Source: Microglena sp. YARC
Lineage: Eukaryota > Chlorophyta > Chlorophyceae > Chlamydomonadales > Chlamydomonadaceae
Assembly (NCBI GenBank): GCA_022414725.1
Contig: CM039462.1
Location: forward strand, 35,068,558 to 35,132,557
Reading direction: 5' to 3'
DNA length: 64,000 bases
The translations under genes and the position numbers were made by a program. This document shows positions 1 through 64,000 of this stretch, in pieces; the first letter of the stretch is position 1; each line of letters begins with the position of its first letter. The notes beneath the pieces were generated by a model that searched no databases, was not told the DNA's origin, and saw nothing but the letters and a program-made list of their open reading frames with translations.

Positions 1-140
1 TCTCCTTCACCTTCACCTTCATCCTCACCCTCACCCTCACCTTCATCCTCACCCTCACCCTCACCCTCACCCTTACCCTCACCCTTACCCTTACTCTTAC
101 CCCTTCACCTTCACCTTCACCTTCACCTTTACCATTCACC
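1..140. repeat. CTTCAC/CCTCAC hexamer array
   Basis: Simple hexanucleotide repeat running in from the window edge. It would lie in an intron of the plus-strand gene whose exon follows. Confidence 0.9.
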
Positions 141-148
141 ACCCTACC

Positions 149-233
149 ATCAGGCTGCTCTCCAGGCACTCAGTGGATGGTGGTCACCAATAGGGAAGAC
201 AAGCATGGCAATGCCTTACTCCTTCGTGTCGTG

Positions 234-236
<3 letters not shown>
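149..236 (+). pseudogene. Decayed upstream copy of gene 1 exon A
   Basis: An AG followed by GCTGCTCTCCAGGCACTCAG matches the start of the intact exon at 512, and a frame reads W-M-V-V-T-N. It then diverges where the intact exon has GDNEYDKDF. It looks like a tandem duplicate of the exon separated from the real one by a hexamer array. It could alternatively be a used alternative exon, but the loss of the conserved motif argues against that. Confidence 0.6.
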
Positions 237-272
<36 letters not shown>

Positions 273-425
273 TGGACCTTGATCTAGACCTTGACCTTGA
301 CCTTGACCTTGATCTAGACCTGGACCTTGACCTAGACCTTGACCTTGACCTTGATCTTGACCTCGACCTTGACCTTGACCTTGATCTTGACCTTGACCTT
401 GACCTTGATCTTGACCTTGACCTAG

Positions 426-464
<39 letters not shown>

Positions 465-495
465 TAGACCTTGACCTTGACCTTGACCTTGACTC
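228..495. repeat. CTTGAC hexamer array
   Basis: About 260 bp of imperfect (CTTGAC)n with CTAGAC and CTGGAC variants, lying directly upstream of the splice acceptor of exon A. Confidence 0.95.
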
Positions 496-511
496 CCCTC
501 CCTACCTTTAG

Positions 512-664
512 GCTGCTCTCAAAGCACTCAGTGGGTGGTGGTCACCAATGGCGACAATGAGTACGACAAGGACTTCCTCCCACGTGTTGCATCCACACCC
601 TCGCACTTTGGAATAATCTCCTTTGACTTCTACAGCCGCTACCAACGTCCCACTGCTGAGATTG
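512..664 (+). CDS. Gene 1 exon A, unnamed protein with TNGDNEY motif
   Basis: The exon begins after a pyrimidine-rich CCTACCTTTAG acceptor and reads CSQSTQWVVVTNGDNEYDKDF, then PRVAST, FDFYSRYQRPTAE. The TNGDNEY segment looks like an acidic metal or nucleotide-sugar-binding motif of GT-A glycosyltransferase-like proteins; that assignment is by resemblance only and is not secure. The exon is the first of at least three collinear plus-strand exons (next at 7,381 and 8,846). The expected donor position, judged from the decayed copies downstream that read ACTG|GTGAGC, here reads ACTGCTGAGA, so the GT has become CT. Either a different donor is used or this allele is damaged. The N-terminal part of the protein lies outside the window. 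Confidence 0.7.
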
Positions 665-769
665 TTTGTCTTTTTTGCAGCAAATGTAGGGGGGTCTTGG
701 GTACCCTTTCTGTCCATAAAACACCCTTATAAGTCAAATAAATAGCCCCCCTCCCCCAAAGTAGCAATG

Positions 770-905
770 GCTGCTGTCAACTGCCCACTGGCAAGATTTG
801 GTGTTGCTTTATTACACAGACTGTCAGCTGCTGCCAACAGCCCACTGGTGAGCTTTTGGTTTGTTTTTATTACGTGATCTGCCAGCCCTACCAACGTCAT
901 ACTGG
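770..905 (+). pseudogene. Three decayed copies of the 3' end of exon A
   Basis: At about 778, 834 and 886 the sequence repeats the exon A end (CTACCAACGTCCCACTG plus intron flank) in progressively altered form. The middle copy keeps a canonical GTGAGC donor. These are exon-intron-junction duplicates inside the intron. Confidence 0.6.
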
Positions 906-985
906 TGGGATTTGTTTTGGGGGAGCCCCCCCTTCTGGGGGACGGGAGCTCCCAGGGTCACCCCGTTGTCCCATTGTTTGTTTAC
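900..985 (-). repeat. Dispersed GGGGCTCCCGCC-family repeat, partial
   Basis: Shares the paired segments AGCCCCCCTTCTGGGGG and GGGAGCTCCCAGGGTCACC with copies at 10.1, 17.1, 26.5 and 29.5 kb. This copy is truncated and in reverse orientation. Probably a short mobile element of unknown class. Confidence 0.6.
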
Positions 986-989
986 CACT

Positions 990-1110
990 CCTCCACCACT
1001 CCTCCACCACTCCTCCTCCACCACTCCATCACTCCTCCTCCACTCCTCCACCACCACTCCTCCTCCTCCACATCTCCACCACTTCTCCTCCACCACTCCT
1101 CTAACCCTCA
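990..1110. repeat. CTCCACCACTCCT low-complexity tract
   Basis: Imperfect repeats of CTCCACCACTCC. Open reading in several frames is a composition artefact. Confidence 0.9.
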
Positions 1111-1195
1111 CCCATTGGCCCCAGTTTAAGCAAACAGGCTGGCCCCCTCAACCTCACAGCTTGTAATAAGACGTACCCTTTATTTATTTATTCAC
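1105..1195 (-). repeat. Dispersed ACGCCTTAT..GAGGCGTGAGG repeat
   Basis: Reverse-orientation copy of a family also seen near 19.92, 22.32, 52.23, 55.08 and 56.16 kb. Each has a TAAATAAATA end, a short hairpin, and a conserved CTGGGGCCAACCACC end. Probably a short non-autonomous element. Confidence 0.6.
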
Positions 1196-1499
1196 ACTCA
1201 CCCCTCCCTGCCCACCGCCCACGTACTGCCCACCTCTCCTCCTCTTTCTCCTCCTCTTACACTTCTCCTCGACCGCCACATCTTTAGCTGAGCCTTGTCT
1301 CCGATTCGCGAAGTCCCTGGAGGCCCCCCTTTGTAAAGAGAACAAGCTGAGTTTCTGTAACACAGACCTAGCCGCGGCTGTGTACAACTGGCCTCGATTT
1401 GTCAAGGAGGAGAGGGCATTCTCTAAGGTGCGAGCAGCGAGGGGTAGCAGTACTTCAGTGTACTTCAATGTACTTCTGTGTACTTTGGTGAGGAGATTA

Positions 1500-1775
1500 C
1501 TTCGATGTGAAGAAGAATGGAAAGAAAGCATCGAAAGGGAGGGAGGGTAGAGAGGGAGAGGAGTGAAAGGAGGGAAGTGAGTGAAGGTAGGGAGTGGAGA
1601 GAGAGTAGTGAAAGGAGGGAAGGGAGTGAAAGGAGGAAAAGGAGGGAAGGGAGTGAAAGGAGGGAAGGGAGTAAAAGGAGTGAAAGGAGGGAAGGGAGTG
1701 AAAGGAGGGAAAGGAGGGAAGGGAGTGAAAGGAGGGAAGGAAGAAATAAAGAAAGAAAGGAAAAAAGGGAGAAGG
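1500..1775. repeat. Purine-only GGAGGGAAGGGAGTGAAA array
   Basis: About 270 bp of A/G-only sequence built from GGAGGGAAGGGAGTGAAA-like units. Such tracts can form triplex DNA; the long frames through it are artefacts. Confidence 0.9.
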
Positions 1776-1809
1776 GTCTGCAAGAATTGTGCTTATTGAT
1801 TTTGCTATC

Positions 1810-3095
1810 AGGAGGTGCCCAGGCCTCCAAAATTTACCTAATGCCGATTTATTCTGAGAATGGGGCTATAATGGCATGATTCATGGCGACGTTTTGAGCC
1901 ACTTTCCAGGTCATTCTGAGCAACTGCTTTTTGTTTTTGCTATGTCTGCTTGCCTGTTTGCCTGTATGTCTCTTTTGGTGTATGTGGCTGCTACTATTTC
2001 CACGCTCTCTCTCCTTCTGTGTTTTATTTATCTACTATTTTCACGCCCTATCCCCATCAGTGCCTAATCCCCAAAACGCCCTTATTTGGGACAATAGTGT
2101 GAGACTCAGCCGTGCACATCCCAAAATGCTTGGAATCGGATTCTGAGTAGATCACATTACGCACCAATGTGTCAGTTAGATGCGCAGCTTTTTTTCTACT
2201 CGTGCGCATTCTGTAGCGAGCAGCCCTGTCCGCCAGGCAGTGGGCAGTACACGAGATGTATGAACTATATTTGGGACAAATTAAATCCGCGTCAAATACG
2301 AGGTTGCGTAAAATCTGTGTTGAATTAGGGAACCCAATAGTAAAACAAAAACAAAAACTTAGTCTCTGTTCCCAAACTCTGAGCAAACCCAAATCTGAGT
2401 ATTAATATGTTGAACTGATGTGGTTAAGCACCTGTGAAGCATATGTTTTTGTTATCTAGATTGATAGCTCTAAAACATCTCTCCCTAAAGCCCTATAATT
2501 AGGCACTTATTGAGATATGTCCTAATTTATTTAATTATTTCTTTTATCTGTATTCACTATTTCCACACTCTATGTCCTTATTTATTTATTTATTTATTTA
2601 ATTATTTATTTATTTGTATATACTATTTCTTCGCTCTCTGTCCTTTTTATTTATTTTATTTGTATTTACTATTTCCGCACTCGCTGTCAGTTTATTTTTT
2701 GTTTTTTTACTATTTCCACGCTCGCTGTCCTTATTTATTTAATTATTTGCTTCATTTTTATTTACTATTTCCACGCTCTCTATCTCCATAAGTGCCTGAT
2801 TATTGGCATTTTGGGACATACGGTTTAGACCCATAAACTACAGTCTAGTGAAAACAAAAACATGCTACAAAGCTGCTTAACCACATCAGCTCAACATATA
2901 AATACTTGGATTTGGGTATGCTCAGGGTTTGTGAACCAGATGAAGTCAAACCTTTTATTTTATTTCACTATGGGGGCAGGAGTAGCCCAGGCCTCAATTT
3001 TTTCAGTCATGCCGATTGATTTTTCTGACAATGGAGCCGTAATGGCATGTATTTAGGCGGTATTGAAAGTCACTTTTCAGGTCATTCTATGCACC
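1810..3095. repeat. Mixed dispersed and tandem repeats in intron of gene 1
   Basis: The segment at 1,810-1,925 recurs at 2,980-3,095 (GCCCAGGCCTC.., ATGCCGATT.., AATGGCAT.., TTTCAGGTCATTC). Between them are TATTTATT-rich units of roughly 60-90 bp with the anchor TTTCCACGCTC at 1,985-2,045 and 2,515-2,800, which recur at 5,095-5,225. No exon was recognised. Confidence 0.7.
2060..2330 (+). repeat. Arm 1 of a dispersed inverted pair
   Basis: Matches 4,790-5,075 in inverse complement: shared segments include CCCAAAATGCTTGGAATCG near 2,110 (its complement near 4,990) and CGCGTCAAATACGAGG near 2,287 (complement near 4,850). Likely two opposite copies of one short element flanking about 2.4 kb. Confidence 0.6.
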
Positions 3096-3254
3096 TCATT
3101 TAGGGGGGGGGAGGGGGTCTATGCCCTCATTTTATTTTTTGCTACCTTTTTGCTACCTTTTTACTCAGACCTCAAAATTTCATTCTGAGACCACGTCTGA
3201 GTAGGCCTTTGGAAGGGTAGTCTATTGGCACCACTTTGGACCTGGTGCAATAAG

Positions 3255-3530
3255 TATTTACCCCCCCCCCCCCCCCAACCCAACCCAACCCAACCCAACC
3301 CAACCCCAACCCCCCCTAAACCCAGCCCAGCCCAGAGTATGAGAGGGTAAATGGCTGTGTGAATCACAATGGCAGTTCATTGGCACGACTGAACACCCAG
3401 GTGTTTGTGTGGGTGTTTGTGTGGGTGTCCCCCCCCCTCCCCACCCCAACGACCCCCCCCACACACACACACACACGCCTCGACCCCCCAGCCCCCCCCA
3501 CACACACACCACACACACGCCCCAACCCAC
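3255..3530. repeat. C-rich and CCAAC/CACACA low-complexity tracts
   Basis: A C run followed by (CCAAC)n, then C runs mixed with (CA)n. The nominal open frames here on both strands are composition-driven. Confidence 0.9.
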
Positions 3531-3539
3531 CACCTTTGC

Positions 3540-4160
3540 GACAACACCGAAACGCCGCCATTCTACTACGTTCTACGCGGTTGCTTTCTCTTCGTTTCGG
3601 TATGCCTGATGCTGATGCTGGTCCGTCCAGTGAGAGCCCCAGAGAGAATTTATGGGGAAGCTTGTGAAGGAGCTGTAGTAGTGACAAGTCCTAAATCCCA
3701 CGCCTAGTCACAGGGCGCACTTTCAATAATAATGAAAAGCAGTCCTTGCAGATCCTTGGTTATATATTTGGTGTGCCTATTGGGGTGCCTTTATTGAGCC
3801 TCCATGCTGCCATCATTCGCCTGATTTGGATGAAACCTGGAGTGGCCTCTGGCCCATTAAACATTGGGGCCGAGTTGGGTGGGGCCCAAGGGGAAGTGTA
3901 GGTGAACCATGCTGAGAAAACTGTCCTTCTACTGTTTTGTTTGGACCTGTTTAGCATAATGAAAACTCCAGTTTCTGGCCGCCCCCTGCAAAGGTGAAGG
4001 GTGTCTGCAGTACTTGGGCAGCCCAAAGGGGGTGCAGAACTGAGTTTTGACTATCACACAATCCCTGTGTAGGAATTCCGAGGATGCCATTATGTGCGCC
4101 ATATTGTAAACCCCCAGAATCCATATCTAAGTTTAAAAAAAAGGGTATTTATATTGAAGG
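3540..4160. other. Unassigned intronic sequence
   Basis: Mixed-composition sequence with no recognised exon, RNA gene or repeat family. It sits within the 6.7-kb interval between exons A and B of gene 1. Confidence 0.4.
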
Positions 4161-4162
4161 GA

Positions 4163-4165
<3 letters not shown>

Positions 4166-4204
<39 letters not shown>
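4166..4204. repeat. Poly-G run
   Basis: About 38 consecutive G, one of many long G or C homopolymers in the window. The length is likely unreliable. Confidence 0.9.
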
Positions 4205-4205
<1 letters not shown>

Positions 4206-4789
4206 CCCAGCCTTCCTCAGCTTTTTTAGGCGTGGGGAGAGTGAACTGTTTTTTTTCTACTCCCGATGGGGGTCCTAATTCAGGACAGATTTTACAGAAA
4301 TGTGGGATGGAGCCAAACGCAGTCGATTTTTATTTGTTTGAAAATTGATTTAGGTAGGCTTGTTTTTCAGATCTTCCCTTACAAGTCATTGTCACAGCAG
4401 GTTGTGGAAGATTCTGTGCTGGCAGTACAGGCTGTACAAAGTAAAAAATTGCTGAGTATTTGCACGTTTTGGGCCAATTTAAGAGTCCCTAATTATGTTA
4501 CAAGCTGCACAGCCGCAACTGCATCTTTTTGTGTCGTTGTCTTTTCAGCAAAAGGTACGGAATCACTTTTCGATTTGTTTTGAAATTCTGAAATTTCAAA
4601 TTTCAAATCCTGCTTTAAAAAGATATTAAAAAAACCTATTTTTTTCTTTTCATCAAACATCCACATCTGAAGTTAGATTCGGGATTTTCCAGGTATAGGC
4701 CAAAATGGCAGGTGGAATGCTGGTGTAGGCCGAAATGGCAGGTGGAATTGCTATTGCAGTTAAAAGCCAAGGCTGACGCTCAGCGTCCA

Positions 4790-5075
4790 ACCTTGCGGTA
4801 GGGGTTAAATAAGCCATTCGTCCTTCGGAAACATGATTCGCGATAGCTCGCGCGACCTCGGATTTGACGCGGATTAAATTTGTCCAAAATTAGTATGTAC
4901 AACTCGTGACCGAATGCCCATCGGAACAAAAAATAGCTGCTTGCTAGCTGAAACACTGACAAGAAACGCTATCTAATCAGAATTCGATTCCAAGCATTTT
5001 GGGGTGTGTTCGGCTCTGTCCCACACTCTTGTCCCGAATTAGGGCGTTTTGGGAATTAGGCACTTATGGAGATAC
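4790..5075 (-). repeat. Arm 2 of a dispersed inverted pair
   Basis: Inverse complement of 2,060-2,330, with scattered substitutions. Confidence 0.6.
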
Positions 5076-5227
5076 CCTTATTTACGTACTTACTGATTGT
5101 ATTTGTATTTATTATTCTCATACTCTGTCCATATCTATGTAATTAATTATGTATTTTATTTGTATTTACTATTTCCACGCTCGCTCTTCTTATTTATTTT
5201 ATTTTATTTATTATTCCCATGCTCTCG

Positions 5228-7370
5228 GTCCTTATTTCTCACCACCGCTCACCACGAGGTTTTATTTTCTTTTATTTTCTTTTATTTCTCACCACCGCTC
5301 ACCACGAGGTTTTATTTCTTTTATTTTCTTTTATTTCTCACCACCGCTCACCACGAGGTTTTATTTTCTTTTATTTTCTTTTATTTCTCACCACCGCTCA
5401 CCACAAGGTTTTATTTTCATTTTCTTTTATTTTCTTTTATTTCTCACCACCGCTCACCACGAGGTTTTATTTTCTTTTATTTCTCACCACCGCTCACCAC
5501 GAGGTTTTATTTTCTTTTATTTTCTTTTATTTCTCACCACCGCTCACCACGAGGTTTTATTTTCTTTTATTTTCTTTTATTTCTCACCACCGCTCACCAC
5601 GAGGTTTTATTTCTTTTATTTTCTTTTATTCTCACCACCGCTCACCACGAGGTTTTATTTTCTTTTATTTTCTTTTATTTCTCACCACCGCTCACCACGA
5701 GGTTTTATTTTCTTTTATTTTCTTTTATTTCTCACCACCGCTCACCACGAGGTTTTATTTTCTTTTATTTTCTTTTATTTCTCACCACCGCTCACCACGA
5801 GGTTTTATTTTCTTTTATTTTCTTTTATTTCTCACCACCGCTCACCACGAGGTTTTATTTTCTTTTATTTTCTTTTATTTCTCACCACCGCTCACCACGA
5901 GGTTTTATTTTCTTTTATTTTCTTTTATTTCTCACCACCGCTCACCACGAGGTTTTATTTTCTTTTATTTTCTTTTATTTCTCACCACCGCTCACCACGA
6001 GGTTTATTTTCTTTTATTTTCTTTTATTTCTCACCACCGCTCACCACGAGGTTTTATTTTCTTTTATTTTCTTTTATTTCTCACCACCGCTCACCACGAG
6101 GTTTTATTTTCTTTTATTTTCTTTTATTTCTCACCACCGCTCACCACGAGGTTTTATTTTCTTTTTATTTTCTTTTATTTCTCACCACCGCTCACCACGA
6201 GGTTTTATTTTCTTTTATTTTCTTTTATTTCTCACCACCGCTCACCACGAGGTTTTATTTTCTTTTATTTTCTTTTATTTCTCACCACCGCTCACCACGA
6301 GGTTTTATTTTCTTTTATTTTCTTTTATTTCTCACCACCGCTCACCACGAGGTTTTATTTTCTTTTATTTTCTTTTATTTCTCACCACCGCTCACCACGA
6401 GGTTTTATTTTCTTTTATTTTCTTTTATTTCTCACCACCGCTCACCACGAGGTTTTATTTTCTTTTATTTTCTTTTATTTCTCACCACCGCTCACCACGA
6501 GGTTTTATTTTCTTTTATTTTCTTTTATTTCTCACCACCGCTCACCACGAGGTTTTATTTTCTTTTATTTTCTTTTATTTCTCACCACCGCTCACCACGA
6601 GGTTTTATTTTCTTTTATTTTCTTTTATTTCTCACCACCGCTCACCACGAGGTTTTATTTTCTTTTATTTTCTTTTATTTCTCACCACCGCTCACCACGA
6701 GGTTTTATTTTCTTTTATTTTCTTTTATTTCTCACCACCGCTCACCACGAGGTTTTATTTTCTTTTTCTTTATTTCTCACCACCGCTCACCACGAGGTTT
6801 TATTTTCTTTTATTTTCTTTTATTTCTCACCACCGCTCACCACGAGGTTTTATTTTCTTTTATTTTCTTTTATTTCTCACCACCGCTCACCACGAGGTTT
6901 TATTTTCTTTTATTTTCTTTTATTTCTCACCACCGCTCACCACGAGGTTTTATTTTCTTTTATTTTCTTTTATTTCTCACCACCGCTCACCACGAGGTTT
7001 TATTTTTATTTTCTTTATTTTTATTTTCTTTTATTTCTCACCACCGCTCACCACGAGGTTTTTATTTTTTCTTTTATTTTCTTTTATTTCTCACCACCGC
7101 TCACCACGAGGTTTTATTTTTCTCACCACCCGCTTTTTATTTTCTTTTATTTCTCACCACCGCTCACCACGAGGTTTTATTTTCTTTTATTTTCTTTTAT
7201 TTCTCACCACCGCTCACCACGAGGTTTTATTTTCTTTTATTTTCTTTTATTTCTCACCACCGCTCACCACGAGGTTTTATTTTCTTTTATTTCTCACCAC
7301 CGCTCACCGCAAGGTTTTATTTTCTTTTATTTCTCACCACCGCTCACCACGAGGTTTTATTTTCTTCCCC
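5228..7370. repeat. 50-bp minisatellite, about 43 copies
   Basis: Nearly perfect tandem array of a 50-bp unit made of CTCACCACCGCTCACCACGA, GG and three TTTTATTTTC-type blocks. Internal copies from about 5,640 to 6,760 are essentially identical; edges have deletions and odd units. It ends about 10 bp before the exon B acceptor. Because 50 is not a multiple of three and the unit lacks plus-strand stops, all three plus frames stay open for more than 740 codons, which is an artefact. Confidence 0.97.
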
Positions 7371-7380
7371 CTCTGAACAG

Positions 7381-7449
7381 CTGCCAGGCTATGGACTTGG
7401 TCTCAATGATGGCTATCTGGCTGGCCTGCTGGTCTCTGAGGGCTGGGAG
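7381..7449 (+). CDS. Gene 1 exon B
   Basis: A 69-bp exon bounded by CTCTGAACAG and GTAAGT, in phase 0 at both ends, reading LPGYGLGLNDGYLAG then LLVSEGWE. The pattern DG-x(5)-L-V-x-x-GW followed in the next exon by V-x-x-V-x-D-R-C-L suggests the two exons join directly as EGWE-VHHVKDRCLV. Three decayed copies of the exon follow in the intron. Function unknown. Confidence 0.75.
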
Positions 7450-7509
7450 GTAAGTGCCCTGCCACCAGCTTGGTTAGCAACTATTGTTCTATACTTTTTA
7501 AAATTTTAT

Positions 7510-7800
7510 AATATTAGGGAAAGCAGAACAATTGGCTGGCCTGCTGGTCTCTGAAAGCTGGGAGGTACGTGCCTTGCCACCACTGTTTTGCAGCATGTAG
7601 GAAAACTTGACTTTCTTTTCATCTTAGGGGAAGCAGAACAACTAGCTGGCCTGTTGGTCTCTGAGGGCTAGGAGGTTCTATGCCACCTGCCACCAGCTTA
7701 TTTAGCAACTGTTGTTTTAGCTTTTATTTTTTGGGCATGTAAGAAAACTTGACTTTCTTTTTAGCCCTTCCTGCTGCGGTTGGGAGGTACGTCACTTGCC
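7510..7800 (+). pseudogene. Decayed copies of exon B
   Basis: Copies at about 7,523-7,565 and 7,637-7,678 repeat GCTGGCCTGCTGGTCTCTGA with flank; a third trace at about 7,768-7,790 keeps only the end (TTGGGAGGTACGT). The first keeps GAGGTACGTG, a plausible donor. None keeps the LPGYGLGLNDG start. Confidence 0.7.
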
Positions 7801-7876
7801 ACCATTTTTGTATAATCTGTTTTTATGTCACATAAGAAAACTTGACTTTGACTTCACTTGCTCTCCTGTCGTGCTA

Positions 7877-8845
7877 GTCCATTATGTGAAAGACAGGTGC
7901 CTGGTGTGGCACAGCCCCACAGGCCTAACCCCCAACAGTATGTATGACACTTTTCAGTGCTTCCTTTGATTTGACTCCACTTCATCTCCTGTCGTGCAGG
8001 TCCTTCATGTGAAAGACAGGTGCCTGGTGTGGCACAGCCCCACAGGCCTAACCCCCAACAGTTTTCACAACTCTATTCATTGCTTTCTTTGGTTTGACTT
8101 CACATGCTCTCCCATAGTGCAGGTCCTTCATGTGCAAGGCAGGTGCCTGGTGTGGCACAGCCCCGCAGACCTAACCCCCAACTGTAATTATGACACTATT
8201 TATTGCTTTCTTTGGTTTGACTTCGCATGCTCTCCCATAGTGCAGGTCCTTCATGTGAAAGACAGGTGCCTAGTGTCGCACAGCCCCACAGGCCTAACCC
8301 CCAACTGCAATTATGACACTATTTATTGCTTTCTTTGGTTTCAATTCACATGCTCTCCCATAGTGCAGGTCCATCATGTGCAAGGCAGGTACCTGGTGTC
8401 GCACAGCCCCACAGGCCTAACCCCCAACAGCATGTATGACACTTTTCATTGCTTCCTTTGGTTTGACTCCACTTCATCTCCTGTCGTGCAGGTCCATTAT
8501 GTGAAAGACAGGTGCCTGGTGTGGCACAGCCTCACAGCCCCAATTCACAACAGTATTCATGACACTCTTCATTGCTTCCTTTGGTTTCACTCCACGTCAT
8601 CTCCTGTCGTGCAGGTCCATTATGTGAAAGACAGGTGCATAGTGTCGCACAGCCTCACAGCCTTAATTCCCAACAGTATTCATGACACTCTTCATTGCTT
8701 CCTTTAGTTTGACTCCACTTCCTCTCCTGTGGTGCAGCTCCATCATGTGAAAGACAGGTGCCTGGTGTCACACAGCCCCACGGCCCCAATCCCCAACAGT
8801 ATTCATGACACTATTCATGACTTCCCTTGCTCTCCTGTCGTGCAG
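7877..8845 (+). repeat. Eight tandem exon-C copies, 123-bp period
   Basis: Copies of the exon C start begin at 7,877, 8,000, 8,123, 8,246, 8,369, 8,492, 8,615 and 8,737, giving a period of 123 bp (41 codons) that stays open in frame across most of the array. Most keep GTGCAG before GTCCATTATGTGAAAGACAG; the copy at 7,877 has GTGCTAG and the copy at 8,737 has GCAGCTCC. The intact exon follows at 8,846. Each unit contains exon sequence (VHYVKDRCLVWHSPTG) plus intron (TTCATTGCTTCCTTTGGTTT). They could act as alternative acceptors or be inert. Confidence 0.9.
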
Positions 8846-9083
8846 GTCCACCATGTGAAAGACAGGTGCCTGGTGTCACACAGCCCCAACCCCCAACAGT
8901 GTGCCCTGAGAGGCGGCGCCTGGGATGATTCCATGTACGATTCATTTAGCAGTTCTGGTGGACAATGCTTGGCAGGGGGGATTGCTAGCGCAGAGCTGTT
9001 GGTGAGCCAAGCGGCAGCACATGGCATTGACCTGGAGCTCCTAGAATTTGAGGTGTCTAATGACGGACAAGGTTGGTATGAAC
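8846..9083 (+). CDS. Gene 1 exon C, HHVKDRCLVSHSP..GGAWDD
   Basis: Starts after GTCGTGCAG and reads VHHVKDRCLVSHSPNPQQ, CALRGGAWDDSMYDSF, then a Gly-Ser-rich GGQCLAGG and GIDLELLEFEVSNDGQGWY. The frame stays open to 9,175, but sequence after about 9,084 enters a tandem array, so the true 3' end is uncertain. A Cys pair (C in DRC and QQC) could form a disulfide in a secreted or lumenal protein. With exons A and B this gives one unnamed protein; I suspect a glycosyltransferase-like family but no catalytic assignment is secure. Confidence 0.7.
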
Positions 9084-9770
9084 CTCATCTTAGTTATTGG
9101 TTGGATGATATTGTCTGTCCAGAGAATGGTGGGCATTTAATGGCAGGGGGCTTGCTAGCGCCAAGCTGGTGGTAAGCCACGCGGCAGAACATGGCATAGA
9201 CCTGGAGCTCCTGGAATTTGAGGTGTCTAATGACGGACAAGGTCGTTATGAGACTCATATTGGTTCCTGGTTGGATTTTACCGGTATTGTCTGTTAAGAG
9301 AATGGTGGGCATTGTTTGGCAGGTGGGCGTGCTAGCGCCAACTGTTGGTGAGCCAAGTGGTAGCACACTGCATGGACCTGGAGCTCCTGGAATTTGAGGT
9401 GTCCAATGGCGGACAAGGTTGGTTTGGACCTCATGTTGGTTACTGGTTGGTTTGGACCTCATGTTGGTTACTGGTTGGATGGTATTGTCTGTTAAGAGAA
9501 TGGTGGGCATTGTTTGGCAGGTGGGTGTGCTAGCGCCAAGCTGTTGGTGACTCAGGAGGTAGCACACGGCATAGACCTGGAGCTGCGTGAATTTGAGGTG
9601 TCCAATGACGGACAAGGTTGGTATGAGCCCCATGAGTATGGCTATTGGTTGTATTGTATTGTATGTCCAGATAATGGTGGACATTGTTTGGCAGGGGGGC
9701 GTGCTAGAGCGAAGCTGTTTTTGACTCAAGTGGCAGCACATGGCATATGCCTAGGGGACAGCAACTAATA
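9084..9770 (+). repeat. Tandem copies of the exon C 3' part, about 170-200 bp
   Basis: Units starting near 9,128, 9,307, 9,506 and 9,679 repeat GGACATTGTTTGGCAGG, then code for A-S-A-K-L-L-V and GIDLELLEFEVSNDGQGW with changes. They follow the corresponding segment of exon C at 8,960. Frame is lost between units. Decayed further copies continue at 9.94, 11.07 and 11.9 kb. Confidence 0.8.
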
Positions 9771-9937
9771 TTAGTGTTTGAAAAACTAATATTAACTAAT
9801 ATTATTACAGAGTCACAATCATGTTAGTTTTTCAAATAAATTCGAAATTCTGGTGAGACGGCTCGTCCGACTAACATTATACGATATTATCTATTATGAT
9901 TTATTCACTAATAGTATATAAGATAGCCGACCCCTGC
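9752..9937 (+). mobile_element. MITE-like element, family 2
   Basis: AT-rich element with AACTAATATTAGTGTTTGAAA near one end and CGAAATTCTGGTGAGACGGC in the middle. Related copies are at 30,959, 39,246 and (opposite strand) 47,975. Internal palindromes suggest a foldback structure. No coding capacity. Confidence 0.7.
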
Positions 9938-9939
9938 AT

Positions 9940-10090
9940 ACCTAGACCCCTACATACCTGGAGGTGCTCGAGGTGTCCCGTGACGGAGAAGGATGGTATG
10001 AGTCTCTGATTGGTTTGATGAAATGGTCTATAAGGATGATGGTGGACTGTGTATGACAGGGGGGCGTGCTATCACCGGGCTGGTTAGGGT
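9940..10090 (+). pseudogene. Decayed copy of the LEVLEVSRDGEGWYES segment
   Basis: Repeats the LELLEFEVSNDGQGWYEP coding segment as GGAGGTGCTCGAGGTGTCC.. and then the GGACTGTGTATGACAGGGGG segment. Separated from the main array by the MITE at 9,752. Confidence 0.6.
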
Positions 10091-10099
10091 TTGGTCCAT

Positions 10100-10330
10100 A
10101 AGGAGATTTCTTGGCAGAGCCCCCGCTTCTGGGGGGCGAAAGCCCCCAGGGTCGCCCCGTTGTCCGATTGTTTGTTTGTCCGTCACGTTCCAACCCTGGG
10201 CCTTACTGGCCCCTGGCCCTGTCGAAACCCTGGCATCGATTCGCTGCACTCGATTCCTGTGCCACCTGTCGCTCCGATAGCCGACACTCTCTGCCAATTT
10301 GTCGCGTCGCTTGCGTTGCGCCTAGGACTT
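10100..10330 (-). repeat. Dispersed GGGGCTCCCGCC-family repeat
   Basis: Reverse-orientation copy sharing CTCTGCCAA, GGGCTTTCGCCCCCC-like hairpin and GCGTCGCTTG segments with copies at 17.06, 26.5 and 29.5 kb. Length about 230 bp. Confidence 0.65.
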
Positions 10331-10411
10331 GTTTCCCTTGCTAACTATCGCAATCTCTACCTGGGACCCCGCTTCAGCCCAAACCTAAGGAGTTGTGTCT
10401 TTGGACCTGAA

Positions 10412-10608
10412 CCAGGGTACTTCAAATGGCCAAATTGGCCAGCGCTTCAGCGCACTTGAAAACAAAACAAATGCGCTTTGTAGCGCAATAAGCGCAAAAA
10501 ATTGCTTGCAGCGCCCACAAGGGGTTGCAAAAAACTGCGCTCAAAGCGCAGAGGGGGTCAAAAAGTCAGCGCTCAAAAGCGCAAAAGGGCGCGCTTTGAA
10601 TTACCCTG
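10412..10608. mobile_element. GCGC-rich MITE-like element, family 3
   Basis: Begins CAGGGTACTTCAAATGG and ends GAATTACCCTG, giving terminal inverted repeats around CAGGGTAnT. The interior is dense in AGCGC/GCGCT words that pair with each other. Related copies at 17,463, 32,890 and 41,082 end in GTAGTACCCTG or GTAGTACCTTG. Confidence 0.75.
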
Positions 10609-10742
10609 GACTGTAACATACAAATAGGATAGGGGCGGTATCCTTTCATTAAAAGAGATGGTAGGGGCCAGGGCTTTATTTACCGGTATATGTAGCGATC
10701 GCTAGTTTTGACCCCGTTTTGGCAAAAATATCGCTTTAAAAA

Positions 10743-10746
<4 letters not shown>

Positions 10747-10779
<33 letters not shown>
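10747..10779. repeat. Poly-C run
   Basis: About 33 consecutive C after TAAAAAAGTC. Confidence 0.9.
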
Positions 10780-10796
10780 TTTGAATTACCCTGACC

Positions 10797-10870
10797 TGAA
10801 CCCCCAACAGTGAGTCCTGCATGGTGGCGCATGGGAGGATTCCATGAATGGTTCGTTTGGAATTTTTCAT
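10797..10870 (+). pseudogene. Decayed copy of exon C (PQQ..GGAWEDSM)
   Basis: CCCCAACAGTGAGTCCTGCA.. followed by GCATGGGAGGATTCCATGAA corresponds to the PQQCALRGGAWDDSMYDSF coding region, with an in-frame TGA where Cys should be. Confidence 0.65.
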
Positions 10871-10918
10871 GGTTTGATTACATGGTCAAGGTGACATTGC
10901 ATGGTCTATAAGTAGGGA

Positions 10919-11063
10919 ATGGTAATATGATATCATATGATGCCGGCAGTCTGGCGAGGCCAAAGATACCATTTATATACAATATCATATGTTGCAAGTT
11001 GTATGATATCATATGATATCATACTTGCCTTTGGTCAACATCATATGATATGCCGTTCCCTAT
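10919..11063. mobile_element. CATATGATATCATATG MITE, family 1
   Basis: About 145 bp with ends TAGGGAATGGTAATATGAT and ATCATATGATATGCCGTTCC (inverted ends around AGGGAnCGG), rich in the palindrome CATATGATATCATATG. Copies at 15,948, 21,299 and partly 44,424. Confidence 0.8.
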
Positions 11064-11064
11064 C

Positions 11065-11975
11065 TAAAAGGAGAATGGAGGACATTATTTGGCAAGGGAT
11101 GCGTGCTATTGCCAAGCTGTTCGTGAAAGTGTAAGAAGCAGTACACGAATTGTAAGAAGCAGTACACGCAAGGGGTGCGTGCTATTGCCAAGCTGTTCGT
11201 GAAAGTGTAAGAAGCAGTACACGCAAGGGGTGCGTGCTATTGCCAAGCTTTTTGTGAAAGTGTAAGAAGCAGTACGTGAATTGTAAGAAGCAGTACGCGC
11301 AAGGGGTGCGTGCTATTGCCAAGCTGTTTGTGAAAGTGTAAGAAGCAGTACACGCAAGGGGTGCGTGCTATTGCCAAGCTGTTTGTGAAAGTGTAAGAAG
11401 CAGTACACGAAGTGTAAGAAGCAGTACACGCAAGGGGTGCGTGCTATTGCCAAGCTGTTTGTGAAAGTGTAAGAAGCAGTACATGAAGTGTAAGAAGCAG
11501 TACACGCAAGGGGTGCGTGCTATTGCCAAGCTGTTCGTGAAAGTGTAAGTAGCAGTACACGAAGTGTAAGAAGCAGTACACGCAAGGGGTGCGTGCCATT
11601 GCCTAGCTGTTCGCGAAAGTGTAAGAAGCAGTACACGAAGTGTAAGAAGCAGTACACGCAAGGGGTGCGTGCTATTGCCAAGCTGTTTGTAAATTGAGAA
11701 GCACTGCACAACGTAGACCTGGAGCTGGTTGTGAATTGAGAAGCAGTACACGACATTGACCTGGAGCTGTAGGAATTCCAGGTGACCCACCTTCTCAACT
11801 GAAAAAAACAATCTGACGGGCACGGCATTGGAGAATGTCTGCAGACAGCCAAGCTGTGCATTTTGCGTCATAGAGATATTTAGACCCCTTATTCAAAGTG
11901 TAAGAGGCAGTACACGTCGTAGATCTGGAGCTGTTGGAATTCGAGGTGTCCCGTGACGGAGAAAGTTGTTAGACT
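11065..11975 (+). repeat. Tandem array of a decayed exon segment, about 50-75 bp
   Basis: At least eight copies of GCGTGCTATTGCCAAGCTGT with GTGAAAGTGTAAGAAGCAGT flank. The core matches the A-S-A-K-L-L coding segment of gene 1 (GCGTGCTAGCGCCAAGCTGT). The end of the array at 11,700-11,970 repeats the VDLELLEFEVSRDGE coding segment. Most copies have in-frame stops. Confidence 0.8.
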
Positions 11976-12074
11976 ATATACCGGTACTTAATGACGTGGT
12001 CTGTATGCATATGTAGGTGTATATCAAATATATGTATACGTGTAGGTGGGTAGGTATAGAAGGTATAGATTGAT

Positions 12075-12230
12075 AGAGGTAGGCATATATGTTTGAAGGT
12101 AGGTAGGTAGGTAGGTAGGTAGGTAGGTACGTAGGTAGGTAGGAAGGTAGGTAGGTAGGTAGGTAGGTTGGTAGGTAGGTAGGTAGGTTGGTAGGTAGGT
12201 AGGTTGGTGGAGGTAGGTAGGTAGGTAGGT
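12075..12230. repeat. GTAG tetranucleotide array
   Basis: Imperfect (GTAG)n with GTTG and GAAG variants. Confidence 0.95.
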
Positions 12231-12244
12231 GTGTAGACAGCAAG

Positions 12245-12655
12245 ACTGTTGTCTGCTGGCTGAGCCAGTACCCCATGTCCTCACTGCTTTGTGTGCACGG
12301 CATGTCGCACATTGAGTGACTCGGTGCGACCCCAGTGCGATCCCAGTGAGCCAAGCCAGCACCCCATGCCCTCACTGGTTTGTGTGGGGGGCGTGTCGCA
12401 CATTGAGCAACTCGGTGCGACCCCAGTGCGAACTCAGTGAGGTGAGCCAGTGCCCCATGCCCTCACTGGTTTGTATGTGTCACGTGTCGCACATTGAGCA
12501 ACTCGGTGCGACCCCAGTGCGAACCCAGTGAGGTGAGCCAGTGCCCCATGCCCTCACTGTTTTGTATGTGTCACGTGTCGCACATTGAGCAACTCGGTGC
12601 GACCCGAGTGCGACCTCAGTGATGTGAGCAAGTACCCCATATCCGCAGACAACAT
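12245..12655 (+). repeat. Tandem array, about 90-115 bp units, four copies
   Basis: Each unit holds TGTCGCACATTGAGCAACTC, GGTGCGACCCCAGTGCGAAC and a GAGGTGAGCCAGTGCCCCAT junction. The frame SHIEQLGATPVRTQ before a GTGAGCC donor-like site makes it resemble the exon arrays elsewhere, but no parent exon was recognised. Confidence 0.7.
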
Positions 12656-12667
12656 GCGCCTACTCTT

Positions 12668-12765
12668 TTGCAGGAGTGGCAACGCCATTCGAACTGAATC
12701 CTCAGTGTCGCTAGTTTGTGTCGAGAGACCTACCTCCTGGGGTGAAATACCTTTCCCAACTAAAA
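12668..12765 (-). repeat. Dispersed repeat with CCCAGGAGGTGGGT end
   Basis: Inverse complement of sequences at 17,868-17,945 and 53,478-53,555, sharing GATTCAGTTCGAATGGCGTT and CACTCCTAC. Short interspersed element of unknown class. Confidence 0.6.
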
Positions 12766-12869
12766 AATATGTATAGGTCAGGTATTAACATTTTTTACAG
12801 TGCCCTTCCTGGTTTTAAGGTTGGGCAAGGCCCTTTAGCCTATTTGGCTGCCCCTGGACTGTACACCTA

Positions 12870-13075
12870 CATACAGTACATGGGGCATTGTTGGCGATCC
12901 AATCCAATAAGGGGAGCAGGATGGTGGCGTCTTCGGCTTCTCCTCCTTCTACCCCTGGACTGTACGCTTACATACAATACATGGGGCGTTGTAGGCGATC
13001 CAATCCAATAAGGGGAGCAGGATGGTGGCGTCTTCGGCTTCTCCTCCTCCTATCCCTGGACTGTAAATCTACATA
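12870..13075. repeat. Two tandem copies, about 114 bp
   Basis: Unit contains CATGGGGCGTTGTAGGCGAT, AATCCAATAAGGGGAGCAGG and ATGGTGGCGTCTTCGGCTTC. The last part resembles the decayed DHS terminal-exon copies at 18.2-18.8 kb, so it may be an outlying remnant. Confidence 0.6.
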
Positions 13076-13084
13076 AAAAGTAAT

Positions 13085-13285
13085 GATAACGCCTGTTGGG
13101 GCGTGGTATTAAGGGAGCTCCGTCTTACGGCGGTAGAGAACGGGCTGCTACTTACCTGGACAAAGCTACCATAGCGGTTGACAGCGACCGCGAACAGTTA
13201 AGCGCACCCGTGGGGATTCGAACCTGGCACATAGGTCGATCAAGGAGCTCTGCCATTGAGCCATTCGTTGAACAGGGATACCTAC
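13085..13285 (-). mobile_element. tRNA-derived SINE, head type 2
   Basis: On the minus strand a pol III A box TGGCTCAATGGC (13,252-13,263) precedes a B box GGTTCGAATCC (13,214-13,224), followed by a tail containing GTCAACCGCTATGGTAGCTT and ending AACAGGCGTTATCATTA. The tail is shared with SINEs at 33.2, 41.4 and 55.6 kb, whose tRNA-like head is different. Confidence 0.85.
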
Positions 13286-13370
13286 CTACAGTACATGGGA
13301 CATTGTCGGCGAGGATGTTGTCTGCTGGGTATATGAGCCAATACCCCATGTCCGCATACAATGTATATTT

Positions 13371-13508
13371 GTTACATTCCAGGGGTAGGTCCAATAGGCT
13401 AAAGGGACTTGCCCAACCGTGTTAGGGAGGGCTTAAAAAGAAAAAGCACTGATGAACCCCATACAATTGTTTTATTGACGGGGGCCCTGAGTTCGTGCTA
13501 CAGTTGAA
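13371..13508. repeat. Dispersed CCAGGGGTAGG..GGGCCCTGAGTTCGTGC repeat
   Basis: About 140-bp family running from TTACAnTCCAGGGGTAGG through GGGACTTGCCCAACCGTG to GGGGGCCCTGAGTTCGTGCT. Other copies at 13,953 (partial), 45,648 (reverse), 52,757, 54,955 (partial) and 56,468. Confidence 0.7.
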
Positions 13509-13607
13509 TCATCATCTCATCTGGGATGATAATTTAATTACAAAATAGGGTTGGATTGATGACATGGCCTGTCAGCCTTTAGGCAGCTTTCCGTGTGCTG
13601 GGTGATA

Positions 13608-13685
13608 CATTACATTACATTACATTACATTACATTACATTGCATTACATTACATTGCATTGCATTACATTACATTACATTTCAT
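13608..13685. repeat. TTACA pentanucleotide array
   Basis: Imperfect (ACATT)n. The same pentamer class recurs at 52,022 on the other strand. Confidence 0.95.
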
Positions 13686-13952
13686 GTTAACGTCTACTTG
13701 ACACCACGAGGGTGTATGAGACTCTGTGCTTAAACAGAAAGAAAAAGCACCCACAAAGCAAGAAAACTCATTGCATCAGGGGTGTGTCGAGGACAAACAA
13801 ACCAAACTCCCAACCACCGTTTTGAAACAGTGAGGTATCCCATGAAGGGCTCTTAACCGCCCCCACCCTTTTCCCCCCTGTTTAAGAGGGGTGGTCCATA
13901 TGAATGTGTGCTCTGGGGTTCAGCTTCCTACAACCTCCCAGCTTGTGTGTCT

Positions 13953-14060
13953 GTTACAGTCCAGGGGTAGGTCAAATAGGCTAAAGGGACTTGCCCAACC
14001 GTGACAGGAAGGGCTAAAACGAAAAAGCCCCCAGATGAAGTCCTAAGCAAGCCACAACCA
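13953..14060. repeat. Dispersed CCAGGGGTAGG repeat, partial copy
   Basis: Matches the 13,371 element through GGGACTTGCCCAACCGTGAC and AAAAAGC, then diverges. Confidence 0.65.
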
Positions 14061-14384
14061 AGTGCCTAGTGCAGGACTAGTGACTTTATCCCACGAACTA
14101 CGTACCCTCGTAGCTTACCGTGTGCTGGGTGAGCCGGCACCTCATGTCCGAGACGACTTAGGCCAGGTGGAAACGACATGAGCACAACAGGCGCATCATG
14201 TTTGGTCAGGTGCACGTTGCATTTGCCTCATTTGTATAGATATAATCTATGTACGTATATGGATATGGATAAGGGGACAATCACTCGAGGAGATGGATCC
14301 CTCAACACAACACAATACAAGTCATCAACACACAACACAACAATACACAAATAGTTATTGAGTTTTATACTGTAACCTCCCCCC

Positions 14385-15020
14385 TCCTGCAGGTTTCGGG
14401 TGACTTCGGAGCCACTCATGCAATTCTGTGTGCTTGCTGTAAACCCTTTTGCAGGTTTTGGGGTGACTTCGGAGCCACTCATGCTGACCTGTGTGCTGTG
14501 AACCCTCTTGCAGGTTTCCGAGTGACTTCAGACACATTCATGCTCACCTGTGTGCGGTAATCCCTAGTGCTGACCTGTGTGCTGTAAACCTTCTTGCAGG
14601 TTTCGGGGTGACTTCGGAGCCACTCATGCTGACCTGTGTGCGGTAATCCCTCGTGCTGACCTGTGTGCTGTAAACCCTCTTGCAGGTTTCGGGGTGACTT
14701 CGGAGCCACTCATGCTGACCTGTGTGCTGTAAACCCTCCTGCAGGTTTCGGGTGTCTTGGGAGCCACTCGTGCTGTTATGTATGGAGTAAACCCTCGTGC
14801 TGACCTGTGTGTGGTAAACCCTCATGCTGACCTGTGTGCATTGAACCCTCTTGCAGGTTTCGGAGTGACTTCAGAGCCACTCATGCTGACCTGTGTGCGG
14901 TAAACCCTCGTTCTGACCTGTGTGTGGTAAACCCTCACGCTGACCTGTGTGCTGCAAACCCTCTTGCAGGTTTCGGGGTGACTTCGGAGCCACTCATGCT
15001 GACCTGTGTGCGGAAGCGTT
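14385..15020 (+). repeat. Exon-like tandem array, about 60-90 bp, nine copies
   Basis: Units repeat TTGCAGGTTTCGGGGTGACT, TCGGAGCCACTCATGCTGAC and CTGTGTGCGGTAAACCCTC. On the plus strand the core is flanked by CAG and GTAA like an exon reading FRGDFGATHADLCA; on the minus strand it is also open (VSMSGSEVTPKPAR after an AG). Which strand, if either, is transcribed is unresolved. Confidence 0.75.
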
Positions 15021-15024
15021 TCTC

Positions 15025-15945
15025 TGGCCAACAGTGGGTGAATACTTTTTACCCCCCTGACTGTGCTGCTACAATAGACGGGGGTCCTCCCTAGATGCTG
15101 AACTCCTGACAGAATGAAGCACGGTTTGGTTTGGATAACGTTGTCCATTGGCCATCTGTGGGGGGGCATCTTTTTCCCCCCTGACTGTGCTGCTACAATA
15201 GACGGAGGTCCTCCCTAGATGCTGGCACTCCTGACAGGATGAAGCACAGTTGGGTTTGGGTAACATGTTATATTGGTCTATTGGCCATCACTCCATCAGT
15301 GGGTGGACATCTTCTTCCACCCTGGCTGTGCTGCTGCAATAGATGGGTATCCTTCCTAGATGCTGACGCTCCTGACGGAATGAAGCACAGTTTTGTTTTG
15401 ATAACGTGCTCCATTGGCCATCAGTGGGTGGACATCGTTCCTCCCTGACTGCGCTGTTACAATAGAGGGAGTCCTCCTAAGCTTGGCTTTGATAGCTTGG
15501 TCATGTAAGTCTATTGGCCATCTGTCGGTGGGCATCTTCTCCCTCCCCTGACTGCGCTGCTATAATATATGGGGGTCTTCCGTAAGCTTGGCTTTGATAG
15601 CTTGGTTTTGAAAGTCTATTGGCCATCAGTGGGTGAACATTTTCCCCCCCCCTGAATGTGCTGCTATTTAAATGGGGGTCCTCCCTAGATTACACTCCTG
15701 ACTGGATGAAGCACAGTTTGGTTTGGGTAACATCTATGTTGGTCTATTGGCCATCCGTGGGTGGGCATCTCCTGCCCCCTGACTGCGCTGCTTCAAAAGA
15801 GGGGGTCCTCCCTAAGCTTAGCTCTGATAGCTTGGTCTTACAAGTCTATTGGCCATCTGTGGGTGGGCATCTTCTTCCTCCCCTGACTGTGCTGCTACAA
15901 TTTAGGGGGTCCTTCCTAAGTTTGTTTTCGATAACACTGTCTTAC
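15025..15945 (+). repeat. Tandem array of about 110-125 bp, about eight copies
   Basis: Units share TTGGCCATCAGTGGGTGGGC, CCCCTGACTGCGCTGCTAC and GGGGGTCCTCCCTA. A frame reads GHQWVDIFLPPDCAA-like peptide. Two or more further copies lie at 16,110-16,350 beyond a MITE. The parent exon was not identified. Confidence 0.8.
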
Positions 15946-15947
15946 TA

Positions 15948-16103
15948 GTAGGGACCGGCATATCAAACGATGTTGACCATATGCGAGTATGATATCATGC
16001 AAATTGCAAATTCATATTACATTGTGTATAATGGTAACTTCAGCCTAATCAGACTGCCGGCATCATATGATTTCGTATGATTTCATAATGACGTTCCCTA
16101 CTT
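15948..16103. mobile_element. CATATGATATCATATG MITE, family 1, second copy
   Basis: Starts TAGGGACCGGCATATC and ends with GACGTTCCCTA. It interrupts the 110-125-bp array, so it inserted after the array formed. Confidence 0.8.
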
Positions 16104-16357
16104 ATTGGTATGTTGGCCAAGAGTGGGTGAATATCTTCTTCCCCCCTAACTGTTCTGCTATTATATGAGGGTCCTCCCGAGAAGCTGACACTCCTGACAG
16201 GCTGAAGTGCTGTTTGGTTTGGATAATATGGTTTATTGGCCATCAGTGGGTGGGCATCTTCTTCCCCCCTGACTGCGCTGCTACAATACAGGGGGTACTC
16301 CCTAAATGCTGACAGGATTAAGCACAGTTTGGTACTTTTGATAACATGGTCTGCAGC

Positions 16358-16573
16358 CTTCAGTCTGCTCACCGTCTGCATGATATGTTGGCGGATGAGA
16401 TGGCGGACACTTGTCCGTCATCAATGATTCGGGCTAAACGGGGAGCGCTGGCGGATTGGGCCATCCGTCAACATTTCGCCAGTGTACTGGACACTTGGGG
16501 GGCATATGCAGGTCAGCCAGCAGCCAGCAGACCTATCTTCAAGGGGTCGAGGGTTCCAAGCCCACAAGGCTGA
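16358..16573 (+). CDS. Possible exon of unknown gene
   Basis: After a GGTCTGCAG acceptor-like site the plus frame reads QSAHRLHDMLADEMADTCP, then RAKRGALADWAIRQHF and GAYAGQP before a stop at 16,573. The sequence is not repetitive and its composition is more coding-like than its surroundings. The first bases resemble a dispersed repeat also seen at 43.9-44.4 and 52.15 kb (CAGCCTTCAGnCTGC), so it may be part of a mobile element instead. Confidence 0.25.
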   Translation, partial: LQSAHRLHDMLADEMADTCPSSMIRAKRGALADWAIRQHFASVLDTWGAYAGQPAASRPIFKGSRVPSPQG

Positions 16574-16589
16574 GTTCTCTGCTGGAACC

Positions 16590-17060
16590 TTTTTGAAACC
16601 TCGCAAACGCTCTCGAGGGCACCACGGCACTGCTTTTTTCCCACTTCATGCCATGCAGCTATTGGTGCTATATGTTGGGTGCTAAAAAGGTGGGCCTGAA
16701 GTTAGGGGCTTCACGTGGGGGTTAAGTGGGGGAATGTATATTTCAGGGGGCCCGGGGGGGGGGGGGGGTCAGCCCTCCTCAAGGTTTTTACACAGGGTAA
16801 CAGGTCCAATATTTTGTATACTCCTGCTTACGCTCAGACTAACTCATTTTAGTCACTTTAATCTGGTTTGAATTGGAAAAATGTAAAAAGGATTCCGCCA
16901 TCCGCCATTGGTAACCTGGGCCAATTTATGGAGCACCCCAAATCTGTAACATCCACCAACCTGCAAATCCGCCATGAGTGCCATCTCTATTTTCCGCCAA
17001 CACATCATGCGCCTACGGCAGGCTAAGGGGACTTGCCCAACCTCGGAGTTGTGAGGGGCT
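16590..17060. other. Unassigned sequence with a G run
   Basis: Contains a G-rich run at 16,750-16,768 and a short AGGGGACTTGCCCAACC fragment of a dispersed repeat near 17,023. Nothing else recognised. Confidence 0.4.
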
Positions 17061-17062
17061 AA

Positions 17063-17282
17063 ATGAACAAGTTCAATGCAGCTTCGCAAGCGGCGCTAAC
17101 AATGGCGGATAGTGTTCGCAACGGAGCGACAGGTGGCAATGGAAGCGAGTTAGTTATGAAATCGTTGGCTGACGTGCCAGGCTTCATCTCGGCCACACGG
17201 TCATCCGGGCACACAGCCGGACAAATTGGTAACCCTGGGGGCTCCCGCCCCCTTGAAGAGGGGTCACAGCTAAAAAGCACTG
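17063..17282 (+). repeat. Dispersed GGGGCTCCCGCC-family repeat, long copy
   Basis: About 220 bp: begins GCAGCTTCGCAAGCGGCGC, continues through GGCGGATAGTGTTCGCAACG and ends with CTGGGGGCTCCCGCCCC and a short hairpin. Related to 26.5 and 29.5 kb copies. A short open frame exists but is not conserved between copies. Confidence 0.7.
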
Positions 17283-17462
17283 ACGAGACGAATACTATCA
17301 TATGTATGTAATCAGGGTTGTTTTTAAGGAAAGGAACCAGAGTCTTTAAGTAGCACGATGGTGATCCTTCGTAGTGTTACTGGCAGCTTTCTTGTGGCAA
17401 GTTCCTTGTTTTTTTATTGTTTTGATAACGGAACCAAGTTCAAGTTCAAGTTGATAACATTT

Positions 17463-17590
17463 CAGGGTACTACAATTGGTCCTTTTTTGCGCTTTATAGA
17501 GCGAAAAGCGCAGAAACTGCGCGCTGCGCCCACAGGTGGTTGAAGAACTGCACAAAACGCGCAATGGGGTGCGCTCTTTGTAGTACCCTG
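17463..17590. mobile_element. GCGC-rich MITE, family 3, short copy
   Basis: Ends are exact inverted repeats: CAGGGTACTACAA at one side, TTTGTAGTACCCTG at the other. The interior can fold on GCGC words. The cleanest copy of the family at 128 bp. It sits inside a CAAGTT-rich repeat. Confidence 0.85.
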
Positions 17591-17867
17591 TAACGTTTCC
17601 ATATTCTCAGGTAAATAATTGTACTGCCAAAGATGGCGAGCAGCCAAATTACTGGCTGGAGTGATGAAACCAAGTTCGAGTTATCAGGGCAAAAAAGAAA
17701 CCCACTAAGGATCTAACGTAGCACCCCCAAAACACCCAGGTACGAAATGTACTGTTGCAGCACTTGTGCTACAAGTATCACCATGTCAGCAATATCGTAT
17801 GCAGTCTGAAACACTAGAGGACCAAAGGCACCTCATCGACTCATTTGTTTTAGTTGTGAAAGGTATT

Positions 17868-17945
17868 GCACCCCAGGAGGTGGGTCTCCTGGCACAAACC
17901 AGCGACACCAAGGATTCAGTTCGAATGGCGTTGCGACTCCTACAA
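17868..17945 (+). repeat. Dispersed repeat with CCCAGGAGGTGGGT start
   Basis: Matches 53,478-53,555 in the same orientation and 12,668-12,765 in reverse. A CAAGTTCAAGTT tract precedes both forward copies (17,437 and 53,320), so the longer unit may be a retroelement 3' end. Confidence 0.6.
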
Positions 17946-18224
17946 AGTTGCTACTCCACCTCCTCATGCCATCACCAGGATCTTGAGTCTAAGTCCCTTT
18001 AGCCTTATTCGGCCTACCCCTGGACTGTAGCATGCATACGCATAATTTACATGATCAGTGAGTGGTGCAAGGTGTCTTGTCACGGTTGGGCAAGTCCCTT
18101 AAGCCTCTTTGGCCTGCCCTGGACTGTAACATACATACGCCAGGCTGAAACAGTGTTTCTCTGGAATCTTGCAGCTGCTCAAAGCATCTGCAGGCTATGT
18201 ATAAAGTTTCTCACAATACTGTGG

Positions 18225-18775
18225 GAACAGATTTGCGCGCATACGTGTGAGACTCAAACAAGGGGAACCAGATGGTGTATCTGCGGAATCAACTAGGCGA
18301 TCTGTATAATCAGCTTGTCATAAAACAAGTATCTCGATTGTTCTAGGTTTGGACCATTCAACCCCCCCAAAAAGGGGAAGAGGATGGTGGCGTCTCTGGC
18401 TTCTCCTCAGCCTTAGCCACCCATTTAAGTGCAAACATGTGCGACTGAAACAAGGGGGACATGATGGTGGCGATTCCCTGATTGAAAAAACTCGGACCAA
18501 CGCCAGTCTTTCTAAATGTCCACTCTTACATCCGTCTCTCTCCTCGGCCTTCTCCTTCCTCCCAAGGCACCACTTTGCGCGCAAATGTCTGCGGAACCAA
18601 CAACTGTGGGAACAAGATGGGTTGGCGTCTCGTTGCGCGTCTCCTCAGCCTTAGCTCCACAAGTCTTGCGCGCAAATGTGTGAGACTCCAACATGGGAAC
18701 ATGATGGTGGGCCCCTTCGACTTCGCTTCAGCCCTTAGCCACCCGTTTGCACACAAATATTGAAATATAGTGACT
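18225..18775 (-). pseudogene. About five decayed copies of the DHS terminal exon
   Basis: On the minus strand, blocks near 18,232, 18,425, 18,546-18,640, 18,668 and 18,745 repeat the coding stretch for [17 protein letters not shown]. The best, at 18,546-18,640, reads ILFPQLLVPQTFARKVV. All lie downstream of the stop codon of the intact exon, so they are 3' duplicates in the UTR or intergenic space. Confidence 0.8.
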
Positions 18776-18841
18776 CAGACAAAGGGTGAAAATGATTTGT
18801 TGCGTCCCCGAGTGGAAAATCTTAAACCAACGCCTGCCTTA

Positions 18842-19049
18842 CTATGCCAGTCTTACTCTTGGGTCTTCTCCTCGGCCTATCTCCTCCTCCCGAGGCACCC
18901 ACTTGCGCGCAAATGTCTGCGACACCAGCAAGGGGAACAGGATGGTGGCATCCCCGTTGCTATACCTTCACGGGTTGAGCATTCACCTTGATCTTGCCCC
19001 ATGAGACGGCCTCATCTGGCCGAGCACCACTGTCGGAACCATCGAACTC
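18842..19049 (-). CDS. DHS: DHS terminal exon, active-site Lys and C terminus
   Basis: Reads [19 protein letters not shown] then [29 protein letters not shown] and [14 protein letters not shown] to a TAG at 18,844-18,842. The Lys of SWGK corresponds to the lysine that forms the covalent enzyme intermediate in DHS. The acceptor is a GTGTGTAAG on the minus strand, in phase with the preceding exon. One base appears to be missing near 18,968 (KV|YSNGD), which breaks the frame. Because similar single-base slips occur in both assembled copies of the 5' exons, a consensus error is as likely as a true mutation. Confidence 0.9.
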
Positions 19050-22000
19050 CTTACACACACAGGGAGGGGAGCACAGTGGTTAGTGCTCGATGGTAAGAAA
19101 GAAAGAAAAAAATGGCAAACGCAAAGACTATACATGAGAAAGCCTCATCGGGCCGAGCACCACTGTCGGAACCATCGAACTCCTACACACACACAGAGGG
19201 ACACAGAGTTAGTGCTCAATGGTAAAAAAAGAAAGAAATGAAAAAATGGCAAACGAGTGCGCGGGTACACAGGAGTTCGTGGCTATGTGTGCTCGGCTGT
19301 GAACAAATGCAAGAAAGCCGGCACATAGTGGGTGGGGAGCACAGGTCTCAATGGTAAGAAATAAAAGGAGGAACAAAAAAAGAGAAGGAAAATGGCAAAT
19401 GGCGCAATGGCAAAAAATGGCAATGGCAAAAAAAGAGAAGGAAAAAAACGCATAAGAATAAGTTTGCACAGCCTCAACGGGGATTCCGAGCACCTTCTGA
19501 ACATAGTACCATTAAAACTCCTACACACACCGGTAAAGGGGAGCACCAGTGGTTAGTGCTCCATGGAAAGAAAGACTAAAGAAAAAAATGGCACGACAAT
19601 GTGGCGCGGTACACAGGGTTCATGCTATGTGGTGAACACACACTTTAAGAATTATATGAGATAGCCCGTGTTTCGCTGGGCGGAACACATCGTCATGGAC
19701 TCAACCTCACACCTCGTAACGAGACGTTTCTGTATTATTGATATATATATTTATGGCTTATGGGGTCTGTGCTTTTTGTGTGTGTGTTTTGTGTGACTGT
19801 TAGTATGTGTGTGTCGTGAGAAATCACTCACATGAGATGGCTACTCATTAGGGCTATCTCCACTGTGAGTAGAGCCATCGTCATGGACTGCGCTTAGGGT
19901 CTTGCACATTGGGGACTTAGCCCCACTGCAAGCAAACAGGTTTGCCCCCCTCAACCTCACGCCTCATAATAAGAATTCGTACGTGACGTGTTACCATTAT
20001 TGATGCGGGTTCACATATTATTGCACATAGGGTTTGTGCTTTGTGCTTTTGCGTCCCTCACTTCCCTGTGTGCTTTTGTGCGTGTGTGGTGTGTGTTGTG
20101 TGTGGCCGGAGAGAAACACAGTAGCAGCCACATGAGATGTGCCTCGACAGGGAAAGTGCATAGCTGTTAGAGCCATTCGGAATCTTCAAAGGTGTCTCCA
20201 ATATCCTAGGTGGCAAGTTGCCAAGATCTAGTACTCAAGTTGTGCATATGATATCTAGGTGGCAAGTTGCAATACCTATGGTTGGCGAGTTGCAATAATC
20301 TAAGTGCGCGAGTTGCGATATCTAATTGGTAGTTGCAATTACCTAGGTCGGCGAGTTGCAATATCTAAGAGGCAAGTTGCAATATCTAGGTGGCAAGTTG
20401 CAATATCTTGGTGGCGAGTTGCAATATCCAGCTAGTGCCCTTCCATACTCACCTAGGTTGTGTTAAGGAAGACTGCAAAGTCAGCTCCGTTGCGCATCAG
20501 GTTTACAGCAAGCAAGCAAGCAAGCAAGCAAATTCTTAATTACATGGAGGGGCTATTAACAAGCACTTTTGCACTCACCTGGGCTGTGTTGAGGTAGACT
20601 GCAAAGTCGGCTCCGTTACGCATCAGGTTGGCGTTACAGATGTGATGCTTGGGCACTCCTGTTGAAGAAGTTTATGTCAGGTTATGTTCAGTTACGCGGT
20701 TTATGTTGTGAAGTGTACATTAAGTTTATGCGTTGCAGATGTGATGCTTGGGCCACTCCTGTGAAGATTCGGCAAGAGTGATATTCGTGCATGGCAGGTT
20801 AAGTTTTAATGTTTTATGTTGTATTCATTTTGTGCTATGTATTAATTTCTTTGTAGTAATGTTTGAGTTATGTTGAGTTCAGTTAATGTTAAGCTGTTTA
20901 GGTATGTAATGATGTTTATACTAATATAAAGTTGTGATGTATAGAGATGTGAGTTATGTTAAGTGTGTGAAGGCGTTTAAGTATGTTAAGCTGTGTTAAG
21001 GCTGTGTTCGGTATGTAAGGTATGTGAACTTTATGCTAACATAAGTTTGTGTAAGTATATTGAGTTATGTTGAGGCTGTGTGAAGGCTGTGTTTAAGGTA
21101 TGTTAAGCTGTGTTAAGGCTGTGTTACGTATGTTAAGGTTATTTGTGAACTTTATGCTATACATAAATGTTTGTAAGGTATATTGAGTTATGTTGAGTTA
21201 TTTTTAAGTTATGTTAAGGCTGTGTTAAGGCATTGTTATCTTACATGTGTACTACGTAATGTTGACTAATTGACTTATGCTCAGTTATGTTTTCTGTGTA
21301 GGGGACGGCAATATGATATCATATGATGCACTTTGGTCAAGATCAGTCTGACTAGGCTAAAGTTACCATTTAAATATATATACAATATCATATGATGCAA
21401 TTTGGTCAAGATCATATGATATGCCGGTCCCTAGTTATGTGTTATGATATATCAAGTTTTGTGCCATGTGACGTTACGTTATGTTTGGTTATGCTACATC
21501 ATGTGCCATGTGACGTTACGTTGTTTGTTATGCTACATCATGTGCCATGTGACGTACGTTATGTTTGGTTATGCCTACATTCATTGCCATGTGACGTTAC
21601 GTTATGTTTGGTTATGCTACATCATGTGCCATGTGACGTTACGTTATGTTTGGTTATGCTACATCATGTGCCATGTGACGTTACGTTCTGTTTGGTTATG
21701 CTACATCATGTGCCATGTGACGTTACGTTATGTTTGGTTATGCTACATCATGTGCCATGTGACGTTACGTTATGTTTGGTTATGCTACATCATGTGCCAT
21801 GTGACGTTACGTTATGTTTGGTTATGCTACATCATGTGCCATGTGACGTTACGTTCTGTTTGGTTATGCCACATCATGTGCCATGTGACGTTACGTTCTG
21901 TTTGGTTATGCTACATCATGTGCCATGTGACGTTACGTTATGTTTGGTTATGTGTTATGCTCTATTCAGTTTTGCGTATGAGATGTTTAAAGTTATTCAA

Positions 22001-25000
22001 TTGTGCATGTGAAGGGCTGCTCTAGGGAGTGAGTGAAGTGACAGAGTGCGGAAGTGGAGAGAGAGTGCATTGTATAAATAAATAGCATGCCTTGAGAAAG
22101 AAAGGAAAGTGAGAGTGAGACAGAAGAATAAATAGTGAGTTGCGTGATAGAAGATAAACCTGGTACGGTGACATAGCTAGCTCCGCTTACGCTATGGGTC
22201 CTTAACTTTCACGTCCTGTGACAGTAACGGTTCTACACGGATGTAAACAATTTCAATTTCAAAATATAACTTGGGTAATGCGGTGGTTAGTTAGTTAGCT
22301 AGCTAGCTAGCCAACCAGTTAAATAAATAAATAGTACGCCTTGAAGCGAGGCGTGAGGTTGAGGGAGGCTGCCTGTTTGCTTTCACTGGGGCCAACCACC
22401 AAACTAGCCAGACATTTATTTATGAGATTTGTTGAGATAGTGGTTATTTATTTGATTACGTTCTTATTTTATTTTATTTGTTTATTAGATTGCTATGTCA
22501 TGTTATTCATCGAGTTAGATACTTAGTTAGGTAGTTAGGTAGTTGAATACACATTCAGTAAGATATGGAGAAAGGTATATATGTAATTGAGCGGCTTGCC
22601 CCTACCTCCGTTTAACAGTATACCCAACCACCTACCACACACATATACCCATATGCACACACACACATATATCTATATATGCAGGGGGGGAGGGGGGCGG
22701 GGGGGGCAGAGAGAAACAGATTTTGGACCGCATGTTCGACATAGGTGTCCGTTTCAGTTGGAATTGTGGAATTTCATACAAAAGGGAGTTGGAATTGTGG
22801 AAGTTTCATACAAAAGGAGGGGGAAATAAATGTGGGAAACAAGTTTTACCCCCCCCCCCCCCCTCTAAAAACCCGCTTACCTCACCCTACCCCCTAAAAT
22901 GGGGGTCATTCGAAATATTTTCTTGCCCATTCCAGTTATGCTCTTACATATTTCATGGGGGTTGCCCAAACGTGATTCATCGTGAAGTTAAGATTTGGGC
23001 CGCTTTGGGAGAAAAAAACTTTGGATTCCTCTAACTTTTGTACAACTGGCTAAACAAAACTTTTTTTTGTAGTTTGAGGATAAGCTCTATTTAAAGCGAA
23101 GATGTGGAACGGCAGTTTTCTCTTCCCCCCCCCCCCCCCTCGTATTATGTATATGTATCTAGGTACTGTTGAATGGCTTGCACCTACCTCCGCCCAGCAG
23201 GATCATTCCAGTCCTCCTTGGTGTGGCCCTCATGGCAAAGTCGTTAATACGCCTCACGTCCTCAATGATGTCGCACCTGCGTGTGAGGTGATGTGGGGTA
23301 GGGTGAGGGTGGTTGTGGTGGTTATGGTGAGGGGGGTATGGGTGGTTGTGTGTGGTGTGTGTGCGTGTGGGGGTTGAGGGCTGTGTGCGCGTGTGTGTGT
23401 GTGGTGGTGGTGGTGGTGGTTGGGGGGAGGGGGGGCTCCTTGTGCCGCCTGTCGTTAATACGCCTCACGTCCTCAATGAGTGTCGCACCAGCACCACCAG
23501 CTAATGCAGCAGTGTTAACTCGATAAATATATACGAAATATATGATAAATATATGATAAATATATATATGATAAATATATATGATTTTAATAATAATTGA
23601 TGATGATAAAACATATATGATAAATATATATGAAAATATACGAAACAAACATGCAGCTTACATTCATGTATATTTATGTTTGCTTTATTTTGGATAGCGC
23701 TTACTTGATCGGAATCTTCTTCGACTGCAGCCTTTGTTTACTGAATGTATTTGATCGTTACTAAGCTATTAAGCTTAGTACTAATAAAAAAAATGCATGC
23801 TAGATACCACCACGAACAGTGAGCACAGTGCCCAAGCAGTGGAAGTGCGGCCGAAAGCAGAGCGAGTGTTTGTGGCCGCAAGCAGTGTGAGAGCCAGTGC
23901 GAGCTGGCAAGAAGCTGTCTTGTACACCACAATCAAGAACCCCAAACCCAAACCCTGAGCCCAAGAAACAGAGTCTCACCTGAGTCCAGGCTTCTTATAG
24001 GAGTGGGAAAAGAGCATGTCACCAATGGAGTTGGCTAGAAGCTTCAATACTACACCACAATCAAGAACCCCTAAAAACGAACCCTTAAGCCTGAGCCCAA
24101 GAAACAGAGCCCCACCTGAGTCCATGCTTCTTATAGGAGTGGAAGAAGAGTGTATCACCGATGGAGCTGGCTAGAAGCTGTCTTATACACCACAATCAAG
24201 AATCCCCCAAAACGAAACCTGAAGCCCGAGCCCAAGAAACAGAGCTTCACCTGAGTCCGGGCTTCTGTGTTCTAGGAATGGAAAAAAGAGCATGTCACCA
24301 ATAGAGCCGTCGGGGGGGAGGGACACAGAAGACGCAGGATCTTGTTCTTATGGCACCAATAGGCCAATGGAGTCTTCATATGTTAATGACCTCTCCAAAT
24401 CGGTCGATTCATCTGCATGGAAAAAGGAAACAACAAATAAATAAACCTCAATATGGGGATCTGGTTCTTATGGCACCAATAGTCAATGGAGTATTCATTG
24501 TTAATGACTTCTCCGAATCGGTCGTTTGTCTGCATTGGAATAATAAAACAAACAAATAAAATATAGGGATCTGGATCTTATAACACCAATAGTTAATGGA
24601 GTCTTCATTGTCAATGACCTCTCCGAATCGGTTGATCATCTGCATGGAAATGGAACGACAAATAAACACTCTTCGTGGATGTGGTTCTTATGACGCCAAC
24701 AGGCAATTCAGTCTTCATTGTCAATGACCTCTCAAAATCAGCCAATCATCTGCATGGAAATGGAACGACAAATAAATACTCTTTGTGGATGTGGTTCTTA
24801 TGACGCCAACAGGCAATTGAGTATTCATTGTTAATGACCTCTCCAAATCGTCGATTCAGCTAGCATGGAAATGGAACGACAATGGGAATCTGGTTCTGTA
24901 TGGAAACCAATAGCAATCTAGTCTTTATTGTCAATGACTTGGATTTATATATGAGTATGAGAGTGATAGTTTGATTACATCAGGCAAGATCAATAATAAT

Positions 25001-28000
25001 ACAAAGGAAATGCTTTAAAATACAAGATATTTTGAATAAATGATGCTAATAATTAACGGAATAAAAACACTATGATGCTAAAATTGTGCCCAATAGGCAA
25101 TTGAGCCTTCATTCAATCCATCGGCCTGGGAAATGGACAAAACAAACAATACAAACAACTTAAACAGGGATCAGGCTATTATGTGCCTAGCAGGCAAAAT
25201 AGTCTTCATTCAATCAATTGCCTGAAAATGGACAAACAAACAAGCAAACAAAAAAACAACTTCAATTGGGATCTGGTTCTTATGTGCCCAGCAGCAGAGA
25301 GATTATTCACTTCAATCATCTCCATGGAAATGGACAAACAAACAAACAAACAGAAAGCTTAAATGGGAATCTCGTTCTGATGTGCCCAGCAGGCAATTAA
25401 ATCTTCATTCTATCATCTGCCTGGAAATGGAAAAACAAACAAACAATACAAAAACTTAAATAGGGATATGCAATTGAGTATGCAATTGAGACCTTATTGG
25501 CAATGGTCTGTCAAAATTGGTCAATCATCAGCAATGCAAATAACATGCAAATAAATACACAAATAAAATAATCAGTATGAGAATGATGGTTTGATTACTC
25601 AAATCAGTGAAAACCAATAAAAACAGCTGGCTAGTTTAGCTGGCTGAATGAATAAAACAAATAAAAAAACAAACGTACAAAATAAAAAAAAAACAATTAA
25701 GTAGTTTGATTTTTGTATGGAGTGATCATTCGACAATCCGAAACAGTAAATTGAAGGAAAAAGAAAACTCCTCTTACCTTGGCTGGGTGTCCAGTTGGTG
25801 CCCCTTTGCTCTCCTGCTGCACGTGCATTTGATCCATAGATTAAAAAACTTAGATTGACAAAAGAAAAACTCTTACCTTGCTGGGTGTCCAGTTGGTGCC
25901 CTTGCCCTCCTGCTCCACGAGCATCTGATCCAAGATAGGCATGATCCAGTCCTCAAAGAAGCAGTAGTTCTCGTTGGGGAGAATCATGTTGCCCACACGG
26001 TTCTGGCCCTTCATACGCAATTCAGAACCTAGGAAGGGGACGGGCAGTGATTCTTTTCAAATCTGAAAGTGTTTTTTTTCCCTAACTTTTCGGTTTTAGG
26101 CCTCTTCCAGTTGACAGTGCTTATGTTGTTTATAGCTTTTGTAGCTTTTTAGGGCCATCAGGCCAAACACAAAAAAACTAGTTAATAACGATAATTAAGC
26201 TAAATTGGGGTCAAACTAGCGATCAATATATATTATAGTGAGGGAGGGAAATAAATACAAAATGGGGACGGAGGAGAGGGATGGGGGTGAGGGGCTAATG
26301 TCACAACTAACCCAAGAGGGACGGGAAAAGACAAAGAATACGGGGTCTAAAAAAAGGTGAAATAATTTCAGAAGGGCGAGGGTGTGTGGGGGGGCCCGAC
26401 ACCCATGAAAAATAATGTTAGTAAGCTCATCTGACATAAATTGGTTCTGGCCCTTCATGCGCAACTCAGAACCTGTCTAACACATCAGAAAAATAACTCA
26501 GACAAGTCCTAGGTGCGTCGCAAGTGGCGCAGAAAATTGGTGGAGAGTGGATTCAAATATGCCAGCGAGATTCGAGCTGTCCAAGGCTTGGAAGGGTGGT
26601 GAGTGGGTTTACGAGGCCCAGGGTTGGGACGTGACAGGCAGACAGATAGACAGACACTTGGACAAGTGGTGACCCTGGGGCTCCCGCCCACCAGAAGGGG
26701 GGCTCTGCCAAAAAATCACAACTAACACACGAGGACGGAAAAACGAAAAAAAAAAATGTCGGGGTCTGAAAAGTATGAATATTTATGAAGGGAGGGTGGA
26801 TTGGGTGGTGGGTGGGTGGTGGGTGGGGGCGACACCATGAAATTGGACTGAAAGTTAGCTCATATATCAGCAATTGATCCTTTCTCACAACATCATTAAA
26901 ACCCACAGTACTATGGGGAACCGAAGGAAAAAACATAACATTTTCAGACTTCCATAGCAGCCAGCCCACTCAAGTTGGGTAGGAAAGTCAACTGTAAGCT
27001 AGCTCCTCTGACAGCAATTGATTCTCCTTTTTATACAACATTCACTTAAACCCAGAGTATCGTGGGAACCAAAAGAAAACATAAATCTTTCAGATTCCAA
27101 TAGCCAGCCCATAGCCAGCCAGCCAGCCAAGTTGGGTGGTCTCACTGAGTGCTGCAAATCAATCAAGATCATGACGAGATTGTTCACTGAGCAAATGGCA
27201 TATCTCTAGAGATGGAAACTTTGGATGGCAAGTCAACAACCTTGCCTTGTGAGAGTCGTTGTGAACTCGTCGAGCATTGCCCCTCGTCCAGCCTCATCCC
27301 ACATGTCGCGACCCCCCAAGGTAGAAATGCAGACGACCGCGACCCCCCTAGGGTAGAATGCATGACGACCGCGACCCCCCCTAGGTAGAATGCATGACGA
27401 CCGCGACAGTACTAATGAACTCGCTTAACCGATACGCTTCCGTCTGTTGATATTCAAAGTGAGATGATCTCACTCCTCAGTAAAAAAGTTAGAAACCTGG
27501 ACAGAGGTCTGAAAGGTTCAGGGCAGCGGGACGTGGGAGGACGGAAGACGAGGGGTCACCCAGAGAAAAGTTCACAGAATTTTCGCCTGGGAGTTCCCTA
27601 CTCCACACCCTGTTGTGAGGCTTAAGAATTTCAATTTCCCAAGACAGGCTAGCCACCTTTGAGTGCCGTGGAAGTCGCCCATGTAGGTTGACCCTTACCT
27701 TAAGGTGAATGGTATCCATTAGGTGTGTTGGAACCTTACCTTTAGGTGAAAAGTCGCCCCATGTAGGTGTGACCCAACACTTGATTGGAGGTCCTCCTCA
27801 TACCACCTGCTGTGAGTGACAAGGGCGTCCCCATCTTATCTTGACCAAACCTGCGGGCAATAGCACGTAGAGTAGGTAGATCCCAGAGAGCTTATCATGC
27901 AGGAGACCAGTCGCACATGTAGTATGCCAGGCACTTGATGAGTCCTTCTTGATACGCCTCTGTGGTACGAAAGGGCGTCCACCATCTTATGCTGACAAGA

Positions 28001-29993
28001 ACCGCGGCATAGCATGTAAGTAGGGTCAGGCCAGGAGCTTATCATGCAGGAGCTACCAGTCGCGCATGTAGGTATGGTCAAGGCACTTGATGAGGTCCTC
28101 CTCGATACCACCTGCTGTGGTGACAAGGGCGTCCCCATTTAGCTGCACCAAAAAAACCTGTGGCCAATAGCATGCAAGTAGCCAGCTTCGCGTCACACCT
28201 GAACAAAACAGGTGTGTCACGCACTTCAAAAGAGACACTAAACAGTGATCAATTGCGACGCGTTGACAAACAAAACTGAGGGCCAGGCGGGCCAGGGATT
28301 TTTTTCCCGCTACCTACGAGCGATCGCTACCTGGGACCTATTTGGGGCAATCGTCCTTGCTACCCTTGAAAACCCAAAAGTGCGCAACGGCCTCAATTTG
28401 CTCAATTTGCAAATTGCAACGCGTCGCACTAAAACATAACAGTGCTCACGCACAAACAAACTAAAGCAGAACTAAGACAAAACAACTAAAGCATAACAGT
28501 GCTCACGCACAAACAAACTAAAGCAGAACTAAGACAAAACAAACTAAAACATATCAGTGCTCACGCACAAACAAACTAAAGCAGAACTAAGACAAAACAA
28601 ACTAAAACAAATCAGTGCTCAGGAACTCCAGAAGGTACCCAAGTTGGACTGTGGTAGCGATGGCAGCATGGCACTTCCGTAAAAGGCCAATTGCGCTGTG
28701 CTAGAGCACCCACTCAAGCAAGGCCACTTTTTATAATTCCCATACTTACTATAGTCACTTGCTCCCTGTACATGCTCCTGACACTGCTGGGTTTAGGGTT
28801 GTATATGTCCTATCACAGTTGGGTGCATGGTATGGATTATGGTTTAGGGTTTAGGGTTTTATTATGATCCTTCACGGTTGGGCAAGTCCCTGAGCCTATT
28901 GGCCTACCCCTGGGCTGCAAACAACAATACACACGCAGTGTACCATGAGAGCTATTGGTGGAGAGTTGGCAAGGGTGAAGTGACGTAGGGGATAATGCAT
29001 GTGTGTGTGTGTGTGTGTGTGGGGGGGGGGGGGGGGCAAGGGTTGTGAAGCGACTTCATGGTTGTTCAGTCCCTTGAAGCCATTTGGCCCAACCCCTGGG
29101 GCTGCAAACAACATAACATGCTAAGTAACTTAACTTAATGTGCTTCGCACTCCCAGAAGGATACCAAGTTGGAGGTGTTAGCCAAGGAAGAACCGTGCGG
29201 CATCTTTCGGCTATTCTGGGTCCAATGTCTGGGCGGTGTTTTTAGGCCCACAGGGTCGTCACTCAACCTCCACTCGAAGCTGCAGGGTGTTGGTTGTGGT
29301 TGATTATTGTTGCTGTGTGTTTCGTGTTGCCTGGCTGGTGTGTTGTTGGTGTGTTGATGTTGTTGTTGGTGGTCGGTCCTGTTGATTTGGTGGTGTTGGT
29401 CCACATGGTCTGGGTCGGTGTTAGGGCCCACAGGGTCGTCACTCGCAAACCTCCGACTCGAGCTGCAGTAGCAAAAGAGTTCAAATGTTCAATTCAATTT
29501 TTTAAATGTCTTGAAAATGGTTAACAAATTCTATGCAGCGTCGGGAAGCGACGCTACCAAAATTGGCGGAGAGTGTTTGCAACGGATAGGACGACGGTAG
29601 CAACGGGAAGCGAGTTTAGTTACGAGACCGTTGGGCTGACGTGTCCATTCGTTCTCGGTCAAACGGTCGGGATCCTCTGGTCGTACATCACAGACGGAAA
29701 AATGTGGTAAAACCTGGGGGCTCCCGCCCTCATTGAAGAGGGGGCTCCGCCCAAAAATCGAGTTTTTTGAAAACTCGTTTTCAATTTCTCGTAAAACCAA
29801 GACTTAAGGCAACCTCCAGTTAAATATGTGGACGACTGAGGTGAAGGAGCAGGAGCGCCACGCCTGGCGAGCCCTGGTCTGTGTGGCGAAAAGAACGAGC
29901 TCCTGGGGTGGAACCATCCCCTCAACCCATCCCCACCATTCAATCCTGACATACCCCTCTCCTCCCCCCTCCCGCTTCCTGCTCCCCTCCCCG

Positions 29994-30027
<34 letters not shown>

Positions 30028-30132
30028 CCCCCCCCCCCCCTTCACTCCCCTCCCCTCCTCCCGTTCCCTTTCACGCCTGGCCATACGACTCCTGACTTAT
30101 ACCGCTGCCATGCACCCCATCCCATCCTGCCA

Positions 30133-30171
<39 letters not shown>

Positions 30172-30367
30172 TTCCCCACACACACACACACCTTCCCCAC
30201 CCTCCACTCCTCCCGTCCCTTCCCTTGCTCGCTGCCATGTAGAGCTCGGCCCGGTCGCTAGCGAGCCCGATTCTCTCCCGTCCCCTCCCCTCCTTCCGTC
30301 CCCTTACTCCCGCGTGCGCGACACCCCATCCAATCGCTGCCCCCCCCCCCCCCCCCCGCGTCTGTCG

Positions 30368-30418
<51 letters not shown>

Positions 30419-30677
30419 CCCCCCCCCCTCCACTACCCCTCTCCCGTCCCCTTCCCCTGTCCATACAGACCCATCGCGATCTGCGAATCTCCTCCCGCCC
30501 TCCCCCTCCACACCCCTCCTCGCGTGTTCCCCTGTTCTCCCCTGCCAAATATACCCCTCTTCACACACACCATCCCATCCCATCCACCCCATCCTGCCCC
30601 CCCGTCGCTTCTGCTCGCCCCCCCCCGCGTGGGCCCCCCGCCCCCCCCCCCCCCCCCCCCCCCGCGTGCGGTGCCCC

Positions 30678-30736
<59 letters not shown>

Positions 30737-33700
30737 ACACCCCCCCCCCCGCGCGCGCGCCCCCCCCCCCACCGCCCCCCCCCCCTTCCACACCCGCTCC
30801 TCCTGTCCCCTTCCCCCCCAGCCATATACCCTGCATCCACCCCTGCCCATCCATGCCCATCCTGCCATCCCTCTCCCCCTCCACACCCCTCCTCCCGTCC
30901 TCCTCCCCCCAGCAATATACCCGCATATCACACCAATCCATCCCGCCGACCAGACAAAGGGGAACAGCACTAATATAAGAGTGTAAAAACTCATTAAAAA
31001 CTATATTATCATCAGTGTCAGCAAATAATTTTGTTTTTCAATAAGATTCGAAATTCTGGTGTAACGGCCTCGTCCGACTAATATAATAATATTATTATTC
31101 ACTTAATATTGATATAACATACCATCCCCCCACCTATGAAGGGCGATACCATTCCAACACATTCTTGGCCATTCCCTCCCACCACCCCTCTGCTCCTGTC
31201 TCCCCTTACCCCAAAGCCAATATCACCCCGCCGTACTACTCCAGTGCCTGGTTTCTTCGCCCCCCCTCATGAACACAGTGTGTTCTTCTTCTGAGCACTC
31301 ACCATTTTCCTATCGATCCCTCAGTGATGGCCTCTGGCCCCAAGGAAGTTGCGTGAAGCACAGTAGTCAGCATCCGAGACATTCCTATGAGAAGCAATCG
31401 ATGTCTTCTGCCCTTGTCAAAATCATGCTTGAAGTGGTGTTTGGCAGATGCCCAACTATATGTGGGTGTGGGAAGGGGAGGGGGGGCGGGTGGGGGGGGG
31501 GGGGGTGGGCTATCGTGATCATGCCATCGCATCGCATTGTCTTTGTTTGCAGGCAGTTGTTGCGAGTAACTCGACTTTCTTCATAATTGTCCAGCTGTGT
31601 GCTCTTCGCGGTTGCCATCCGCTCAACCAGGTTTAAAGGTTTGGAGTTAGGGCCTAAACCCTGAACCCTAAACCTATAAAAAACCCATTAACTGTTGAGG
31701 CATCCATGCTCCTTGCAGCAGCAACAAACATTTAAAAGCCACTTTTAGGGTATCGAACACTGCCAGCAGCATTTGCAAAGCGACCTCGCAATTGAAGACA
31801 GGGGCAATGGGATGGTTCAACGGGTCCACACGGGCTACCCTTACTGATAGATATAATGCACAACGAACATATAAAAGATCGCAGTATAAATATCATAAAC
31901 AGATCTATCAAACTATCTATGTACAGTAATGTTGCATAATATATATAATAAGATCAAGAATACGAAATATCTATGACTAGCAATAATACCTATTACAATA
32001 AAATAATAATATCACACTAAAACAAATTATAGAGATACATAAGTAAGATTCATGATTGTAAATGAAATAACTACTAATTTCCATATTACATCATTCCTGC
32101 AACACGTCACCACCAACAGCAACACCACCAACACAACCAACACCAACAACCTGCAGCTTGAGTGGAGCTGTGGATGAGCGACCTGTGGGACCTCACACCA
32201 ACCCAACACACCAACACCAACTAAGCAACACACACCAACAGCAACACCACCAACACCAACAACCTGCCAGCTTGACGTGGAGGTGTGAAGTGCACGACCC
32301 TGCGGACCTATACACCTAACCAACCACAAACCAGCCAACAGCAATGCACCAGCACCTAAACGGAGGCAACACCACCAAACACAACAACCTGCAGCTTGAG
32401 TGGAGGTTGAGTAACGACCCTGTGGGACCTAACAGCCGAACCCTAACACGACCAACACCAACAGCAACACACCACCAACAAGCAACACCACCATCCATTC
32501 TGCTTACCCGCTTATTCCTAACCGTTTAAATTCTTGAGAGCAGTACGGAAGTATATATATTTTCCACTATACATTCATTCCTGCAACCCTACTTACCAGC
32601 GGATGACTTAGTATCAGGCAGCACATGTTGTAGGTCACCCCATATATAATAATATCCATAGTTTAAATAAATTATCCCACTAAATTTCCAGTATACATCA
32701 TCCTGCAAAACCCTACTATCCCTCGGTATGTACTATACAGCAGCACATTTGTAGGATGGGATTGACCGTGAACATGGTGGCAACTAGTGGTGTAGCGGTT
32801 GTTCAAAAACGCTGTACGTTTTCACATCTGAACACAGATTTTTGCTGTCGAGACTATGTACCCACTTTCAAAGTGATTCAAGTCATCAGCAGAGGTACTA
32901 CTTATCTTGCCAAATTGGTCAGCGCTAATGAAAGCGCACAAATGTCAAATTGTCAAGCGCTTTGAAGTGCAATAAGCTCAAAATCTGCGCGCTGAGCCCA
33001 CAGGGAGTTGAAAAAGTTGCGCAAAACGCGGCAGAGGGGCACAAAAGCAGTGCGCAAAATCGCGCTGCTGTGCGGCGGCTTTGTAGTACCTTGCATGAAC
33101 CACATTCAAGTGCAAGTTTTCAAGTGATCAGACTGGCAGCCTCGATTTTATGTATGAGGCATGTATGTTTACAGTCAGGATGCCCCTATTCAGTGAGTAG
33201 TACAATAGGTTTTTTCTTAATTGGTGTAGACCAGATCGCTTGAGGATGAAGATCGGGGGTATCGACTCCCCCTTCGGTTCGATCTTGCGTTGCAGGTCTT
33301 AGTCAAGCCGCTGATGTAGCTTGTCTAGGTGAGTAGGGCACCGCCTCCCCACCGCGTACGACGGGCTCCTCTTACCCCACGCTCCCACCCATGGCTATCA
33401 TTACCTTATATACAGTCCAGGGGCAGCCACTTTGGCTAACAGGACTTAACCAACCCAATCGGCGATCGAAGATAACAGTCAATATTGGTGAGGAGCAAGT
33501 ACATGGCTTTAGGGCTCAGGGCTAACTGTAAGAGTAGGTTAACGCCTTCAGCACTCATAGACTACTACAATGAAAGAAACCCTTCATTTGGTCAACACAC
33601 CCTTCTGGGGCAGGGACAATGAGACTTATGCCAACGCTTCAACGATTCAAGATAAAATCTAAATTTGAGGACACAAGACATGGCGGTAGGGCTCATGAGA

Positions 33701-36700
33701 CTTAGATTGGGTTTCATGAAGCTGAGCACATGAAAGCATCTTGCGTCCCAAGACGAAGACTTTCAGAAGTAGTTTAGCCTTTGAAAACAAAAAACAAATG
33801 CAAACAACCCATAAACCCAAATATGTGGGCGGGCAGAGTCAGCAGTTGGTGGGTGAGTGAGGAGGCTGGGCTGGGTGGGCTGGCTGGATGGGTGGGGGGT
33901 CGCTGGAAGGGATAGGTCCGGTGGTGATTTAGTGGTGTGGGGTGGCTGGTGGTGGTAACGGGACAAGTTGTTTGCTGGGTATGTTGAAGTCTAGGAGGGG
34001 GATGGTAGGTCTGGAGGCTTGAGTCCTTATTGTTATCTCTCCGTGNNNNNNNNNNNNNNNNNNNNNNNNNNNNNNNNNNNNNNNNNNNNNNNNNNNNNNN
34101 NNNNNNNNNNNNNNNNNNNNNNNNNNNNNNNNNNNNNNNNNNNNNNNNNNNNNNNNNNNNNNNNNNNNNNNNNNNNNNNNNNNNNNNNNNNNNNNNNNNN
34201 NNNNNNNNNNNNNNNNNNNNNNNNNNNNNNNNNNNNNNNNNNNNNNNNNNNNNNNNNNNNNNNNNNNNNNNNNNNNNNNNNNNNNNNNNNNNNNNNNNNN
34301 NNNNNNNNNNNNNNNNNNNNNNNNNNNNNNNNNNNNNNNNNNNNNNNNNNNNNNNNNNNNNNNNNNNNNNNNNNNNNNNNNNNNNNNNNNNNNNNNNNNN
34401 NNNNNNNNNNNNNNNNNNNNNNNNNNNNNNNNNNNNNNNNNNNNNNNNNNNNNNNNNNNNNNNNNNNNNNNNNNNNNNNNNNNNNNNNNNNNNNNNNNNN
34501 NNNNNNNNNNNNNNNNNNNNNNNNNNNNNNNNNNNNNNNNNNNNNNNNNNNNNNNNNNNNNNNNNNNNNNNNNNNNNNNNNNNNNNNNNNNNNNNNNNNN
34601 NNNNNNNNNNNNNNNNNNNNNNNNNNNNNNNNNNNNNNNNNNNNNNNNNNNNNNNNNNNNNNNNNNNNNNNNNNNNNNNNNNNNNNNNNNNNNNNNNNNN
34701 NNNNNNNNNNNNNNNNNNNNNNNNNNNNNNNNNNNNNNNNNNNNNNNNNNNNNNNNNNNNNNNNNNNNNNNNNNNNNNNNNNNNNNNNNNNNNNNNNNNN
34801 NNNNNNNNNNNNNNNNNNNNNNNNNNNNNNNNNNNNNNNNNNNNNNNNNNNNNNNNNNNNNNNNNNNNNNNNNNNNNNNNNNNNNNNNNNNNNNNNNNNN
34901 NNNNNNNNNNNNNNNNNNNNNNNNNNNNNNNNNNNNNNNNNNNNNNNNNNNNNNNNNNNNNNNNNNNNNNNNNNNNNNNNNNNNNNNNNNNNNNNNNNNN
35001 NNNNNNNNNNNNNNNNNNNNNNNNNNNNNNNNNNNNNNNNNNNNNAGGAGGTGTAAGTTGTGTGAACGATAATAGAATTTGACAAGGTGGAGAGAATCAA
35101 TAAAACTAAAGCTGGGTCATTAAATATATATAAAGAAATTGAAGGTAGGGGAAAATAAAAATACATGGGGGAACCGGGAGGTCGAATGGAGAGTGAGGGG
35201 AGGAGGAACTAATGTCACAACTAAAAAGAGGAACGGGAAAAGCAAAGAATAGGGGGTTAATAAAAGGTGAAATATTTACGAAGGGAGGTGTAGTGGGAGG
35301 GGCCCGACACATGAAATGAACTGTTAGTAAGCTATCTGACATAAATGGTTTTCTGGCCCTTCATGCGCAACTAGCTGTTCTACACATAGAAAATAACTCA
35401 ACAGTCCTAGTGGTCGAAGTGCGGCAGAAACTTTGGTGAGAGTGGATATCAATAATGCACGTGAGATTCGAGCTGTCAAGCTTGGGAAGGGTTGTGAGGT
35501 GGTGGGTTTACGAGGCCAGGTTTGGGCAGTGATCAGGCAGACAGATAGACAGACACTTGGACAAAGTGTGACTCTGGGGTCCCGCACAGTAGTGGGTCTG
35601 CCCAAAAAAATACAACTAAACAGGGGGACGGCAAATGAATTTAAAAAGGAGGAAGTGTCGGGGTCTGAAATAGTTTGAATATTACGAAAGGTGCGAGGGT
35701 AGGTATGGTGTGTGGGTTGGGTGGAGGTGGGGATGGGGGGATCCGAGGTAAGAAATTCATGACTGAAAGTTAGCTTCCTATTACATGCAAGATTGGATTC
35801 TACCTGTATCAGCTCACAATAACAGTTACATATAGTATTCACACTCCATTTTTTTAAAGATAATATAATAACCCAGAGAAGTAACATAATTTATTCAGAT
35901 ATAAACAGAGTGATGACAATCTCCTACACTCAACAATTGGGTTAAGAGGATTACGCTTGTGCGTTGTCAGAGCTTCTACACTGGACTCAAGTTGAATACA
36001 TGCATGTCCTCTCTAAATTTTCGTTTCTACTACAAATTTTTAAAGTCCTTATTCCACTTCTAAGAGTTGCTGTGTGTGAACTCCTAAAGATAACATAAAA
36101 TGCCTTTCATAGCTTCCAAATAAGCCAGCTGGGCAAGCCTGTCATCAATGACGAGTTGATGTGTCTCAATGATGTAGCATCAAATGTCAAGTCATAGACG
36201 AGATTGTTCACTGAAGACAATGGCATAGCTCTAGATAAGTAAACTATTGGATGAGAGATTAACAACCTTGCCTTGTGAAGAAGCCGTGTGAACTGCGTGA
36301 GCATTGCCCCTGTGCCATCCCAATGGTGCGACCCCCTGTGAATGCATGAGACGCTGACCCTAAGTAGAATGCATGACGAACGCACCCCTAGGTAAGAATG
36401 CATGACGACGCGACGTACTAATGAACTAGCTTAAACCGATAGCCTTCCGTCGTTGAATTCATAAGTGGATGACTCACTCAGTATAAAAGTTAGAAAACCT
36501 GGCAGAGGGTTGAAGGCGGGGCCAGGGGGACGTGGGCAGGGGGACGGAAAACGGAGGGGGGGGGGGGGTACAGGAAAGGTCCACAGAATTTTGCCGGAAG
36601 GTTCCCTTACTCCACACGTTGTTGTGAGGCCAAAAGAATTTTTCTCATTTCAAAGGTAGGCTCACTTTGAGTGGAAAGTCCCATGTAGGTGTTGACTTAT

Positions 36701-37915
36701 TTAAGGTTGAAGGTATCCATTGTAAAGGTTGTGAACTTACTTTTAGAGTGATAAGTGCGCCATGTAGGTGTGAGCCAGCATTGATGAGGTCTCTTGATAA
36801 CCTGTTTGTGAAAGGGCGTCCACCATCTTGTTGAACTGGGCATAGCACAGTAAGTAAGGTCAGATCAGAGAGGCTTTATATGCAGGAGCTACAGTCGCAC
36901 ATGTAAGGTATGGCCAGGCCTGATGAGGTCTTCTTTGAACCCGGCTGCTGTGTGAAGGGTCCATCTTATCTGACAAGGCCTGCGGCAATAGCATGTAATG
37001 AGGTTCAGGTCAGAGAGGCTTTACTTCATGCAGGCTACCAGTCGCGCATGTAGGAATGGTCAGGCACTCTGATGAGGTCTTCTGAAACGCTGCTGTGGTG
37101 ACAGGGGTCACCATCTTATGTTGACATAAACACTGTGGCAAATAGCTGCAAGTAGGCCAGCTTCGCGTCAACTGACAAAACGTGTTGACGCATTCAAATG
37201 AAACTAAACGTGATCAATTTGCGGACGCGTTGCAACAAACATGAGGGGCCGGCTGGGAGGTATTTTTTCCGCTACATACAGGATTCGTACATGGGACCCT
37301 ATTTTGGGGCATCGCTGTACACCTGACCACAAGTGTCGCACGGATAAGCTCAATTTGCTCCAATTGCAAATTGCAACCGTCGCACTAAAACATAAAGGCT
37401 TCAGCACAAAACTAAAGAGAATAAACAAAACAAATAAAGCAAAGTGCTCAGCACACAAACTAAAGCAGAACTAAGAAAACAAACTAAACATATCAGTGTA
37501 AGCAAACAACTAAAGCGAACTAAGACAAAAACTAAAACAATCAGCGCCTCAGACTCGAAGTACATAGTTGAGGTGTAGCGATGGGGCATGGCACTTCCGT
37601 AAAGGCAATGCGGCTGTGCTACGATTCCCAACTCGAGCAGGCACTTATTAATGTCCATATTACAATATCATTGCTCTGTAACATGCTCCTGACACTAGTG
37701 GGTTTAGGGTTTGTATATGCTCTATCACAGTTGGTGTGCATGTTTATGGATTATGGTTTAGGGTTTTAGGGTTTTTATAGTGATCTTACACGTTGGGCAA
37801 GTCCTTGAGCTATTTGGCTACCTGGCTGCAACTACATACAGACCGCAGGGTTACATGGAGAGATTGGGTGAGAGTGGCAAGGGTGAAGTGACTATGGGGG
37901 ATATGTCATGTGTGT

Positions 37916-37946
<31 letters not shown>

Positions 37947-39647
37947 GGGGGCAGGGTAAGCGACATATCATGGTCTGTTCATCCTTGAGCCTATTTCAGC
38001 CTACCCCTGGGGTCTGCAAAACATACATGCTAAGTATTACTTTATGTGCTCTGCACTCCAGAAGATACGAGTTGGAGGTTAGCAAGGAAGATAGCGTTGG
38101 CGGAGTTTTTGTATTCATGGGTTCACATGTCTGGGTCGGTGTTGGCCCAAGGGTCGTCACTCAACTACGAGTGCAGGTGTCTGGTGTTGGGTGGTTGATG
38201 TTGTTGCTGTTTGTTGTTGCTGCTGGTGTGTTGTTGGTGTTGATGTTGGTGTGTTGGTGGTGATTTGATGTTGGTGTGTGTCCAATTGGTTGGGCGGTGT
38301 TAGGCCACAAGGCTCGTACTCAACTCCATGAGTGCCAGTAGCAAAAGCGTCACACTGTCTCAGCATTTCATTTTTTAAAATGTCTAAAATGTAAAAATTC
38401 TATGCAGCGTCGACACGCACCGCTCATAATTGGCGGAGAGTGTTTGCAACGGAGCGAAGGTGGACGGAAGCGAGTAGTTACGAGACCGTTGGGCTGAACG
38501 TGTCAACTTCGTTCGGTCAAACGGTCCCTCGCGTCACAGACGGAAAATGTGTAAAACTGGGGGCTCCCGCTCTTGAAGAGGGGGCTCCGCAAAATCGTTT
38601 TTGAAATCGTTTTCAAATTCTCTAAAAAACTTCCAACTCCATTAATAGTTGGACGCGTGAGTGAAGAGCAGGAGCGGCAGCCTGCGAGCATGGTCTGTGT
38701 GTCGAAGAACGAGCTTCTTGGGTCGAAGTCATCCTCAACCCATCCACCATATGAATCTTGACATCCCCTCCCTCCCCCTCCTTCCTCTCCCTCCCCTTCA
38801 TCCTCCTCCTCCGTTCTCCCTGCATCCACTCTGACTTATAACCTGCCTGCACAGCCATGCATCCTGCCATCCCACCCCCCCAACACACAACATTCCACTC
38901 CACTCTCCCGTTTCCTGCATCTAAGTCCTGCCATACACCTCGTCTCGTCTCCCTCCTTCGTCCCTTCTCCTGCGTAACCCCTCATCCTGCCCCCCTTCGT
39001 CTCTCGCGTCCCTCGGGCATACACCATCATCTGCAATTTCGCCCTACACTCTCCGTCTTCTCCCTGACATATACCTGTCACACCATCCCATCCATCCACC
39101 CTCCTGCCCCCTCCCTCACCTTCTGTCCCCTTCCCCCAGCGATATACCTGTATCCCCCCTTCCCATCAGCATCTGCCATGCCTCCCTCACCTCCTCTCGT
39201 CCCTCCCAGCAATATACTGCATACCATCATCCATCCTGCCGACAACAATAGGATACGCACTATATAAGAGTTTGGAAAAACCTCATTAAAACTAATTTAT
39301 AAGTGTCACAATAATTTAGTTTTTCAAATAATTCCGAAATTCTGTGAAGACGGCTGTCGAACTAAATTAAAATAATAATTATTTTCATAATTTAAATACT
39401 CAGCATCCCCCCACCAGAGGGTTTATTCGAAAACACATTCTGCCATCCATCCACACCCCTCTCCTGTCCTTACCAAAGCATATACCCTGCCGTACACTCA
39501 ATCCTTTTCCATCACATGAGGTTGTTCTCTTCTGAACTCATTTCGGTTGACCTCATGGATGGCCTGGCCCAAGGAAGTTGCCTGGAAGCCAGTAGTCAGC
39601 ATCGACTCCATGAGAGCATCGATGTCTCTGCCCTTGTCAAAATCATG
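18842..39647 (-). CDS. DHS: Deoxyhypusine synthase locus (whole, discontinuous)
   Basis: DHS uses NAD and spermidine to transfer a 4-aminobutyl group to one lysine of the translation factor eIF5A, the first step of hypusine formation; it is a cytosolic tetramer. Exons read in order on the minus strand: [12 protein letters not shown] (39.6 kb; damaged copy at 31.4), IFLGYTSN (38.1 and 29.2), [18 protein letters not shown] (28.1), [19 protein letters not shown] (26.0), MIxRFGExID..YW (24.3-25.5), [13 protein letters not shown] (24.0-24.3), [19 protein letters not shown] (23.2), [18 protein letters not shown] (20.6), [19 protein letters not shown] to the stop (19.0). Intron phases match at the junctions checked. 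Positions 26.2-34.0 and 35.05-42.2 kb are probably one locus assembled twice. The initiator exon was not found. Confidence 0.9.
19095..20165 (-). repeat. Decayed upstream copies of the [14 protein letters not shown] exon
   Basis: Blocks at 19,139-19,180, 19,475-19,520, 19,650-19,700, 19,835-19,895 and about 20,120-20,170 repeat, with growing divergence, the complement of GAGTTCGATGGTTCCGACAG and GGTGCTCGGCCAGATGAGGC. Between them are AAAGAAAGAAA-rich and CACACA tracts. They lie in the intron before the terminal exon. A fragment of the ACGCCTTAT repeat family is at 19,920-19,985. Confidence 0.8.
20205..20440. repeat. AGTTGCAATATCTAGGTGGC array, about 24 bp
   Basis: About ten imperfect copies of a 20-25-bp unit GGCAAGTTGCAATATCTAG. 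Confidence 0.9.
20448..20505 (-). pseudogene. Decayed downstream copy of the [11 protein letters not shown] exon
   Basis: The minus strand reads [16 protein letters not shown] followed by an in-frame TAG and a GTGAG donor. It lacks the HHICNA start. A (GCAA)n tract follows at 20,503. Confidence 0.75.
20579..20658 (-). CDS. DHS: DHS exon [23 protein letters not shown]
   Basis: An 80-bp exon with acceptor CTTCAACAG and donor GTGAGTG. It reads [18 protein letters not shown], then FAVYLNTAQ, which in the known enzyme is the strand-turn region near the active site with the conserved [14 protein letters not shown] motif. Phase 1 at its start joins the GGG of the preceding exon; phase 0 at its end joins EFDG. 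A further 5' fragment copy lies at about 20,725-20,770. Confidence 0.92.
20800..21290. repeat. Degenerate TATGTTAAGCTGTGTTAAGG repeats
   Basis: Loose repeats of GTTATGTTGAGTTATG and GCTGTGTTAAGG. No coding or RNA feature recognised. Confidence 0.75.
21299..21434. mobile_element. CATATGATATCATATG MITE, family 1, third copy
   Basis: About 135 bp, ends TAGGGGACGGCAATATGAT and ATCATATGATATGCCGGTCC, a near-perfect inverted pair. Internally the segment CAATTTGGTCAAGATCATAT is repeated. Confidence 0.85.
21455..21960. repeat. 42-bp minisatellite, about 12 copies
   Basis: Unit: TACATCATGTGCCATGTGAC followed by GTTACGTTATGTTTGGTTATGC (42 bp, so frames stay open). Variants differ by single bases. Confidence 0.95.
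22150..22262 (+). mobile_element. Solo 3' end of the LINE family
   Basis: Matches, in the opposite orientation, the last about 110 bp of the LINE at 57.0-64.0 kb: AGCTAGCTCCGCTTACGCTA, CACGTCCTGTGA, TAACGGTTCTACACGGATGT and a (CAATTT) tail. A strongly 5'-truncated insertion. Confidence 0.85.
22320..22400 (+). repeat. Dispersed ACGCCTTGAAGCGAGGCGT repeat
   Basis: Same family as 1,105, 55,083 and 56,160; starts with a TAAATAAATAAATAG tract and ends GGGGCCAACCACC. Confidence 0.65.
22585..23180. other. Low-complexity intron with a trace of the next DHS exon
   Basis: At 22,585-22,615 the minus strand repeats the end of the GMILLGGG exon with a GTAGG donor. The rest is CA/TATA repeats, a G-rich run at 22,684-22,707, a C run at 22,850-22,863 and another at 23,127-23,139. 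Confidence 0.6.
23188..23276 (-). CDS. DHS: DHS exon [19 protein letters not shown]
   Basis: An 89-bp exon between a GCAG acceptor and GTAGGTG donor reading [18 protein letters not shown], then [12 protein letters not shown]. This matches the DHS segment (VLDIVEDLRxIN..TGMIILGGG) that forms part of the NAD-binding fold. Phase 2 at its start joins KKPGLR exactly; the end joins GGVPKHH. Confidence 0.9.
23325..23515 (-). pseudogene. Decayed upstream copy of the IEDVRRIND exon
   Basis: Minus strand at 23,445-23,500 reads [13 protein letters not shown] and then diverges. It is separated from the real exon by a GT-rich tract at 23,300-23,430. Confidence 0.75.
23520..23645. repeat. ATAAATATATATGAT array
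   Basis: AT-rich simple repeat. Confidence 0.9.
23980..24312 (-). CDS. DHS: DHS exon [13 protein letters not shown], three diverged copies
   Basis: Minus-strand copies at 23,980-24,040, 24,115-24,178 and 24,251-24,312, each ending GGACTCAG before a GTG-type donor, with flanking AAGAAACAGAG in every intron piece. The first reads [18 protein letters not shown], the second [17 protein letters not shown]. Only the third has the [10 protein letters not shown] start, but a frame slip then destroys HSYKKPGL. No single copy is a complete exon, so the functional sequence is either mis-assembled or produced in an unusual way. Confidence 0.8.
24340..25520 (-). repeat. Array of ten or more copies of the DHS MIxRFGEVID exon
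   Basis: Units of about 105-115 bp. In the better copies (24.45-24.87 kb) the minus strand has a GCAG before an exon reading [20 protein letters not shown] and then K-x-Q-I-P-I-F, which corresponds to the DHS segment MIARLGKEIN..YYWA.KNxIPVF. Intron pieces are AACAAATAAA-rich. Copies from 25.08 kb on are more decayed. At least one copy presumably serves as the real exon (the 24,565-24,645 copy reads well) between WTPSK and TDGS. Confidence 0.85.
25780..25850 (-). pseudogene. Decayed downstream copy of the [13 protein letters not shown] exon end
   Basis: Repeats the complement of CACCAACTGGACACCCAGC with a GTAAGAG donor; upstream part missing and one base inserted. Confidence 0.8.
25877..26028 (-). 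CDS. DHS: DHS exon [24 protein letters not shown]
   Basis: A 152-bp exon, acceptor TTCCTAG, donor GTAAGAG, reading [20 protein letters not shown], then [20 protein letters not shown] and [10 protein letters not shown]. This is the most diagnostic DHS exon: the family signature NRIGNLLVPNxNYCxFEDW is unmistakable. No stop or frameshift. A decayed fragment of its start lies at about 26,440-26,475 (and its duplicate at about 35,345-35,375). Confidence 0.95.
26505..26730 (+). repeat. Dispersed GGGGCTCCCGCC-family repeat
   Basis: Begins GGTGCGTCGCAAGTGGCGC, ends CTGGGGCTCCCGCCCACC plus GGGGGGCTCTGCC. Its second assembled copy is at about 35,405-35,610. Confidence 0.65.
27210..27425. repeat. GACCCCCCTAGGTAGAATGCATGACGACCGC tandem copies
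   Basis: Three to four copies of an about 35-bp unit at 27,310-27,410; its counterpart at about 36,330-36,415 is more irregular. Confidence 0.75.
27640..28150 (-). CDS. DHS: DHS exon [18 protein letters not shown], several copies
   Basis: The best copy (28,050-28,150) reads [19 protein letters not shown] then DHTYMRDW and a stop. A second (about 27,890-28,000) reads HKMVDAL then slips frame; a third (about 27,785-27,860) reads MGDALV with indels; the ends at 27,640-27,780 read TYMGDF and SPKG before GTAAGG, the expected continuation (PTYLGDF) and donor. The DHS motif [24 protein letters not shown] is therefore present but split over copies. The segment binds NAD in known structures. Confidence 0.85.
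28430..28620. repeat. About 60-bp tandem array, four copies
   Basis: Unit: CAGTGCTCACGCACAAACAA, ACTAAAGCAGAACTAAGACA, AAACAAACTAAAACAT. The counterpart in the other assembled copy is 37,385-37,560. Confidence 0.9.
28622..28692 (-). pseudogene. Decayed downstream copy of the IFLGYTSNLVSSG exon
   Basis: Complement contains CAGTCCAACTTGGGTACCTT and CTGGAGTTCC, a diverged duplicate of the exon at 29,145. Confidence 0.6.
28785..28865. repeat. Interstitial TTTAGGG repeats
   Basis: GGGTTTAGGG and GGTTTAGGGTTTAGGGTTTT, the telomere unit of land plants and many green algae. Too short to mark a chromosome end. Counterpart at 37,700-37,775; a CCCTAAACC/TTAGGG pair also occurs at 31,640-31,675. Confidence 0.7.
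29145..29215 (-). CDS. DHS: DHS exon IFLGYTSNLVSSGVR, left copy
   Basis: The minus strand is TTCTTCCTTGGCTAACACCT, CCAACTTGGTATCCTTCTGG, GAGTGCGA. With one substitution or indel at TAA and one extra base in CCTTCTGGG this is FLGYTSNLVSSGVR, the DHS motif beside the NAD site. As written it has a stop and a frame slip. The other assembled copy (38,050) has different errors, so the damage is probably in the consensus. Confidence 0.8.
29220..29470 (-). repeat. CAGGGTCGTCACTCAACCTCCACTC units, inverted relative to 32.1 kb
   Basis: Two copies of GCCCACAGGGTCGTCACTC joined by GTTGGTGTGTTGATG-rich sequence. The inverse complement occurs as a tandem array at 32,100-32,500. Confidence 0.75.
29525..29790 (+). 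repeat. Dispersed GGGGCTCCCGCC-family repeat, longest copy
   Basis: CTATGCAGCGTCGGGAAGCG, GGCGGAGAGTGTTTGCAACG, GAGACCGTTGGGCTGACGTG, then CTGGGGGCTCCCGCCC and GAGGGGGCTCCGCCC, followed by the near-palindrome CGAGTTTTTTGAAAACTCG. Counterpart at 38,395-38,625. Confidence 0.75.
29940..30930. repeat. Long C-tract cluster
   Basis: About 1 kb that is mostly C, with several runs of 30-60 C separated by CACACA, CTCCCGTCCCC and CATCCCATCC words. Both strands carry long open frames (poly-Pro, poly-Gly) that are artefacts. The other assembled copy of this interval (38,755-39,245) has nearly the same CTCCCGTCC..CATCCTGCC words but almost no long C runs. Confidence 0.9.
30959..31127 (+). mobile_element. 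MITE-like element, family 2, left assembled copy
   Basis: Aligns with the element at 9,752 (GCACTAATATAAGAGTGT.., CGAAATTCTGGTGTAACGGC). Counterpart at 39,246-39,410. Confidence 0.7.
31285..31440 (-). CDS. DHS: DHS N-terminal exon, damaged left copy
   Basis: Complement carries CATGATTTTGACAAGGGCAG and later CTTCCTTGGG, the sequence of the intact exon at 39,515-39,647, but with several extra or missing bases so that DFDKGR is followed by frameshifts. Confidence 0.7.
32100..32500 (+). repeat. About 100-bp tandem array with CTGCAGCTTGAGTGGAGGTTG core
   Basis: Three copies of CAACACCAACAACCTGCAGC, TTGAGTGGAGGTTGAGT and GACCCTGTGGGACCT. The counterpart array is 40,330-40,710, which has four more regular copies. 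Confidence 0.85.
32890..33094. mobile_element. GCGC-rich MITE, family 3, left assembled copy
   Basis: Bounded by GAGGTACTACTTnTTGCC and GCTTTGTAGTACCTTGC. Interior has internal duplication of AATTGGTCAGCGCT. Inserted in a CAAGTnCAAGT repeat. Confidence 0.7.
33195..33425 (+). mobile_element. tRNA-derived SINE, head type 1, left assembled copy
   Basis: Head and tail as in the copy at 41,360, with several indels; B box reads GGTATCGACTCC. Confidence 0.75.
33440..34045. other. Repeat-derived sequence up to the gap
   Basis: Two diverged copies of CCAACnCAATCGATCAAGATA..CAAGACATGGCT..AGGGCTCA lie at about 33,460-33,520 and 33,625-33,695 (counterparts 41,615-41,670 and 41,795-41,850). No exon recognised. 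Confidence 0.5.
34046..35045. other. Assembly gap of exactly 1000 N
   Basis: A round-number gap is a placeholder, not a measured distance. The flanking sequences match each other (left 26.16-34.05 kb, right 35.05-42.18 kb). Confidence 0.98.
38050..38105 (-). CDS. DHS: DHS exon IFLGYTSNLVSSGV, right copy
   Basis: Minus strand GCTATCTTCCTTGCTAACCT, CCAACTCGTATCTTCTGGAG, TGC. Relative to the left copy the end (GTATCTTCTGGAGTG) is undamaged while GGCTAC has lost bases. The two copies together support IFLGYTSNLVSSGV. Confidence 0.75.
39246..39410 (+). mobile_element. MITE-like element, family 2, right assembled copy
   Basis: Counterpart of 30,959-31,127; see the 9,752 copy. Confidence 0.65.
39515..39647 (-). 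CDS. DHS: DHS N-terminal exon [25 protein letters not shown]
   Basis: After a CCCCTCTCAG acceptor the minus strand reads [20 protein letters not shown] then [15 protein letters not shown] without interruption. It matches the DHS N-terminal region (DFNxGxxxxALLxxxxTTGFQATNxGxAxxxVN), which packs against the neighbouring subunit and covers the active site. The donor is uncertain (perhaps CAT|GTGATG at about 39,515). The preceding exon with the start codon was not found in 39.7-48 kb. Confidence 0.88.
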
Positions 39648-39689
39648 CTGAGAGGGGTGGTTTGGAGATGCACATGGATGGGTGGGTGG

Positions 39690-39736
<47 letters not shown>
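39690..39736. repeat. Poly-G run
   Basis: About 46 consecutive G, against a G-rich but shorter tract at 31,480-31,508 in the other copy. Confidence 0.9.
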
Positions 39737-40329
39737 CTTAATCGTGATTGCATGCCCATGCATCGCATTTAGCTGTGTTTTGCAGGCAGTTGTGCGAGTA
39801 ATTCGATTTCTTCATAATTTGTCCAGCTGTGTGCCTCTCCGGGTTGCATACCGCTCACAGGTTATAGGTTTGGGGTTTTAGGGCCTAAACCCTGAACCTA
39901 AACTATAAAAAACCATTAACGTTTGAGGCATCCTGATACCTTGCAGCAGCAAACACATTTAAAAAGCCACGAGGGTATCCGAACACTGCCAGGCAGCATG
40001 CAAAGCGACCTCGCAATGAAGAACAGGGGGGCAGATGGGATGGTAACGGCCACACGGGGCTAACCCCTACTATAGATATATGCACAGACATATTTAAAAG
40101 ATCGCATATAAGATCATAAAACAATCTATCAAACTATTCTATTGTACATGTAATGTTGCATAATATTATATAATAAGATCCAAGAATACGATAATATCTA
40201 TGACTAGCAAAATATCCATTACATATAATATTAATAAATATAATAATGAACATAAATATAGAGATACATAATAAGATCCATATTGTAAATGAAATATACT
40301 ACTAATTTCCATATACATCATTCCTGCAA

Positions 40330-40710
40330 CACACCACCAACAGCAACACCACCAACACACCAACACCAACAACCTGCAGCTTGAGTGGAGGTTGAGTGAC
40401 GACCCTGTGGGACCTCACACCAACCCTAAACTTAACACACCAACACCAACAACAACCACAACAGCAAACACCACCAACACCAACAACCTGCAGCTTGAGT
40501 GGAGGTTGAGTGACGACCCTGTGGGACTAACACAACCAACACACCAACACCAACAGCAACACAGCACCAACAGCAACACCACCAACACCAACAACCTGCA
40601 GCTTGAGTGGAGGTTGAGTGACGACCCTGTGGGCCCTAACACCGACCTAACACACCAACACCAACAGCAACACACCACCAACAGCAACACCACCATCATT
40701 CCTGCTTACC
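40330..40710 (+). repeat. About 100-bp tandem array, right assembled copy
   Basis: Three regular copies of CTGCAGCTTGAGTGGAGG then TTGAGTGACGACCCTGTGGG with CAACACCAACA spacers. Confidence 0.9.
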
Positions 40711-41081
40711 CGCTTATTCCTAACCGTTAAATTTTGAGAGCAGTACGGTATATATATTTTCCATATACATCATTCCTGCAACCCTACTTACCCGCGGATG
40801 ACTTTAGTATCAGGCAGCACATTTGTAGGTCATCCCATATATAATAATATCCATATTTTAAATGAAATATCCCACTAATTTCCATATACATCATTCCTGC
40901 AACCCTACTTACCCGCGGATGACTTTAGTATCAGGCAGCACATTTGTAGGGATGAGGATGACCTGAACATGGGGCAACAGTGGTGGTAGGGTTGTTCAAA
41001 ACGCTGCGTTTCACATCTTGAACACAGATTTTTGCTGTCGAGAGCTATGTACCCACTTTCAAGTGAAGTTCAAGTCATCAG

Positions 41082-41276
41082 CAGGGTACTACTTCTTGCC
41101 AAATTGGTCAGCGCTTAAAGCGCACAAATGTCAAATTGGTCAGCGCTTTGAAGTGCAATAAGCTCAAAAACTGCGCGCTGAGCCCACAGGGAGTTGAAAA
41201 AGTTGCGCAAAACGCGCAGAGGGGCACAGAAAGCGTGCGCAAAATCGCGCTGCTGTGCGCGCTTTGTAGTACCTTG
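41082..41276. mobile_element. GCGC-rich MITE, family 3, right assembled copy
   Basis: CAGGGTACTACTTCTTGCC at the start, GCTTTGTAGTACCTTG at the end. Flanked on both sides by CAAGTGAAGTTCAAGT, suggesting insertion in, or association with, that repeat. Confidence 0.8.
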
Positions 41277-41359
41277 CATGTAACCACATTCAAGTGAAGT
41301 TCAAGTGATCAGACTGGAGCCTCGTATGTATGTATGAGCATGTATGTTACAGTCCAGGA

Positions 41360-41580
41360 GCCCCTTTCAGTGATATACAATAGTCTAATGGTAGACCAGA
41401 TCGCTTGAAGGATGAAGACTGGGGGTTCGACTCCCCTTCGGTCGATCTTGGCGTTGCAGGTCGTTGTCAACCGCGATGGTAGCTTGTCTAGTTGAGGTAG
41501 GAGACCGCTCCCCACCCGCGTACGACGGGCTCCCTTAACACCACGCCCCACCAGGCGTTATCATTACCTTATATACAGTC
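41360..41580 (+). mobile_element. tRNA-derived SINE, head type 1, best copy
   Basis: Pol III A box TAGTCTAATGG (41,381-41,391) and a perfect B box GGTTCGACTCC (41,424-41,434), then the shared tail GTTGTCAACCGCGATGGTAG and CACCAGGCGTTATCATTACC. The D-arm-like part AATGGTAGA supports tRNA ancestry. No poly-A tail; it ends next to an ACAGTCCAGGGGC repeat. Confidence 0.88.
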
Positions 41581-42189
41581 CAGGGGCAGCCACTTTGGCT
41601 AACAGGACTTAACCAACCTCAATCGATCAAGATAACATCTAAATTGTGAGGACGCAAGACATGGCTTAGGGCTCAGGGCGTAACTGTAAGAGTAGGTTAC
41701 TTCAGCACTCGATAGACTACTACAATGCAAAGAACCCTTCATTCTGGTCAACACACCCTCGGGGGGCAGGGACATATGAGACTTATCCAACCTCAATCGA
41801 TCAAGATAAAATCTAAATTGTGAGGACACAAGACATGGCTTAGGGCTCATGAGACTTAGATTTGGGTTCATGAAGCGTAGCACATGAAAGCATTTGCGTC
41901 CCAAGACGAAGACTTCAAAGTAGCCTTGAAAACAAAAAACAAAATGCAAACAACCCAAAACCCAAATATGTGGGGGGCAGGTCAGCAGGTTGGTGGGTGA
42001 GTGAGTGGCTGGCTGGGTGGGTGGCTGGATGGGTGGGGGGGTCGCTGGAAGGATAGTCGGTGGTGATTTTGGTGGTGGTGGTGGTGGTGGTGGGTACGAC
42101 AGTTGTTTGCTGGGTGTGAAGTCTAGGAGGGGGATGGTAGGTCTGGGATGGGCTTGAGTCCTTAGTTGTTGGATCCGTAGGGTAGCAGC

Positions 42190-42640
42190 CCCCCCCCCCC
42201 ACCACCACCACCACACACACACATATATACACACACAGGTCCTGGTGGGGATGGAGTTCTGCCGGGTTTGCAGCTTAGAGGACATGCTCAATGGAACTTG
42301 GCCCGTCCTCATCCCCACCACCATCACCATCCCTGCTACCCAATCAATTTGTCCTATTTTGGCCCACAAAAATGCTATTTGTACAATTGCACTACAAGTA
42401 CCACTAAACAACATACTCATGTAATCACCTTCAATATCCTCATAATAAGGCACACTACTTTTTCTTAGGAGGGCGCAGTCTACATGTTCCTGTAGCCTAC
42501 GCCCTACGCATCTACAGTCCAATCATCCAGGTCATCCAGGTCCTCCTCCTTGCCATAGCAGGCCCAATCCCTGGTTCAGTTGCCTAACCGACCTCTAGTG
42601 GTGTCTGACAGGATTGCTATTCCCCCCCCCCCCACCCCAC
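42190..42640. other. Unassigned; C run, CA repeat, possible membrane-peptide frame
   Basis: A C run and (CA)n at 42,188-42,236. At 42,466-42,580, after TTTTTCTTAG, a plus frame reads LHVPVAYALRIYSPIIQVIQ then VLLLAIAGPIPG before a stop; this could be an exon of a membrane protein but is not supported by neighbours. Confidence 0.25.
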
Positions 42641-42649
42641 CCCACACAC

Positions 42650-43140
42650 ACACCCTGGTCATTCACCTGCAATATCTTCGTAATAAGGTATACTATTCAC
42701 TTGCAAAATATTTTCTCATATATTTGTATATATTCACCAGCAGTATATTTTCTGTTATACTTTTATATAATCACCTGCAGTTTTGTTTTTTACTTATACA
42801 TATTCACCTGCAGCATATCATCTTCTATCTTTTTATATTTTCCCCTGTGGCATATTTTTATTTACTCACCTGCAGCATATTATCTTTTATACTTTTATAT
42901 GGTCACCTGTAGCATATTATATTTATATTTTAATATGATCAGCAGTAGCATATTTTGAATATATTCACCTGCAGTACATTTTCTTGTATACTTTTATATA
43001 TTCACCTGCCGTAAATTATCTTTTACATTTTTATATATTCATCTGCCGTATGTTATCTTCTACATTTTTTTATATTCACCTGTAGCATATTTATATATAT
43101 TTTCACCTGCAGTACATATATTTATTTATTCACCTACTGT
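42650..43140. repeat. ATTCACCTGCAGCATATTATCTTTTATA array, about 40 bp
   Basis: Ten or more loose copies of a unit with TTCACCTGCAG and CTTTTATAT. The TCACCTGCAG core is like an abutting minus-strand acceptor and donor with almost no exon. Confidence 0.8.
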
Positions 43141-43264
43141 ACATGGTGGTGATCCATTCAGTCTCAGGCATGATGCTTTCAATAAAGAGTATTTGTACTG
43201 CTACCCAGTACTGTTACCCAGCTGACTGGATGTAACAATATACCGCGCATGGCCTGGACATGTC

Positions 43265-43920
43265 TTTAAATTGTCTGTATCCCTGTGATTGCATTCTGCA
43301 CTTGGGAGTGTGGTGTAGTAGAGTTCATGCTACCCATGTGATAACATTCTGCAATCGGGAGTGTGGTGTAGTAGAGTTTATGCTACCCATGTGATAACAT
43401 TCTGCACTTGGGAGTGTGGTGTAGTAGAGTTCATGCTACCCATGTGATAACATTCTGCTATCGGGAGTGTGGTGTAGTAGAGTTCATGCTACCCATGTGA
43501 TAACATTCTGCACTTGGGAGTGTGGTGTAGTAGTGTTTATGCTACCCATGTGATAACATTCTGCAATCGGGAGTGTGGTGCAGTAGAGTTCATGCTACCC
43601 ATGTGATAACATTCTGCAATCGGGAGTGTGGTGTAGTAGAGTTCATGCTACCCATGTGATAACATTCTGCACTTGGGAGTGTGGTGTAGTAGAGTTCATG
43701 CTACCCATGTGATAACATTCTGCACTTGGGAGTGTGGTGTAGTAGTGTTCATGCTACCCATGTGATAACATTCTGCACTTGGGAGTGTGGTGTAGTAGTG
43801 TTTATGCTACCCATGTGATAACATTCTGCACTTGGGAGTGTGGTGTAGTAGTGTTTATGCTACCCATGTGATTGCATTCTGCACTCTGGAGTGTGCTGTA
43901 GTAGTGTTTAGGCTACCCAT
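43265..43920. repeat. 54-bp minisatellite, 12 copies
   Basis: Unit: CTACCCATGTGATAACATTC, TGCACTTGGGAGTGTGGTGT, AGTAGAGTTCATG, with CACTTGG/CAATCGG alternation and other point variants. Higher-order alternation hints at stepwise duplication. Confidence 0.95.
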
Positions 43921-44400
43921 GTTTCCTCCGCCCGCAGACGGTGGGCAGCCTGAAGGCTGATAGACAATGTAATCAATCCAAATCCATGCAACCTAATGTG
44001 CTTGAACTCTGTATTCAGAAGTATGATGTAGTAGTCCTTATACCACCCATGTTTCCTCCGCCCGCAGACGGTGGGCAGCCTGAAGGCTGATAGACTACGT
44101 AATCAATCCAAATCCATGCAACCTAATGTGCTTGCACTCTGCATTCAGAAGTGTGATGTAGTAGTGCTTATACCACCCATGTTTCCTCCGCCCGCAGACG
44201 GTGAGCAGCCTGAAAGCTGATAGACAATGTAATCCATCAAAATTCATACAGCGTAATGCGATTGCTTTCTGCACTCGGGAGTGTGATGTAGTAGTGTTTA
44301 TGCTACCCATGCTAACCCCGCCTGCAGACGGCGGGCAGCCTGAAGGCTGATAGACCATGTAATCCATTCAAATCCATGCAGCCTAATGCGATTGCATTAT
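43920..44400. repeat. About 121-bp tandem array, four copies
   Basis: Unit: CCTCCGCCCGCAGACGGTGG, GCAGCCTGAAGGCTGATAGA then ATCCATGCAACCTAATG and the GTGTGATGTAGTAGTG end shared with the 54-bp array, so the two arrays are related. The CAGACGGTGGGCAGCCTGAA core recurs singly at 52,150-52,185. Confidence 0.9.
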
Positions 44401-44423
44401 GTATCCAGGATTGTGATGCAGAA

Positions 44424-44481
44424 ACATCATATGATATCATACTCACCTTTGGTAAATATCATATGATGCGCCGGTACCTAC
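44424..44481. mobile_element. CATATGATATCATATG MITE, family 1, truncated
   Basis: Only about 58 bp remain, ending GATGCGCCGGTACCTA. Confidence 0.65.
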
Positions 44482-44574
44482 TTATATATCAAGGCTTATT
44501 TTTAGGGTTGTCGATATCGTCCTGGTTTTAAGACTCGCAAGCGATATGCAGTGTTTTTTATTTCGGATTTCTGT

Positions 44575-45195
44575 TGTCCAGGTTGAGTAGCTACTTGGGC
44601 TACTCAACCCTGATTTCAGGATAGTTGCGTAGCGCATGGCGGAGCGCGAAGCGCGGAGCCTGGTTGGGTCGGGGGGCAGCGCGTCCTCATATCGGGGGGT
44701 TCAGGGGGTGTAGCATTCTACGGAATGGCGACGGAATGGCGACGCCTCATCGAAAAATGAAACACTGGCGATATGTCATACAATATATAATATATCGGAC
44801 ATGCAATACAATACATGTATTCATATATATTGATCAGCAGATCATACAATGTTGCACAATATATCATACAACATATATATCCACGGTATCGTACTTGACA
44901 CTCCTACAAAAGTGGAGTTCCCTTTCGGAATACATTTTTTTTTCAAGTTCCTGTAGGTCTGGTTAGGTTGCAGAATGTGAGATGCAAGCTTGATTCCAGG
45001 ACGGGTGTGTCGCACCCTGCATGTAGCGCGTTAAAGCTTAAACTTACTGATTCCCTTTTTTAGCATCTAAAAGCTGCTTCCTAGTGTTTTTTATTTCAAA
45101 TTTCTGCGGGTTGGCTGGCGTCGCAAAAGGTGCAACGCAAGCCTGATTCCAGGACGGGTGTGTCGCAGCCCGCATGTAGCGCGAATCGCTGCATC
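44575..45195. repeat. Three copies of a dispersed TTGAGTAGCTACTTGGGCT family
   Basis: Copies at 44,575-44,745, about 44,935-45,025 and about 45,095-45,190; another at 52,395-52,600. Shared words are CCAGGTTGAGTAGCTACTTG, CTGATTTCAGGA and GTGCGTAGCG. Interrupted by ATATAT-rich sequence. Confidence 0.6.
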
Positions 45196-45199
45196 TGTT

Positions 45200-45640
45200 T
45201 AGGGGGGGGGTTCTTTATGGGTCCCTTAGGAAACATGCATTTTTTACATGAACCACGCATTATGAAACATGCATTTCTGACATGAACCATGCATTATGAA
45301 ACATGCATTTTTGAACCTTCCTTATTTATTTTTGACATTATTTCTTAATTATTTTTGACATTATCTCTTATTTATTTTTGACATAATGATTTTATTATTT
45401 GAACGTGCATTTCTGAACATTCTTTGACTATTTATGTCATTACTCCTTTTTTACTTTTGATGTTACTATTTTATTATTTGAACAAGCATTTCTGAACCTT
45501 CCTTCCATTATTTTTGACATGATTCCTTTATTATTTTGGCATGAATCATGCATTATGAAACATTCATTTTTGAACCATGCATGGCTCAACTCCCTTATAT
45601 TTAAGTCTTCATGTACCATATGACACATGTAATTTATCAT
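45200..45640. repeat. ACATGCATTTTTGAACC / TTATTTTTGACATTA repeats
   Basis: Loose tandem repeats with ATTATGAAACATGCATTT and TTTATTTTTGACATTAT. No gene seen. Confidence 0.75.
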
Positions 45641-45647
45641 ACAATCG

Positions 45648-45797
45648 AAGTTTCACTGTAGCACAAACTCAGGGCCCTCGTCGGTTAAACAATTGTTTGG
45701 GGTTTAGTTCACCAGTGCTTTTGTCTTATAGCCCCTCATGTCATGGTTGGGCAAATCCCTTAGACCTATTTGGTCTATCCCTGGAACTGTAACAACA
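45648..45797 (-). repeat. Dispersed CCAGGGGTAGG repeat, reverse copy
   Basis: Inverse complement of the family at 52,757 and 56,468: GTAGCACAAACTCAGGGCCC, GGTTGGGCAAATCCC, TCCCTGGAACTGTAAC. Confidence 0.75.
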
Positions 45798-45799
45798 TA

Positions 45800-46390
45800 C
45801 ATGTCATATTCCTTATTAGGACTCAAAGTTCCTTTTTAGGACTAAGTTATTTATGCATAGTTATTCTAGTGCGTAGTACTCATGTACCATACATCATATT
45901 CCTCATGAGGACTCCAAGTACTTAACACACAGTTATCCTAATGCGCAGTACTCATGTACCATATGTCATGTTCCTAAGGAGGACTCCTAGTGTGTAGTCA
46001 TCGTAATGCGTAGTACTAATAATAACACACTGGATTCGAGCTGAGCAGATGAGTTTCGGGCCTGCTAAGGCCTGATCTGTGTTATTTTCACCCTTCCCGC
46101 TCCCTCTGGGGATTGGCCATGGCCACATTGGCCATGGCTTATGCTGAGCCAGCATTTACCTGAGTGGTTGTTTCCACACTGCCGTGCCTCCTTACTATGA
46201 ACCCCACCCTGCCACTGTTTTTTTCGGTTACTAACAGCAGCTTCTAGGCAGCTCCCTGAGCCAACCACTGGGCCAAGCCTCAAAAATCCAGCTAGAAAGC
46301 TGATTACTTCAGCTTCAAGGTGCAATAGGTTACTCTAGGTTTTGGCTGATTAGACAGCCAGGGGAGTTGCCTAGAAGTTGCTGCTCATAG
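45800..46390. repeat. Short TCATATTCCT..GGACTC repeats and unassigned sequence
   Basis: Three copies of ACCATATGTCATGTTCCT..AGGACTC at 45,810-46,010; then sequence including CAGCAGCTTCTAGGCAGCTC, a motif recurring at 50,607. Confidence 0.5.
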
Positions 46391-46399
46391 CCGAAAAGG

Positions 46400-47200
46400 A
46401 AAACAGTGCACCCTGCCACAGACGCACTTGATCCCATGCATGTAATTCATGTCGGGGGGGAGATGCCTCACCCCTTGACCCCAACCTATAGCCCGCAGCC
46501 CACCTAACGGAACCTCGAACGATGGAGTCTAGAATGGACCATGCGGGAAGGTGGATGTTGTCGCATTTTAACAATCGTGCGCAATTGGCATAACTCGAGG
46601 GCAGAAAGCGGCAGATCTGGCCAGCAGTCTAAAAACAAAGTTTGCATGGGGGGTTCACCCCAACCCCCACCCCGAGCTCCGTCCCACCCGGACTTCGACA
46701 CTTACGTCAGCTCCTGGAATTGTGTGCGTAGCGATGGCCACGTCGGGGCAGGGGTTAACGGTGGCGGTCGCTAGGTCCGACATTTCTAAGCTTCGAGCAG
46801 CAAGGGGAAAGCGGAATAGAAGATGGCGGTGAATAGGGATAGTGGGGAGGGGGCGGAAGTTGCTTCGGCTGCGGCAGCCGGGTTCAACTAGGACTTCCGG
46901 AGAAGGAGAACGCCCTAGCTGGACCTGGCCCGGCTGACCCTAGTTTTTGTTCTATTTCCCTCCTCCACTACAACAATTCTGCGTCCTTTAGCTACGCTGC
47001 TGTGCGTTCCTTGCTTCATCTCGTTTCTCCACATTCTTCTGCCCACCAATTGCGTTCGCTTTCCGAAATTCAGGAGGCCGAAAATCCTGTTACAGCTGTA
47101 CCTGCCCAGCTGTCGCTTCTCGGGGCCCAAGCCAACTCTGGTCTGCTCCATCGCCCACCATCAGCATCAGCAACTCAGGATCCCTAACTGTAAGCCATTA
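46400..47200 (+). promoter_or_regulatory. GC-rich single-copy block, possible 5' region of gene 3
   Basis: This is the longest stretch without visible repeats. It contains ATGs at 46,734 (33 codons) and 46,823 (22 codons) and a Ser/Ala-rich open frame at 47,002-47,187 (MRSLLHLVSPHSSAHQLRSL then SEIQEAENPVTAVPAQ). Lying between minus-strand DHS and plus-strand gene 3, it could be the shared intergenic region with the first exon of gene 3. This is inference from position and composition only. Confidence 0.3.
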
Positions 47201-47970
47201 AATTTTCCTGTGGTTGTACAATCCACTCATGCACACCATAAACCCCATGTCGCAACTGTAGCCTGGGAGATGAAAGGCATAGCTGGTTGGTTCCGTGACA
47301 TGGTCCATCATGGATGATGAAAGCCATAGCTGGTTGGACCAAGTACTAGCATGACACAGACCAACACAGCCGGTTCCTTTAGAGCCCCCTTCCATTTGCT
47401 GCAGCCTGAAGGCGTCTCTGATAATGCCATGACTCTGTCTAGATTTATGTACTCACGTGTCTTACTGACCTTGCTTGGGTGAGAGTGTGTGGGTGTGGGG
47501 AAGAAGTTGTCTGGAAGAAGGTGCGGGTCTATTTTTTCGTACTCACGTGTCTTATTGGCCTTTCTTGGTTAAGAGGGTGTGGGTGTAGGGAAGAGGTTGT
47601 GGGTAAGAGGGTGTGGGTAAGAAGGTGTGGGTCTAGATGTACATACTCACAACACCGAGGGAAATTTGCACTAAACGTATTGGCACGTAAATGTTTCGTG
47701 ATGTTTATATGTCCCCCTTGAACCCTTCAAGCCGCGGGCACATTTGGAGTCCAGTAAAGCACCAGGAAGATGTAATCATCAGCAACAGCAGCATTGTTAC
47801 AGCACCATGGTTGGAGTGTTGGGGTAGTAGCGGTATATAAATTAAAAACTCCTGGAGGGCCGTGGTGTTAAGGAGACCCTCCCGTACGCTGTAGCTGTGG
47901 AAAGTCGCCATGGTAGACATAGTAAGTGTCGACCTCAAGGCGGTAGGGACTCCTTCATGTGACATATGTA
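47200..47970. other. Short repeats and a minus-strand open frame
   Basis: 47,280-47,345 has two copies of GCATAGCTGGTTGG; 47,450-47,640 has GTGTGGGTAAGAGG units with TACTCACGTGTCTTAC. At 47,705-47,965 the minus strand is open (MSHEGVPTALRSTLTMSTMA..) and non-repetitive, but no family was recognised. Confidence 0.3.
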
Positions 47971-47974
47971 GGGA

Positions 47975-48155
47975 AAGGCTAAGTTAGTTAATAATAGTGA
48001 ATGAATAATATTAGTGAGTGTTAGATAATATTAGACTGCCGAGCTGTCTCACCAGGATTTTGTATTTATTTGAAAAACTAATATTATTGGGACACAATAA
48101 TAATATTATTTAATATTAGTTTTTCAAACACTTATATTAGTTGCCGTTCCTTAGA
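47975..48155 (-). mobile_element. MITE-like element, family 2, reverse copy
   Basis: Inverse complement of the 9,752 element: AGACTGCCGAGCTGTCTCAC, TTTGAAAAACTAATATTA, ending TATATTAGTTGCCGTTCC. Confidence 0.75.
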
Positions 48156-48359
48156 CGTATGGCAAGAATGCTGGTATATGAGGTAATAGCTTCTCTGTGC
48201 AGCTTAGAAGTGGTATAGTGAAATGGATGTACCACACATTCATCTGGATAGTACTCTACCAGGCGAATTACACACAACCTTGTGTAGTACAGGTTGTACT
48301 TCCATAGGTAATGCCACCCCAACAGTACTCCACACACCATGCACCAAGTATGATGCTAC

Positions 48360-48453
48360 CCCCCCCCCCCCCCCCCCCCCCCCTTCCCCCCCCTACACAC
48401 CCACCACCACCACACACCCACCACCACACACCACCACACACACCCCTGCCCCC

Positions 48454-48484
<31 letters not shown>

Positions 48485-48485
48485 G
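48360..48485. repeat. C run and CACACA tract
   Basis: About 23 C followed by CCACCACCACACA and (CA)n directly before the first exon copy of gene 3. Confidence 0.9.
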
Positions 48486-48489
48486 ACAG

Positions 48490-49515
48490 GTGTGATGCAG
48501 CCAGAAGAGAAAAGTGATAGCGCGTCCCCTCTTCCACTGCCAGCTCCAGTAGAGGAGGCAGTGGTGGAATGGTGATGCAAATGCACCCCACCACACCACA
48601 CCACACCACACCCCATCCCCCCACCACACCACACCACACACCCCAACAGGTGTGATGCAGCCAGAAGGGGCAAGTGATAGCGCGTCTCCTCTTCCACTGC
48701 CAGCACCAGTAGAGGAAGAAGTGGTGGAATGGTGATGCAAATGCACCCCCCACCCACCCCCATCCCACCCCCACCCCCCCACCCCAACAGTGTGATGCAG
48801 CCAGAGGAGACGAGTGATAGCGCGTCTCCTCTTCCACTGCCAGCACCAGTAGAGGAAGAAGTGGTGGAATGGTGATGCAAATGCACCCCCCACCCACCCC
48901 CATCCCACCCCCACCCCCCCACCCCAACAGGTGTGATGCAGCCAGAGGGGACGAGTGATAGCGCGTCTCCTCTTCCACTGCCAGCACCAGTAGAGGAAGA
49001 AGTGGTGGAATGGTGATGCAAATGCACCCCCCACCCACCCCATCCCACCCCCACCCCCCCACCCCAACAGGTGTGATGCAGCCAGAGGGGACAAGTGATA
49101 GCGCGGCTCCTCTTGCACTGCCAGCACCAGTAGAGGAAGAAGTGGTGGAATGGTGATGCAAATGCACCCCCCACCACCCCCATCCCACCCCCACCCCCCC
49201 ACCCCAACAGGTGTGATGCAGCCAGAGGGGACAAGTGATAGCGCGTCTCCTCTTCCACTGCCAGCACCAGTAGAGGAAGAAGTGTGGAATGGTGATGCAA
49301 ATGCACCCCCCACCCACCCCCATCCCACCCCCACCCCCCCACCCCAACAGGTGTGATGCAGCCAGAGGGGACGAGTGATAGCGCGGCTCCTCTTTTACTG
49401 CCAGCACCAGTAGTGGAGACAGTGGTGGAATGGTGATGCAAATGCACCCCACCACACCACACCACACCACACCACATCCCATCCCCCCACCCCACCGCAC
49501 CACACACCCCAACAG
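48490..49515 (+). repeat. Seven tandem exon copies of gene 3, mostly 140-bp period
   Basis: Exon copies begin near 48,490, 48,649, 48,788, 48,930, 49,070, 49,210 and 49,350, each after CCCCAACAG (the one at 48,788 after AACAG without the following G) and each followed after VVEW by GTGATGCAAATGCACC. Intron pieces are C-rich (CACCCACCCCCATCCC). The copies code [20 protein letters not shown] with variations. Copy-to-copy identity is very high, so expansion is recent. Confidence 0.92.
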
Positions 49516-49671
49516 GTGTGATGCAGCCAGAGGGGACGAGTGATAGCGCGGCTCCTCTTGCACTGCCAGCACCAGGAGAGGAGACGGTGGTGGAATCCAA
49601 AAACTTGGCCACAATTATCGATGCGTCTTCCGGACAGACCATCAAGCTAGACCACATGGGTCCCCTAGTAG
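49516..49671 (+). CDS. Gene 3 exon, IIDASSGQTIKLDHMGPLV
   Basis: A 156-bp exon after CCCCAACAG, ending before GTGAGAA. It reads MQPEGTSDSAAPLALPAP, GEETVVESKNLAT, then IIDASSGQTIKLDHMGPLV and ends in phase 1, which joins the exon at 51,331 to give LVVSTIGSLSRITNWEQL. The C-terminal part resembles a short conserved region of unnamed plant and algal proteins of the type (I/V)KLDxLGPxxVNxDGTLSRIxNWxxM; I recall the pattern but cannot name the family. Only this last copy of the array continues past VVE, so it is the functional one. Confidence 0.75.
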
Positions 49672-49689
49672 GTGAGAAATAATTAGCAT

Positions 49690-50205
49690 GAGTGTGAAGA
49701 TGATTCTGAGGAGGAGGAGGAGGAGGAGGAGGAGGAGGAATGTGATGATAAATATGATGATGAAGAGGAGGAGGAGGAAGAGGAGGAGGAATATGATAAT
49801 GATGATGATAAATATGATGAGGAGGAGGAGGAAGAGAATGAGGAGGATGTGTATGATGGTGATGAGGATGAGGAGGAGGAGCATGATAATGATGATGATG
49901 AATATGATGGTGATGATGAGGAGGAGGAGAAGGAGGAGGAGGAGGAGAAGGATGCGTATGATGATGATGATGATGAGGAGGAGGAGGAGGAGGAGGAGTA
50001 CGATAATGATAGTGATGATGAGAAAGAGGAGGAAAAGGAGGAGGAGGATGCATATGATAAGGAGGAGGAGTATGATAATGATGAATATGATGGTGATGAG
50101 GAGGAGGAGGAAGAGGATGCGCATGATGATGATGATCATGAAGAGGAGGAGGACGAGTTTGATTATGATGATGATGAGGACGAGGAGGAGTATGATGATG
50201 ATCTT
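49690..50205. repeat. GAGGAG/GATGAT trinucleotide tract
   Basis: About 500 bp of (GAG)n and (GAT)n blocks. One plus frame encodes almost only Asp and Glu, another Arg and Met; it lies in the intron after the exon donor. Confidence 0.92.
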
Positions 50206-50275
50206 TACATTATCCTGGTGCCCATATGGACTCCCAAATGTTGTCCACTAGGTGAGACAAAATTGTAATGATAGT
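50206..50275 (+). pseudogene. Decayed downstream copy of the gene 3 exon end
   Basis: ACATTATCCTGGTGCCC.., CATATGGACTCCCAAATGTT and CCACTAGGTGAGACAAAA track the exon end (ACAATTATCGATGCGTC.., CCACATGGGTCCCCTAGTAG, GTGAGAAAT), keeping the donor. Confidence 0.65.
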
Positions 50276-50282
50276 GATCATA

Positions 50283-50462
50283 GCAATCAAATAAACAAAC
50301 AGACAAACAAACAGACAAACAAACAGACAAACAAACAAACAAACAGACAAACAGACAAACAAACAGACAAACAAACAGACAAACAAACAAACAAACAGAC
50401 AAACAAACAGACAAACAAACAGACAAACAGACAAACAGACAAACAAACAAACAAACAAGCAA
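50283..50462. repeat. AAACAGACAAAC array
   Basis: Tetranucleotide AAAC/AGAC repeat of about 180 bp. Confidence 0.95.
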
Positions 50463-50499
50463 TACATGGTCGTCCTCACTGAGACCTTTTTGGTGTCCC

Positions 50500-51330
50500 T
50501 GCACACTTGAAATTGAAATTGAAATTGACACTGAACTAGGATACATGGCTCCAGCCAGTAATTTTGCTTCTCATCGTCCATTGTTTCTTTTTTTAGCTAC
50601 GCGTAGCAGCTTCTAGGCAGCTCCATTCCCCGTCCTTGGGCCACACCTGAAGCTAGCTAATACCTCGTAGAGCTGGCATGTCATACTCAAACTATGCGAC
50701 ACTCAATGCAGCTGAAAGCTTTGGGCTTGCCCCAGTGGCTGTCAAATGGAGCTGGTTGGAAGCAGATGTTTCCTGTTATATATAGCTTTCGCTACTTTTG
50801 ACCCCATTCTGGCCCAAATTACCGCCATAAAGAACCCACATCTATGGCCCTGGATGGCCATTAAAAGCTATAAAAAGCTTAAAGGACGCTGTCCCTGGAG
50901 GAGGCCTAAACCCATATTAAAGCTATAAAACCCCACTTTCTGAAATACAAAAAATGGTTGGAATCTGATATGAGTAGCCCCAAAGAAGAAACAGTGCCGC
51001 TGTCCACGGCAGTAACATTAATAACTGAAAACAATACCTGCTTACTTGACTTGTGCTTGAACTTGGTAACATTGCTCTAGCCAGCAATTTGGCTGCTCAC
51101 CGTCTCCGGCAGTAACGTTAACAACTGAATTAAAATCGCTGCTTGCTTGACTTGTGCAGTATCAGCAACTGGAGCTCCATATAGCCATATCAGATAACCC
51201 CACCACTCCGCCCTAATGGTCTACACCACCCCGCAACAGAGCACCCACTTCATACCACCACACAACACAACACCCACATTATACCACCCCACAACACAAC
51301 AACCCACTCCCCACCCCACCACTTGTGCAG
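50500..51330. other. Intron of gene 3 with a retroelement-like tail and exon trace
   Basis: An (AAATTG)-type tail at 50,508-50,530 resembles the LINE 3' tail but the adjoining sequence differs. A CAGCAGCTTCTAGGCAGCTCC repeat is at 50,606. A decayed copy of the next exon start (GTGCAGTATCAGCAACTGGA) lies at 51,155-51,200. A CACCACACAACACAAC tract runs 51,225-51,320. Confidence 0.5.
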
Positions 51331-51395
51331 TATCAACAATTGGATCCCTATCTCGGATAACAAACTGGGAGCAGTTGTCTGAGCATGAGAAGGAG
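51331..51395 (+). CDS. Gene 3 exon, SLSRITNWEQLSEHEKE
   Basis: After CCACTTGTGCAG the exon reads, in the phase set by the 49,516 exon, VSTIGSLSRITNWEQLSEHE then KE, and ends before GTGAGCC. The TLSRIxNWxxMTExE pattern continues the conserved region of the previous exon. Downstream exons were not identified in the repeats that follow. Confidence 0.75.
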
Positions 51396-51414
51396 GTGAG
51401 CCATGAGGGGGACT

Positions 51415-51650
51415 TCATGTTTGGTTTGGTTTGGGTGGCTGTTTGTTTTAGTTGGTTGATTTTGTTTGGTTGGCTGTTTGGTATGCTGTTTGGTTTGATT
51501 GTCTGTTTGGTTCGGTTGTCTGTTTGGTTTGGTTGTCTGTTTGGTTTGGTTTGGTGTTTGGTATACTGTTTGGTTTAGTTAGGTTTTTTTTTTTAGTTGG
51601 CTGTTTGGTTTGGTTTGGTTTGGTATGCCGTTTGGGTTGGGTTGGTTAGA
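51415..51650. repeat. TTTGGTTTGGTTG/CTGTTTGG tract
   Basis: G/T-rich simple repeat. Confidence 0.9.
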
Positions 51651-51688
51651 CTACATGGTCTATCAGACTGTATCACGGGAGTTACTGT

Positions 51689-51691
<3 letters not shown>

Positions 51692-51726
<35 letters not shown>
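51692..51726. repeat. Poly-G run
   Basis: About 35 consecutive G. The flanks GGAGTTACTGTTTGG and GGAGTCCTTGTTTGG (51,807) mark two copies of an about 115-bp unit, only one of which has the G run. Confidence 0.85.
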
Positions 51727-51727
<1 letters not shown>

Positions 51728-52021
51728 ACAAATTATGAACAGGTTGGGGGTTAACCAGGGCTGTATGACTTAAGTTTCGTTAGGTTTTATTACATGGTCT
51801 TTCAGGGGAGTCCTTGTTTGGAGGGAGTGGGTTGGCTACAAGTAATGAACAGGTGGTGGTCATGCTTTCTTGCTTCTTTGACACATTTCTTTATCGCATG
51901 TACCCTGTGATCTTGAGGATGTTTGGAGGAGCCCCCCTCCCCCTTCCCCACCACCACCTCCACCCAGATTTTGTGGAGCGGGCTTGTCTTGGGTCATCTA
52001 TGGCCTATCTACGACAATAAT

Positions 52022-52102
52022 GTACTGTACTGTAATGTAATGTAATGTAATGTAATGTAATGTAATGTAATGTAATGTAATGTAATGTAATGTAATGTAA
52101 TG
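52022..52102. repeat. TGTAA pentanucleotide array
   Basis: About 16 copies of TAATG. Followed by GGTCTATCAGCCTTCAGGCT, a single copy of the 121-bp array core. Confidence 0.95.
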
Positions 52103-52227
52103 CCAGGGCTCTATGTATTAGGTTAAGTTGAGTTCGATCACATGGTCTATCAGCCTTCAGGCTGCCCACCGTCTGCGGGCAGGGTAAATGTGGGGGTGGC
52201 ATAAACGCTACTACCAGTTTTTTTTAT

Positions 52228-52600
52228 TAAATAAGTGGTTGCGCCTTATGACGAGGCGTGATGTTGAGGGGTTTTGCTAGCAGTACACTTAGAGGCGATG
52301 ATCATCAGGCATCATACGGGGCCAACCCGATTGCAAGCGTTTAGTTATGCCATTTGGAAGTAACACTATGCTATCAGGAAGGGCTATGTCTACCAGTTCT
52401 GTTTATTTCAGATTTCTGTAGGCCAGGTTGAGTAGCTACTTGGGCTACCCAAGCCTGATTTCAGGATTGGTGCGTAGCAGTCACATGGCGAAGGGAGAAG
52501 CAAAGAGCCCGGGAGGGTCAGGGGGGACGGCGCCAAACCCATGCGTTGCCATGCAACGATGGAATGGCAAAGCAATTGTGATGCGTCGTCAAAATAATAA
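52228..52600. repeat. Two dispersed repeats side by side
   Basis: 52,228-52,335 is an ACGAGGCGTG-family copy; 52,395-52,600 is a TTGAGTAGCTACTTGGGCT-family copy ending in GATGCGTCGTCAAAATAA. Confidence 0.6.
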
Positions 52601-52614
52601 ACTGTACTACACCA

Positions 52615-52760
52615 CACTCTTGAGTTGTTGGGAATGTTTATATAGAACGATAGATAGTTGTTGGGAGTGTTTATATAGAACGATAGATAGTTGTGGGGAG
52701 TGTTTGTATAGAACGATAGATAGTTGTTGGGAGTGTTTATATAGAACGATAGATAGTTGT
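52615..52760. repeat. TTGTTGGGAGTGTTTATATAGAACGATAGATAG array, four copies
   Basis: 36-bp tandem unit, adjacent to a CCAGGGGTA-family element at 52,757-52,903. Confidence 0.92.
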
Positions 52761-52903
52761 TACAGTCCAGGGGTATACCAAATAGGCTAAAAGGACTTTC
52801 CCAACCATGACAGAGGGGGGCTATGACGAAAAAGCACTGATGAAGTGAACCCCAAACAATGTTTTTACTGGCGGGGGCCTGAGTTCGTGCTACAGTGAAA
52901 TGA
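52757..52903 (+). repeat. Dispersed CCAGGGGTA repeat
   Basis: TTACAGTCCAGGGGTA through GGACTTTCCCAACCATGACA to GCCTGAGTTCGTGCTACAGT. Confidence 0.75.
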
Positions 52904-52919
52904 AACACATAGAACGAGA

Positions 52920-53270
52920 TGCTTTGGTTTCTTTGAAGGTTGATATTTTGTGATAATAATGTTCTGGTCGCATTTTGTTTCTGGTTTGCATCTTTTTTTC
53001 TTTAAATTTTCGATATTTTGTGATAATAATGCTCTGGTTTGCATTTTTGTTTTCTGGTTTGCATCTTTTTTTTCTTTAAAGATCGATCATTTGTGATTAT
53101 AATGCTCTGCTTTGCATTTTTTTTCTTTTCTGGTCAGCATCTTTTGTTTCTTTGAAGATCGATATTTTTTTATACTAATGCTCTGGTTTTCTTTTTTTCT
53201 TTTTTTCCTGGTTTGCATCTTTTGTTTCTTTGAAGATTGATGTTTTGTGATAATAATGCTCTGGCTTGCG
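52920..53270. repeat. About 75-bp tandem array, five copies
   Basis: Unit: TTTGAAGATCGATATTTTGT, GATAATAATGCTCTGGTTTG, CATTTTTTTTCTTTTCTGG. Confidence 0.85.
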
Positions 53271-53477
53271 CATTGGTTCTGTTCCTTTTAAGACGGCGAG
53301 GAGCCTTGCAGGCTGGAGGCATGTAAACAAGTTCAAGTTCAAGTTTAGTTCAGAATGCAATCACTTAGGTAAAACAGTTTTTAAGACAGGTCCAGGTCAA
53401 GTAACTCTTTGTTTGCATTCCGGTGGTGGGCCAAGCTTTTTTTATATGTTATGCAGTTTTTTTTTTTTTTGAATTTC

Positions 53478-53555
53478 GTCCCAGGAGGTGGGTCCCCAGA
53501 CACAAACCAGCGCTCCGAGGATTCAGTTCGAATAGCGTTACCACTCCTACAGAAG
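53478..53555 (+). repeat. Dispersed repeat with CCCAGGAGGTGGGT start
   Basis: Pairs with 17,868 (same strand) and 12,668 (reverse). Confidence 0.65.
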
Positions 53556-53739
53556 AGTAGGCACGCTTAGGGCTTGAGATATGGTGGGCCTACTTGGATA
53601 CCAACCCACGACCAAACGCACATTCACCACTACCCCTGTTGACCATGGCAGACAAGCTCCCTGGTGTTGTTATGGTATGGTGATGATACCCTCCAACTCT
53701 CTTCCCTTCTTGTTGTACTATTGATTTTATTTTTCATTT

Positions 53740-54340
53740 TTTTACGAAGGGGGGAACCAGGAAAAGGCGCAACTGATAAAACCTAGCCCTTTGTGACCAA
53801 GGAGAAAAGACCAAAGAAAAAGACAAGAACGGCTAAGGGACAGCAATGGGACGGACACCACCTGGGCGACTAAAGGGACAAAGGAGGGCAGGAACAGAAG
53901 ACAAACTAACCAGAGGGGCAGGGAAGAAGCCCAAAAAAGTAAGCCCAAGAGAAGGGGCTAGGACTACTAAAAAAAAACCTATGAAGGGGGGGGCGAAAAC
54001 ATTGCAACCTCTAATAGTCACTGGATCAGAAGACTGAAAGAGGAGATGCAAACTAAGGAGGACTAAAAGGAAAACTATGCGAGAAACTAAGAGAAAAAAG
54101 GGGGGAGGGGGGGGGGGGGGGGGGGGGGGGGGGAACTAAGGAGGCAACTAAGGGGTAACTAAGGAGGTATCTAAGGGTGGAAACTGAACTAGGGGAAGCA
54201 AACTAAGGGAGAAACTGCGAAAACAAGCCAAAAGCAGGGACCAACCAGAAAAGAAGAAAGACAACTTAAGGCAAATAAAAAAAAAGGCAAAGCGAAACCC
54301 AAAAAGACTGGTCTGGTCAGGTAAACAACAAGAACATAGA
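53740..54340. repeat. A/G-rich GGAACTAAGGAGGCAACTAAGG region with a G run
   Basis: Purine-rich low-complexity sequence with loose AACTAAGG units and a run of about 25 G at 54,108-54,133. No gene recognised. Confidence 0.75.
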
Positions 54341-54341
54341 C

Positions 54342-54760
54342 AGAAACAGTATCAAGATCTAGATCTTGATCTGGATCTTAGCTCAGATCTGGATCTTAGC
54401 TCAGATCTGGACCTTGATCTTGGTCCAGATCTAGACCTAGATCTGGAACGTGGTCGTAAACTGTGTCCAAAACTGGAACCTGATCCTGATCTGGGGCAGG
54501 GTCTTGATCTGGGGCTTGGGCTAGATCTAGGTCAGGGTCAAGATCAGGGCCTAGAGCTGGGGCTTGGGCGGGACCTAGGTCAGGGTCTAGAGCTGGGGCT
54601 TGGGCTGGGTCTGGGTCAGGGTCTAGAGCAGGGTCTAGATCCGGGGAATGGGCTGAATCTGGGTCAGGGTCTAGATGAGGGTCTAGATCTAGGGCTTGGT
54701 CTGGGTCTGGGTCTTGGTCTGGGTCTGGGATTGGGTCTGGGATTTTTGGGAGCGCTGGGG
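54342..54760. repeat. GATCTG/GGTCTA hexamer array
   Basis: Imperfect hexamers (GATCTG, GGTCTA, GGGTCT). On the minus strand one frame gives a D-P/D-L-rich peptide over 54,396-54,884, most likely an artefact of the repeat. Confidence 0.85.
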
Positions 54761-54954
54761 TCATGGGAATTTTTATTTCCATGGTGCGGGTATCAGGCTC
54801 CTGGTCACCGGGAGTGACCCCAATCATTTTTTTTCCCCCCATCATGGTGCAAAAGATCGGGGGGGGGGGGCCATAAGCTTGCAAAGGAAGCCACTGTGAG
54901 AGAGCAATCTAGGCCACGCCACCAATCTTGACAGAAGGCGCCATTATCAGGGTG

Positions 54955-55210
54955 CTGCAGGCTGGGTGCAGCCAAATAGGCTGAAAGGACTTGCCCAACA
55001 TCGAGCAATCAAGCTCGATTCTAGGTTACTAGGAGGGGCTACCTGAGCGAAACACTTGATGAAGAGGCCCCCATGGTGAACATAAATAAATAATAACTAG
55101 TACGCCTTATTATCAGGCGTGAGGTTTAGGGGGCCAGCCCGTTTGCTTGCTCTGGGGCCAACCACCAATGTGTGTGCGTGTGTGCGTGGGGGGGGGGGGA
55201 GGGGGGGGCT
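54955..55210. repeat. Fragments of two dispersed repeats and a G-rich tract
   Basis: A partial CCAGGGG..GGACTTGCCCAAC element at 54,960-55,075, an ACGCCTTATTATCAGGCGT element at 55,083-55,172, and a GTGTGCGTGGGGGGGG tract. Confidence 0.6.
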
Positions 55211-55239
55211 GTCATCCCCCTAGATGGTGTACATGTATG

Positions 55240-55630
55240 TATGTTACAGTCCAGTGAGTTGCTAATCAGGCCAAAGAGACTCGCCCATCATCAAATTACG
55301 TTATCAAGATCATTTCTGTAACACGGTTAAATTGTCGTGTAGTACTTGATCCCAGGCCCTCTGTTGTGCCCTTGCAATTTGCTGGGACCATGTCGTATAG
55401 TGATTTATTTATTTCATTTTTATTTTTTATTATTAAGACTGGTAGCCCCTTCAGACAGTCTATAATCATCTCGATTTCTCGACTTTGGGCATGTCCCTTC
55501 AGGCTTAATTGGCCACCCCCTGGATTGTCATGCCAATTAAGCCTGAATTATGTATTGGCCTAAATAAGCACCCCCTGGATTGTCATGGCCACCCCCTGGA
55601 TTGTCACTTACATACATATGTGTAGCCCCT
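55240..55630. other. Unassigned with short repeats
   Basis: Three copies of CACCCCCTGGATTGTCA at 55,514-55,610 and a TTACAGTCCAGTGAGTTG fragment at 55,244. Confidence 0.45.
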
Positions 55631-55835
55631 GTCAGTGATAAACAATGGACTAGTGGTAGACCAGATCGCTTGAGGATGAAGAGTCGGTTTCGACTCCCCC
55701 TTTGGTCGTTCTTGGCGTTGCAGGTCGTTGTCAACCGCTATGGTAGCTTGTCCACTTGAGGTAGGAGACCGCTCCCCACCCGCATACGACAGGCTCCCTT
55801 AACACCACGCCCCACCAGGCTTTATCATTACCTTT
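55630..55835 (+). mobile_element. tRNA-derived SINE, head type 1, third locus
   Basis: AATGGACTAGTGGTAGACCA (A box region), then a degenerate B box GGTTTCGACTCC, the GTTGTCAACCGCTATGGTAG tail and CACCAGGCTTTATCATTACC. Confidence 0.85.
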
Positions 55836-55839
55836 TTGT

Positions 55840-56160
55840 ATTACAAATGTGTAAATATATCACTCACTACCGGTATGCAGGTTGCTATGCGGACAGTGTG
55901 TGCTCGTAACAGGAAGCGACTGGCGAAGCTTCGAGAGGAGACCCCTTTTGAATAGACTGGTGATAGACTGATAATAAAGAAAACAAGGATTAGGTTTTCA
56001 TAACATTGCTAATCGAAAGGAACATTTGATTAACTGGTCCCCATCCGATGAATTGGGCCCAATACTGTAAAGAAGAAGACTAGTTGTTGCAAGGTTCTAT
56101 ACGCCGGCAATTCGGCGTCTAACCGTCTGCAGAATACAACGTGTAAATACCTTAGTGGCT
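55840..56160. other. Unassigned
   Basis: No recognised gene or repeat; CGCCGGCAATTCGGCGTC at 56,102 is a short hairpin. Confidence 0.4.
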
Positions 56161-56255
56161 AAATAAATCAATAAATAGTACGCCTTATAACGAGAGACGT
56201 GAGGTACCGAGGTTGATGGGGCCAGCCCGTTTGCTTGCACTGGGGCCAACCACCA
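56160..56255 (+). repeat. Dispersed ACGCCTTATAACGAG repeat
   Basis: TAAATAAATCAATAAATAG start and GCACTGGGGCCAACCACCA end. Confidence 0.65.
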
Positions 56256-56467
56256 ATATGGACCTGGTACATGTGTTGTCTGCACGCGACAATGGACTGG
56301 GAGGAGACAGTGAATATGTAGCTGCGACTATGCGAGTGTGTGTGCTCAAAACAGGGAACGACTGGCAAAGCTACGGCAGGATATTGGGGATAAACTGATG
56401 ATAAGGATAATACGGATTAGGGTCTGAGACAAGCATGGAGTAGAAGATTAAACAGTGGTATGCATGT

Positions 56468-56605
56468 TGTTACAGTCCAGGGGTGGGCCAAATAGGCTAA
56501 AGGGACTTGCTCAACCGTGTAGGAAGGGCTTGAAAAGAAAAAACACTGATGAACTGAGTCACAAACAATCGTTTTACCGACGGGGGCCCTGAGTTCTTGC
56601 TGCAA
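56468..56605 (+). repeat. Dispersed CCAGGGGTGGG repeat
   Basis: TTACAGTCCAGGGGTGGG, GGGACTTGCTCAACCGTG, GGGGGCCCTGAGTTC. Confidence 0.75.
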
Positions 56606-56765
56606 TGATCATTTTCTAGTGGGGCCTAGGAAAGATCTTGCTGCAATGATCATTTTCTAGTGGGGCCAAGGAAAGATCTTGCTGCAATGATCATTTTCTA
56701 GTGGGGCCTAGGAAAGATCTTGCTGCAATGATCATTTTCTAGTGGGGCCTAGGAAAGATCTGCGG
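56597..56765. repeat. 41-bp tandem array, four copies
   Basis: Unit: TTGCTGCAATGATCATTTTC, TAGTGGGGCCTAGGAAAGATC. The array grew out of the end of the dispersed repeat before it. Confidence 0.95.
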
Positions 56766-57030
56766 GCCCTCAACCTCAGAGGGAATTATAAAGGGGCGCT
56801 AAGATGATAAATAGAGCAGGATGTTAAACCTCCTCGGGAGAACGTCCTTCCACAACTAAAAAAACGCTGGTACTTGGTAGACTCAAGTTGCGATAGATCA
56901 CTGAGAGCAGACTAAGACGGAGACCGTAAACCATAGGGGGAAAAAGGGTCAACGTGAATTATAAAGAGCAGGATCTTACATGACGTTGGTAGACTCAGAA
57001 GACAAGCACCAGGAAATCACGGATAGCATG

Positions 57031-57678
57031 AAATTGAAATTGAAATTGAAATTGTTACATCCGTGTAGAACCGTTACTCACAGGACGTGAAGTTAAGGAA
57101 ACCATAGCGTAAGCCGGAGCTAGCTATAGTCACCGTAGGGCCATCTCAGTAAAAAGAATTACCACCGATGCCTGACCGGCAGGGGTTTTCACCCCGGTTG
57201 GGAAGCACCGACACAATGCAGCTGGCAAGACAAAACCTGAGAGGGGGGACGGTCTGTGTGCTAGTCCCCGGGTATCGACCCGGGGTGTGCTTCCATAAAG
57301 CGTCTGCACTGTAAAATACTCTGAAAGCTAGTGATGGTGTGGGAGTGGACTGTGTCCGCCAGTTTGAGGGCACATGATCTCTGAAGTCCAAGAGTGGTCA
57401 TAGAAGTCAAAAAAGAGGTTGGAATAGTACCAGTTGTTCCAACAGTGATAACTTCATAGTGAACGAGGTATCCAGCCGATCTAAGGCCATTTACTTATTC
57501 AACATGCTGGGCGTGTTTAGTGATAAACTTAGTAGCATGGTTGGTATCAGAGCAGTATCCAAGCTCAAGAACCCAGAGTTCTCTATCAGACATACAGTTA
57601 GGAGAGTCTATGTCAGGTAGGACGGCAAGATCAGGTATCATTCTCTTCCAGTCCGCTACAGTAATAGTGGAGGGGCGT
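57031..57678 (-). mobile_element. LINE 3'-end copy 1
   Basis: Begins with an (AAATTG)x4 tail at 57,031-57,054, then the LINE 3' UTR and part of the endonuclease-coding end. A block of about 35 bp present in the other copies is deleted near 57,180. The coding frame is broken. It ends at the same base as copy 2. Confidence 0.9.
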
Positions 57679-58363
57679 AAATTGAAATTGAAATTGAAAT
57701 TGTTACATCTGTGTAGAACCGTTACTCACAGGACGTGAAGTTAAGGACACCATAGCGTAAGCCGGAGCTAGCTACAGTCACCGTAGGGCCATCTCAGTAA
57801 AAAGAATTACCACCGATGCCTGACCGGCAGGCACCGTAGCCACATCATGCCAGTGCAGCTTAATACGGGGGTTTTTCACCCCGGTTGGGAAGCACCGACA
57901 CAATGCAGCTGGCAAGACAAAACCTGAGAGGGGGACGGTCTGTGTGCTAGTCCCCGGGTATCGACCCGGGGTGTGCTTCCATAAAACGTCTGCACTGTAA
58001 AATACTCTGAAAGCTAGTGATGGTGTGGGAGTGGACTGTGTCCGCCAGTTTGAGGCACATGATCTCTGAAGTCCAAGAGTGGTCATAGAAGTCAAAAAAG
58101 AGGTTGGAATAGTACCAGTTGTTCCAACAGTGATAACTTCATAGTGAACGAGGTATCCAGCCGATCTAAGGCCATTTACTAATTCAACATGCTGGGCGTG
58201 TTTAGAGATAAACTTAGTAGCATGGTTGGTATCAGAGCAGTATCCAAGCTCAAGAACCCAGAGTTCTCTATCAGACATACAGTTAGGAGAGTCTATGTCA
58301 GGTAGGACGGCAAGATCAGGTATCATTCTCTTCCAGTCCGCTACAGTAATAGTGGAGGGGCGT
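57679..58363 (-). mobile_element. LINE 3'-end copy 2
   Basis: (AAATTG)x4 tail at 57,679-57,702 followed by about 660 bp of LINE 3' end. On the minus strand PDLAVLPDIDSPN, ELWVLELGYCSDTNHATKF and GTTGTIPTSF are intact, then the frame slips after QRSCA. The body ends at AGTGGAGGGGCGT, exactly where copy 1 ends. Confidence 0.9.
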
Positions 58364-58632
58364 AAATTGAAATTGAAATTGAAATTGTTACATCTGTGTA
58401 GAACCGTTACTCACAGGACGTGAAGTTAAGGACACCATAGCGTAAGCCGGAGCTAGCTATAGTCACCGTAGGACCATCTCAGTAAAAAGAATTACCACCG
58501 ATGCCTGAACAACAGGCACCGTAGCCCCATCATGCCAGTGCAGCTTAATACGGGGGGTTTTCACCCCGGTTGGGAAGCACCGGCACAATACAGCTGGTAA
58601 GACAAAACCTGAGAGGGGGGACGGTCTGTGTG

Positions 58633-61452
58633 CTAGTCCCCGGGTATCGACCCGGGGTGTGTTTCCATAAAGCGTCTGCACTGTAAAATACTCTGGAAAC
58701 TAGTAATGGTGTGAGAGTGGACTGTGTCAGCCAGTTTGAGGGCACAGGATCTCTGAAGTCCAAGAGTGGTCATAGAAGTCAAAAAAGAGGTAGGAATAGT
58801 ACCAGTTGTACCAACGGTAATAACTTCATAGTGAACAAGGTATCCAGCCGATCGAAGGCCATTGACTAATTCAACATGTTGGGCATGTTTAGTGATAAAC
58901 TTAGTAGCGTGATTAGTATCAGAGCAGTATCCAAGCTCAAGAACCCAGAGTTCTTTATCAGACATACAGGTAGGAGAGTCTATGTCAGGTAGGACGGCAA
59001 GATCAGGTCTCATCCTCTTCCAATCCGCTACAGTAATAGTGGAGGGGCGTAACCAGTCAGGGAGACGTTTGCCCAGGACCCCCCTGGGGAGGTCCTCTTC
59101 CTTGCCAGCGTCCATGATCATTCTGCGAGATCCCAGGGCTCCTGTGCAAATGGCCTTGTGGATGAGTCGCACTGCGGCGTCATGTCTCTTAATGTAGAGC
59201 CCCTTGAAAGTCCGGTGTGTGCAACCCGCCAGGATGTGGCCCGCTCCGTCCTCACAGGTGTGGCAGATGGGGCATAGGGAGTTCGTGGGTGGGTGAGTGC
59301 TGGTAATATAAGGGAGTTTCCAGCGGAATGCAAGTTTACGGTTCCACAGTCTACCCCAGCGGGCTTTAAGGATGTGGAATTTAGTTTTATGCTGGATAAG
59401 GGTTGAGGTCCAAAATTTGTTACTTGCTTGAGGAAGTTGGTGGGGAGTGTTTTCAGCCCAGGTGGTTGCATAAATCCCTTTAAGGGGGTCTTGACCAAGG
59501 TGGCAGCTAGTGGGTAGGTTAGAGGTGATACCTTGTGTAAGGTTAGGTGCTAAAATTCTAGGGGGGATATCTCCCATGGGTGTGCGAGGAGGTTGAACTG
59601 TAGGCCAGTAGACATTGTGGCGGGGGATTTCCCCAGTGTTATCAGTAAAATTAGTTGAGGTAGGGTGCTCAGCTGCCTTGCGTGCCAGAGTGTCTGCTCT
59701 GTCATTTCCAAGGATACCTGTGTGGGAACGGACTTTACAAAGGGTGGTGTGTGAGCCATGCAGGATGCGTTGAATGAGGTGTTTTTGAATTGATTGCAGT
59801 AATTCAGTATGAATGGAACGGGTTGTTGTGGTGGGGTCATGAATCATTTTTTTAATCAGTTGAAGAGAGCAGAGGCTGTCTGTATGAAGGGTAAGAGATT
59901 TGGCATAGTCAATGTTGAGAAGGGCTTGGTGGATGGCTACCAGTTCTGCCCGGTTGTTAGTTTTGGTGGCCCCTATTCCCCCAGGGTTGATGGTGTAGCT
60001 TTGTCCTGCAGCCGGGACATATACTGCAGCACCTATTTTGCTAGGATGCCCTGGTTTACCTTTTATTAGGCTACCATCTGTGTAGACCTGGAGGCCAGAG
60101 GAGGGGGTAGCAAGGTAAAAACAGGGGTGGGTAATGGTAAGAGGAGAGGGGGGAGGGTGTTGGTGGAGTATAGGTTGCCAGGGATTTTTGGCAAGAGATT
60201 TAAGTTTCCGAGGGTAGGTGATGACAATATCAGTGAAAGTAAGGGTGGAAGGTGGTGTGATAGTAGAGGGCTCCCAGGATGAGGAGAGGCTTTGCATGTA
60301 GTATGTCCATTGGTCAATAAAGTCTGGGAGTTTAGGAAAGTAAGTCTCTTGGCTGTGAGGGTTGCATATAAGGATGAGGTGTAATTTTTGAGTGGAGGGT
60401 GGGGTGTGAGATTTGCTGCCAAGCCATATTTCAGAGGTAGTATAAAATTCAGACAGTGGTCTAGAGTCAATGTAGTGGATCAAGGAGTGGTGGAGGAGAG
60501 TTTTGTAAGGGGCAGCAAGGTCATCAGGGAGGAGCATCAGGGTGCAGGTAGGGCTGAGAGTATTTTCAGCATGGTCAGCACTGGCTAGAGCCCACCTTAG
60601 AGCTTGGTGTGCTTGTGTGGTGGAATTGGGAATGTCCACCAGTGAGCCCCCAGTCCAGATGGTAAGAAAGGGGTCTTGGTTGGAGCCAAAGAGCTGGTCA
60701 GCAGGGCTGGTAGAAGAGAAGCTGGTGAGGCTTTGGTCGTAGCTAAGAGGATTGGAGGTACGATGGTGAGTAATGCCCAGGGCAGCTGCTGCTTGGTAGA
60801 GGAAGGGAGACAGAATGTTAGTGGCAGCAGGAGCAGCTCTGTATCTGGTGAAGAGGGCAGCTAGGTCAGTGTGGTATGTTCCTCCTTGGGTCAGTTGGTT
60901 CCATTTGGTTGGGTAGTGATTTTTAAAGTGGTCATAGTTTTGTTTCAGAGAGGTGAGCCTGTCGTTGGGAATGTGCCCAAGACAGTGACCTGTGGGGTTA
61001 TAAAGATATGAAACGTTGGTATGTGTGTGTGTGGATTGGCAATCCAGAATAGTGAGGATGCCTGTTTGTATAATGTAGGCTGAGGGTGGTTGAATGTCCC
61101 AGTCTGGGTGTCTGTCGTGTGTGTCAATTTTCAGAAGTTTGTGAACAAGGTTGTGGTTGTCAGCATTAAATCCTGGGGAGGTGGCCCATTGGCCTTGTTG
61201 CTGGAGGTTAGTGAGGTGGGTGTCCTTCCTGGGATTGAGGTATGTGGTTATCGGAGGAGTGGTTTTAAAGGTGTGGGTTAATTGGTCATATGTTGGTTGT
61301 CCTACCAGTTCAACAAGGTGAGCCGCATGGTGAGATTGAGGCTTCCAGTGTATGGTGGAGGTAGTGGGGGTGAGAGGTGTGCAATGGTGGATGCTGTATC
61401 CCATGCGTGTGTAGGAGTTGATATGGTCGTTGTGCATGATGGTTGGGGCCAT
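58633..61452 (-). CDS. LINE polyprotein C-terminal part: unknown region, RNase H, CCHC, RLE
   Basis: An uninterrupted frame of 939 codons. Residues 454-590 are RNase H with all catalytic acids in place: D459 (YTDG), E503 (RAEL), D525 (HTDS), H577 (SHTG) and D584/D587 (GNDRAD). A zinc knuckle C727-x2-C730-x8-H739-x4-C744 follows, then a PD-(D/E)xK-type restriction-like endonuclease with KRHD (755-758), RPDL (815-818) and E839 in VLELGY. Residues 1-450 are unplaced; about 255-400 contain DQLFGSNQDPF and LMLLPDDLAAPY..LIHYI, faintly like the PCIF1-type methyltransferase segment found in some mobile elements, but the NPPF motif is not there. The first Met is probably internal to a longer frame. 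Confidence 0.88.
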   Translation of the reverse strand: MAPTIMHNDHINSYTRMGYSIHHCTPLTPTTSTIHWKPQSHHAAHLVELVGQPTYDQLTHTFKTTPPITTYLNPRKDTHLTNLQQQGQWATSPGFNADNHNLVHKLLKIDTHDRHPDWDIQPPSAYIIQTGILTILDCQSTHTHTNVSYLYNPTGHCLGHIPNDRLTSLKQNYDHFKNHYPTKWNQLTQGGTYHTDLAALFTRYRAAPAATNILSPFLYQAAAALGITHHRTSNPLSYDQSLTSFSSTSPADQLFGSNQDPFLTIWTGGSLVDIPNSTTQAHQALRWALASADHAENTLSPTCTLMLLPDDLAAPYKTLLHHSLIHYIDSRPLSEFYTTSEIWLGSKSHTPPSTQKLHLILICNPHSQETYFPKLPDFIDQWTYYMQSLSSSWEPSTITPPSTLTFTDIVITYPRKLKSLAKNPWQPILHQHPPPSPLTITHPCFYLATPSSGLQVYTDGSLIKGKPGHPSKIGAAVYVPAAGQSYTINPGGIGATKTNNRAELVAIHQALLNIDYAKSLTLHTDSLCSLQLIKKMIHDPTTTTRSIHTELLQSIQKHLIQRILHGSHTTLCKVRSHTGILGNDRADTLARKAAEHPTSTNFTDNTGEIPRHNVYWPTVQPPRTPMGDIPPRILAPNLTQGITSNLPTSCHLGQDPLKGIYATTWAENTPHQLPQASNKFWTSTLIQHKTKFHILKARWGRLWNRKLAFRWKLPYITSTHPPTNSLCPICHTCEDGAGHILAGCTHRTFKGLYIKRHDAAVRLIHKAICTGALGSRRMIMDAGKEEDLPRGVLGKRLPDWLRPSTITVADWKRMRPDLAVLPDIDSPTCMSDKELWVLELGYCSDTNHATKFITKHAQHVELVNGLRSAGYLVHYEVITVGTTGTIPTSFLTSMTTLGLQRSCALKLADTVHSHTITSFQSILQCRRFMETHPGSIPGD

Positions 61453-61983
61453 TGGACGTGGACAACGGTGGTGGTGGCAAGTTTGTCGCCGTTGTAAGAG
61501 CGCTTGCCCCGCCAGCTCGTAATGTGCAGGGCTCTGTACTGAGATCCGTAAGTAAGGTGAAGCAGGCGCGCCGGTGGTGCAGGTGCGCTGCTGGCTGGGA
61601 ATGTCATGGCCTCGCGGATCCTGTCAGGGTGCGAGGTGGAGGTTAGTTTATATGCGCGGTAGAATTTGGAGGAGGAGGAGTGTCGGATCCAGGATTTGCA
61701 CAAGTAGTGGCGCGCTGACCAGGTGGCGTCACTGTTGGGGCAGCCCCATGCTTGGTGCGCGTGACTGCCTGCGATCTGCGTGGGCCACGCCCACCATTGG
61801 TTTCCTTCCAGGTCCCCAGTGGGGTCCGCCTCGTAGTCTGCATCAGTAACGGAGGCGTGAGGTTGGTAGCGCTGGGTAAGTGGGGTGGAGGATTCGATAG
61901 GAGCAGGAAATTTAACGTTGTCTGTCGTGTTCTGCGAAATTGCGTAGCCAGGCGCAAGTTGCCTGTGGAGAGAGGGGAGTGGG
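61453..61983 (-). pseudogene. Frame-disrupted linker of the LINE
   Basis: Between the RT frame (stop at 61,984) and the 939-codon frame, the reading passes through two other frames: 61,643-61,957 (TRQTTLNFLLLSNPPPHLP..) and 61,460-61,703 (YRAYKLTSTSHPDRIREA.., KLATTTVVHVQW), the latter running into PTIMHNDHINSYTRMGYS in the next. At least three frame changes are needed. Confidence 0.65.
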
Positions 61984-63156
61984 TCAGAGTGAGTTGGAGG
62001 AGTGACGGTTTGGAAGGAGGAGAGGTGTGCGGTGAGGCGGTTCAGGATCGTTTGTGGTGTTTAGTAATTTTGTGTGAAGTAATAAGAGAGAGGTCTGTAG
62101 TGCTGATAAGATGAGTTCCCATGGGGTGACCAGGTCGTGGTATGAGTTGATGTCCAGGTCGTGAAAAGGAGTCATTAGTGAGACAGGGATTGCCTGTGGT
62201 GGAAGAGGGAGAGAGTGTATGTTAAGTTTGTCAAGGAGTTCTGTGTCATTCCAAGAAATTATTATGTCAGATTTTTTAATAATTTCCAGCTGGCGGGCTA
62301 GGGACATATATTTAAGTTGCTTGCTGGAGAGAGAGAGAGGATCTAGAGTGGTCATGGTGGAGGTTGATTTGTCAAGAAGAGCCCTGGTGAGAATTCCCAG
62401 GTGACCTTGGTCGTTCATGGACTGGGTGAGGGCTGTTGCAGTAATCTGAGTATATTCAGTGAGTAGAGAAGGCACCCCTAGTCCTGCCTCTGTTTTAGGG
62501 AGGTGGAGTGCTCTTGTCGGAAAGGATCTAGGAAGGGAGCAGCAGAGTTTAACTGTTTTTAATACTGCTCTGTCAATGACATGAATGTAGGTTAGTGAGA
62601 AGGGAGCTACTATCATGGGGTATTTAATAGCTGCTCTGACACATTGTGAGATTATTCGTAGACATTGGGTGGGGGATGCCATATTTTTAGCTTTAGTGAG
62701 GATACTCAAGCCTTTGTTGTGGATGGTTTCAATAGTAGAGTGAAGTTGAGTTTTCCAATTTAAGGTGAGTGAGATGTGGACCCCCAGGTATTTATAGGCT
62801 TGGTCTGGCGGCTGGTAGGTAGCATAGGAATTACCTAGAGGAATTTTTTCTAGCCTTTGTTTGAGTGTGTTGTTGTGAGTAGGTTGTGAGGGGTGTGATT
62901 TGTGGAGTATGCCACTAACCACACATTTAGTGGCGTTAAGGGGAATGCCCGACCAGATACTAAAAGTTTGAACTTTACCACATTGGATGCGAAGGTCCTC
63001 TGAGCTGCCGGTTAGGACGGCAGTGTCATCAGCATACCCCAAGCTGCTAGTGTGGTTTTCATCTGCTGTTGTGGAGGGTAGGGATGCTGCTCTGTATCCT
63101 CGTCCTCCAGAACGGAGCCATCTGTGTAGGGGTTCTAGAAAAATAATGAAGAGTAA
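61984..63156 (-). CDS. LINE reverse transcriptase, palm C-terminal part and thumb
   Basis: The frame is open from about 63,156, reading PLLFIIFLEPLHRWL, and continues to the catalytic GYADDTAVL at about 63,042-63,016. Then G-I-P-L-N-x-x-K-C (RT motif D-like), YKYLGVHI (motif E-like) and EAGLGVPSL in the thumb. The YADD aspartates are intact. It stops at 61,984. In an intact element it would be fused to the frame at 63,156-64,000 and to the downstream RNase H part. Confidence 0.9.
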   Translation of the reverse strand, partial: LLFIIFLEPLHRWLRSGGRGYRAASLPSTTADENHTSSLGYADDTAVLTGSSEDLRIQCGKVQTFSIWSGIPLNATKCVVSGILHKSHPSQPTHNNTLKQRLEKIPLGNSYATYQPPDQAYKYLGVHISLTLNWKTQLHSTIETIHNKGLSILTKAKNMASPTQCLRIISQCVRAAIKYPMIVAPFSLTYIHVIDRAVLKTVKLCCSLPRSFPTRALHLPKTEAGLGVPSLLTEYTQITATALTQSMNDQGHLGILTRALLDKSTSTMTTLDPLSLSSKQLKYMSLARQLEIIKKSDIIISWNDTELLDKLNIHSLPLPPQAIPVSLMTPFHDLDINSYHDLVTPWELILSALQTSLLLLHTKLLNTTNDPEPPHRTPLLLPNRHSSNSL

Positions 63157-64000
63157 GGGGAGAGAGTGTCCCCCTGGATAGTGCCCTAGTGATGGGGATA
63201 GGGGAGCCAGATGTATTGTTAAGGAGGATATGTGTAGTAGAGTTTGTGTAAATTCCTTTAATTGTATCTATAGTATCATGGGTATAACCCAAGCTGTGTA
63301 TAATGCAGAGAAGTTTTTGGTGATCAATCATGTTGAAGGCAGAGCTAAAGTCAAAGTAGGCAGCATAAATGTCCTGGTGGAAGAGGGCAGCATCCTCAAT
63401 GTTGTGGAGTAGGGTCAGGAGTTGTCTATAGGTACTTTTGTCTTTTCTGAAACCCTCTTGGCAGGCACTTAGAATGTGATTGGTTTCAGAGTAGGTAGTA
63501 ATAGTGTTGGTAACAAGAGAGGTCCAGAGTTTGGCTACAGCATTGTTAAGGCCTATTGGCCTGTAATTTTGGGGTAAGCAAGGATCTGATTTTTTGTAGA
63601 GCATGACTGTGTGGGAGATTTTCCAGCAGTCTGGTGTTTCTCCCAGTATCCATACTAGCTGCATGAGTTTGTGTATGGTGAGGTGCATTTCTTGTGGGAG
63701 GCACATAAGTAGTTCATTAGGTATGCCGTCTGGGCCTGTGGCTTTGTTAGTGGAGAGTTTCCTGATGCAGTCATCATAGGTGGTTGAGGAGGAGAGATAG
63801 GTGTAAGGGGAGGCAGTGTTTTGTATGGAATTGGCTGGAGTTTCAAGGTGGTATTTGTCTGTGTGTGTTTCCCATGGAGGGGGAGTGGCATGTCGGGTAT
63901 AATCATCTAAGATGGGTGGTGTGGGAGGTGACATAAGTTTACCCATGTGTTTGGTCAAAACTTCCAGGAGACCCTGGGTACTGGTGCTAAGTGTGTTCGA
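63156..64000 (-). CDS. LINE reverse transcriptase, fingers and palm N-terminal part
   Basis: Open from the window edge (no start codon needed at 63,958) and reading NKATGPDGIPNELL, YKKSDP, NYRPIGL, QEGFRKDKSTYRQL and the first catalytic Asp in AAYFDFSSAFNMID. At ALSRGTLSPL (near 63,155) the frame shifts by one base; the continuation PLLFIIF is found in the neighbouring frame. A single indel thus splits the RT. Confidence 0.92.

Follow-up and report, generated by a model that had tools for sequence, protein, structure and literature searches.

Exon edges of a green alga are copied repeatedly, together with their splice sites, into the adjoining introns, and the resulting arrays are the same in kind as what Hron et al. 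(2026; PMC12954441) described as exon stuttering. The window, a stretch of 64,000 nucleotides from Microglena sp. YARC, contributes 15 delimited exons from three genes (gene 1, DHS and gene 3), and 12 of them possess partial, diverged copies within 1.5 kb. The same copy anatomy recurs in eight of the nine genes examined, on four large scaffolds (C1, C2, C3 and C5; 46-195 Mb). An earlier note on this DNA, made from the letters alone, knew of no description of such a duplication process in this form; it corresponds to exon stuttering.

Local copies in the window were scored within 3 kb at a threshold of at least 22, the maximum from 160 trials with shuffled sequence being 19. DHS_3 and DHS_4, which have copies and are without a unique full-length copy, were left out of the 15-exon set, and the 3' edge of DHS_10 and the 5' edge of DHS_11 were left out of the edge counts. 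The outside sample consists of six chaperonin genes elsewhere in the 568 Mb genome, picked because many matches fell within 10 kb; it represents one gene family, and its exon borders are profile-match borders. Of 64 chaperonin matches, 34 in six clusters were used, one of which lay outside the fetched stretches, leaving 33 exon matches. Local copies were found for 17 of these 33 exons, in five of the six genes, and no local exon copies were found in the sixth. Copies were sought within 1.5-3 kb; when the window is compared with itself, a duplication of 7-9 kb also appears, as do copies of DHS exon 3 in inverted orientation. The introns are packed with locally expanded imperfect repeats. An Rfam scan at gathering threshold and a tRNA scan of the window were both empty.

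The features of gene 1 are as follows.

512..655, plus strand, exon A (P0121 match, border placement)
1288..1427, plus strand, exon A2 (border placement)
7381..7449, plus strand, exon B
7847..8888, plus strand, 123-bp array upstream of exon C, 8 copies of the acceptor region and first 50-58 bp
8846..9071, plus strand, exon C, the copy joining both halves
9127..9752, plus strand, 176-bp array of the exon C 3' half, 4 copies, 3 of which reach the exon end
14382..15013, plus strand, array ending in exon D, 7 copies of the acceptor and mostly the first ~42 bp
14970..15094, plus strand, last exon D with stop codon (P0122 and P0123 matches)
15133..16304, plus strand, 9 copies of the exon D 3' part including its stop

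The first 67 bp of exon A have one diverged upstream copy at 154-220, as the earlier note had it, while the three downstream copies it listed were not recovered at this threshold (best score 24, for a segment centred on the 3' edge). Exon A2 has no local copy at a score of at least 22 within 3 kb. The 3' half of exon B is copied downstream with its donor at 7533-7564 and 7642-7674, two copies in place of the three counted before. All eight upstream copies reported for exon C were found, the AG being lost in one of them, and its later part gives eight more downstream, namely the four in the 176-bp array and four weaker ones at 10806-11963. Exon D, absent from the earlier list, is among the clearest cases with its seven upstream and nine downstream copies; one of the former spans bases 1-105 of 125 at 73%. 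The region that the earlier note had delimited at 512 and 51395 begins exactly at exon A as placed here and ends with the last exon of gene 3.

The DHS gene lies on the opposite strand.

40913..40962, minus strand, N-terminal exon, with a copy of its 3' part and donor at 40792-40829
39538..39647, minus strand, exon 2 (MLTTGFQ; DHS_2)
29225..29443, minus strand, pieces of exon 3 ([10 protein letters not shown])
27744..28181, minus strand, array of exon 4 (LVTTAGG), period 152, without a unique full-length copy
25877..26028, minus strand, exon 5 (GSELRM..WTPSK)
24457..24938, minus strand, upstream array of ~110-bp units, 5 copies of the RFGE (first) half of exon 6/7
24251..24412, minus strand, exon 6/7 (RFGE..SIGDML), the sole copy in which the two halves are joined, with the frame broken as read
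23980..24167, minus strand, downstream array of ~136-bp units, 2 copies of the SIGDML (second) half of exon 6/7 and its donor
23188..23276, minus strand, exon 8 (IEDVRR; DHS_8)
20579..20658, minus strand, exon 9 (HHICNA)
18966..19049, minus strand, exon 10 (GSDSGA), with a copy of its 5' edge at 19133-19182 (133-bp unit)
18857..18955, minus strand, last coding piece (GDATILF; DHS_11)

The WTPSK exon has one copy upstream (5' edge, 26443-26472) and one downstream (3' edge, 25778-25841), the HHICNA exon likewise one on each side (5' edge at 20718-20758, 3' edge at 20453-20503), the SIGDML half of exon 6/7 two, both downstream, and the IEDVRR exon one, a 37-bp edge fragment at 23451-23488 with 97% identity and 4 bp of matching intron; LVTTAGG sits inside its 152-bp array. 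For MIxRFGE, given ten or more copies before, five were found upstream at this threshold; there is also a 97-bp array (25085-25475), weakly related to the RFGE half on the strength of weak protein matches. The earlier note gave the terminal exon about five copies on each side; downstream of the GDATILF piece there are four in the interval from 18224 to 18710, of which two are almost complete, and upstream one was found at the same threshold. Copies attributed to an FLGYTSN exon could not be traced, the exact motif being absent in all six frames. DHS exon 2 has no local copy at a score of at least 22 within 3 kb, and further copies of exon 3, in inverted orientation, are present at 32100-32493 and 40331-40698.

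Gene 3 is represented by three features.

48441..49596, plus strand, array with unit of 140 bp, 7 copies of the exon's first ~80 bp
49516..49671, plus strand, exon with the full 3' part (P0150 match)
51331..51395, plus strand, further (last) exon (border placement)

The seven upstream copies named in the earlier note were confirmed here, while neither the downstream copy of exon 49516-49671 nor the copy of the last exon was, the latter showing only a sub-threshold upstream resemblance (score 17).

The position of the copies follows a strict rule of sides. In the window, 30 copies of 5' edges lie upstream and 3 downstream, while 20 copies of 3' edges lie downstream and none upstream; 7 copies touch both edges or neither. 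All three wrong-side copies are those of DHS_11, a piece whose start has not been established as a splice edge. In the chaperonin genes, sorted by exon half, 35 copies of five-prime halves lie upstream with none on the wrong side, and 34 of three-prime halves lie downstream with one on the wrong side, so that 69 of 70 copies in five of the six genes are on the expected side. Copies of whole exons are rare, occurring for 3 of 48 exons: DHS_11, exon D (the copy of bases 1-105) and one chaperonin match that is itself a copy. The repeat units had been described as centred on exons, which is wrong in detail: most extend across a single border, and it is within the exon that the arrays end. The number of copies per edge ranges from 1 to 9.

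In 39 of 51 copies the homology continues past the exon border for over 15 bp of intron. A copying linked to cDNA or splicing, in which pieces of spliced exons are inserted back, was one origin put forward earlier, and the few copies whose start lies no more than 6 bp from a splice junction (exon A, DHS_5 5', DHS_8 and DHS_9 3') would suit it. It is contradicted for most copies by this co-copied intron flank, by the splice dinucleotides found in 38 of 41 copies and by the side on which the copies lie, which is the one tandem duplication predicts; no copy joining two exons appears in the protein match lists, and we regard such an origin as extremely improbable. The retained acceptor and donor dinucleotides might also denote functional alternative or mutually exclusive exons. 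However, nearly all copies are partial and without the other exon half, several carry stops or frame breaks, and the retention is near the prediction of one-sided decay (0.91 per base, ~34 of 41), so that a role as alternative exons is highly unlikely. Selective upkeep of decoy splice sites was likewise considered and rejected: the 38 of 41 sites, counted in alignments anchored on the exon, exceed the ~26 expected from the intron flank, but ~34 are expected if only the copy side decays.

The identity between exon and copy ranges from 0.68 to 1.00, and most copies differ from their exon. It is 0.91 over the first 20 exon bases and 0.79 in the intron flank; over longer stretches the exon side reaches 0.855 versus 0.821 for the intron (Wilcoxon P 0.005, from 30 non-independent copies), and the exon side is the more identical at 8 of 12 edges. 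We infer that the copies decay neutrally.

Among the nearest copies, 20 of 40 are contiguous tandem units, and a gapped short fragment is the nearest copy for 7 of the 17 edges in the window and 13 of the 23 in the chaperonin genes. These fragments are what would be seen if a break in an intron were repaired from a nearby exon edge by a templated insertion of 30-75 bp, as by a polymerase-theta-like activity, with some insertions amplified later. The fragments of DHS_5 5', DHS_8 and DHS_9, 83-97% identical and with at most 10 bp of matching intron, point the same way, and repair under replication stress is one option of Hron et al. (PMC12954441). However, the strict side rule does not follow from templated insertion alone, half of the nearest copies are contiguous, and decayed or interrupted tandem units would look alike. 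Templated insertion as the origin of the short edge fragments is rather unlikely, and may act beside tandem duplication.

Local copying is a general property of this genome. Random 80-bp segments have a copy within 1.5 kb in 48% of 1200 cases (20 genome stretches), and random segments of the window in 36% of 300. Against this background, window edges with copies amount to 15 of 18 when edges masked by more than 20% are left out, and to 18 of 28 with all edges, versus 33-37% of random window segments (P 0.0024 against the genome rate of 48%). Compared with shifted edge positions, the window rate is 0.69 versus 0.38 (P 0.0013), and intron DNA at 40-300 bp from exons is likewise raised (0.64, P 0.0013); one-sided decay is no explanation for the pure intron part. 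The edges of the six chaperonin genes show no enrichment over shifted positions (0.404 versus 0.374, P 0.29). Pseudo-exons placed in introns and spacers of the same loci have local copies in 120 of 250 cases versus 29 of 48 real exons (P 0.16). The two differ in the kind of copy: whole-length copies occur for 45 of the 120 pseudo-exons versus 3 of the 29 real exons (P 0.004), and wrong-side copies for 24 of 120 versus 1 of 29 (P 0.049). In random genome stretches, 121 of 250 pseudo-exons have copies, 66 whole and 42 wrong-sided.

An overlap of repeats with exons beyond chance, as the earlier note expected, thus holds for the window, and neither for the six chaperonin genes nor for the pooled pseudo-exon control. 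Intron growth by duplicated units that include exon edges and splice sites is supported; exons as its seeds are supported in the window only, and exon-centred seeding as a general rule was rejected, since it failed to reproduce in the chaperonin genes and the pseudo-exon control. The enrichment at and near window edges would favour exon borders as preferred sites of duplication by mutation, for instance through fork stalling or template switching, nucleosome-sized lagging-strand fragments or transcription-coupled breaks. Arrays touching exons do have longer periods (median 128 for 12 arrays versus 27 for 103 others, P 1.6e-4), and copy spacings at chaperonin exons are mostly 84-233 bp. However, long periods are a prediction of length-biased sampling: the median unit at exon edges is 170, and length-weighted arrays of the random genome give a resampled median of 141 (95% 104-190, P 0.15). 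The idea that a long period betrays some special mechanism was rejected on this ground. With the chaperonin edges not enriched and pseudo-exons hit at a similar rate, a mutational preference for borders is distinctly unlikely. Nearest-copy offsets below 90 bp occur at 0 of 40 exon edges versus 14 of 162 pseudo-exons (P 0.077), which is no more than suggestive of a minimum unit length of ~90 bp at exons.

Arrays produced by mis-joined long reads were also weighed. The assembly has N gaps, and consensus errors may account for the broken frames of the only DHS locus found, as well as for the frame break that separates two neighbouring chaperonin matches. Against this, most copies differ from the exon, the anatomy is the same in eight genes on four large scaffolds, and Hron et al. 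checked one stuttered chicken intron in raw nanopore reads (PMC12954441); an artefact is very improbable. The frame-broken pieces of DHS (DHS_67, LVTTAGG and DHS_10/11) suggest that this gene is a decayed pseudogene. Consensus errors are an equally likely explanation, because a family search of the genome found DHS matches only at this locus (3 matches, 25 candidates scored), a number of the remaining exons of the gene are both open and conserved, and the chaperonin frame break is similar.

The copies are most probably explained by pervasive local tandem duplication straddling exon borders combined with selection on the mRNA. The genome would undergo local tandem duplication pervasively, with units at exon borders mostly of ~100-200 bp. 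Where a unit straddles a border, the copy adjoining the remainder of the exon would stay functional, and the other would become a partial pseudo-exon, with exon edge, splice site and intron tail, within the adjoining intron; repeated rounds would build an array. Duplications of a whole exon or inside an exon would alter the protein and mostly be removed, so that 5'-edge copies would accumulate upstream and 3'-edge copies downstream, and the introns would lengthen. The copies would decay while selection holds the true exon. Replication slippage or template switching, unequal exchange and templated end joining are candidate molecular steps. Selective filtering is the one of the origins suggested earlier that remains. 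Evidence against this explanation comes from the excess of copied edges in the window, from the gapped fragments among the nearest copies and from the lack of nearest-copy offsets below 90 bp; the outside sample, moreover, is a single gene family. A wider proposal, that exon borders are preferred duplication starts in some genes, through repair copying short edge fragments into intron breaks followed by tandem amplification, and that exon stuttering is a general GC-independent mode of eukaryotic intron growth, is speculative and on present evidence unlikely.

In minisatellites, units tens to hundreds of bases long are arranged head to tail. The algal arrays share this arrangement; their units differ in carrying an exon edge with its splice site, and each array has its end within the exon. 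For intron gain by tandem genomic duplication there is the AGGT model. In such gain, as outlined in PMC4974935, duplication likewise interacts with splice sites and creates a new intron, whereas in the alga existing introns are lengthened. Tandem exon duplication with mutually exclusive exons, in the outline given in PMC9013439, also involves local tandem duplication, of whole exons that are then used; unlike these, the algal copies are mostly edges, with a depletion of copies that take in the whole exon.

The 2026 account of exon stuttering treats it as a novel, bird-centred phenomenon tied to GC-rich dot chromosomes, with gerbil genes mentioned in passing and a median of 4 copies per expansion on chicken dot chromosomes (PMC12954441). 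As in chicken, the algal introns are filled by local imperfect repeats, tens to hundreds of bases in length, and the intron next to an exon receives copies of lateral exon fragments along with the splice site, leaving the exon intact except for the frame-broken DHS exons. Copies confined to proximal introns and extensive variation of intron length within the species are further features of stuttering; the algal data come from one assembly. However, the host is a green alga and not a vertebrate, and the arrays lie on several large scaffolds with no special chromosome class and no GC richness (0.47 in the window, 0.42-0.55 in random genome stretches). The association with GC-rich dot chromosomes, seen in birds and no part of the definition, does not hold here. 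The present analysis adds to the work of Hron et al. a control in which exons and introns are hit at about the same rate. No report of exon stuttering outside vertebrates was found in a literature search confined to open-licence papers. Since an alga of ordinary GC shows the same anatomy, neither GC richness nor a special kind of chromosome is required, and local tandem duplication with selection on the mRNA may suffice for exon stuttering. Gene prediction in such genomes may pick decoy exon edges, and the alga offers a second system in which mutation bias and selective filter can be tested as the cause.

The window belongs to the nuclear genome of a chlorophycean green alga, as indicated by the protein matches of its deoxyhypusine synthase (DHS) gene and by the 99% match of gene 1 to predicted protein P0121. 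It is located at 35.07-35.13 Mb on a 195 Mb scaffold of an assembly of 568 Mb in 2390 contigs, and three genes were placed in it:

512-655, 1288-1427, 7381-7449, 8846-9071 and 14970-15094: exons A, A2, B, C and D of gene 1, from homology and splice sites
40962 down to 18857, minus strand: DHS
49516-49671 and 51331-51395: exons of gene 3, which resembles predicted proteins P0150 and P0151

Gene 1 encodes an uncharacterised chlorophycean protein. The A/A2 junction as placed is without a canonical GT donor and has CTGAG on either side; the 6 kb immediately upstream of the window read all N, so a gap separates the window from the first exons of gene 1. The stitched DHS exons are 63-64% identical to proteins of Volvox, Edaphochlamys, Chlamydomonas and Dunaliella, and the top single score belongs to a sunflower-family protein with only 44% identity. 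A whole-genome search for the DHS family, with 25 candidates scored, returned three matches, all inside the window. Several exons of this sole DHS locus found in the genome have frame breaks (24251-24412, 27744-28181 and 18955-18966), which may reflect either consensus error or a pseudogene. Frames close to the window end have matches to RNase H and, under the Pfam cut-off, to reverse transcriptase; they probably represent a LINE.

Exon borders were set from homology and splice sites, and every exon was searched against 3 kb on either side with a score threshold of at least 22, the maximum in shuffled DNA being 19 over 160 trials. Copies were found at 12 of the 15 window exons; gene 1 A2, DHS_2 and the last gene 3 exon gave none at this score within 3 kb on either side. 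The strongest exon copies listed in the earlier note were recovered in this search, though some of its counts were not, and the last exon of gene 1, among the best examples with 7 copies upstream and 9 downstream, is absent from its list. The copies are edge pieces, not the exon-centred units that the note had described. Of the 33 copies of a 5' edge, 30 are upstream, and the other three belong to DHS_11, the last DHS coding piece, whose start is no established splice edge; all 20 of the 3'-edge copies lie downstream. Seven more copies include both edges or neither of them. In 39 of 51 copies homology extends more than 15 bp past the exon border into the intron; in six it covers 6-15 bp of intron and in another six at most 5 bp. 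Splice dinucleotides are kept in 38 of 41. At gene 1 exon C and DHS exon 6/7, which have arrays on both sides, the halves are joined in one copy only, and one upstream copy of exon D aligns weakly to bases 1-105 of 125. A tandem duplication across a border places the duplicated part outward and leaves the exon body on the inner copy, which is the anatomy seen.

Other repeats were also observed. A 50-bp array at 5232-7366 (about 41-43 copies, 93-95% match) occupies about a third of the intron preceding gene 1 exon B. P0135, a predicted gene 1 paralogue named in the style of P0121, has short segments tandemly repeated (AFDFYSRYQRPT, CDRLA..GLPNCK and SAGCP..SNSELD), as if exon copies had been swallowed by the gene model. 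A direct duplication of 7-9 kb within DHS (26273-34034 and 35188-42170, pieces 76-83% identical) brings its own exon-array copies and thus displays stuttering at two scales. A 130-bp array at 43857-44421, in which ACGGTGGGCAGCCTGAAGG follows an acceptor-like site, is possibly an unrecognised exon array, and has an inverted copy 8 kb off at 52136-52214.

The background was sampled with 80-bp segments, 1200 in all, drawn at random from 20 stretches of 10 kb, a direct copy being sought within 1.5 kb. Such a copy was present for 48% of them (0 to 100% per stretch) and for 36% of 300 random window segments; with local duplication this frequent, an exon inside an array is not surprising by itself. 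Unmasked window edges have a copy in 15 of 18 cases, against 33-37% of random window segments (P 0.0024 against the genome rate); with masked edges counted, the figure is 18 of 28. When the edge set was shifted along the window, the shifted positions averaged 0.38, compared with 0.69 at the true edges (P 0.0013). For intron DNA 40-300 bp off the exons the value was 0.64 (P 0.0013), and beyond 320 bp the enrichment was not significant in the shift test. Exons are therefore special in the window, though unevenly across genes: the edge test falls to P 0.21 with DHS edges left out, the near-intron test remaining strong, and the latter gives P 0.07 without gene 1.

Six chaperonin (CCT) genes from a family search, at six other places (on scaffolds C1, C2, C3 and C4, and two on C5), served as an independent sample; they were picked for many matches within 10 kb, with repeats playing no part in the choice. 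Local partial copies occur at 17 of 33 exon matches; the C4 gene has them at none of three, another gene at five of six. Copies of 5' halves lie upstream (35, none on the wrong side) and those of 3' halves downstream (34, one on the wrong side). CCT edges show no enrichment (0.404, with 0.374 at shifted positions; P 0.29), nor does intron DNA 40-300 bp off the exons (0.381, P 0.35). In one gene (L031:6498-7007), two adjacent matches are consecutive in the model but differ in frame, which suggests an assembly frame error or a very small intron.

As a control, pseudo-exons matching the real exons in length were placed within the same loci, in introns and spacers. Copies were found at 120 of 250 of them, and real exons had copies in 29 of 48 cases (P 0.16); for pseudo-exons in random genome stretches the count was 121 of 250. 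The proposal that exons seed arrays is supported in the window, but not in the chaperonin genes or in this control. Real exons, whose overall rate of copies does not significantly exceed that of other DNA, have fewer whole-length copies (3/29 against 45/120 for pseudo-exons, P 0.004) and fewer wrong-side ones (1/29 against 24/120, P 0.049), so arrays seldom cross exons; this rarity is the mark of selection on mRNA, not of exon seeding. That exon arrays have a longer period than others (128 against 27) is to be expected, because long units straddle borders more often (P 0.15 after weighting). Beside the junction, copy identity is 0.91 on the exon side and 0.79 on the intron side, close to the two-to-one ratio of divergence that conservation of the true exon and drift of the rest would give; over longer stretches the gap narrows (0.855 and 0.821), with higher identity on the exon side at 8 of 12 edges, and these data are supporting only, because the alignments are exon-anchored and copies within one array are not independent.

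Decay bias cannot account for the enrichment of pure intron DNA near the window exons. Short gapped fragments, not contiguous units, make up 20 of the 40 nearest copies, and a DHS_8 fragment of 37 bp is 97% identical with a matching flank of 4 bp, which suggests that part of the events were templated insertions. Plain tandem duplication leaves unexplained the inverted orientation of the DHS exon 3 copies at 32100-32493 and 40331-40698, one set of which forms a 108-bp array.

The phenomenon is real, being found in eight of nine genes examined (the three in the window and five of the six chaperonin genes), and was already described in kind from birds. Hron et al. 2026 (PMC12954441) report sequence stuttering on chicken dot chromosomes. 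It includes exon stuttering, in which lateral parts of exons, together with the splice site next to them, are copied through the intron, in 115 genes and 236 introns. These terms occur in no other paper of the open-licence literature searched, and as far as that literature shows, the alga is the first example outside vertebrates. The copy anatomy in the alga is the same as in that account, and it occurs in DNA that is not GC-rich and on no special class of chromosome. Most of it is probably explained by local tandem duplication of the ordinary kind, together with selection at exons, and a border preference is possible for some genes.
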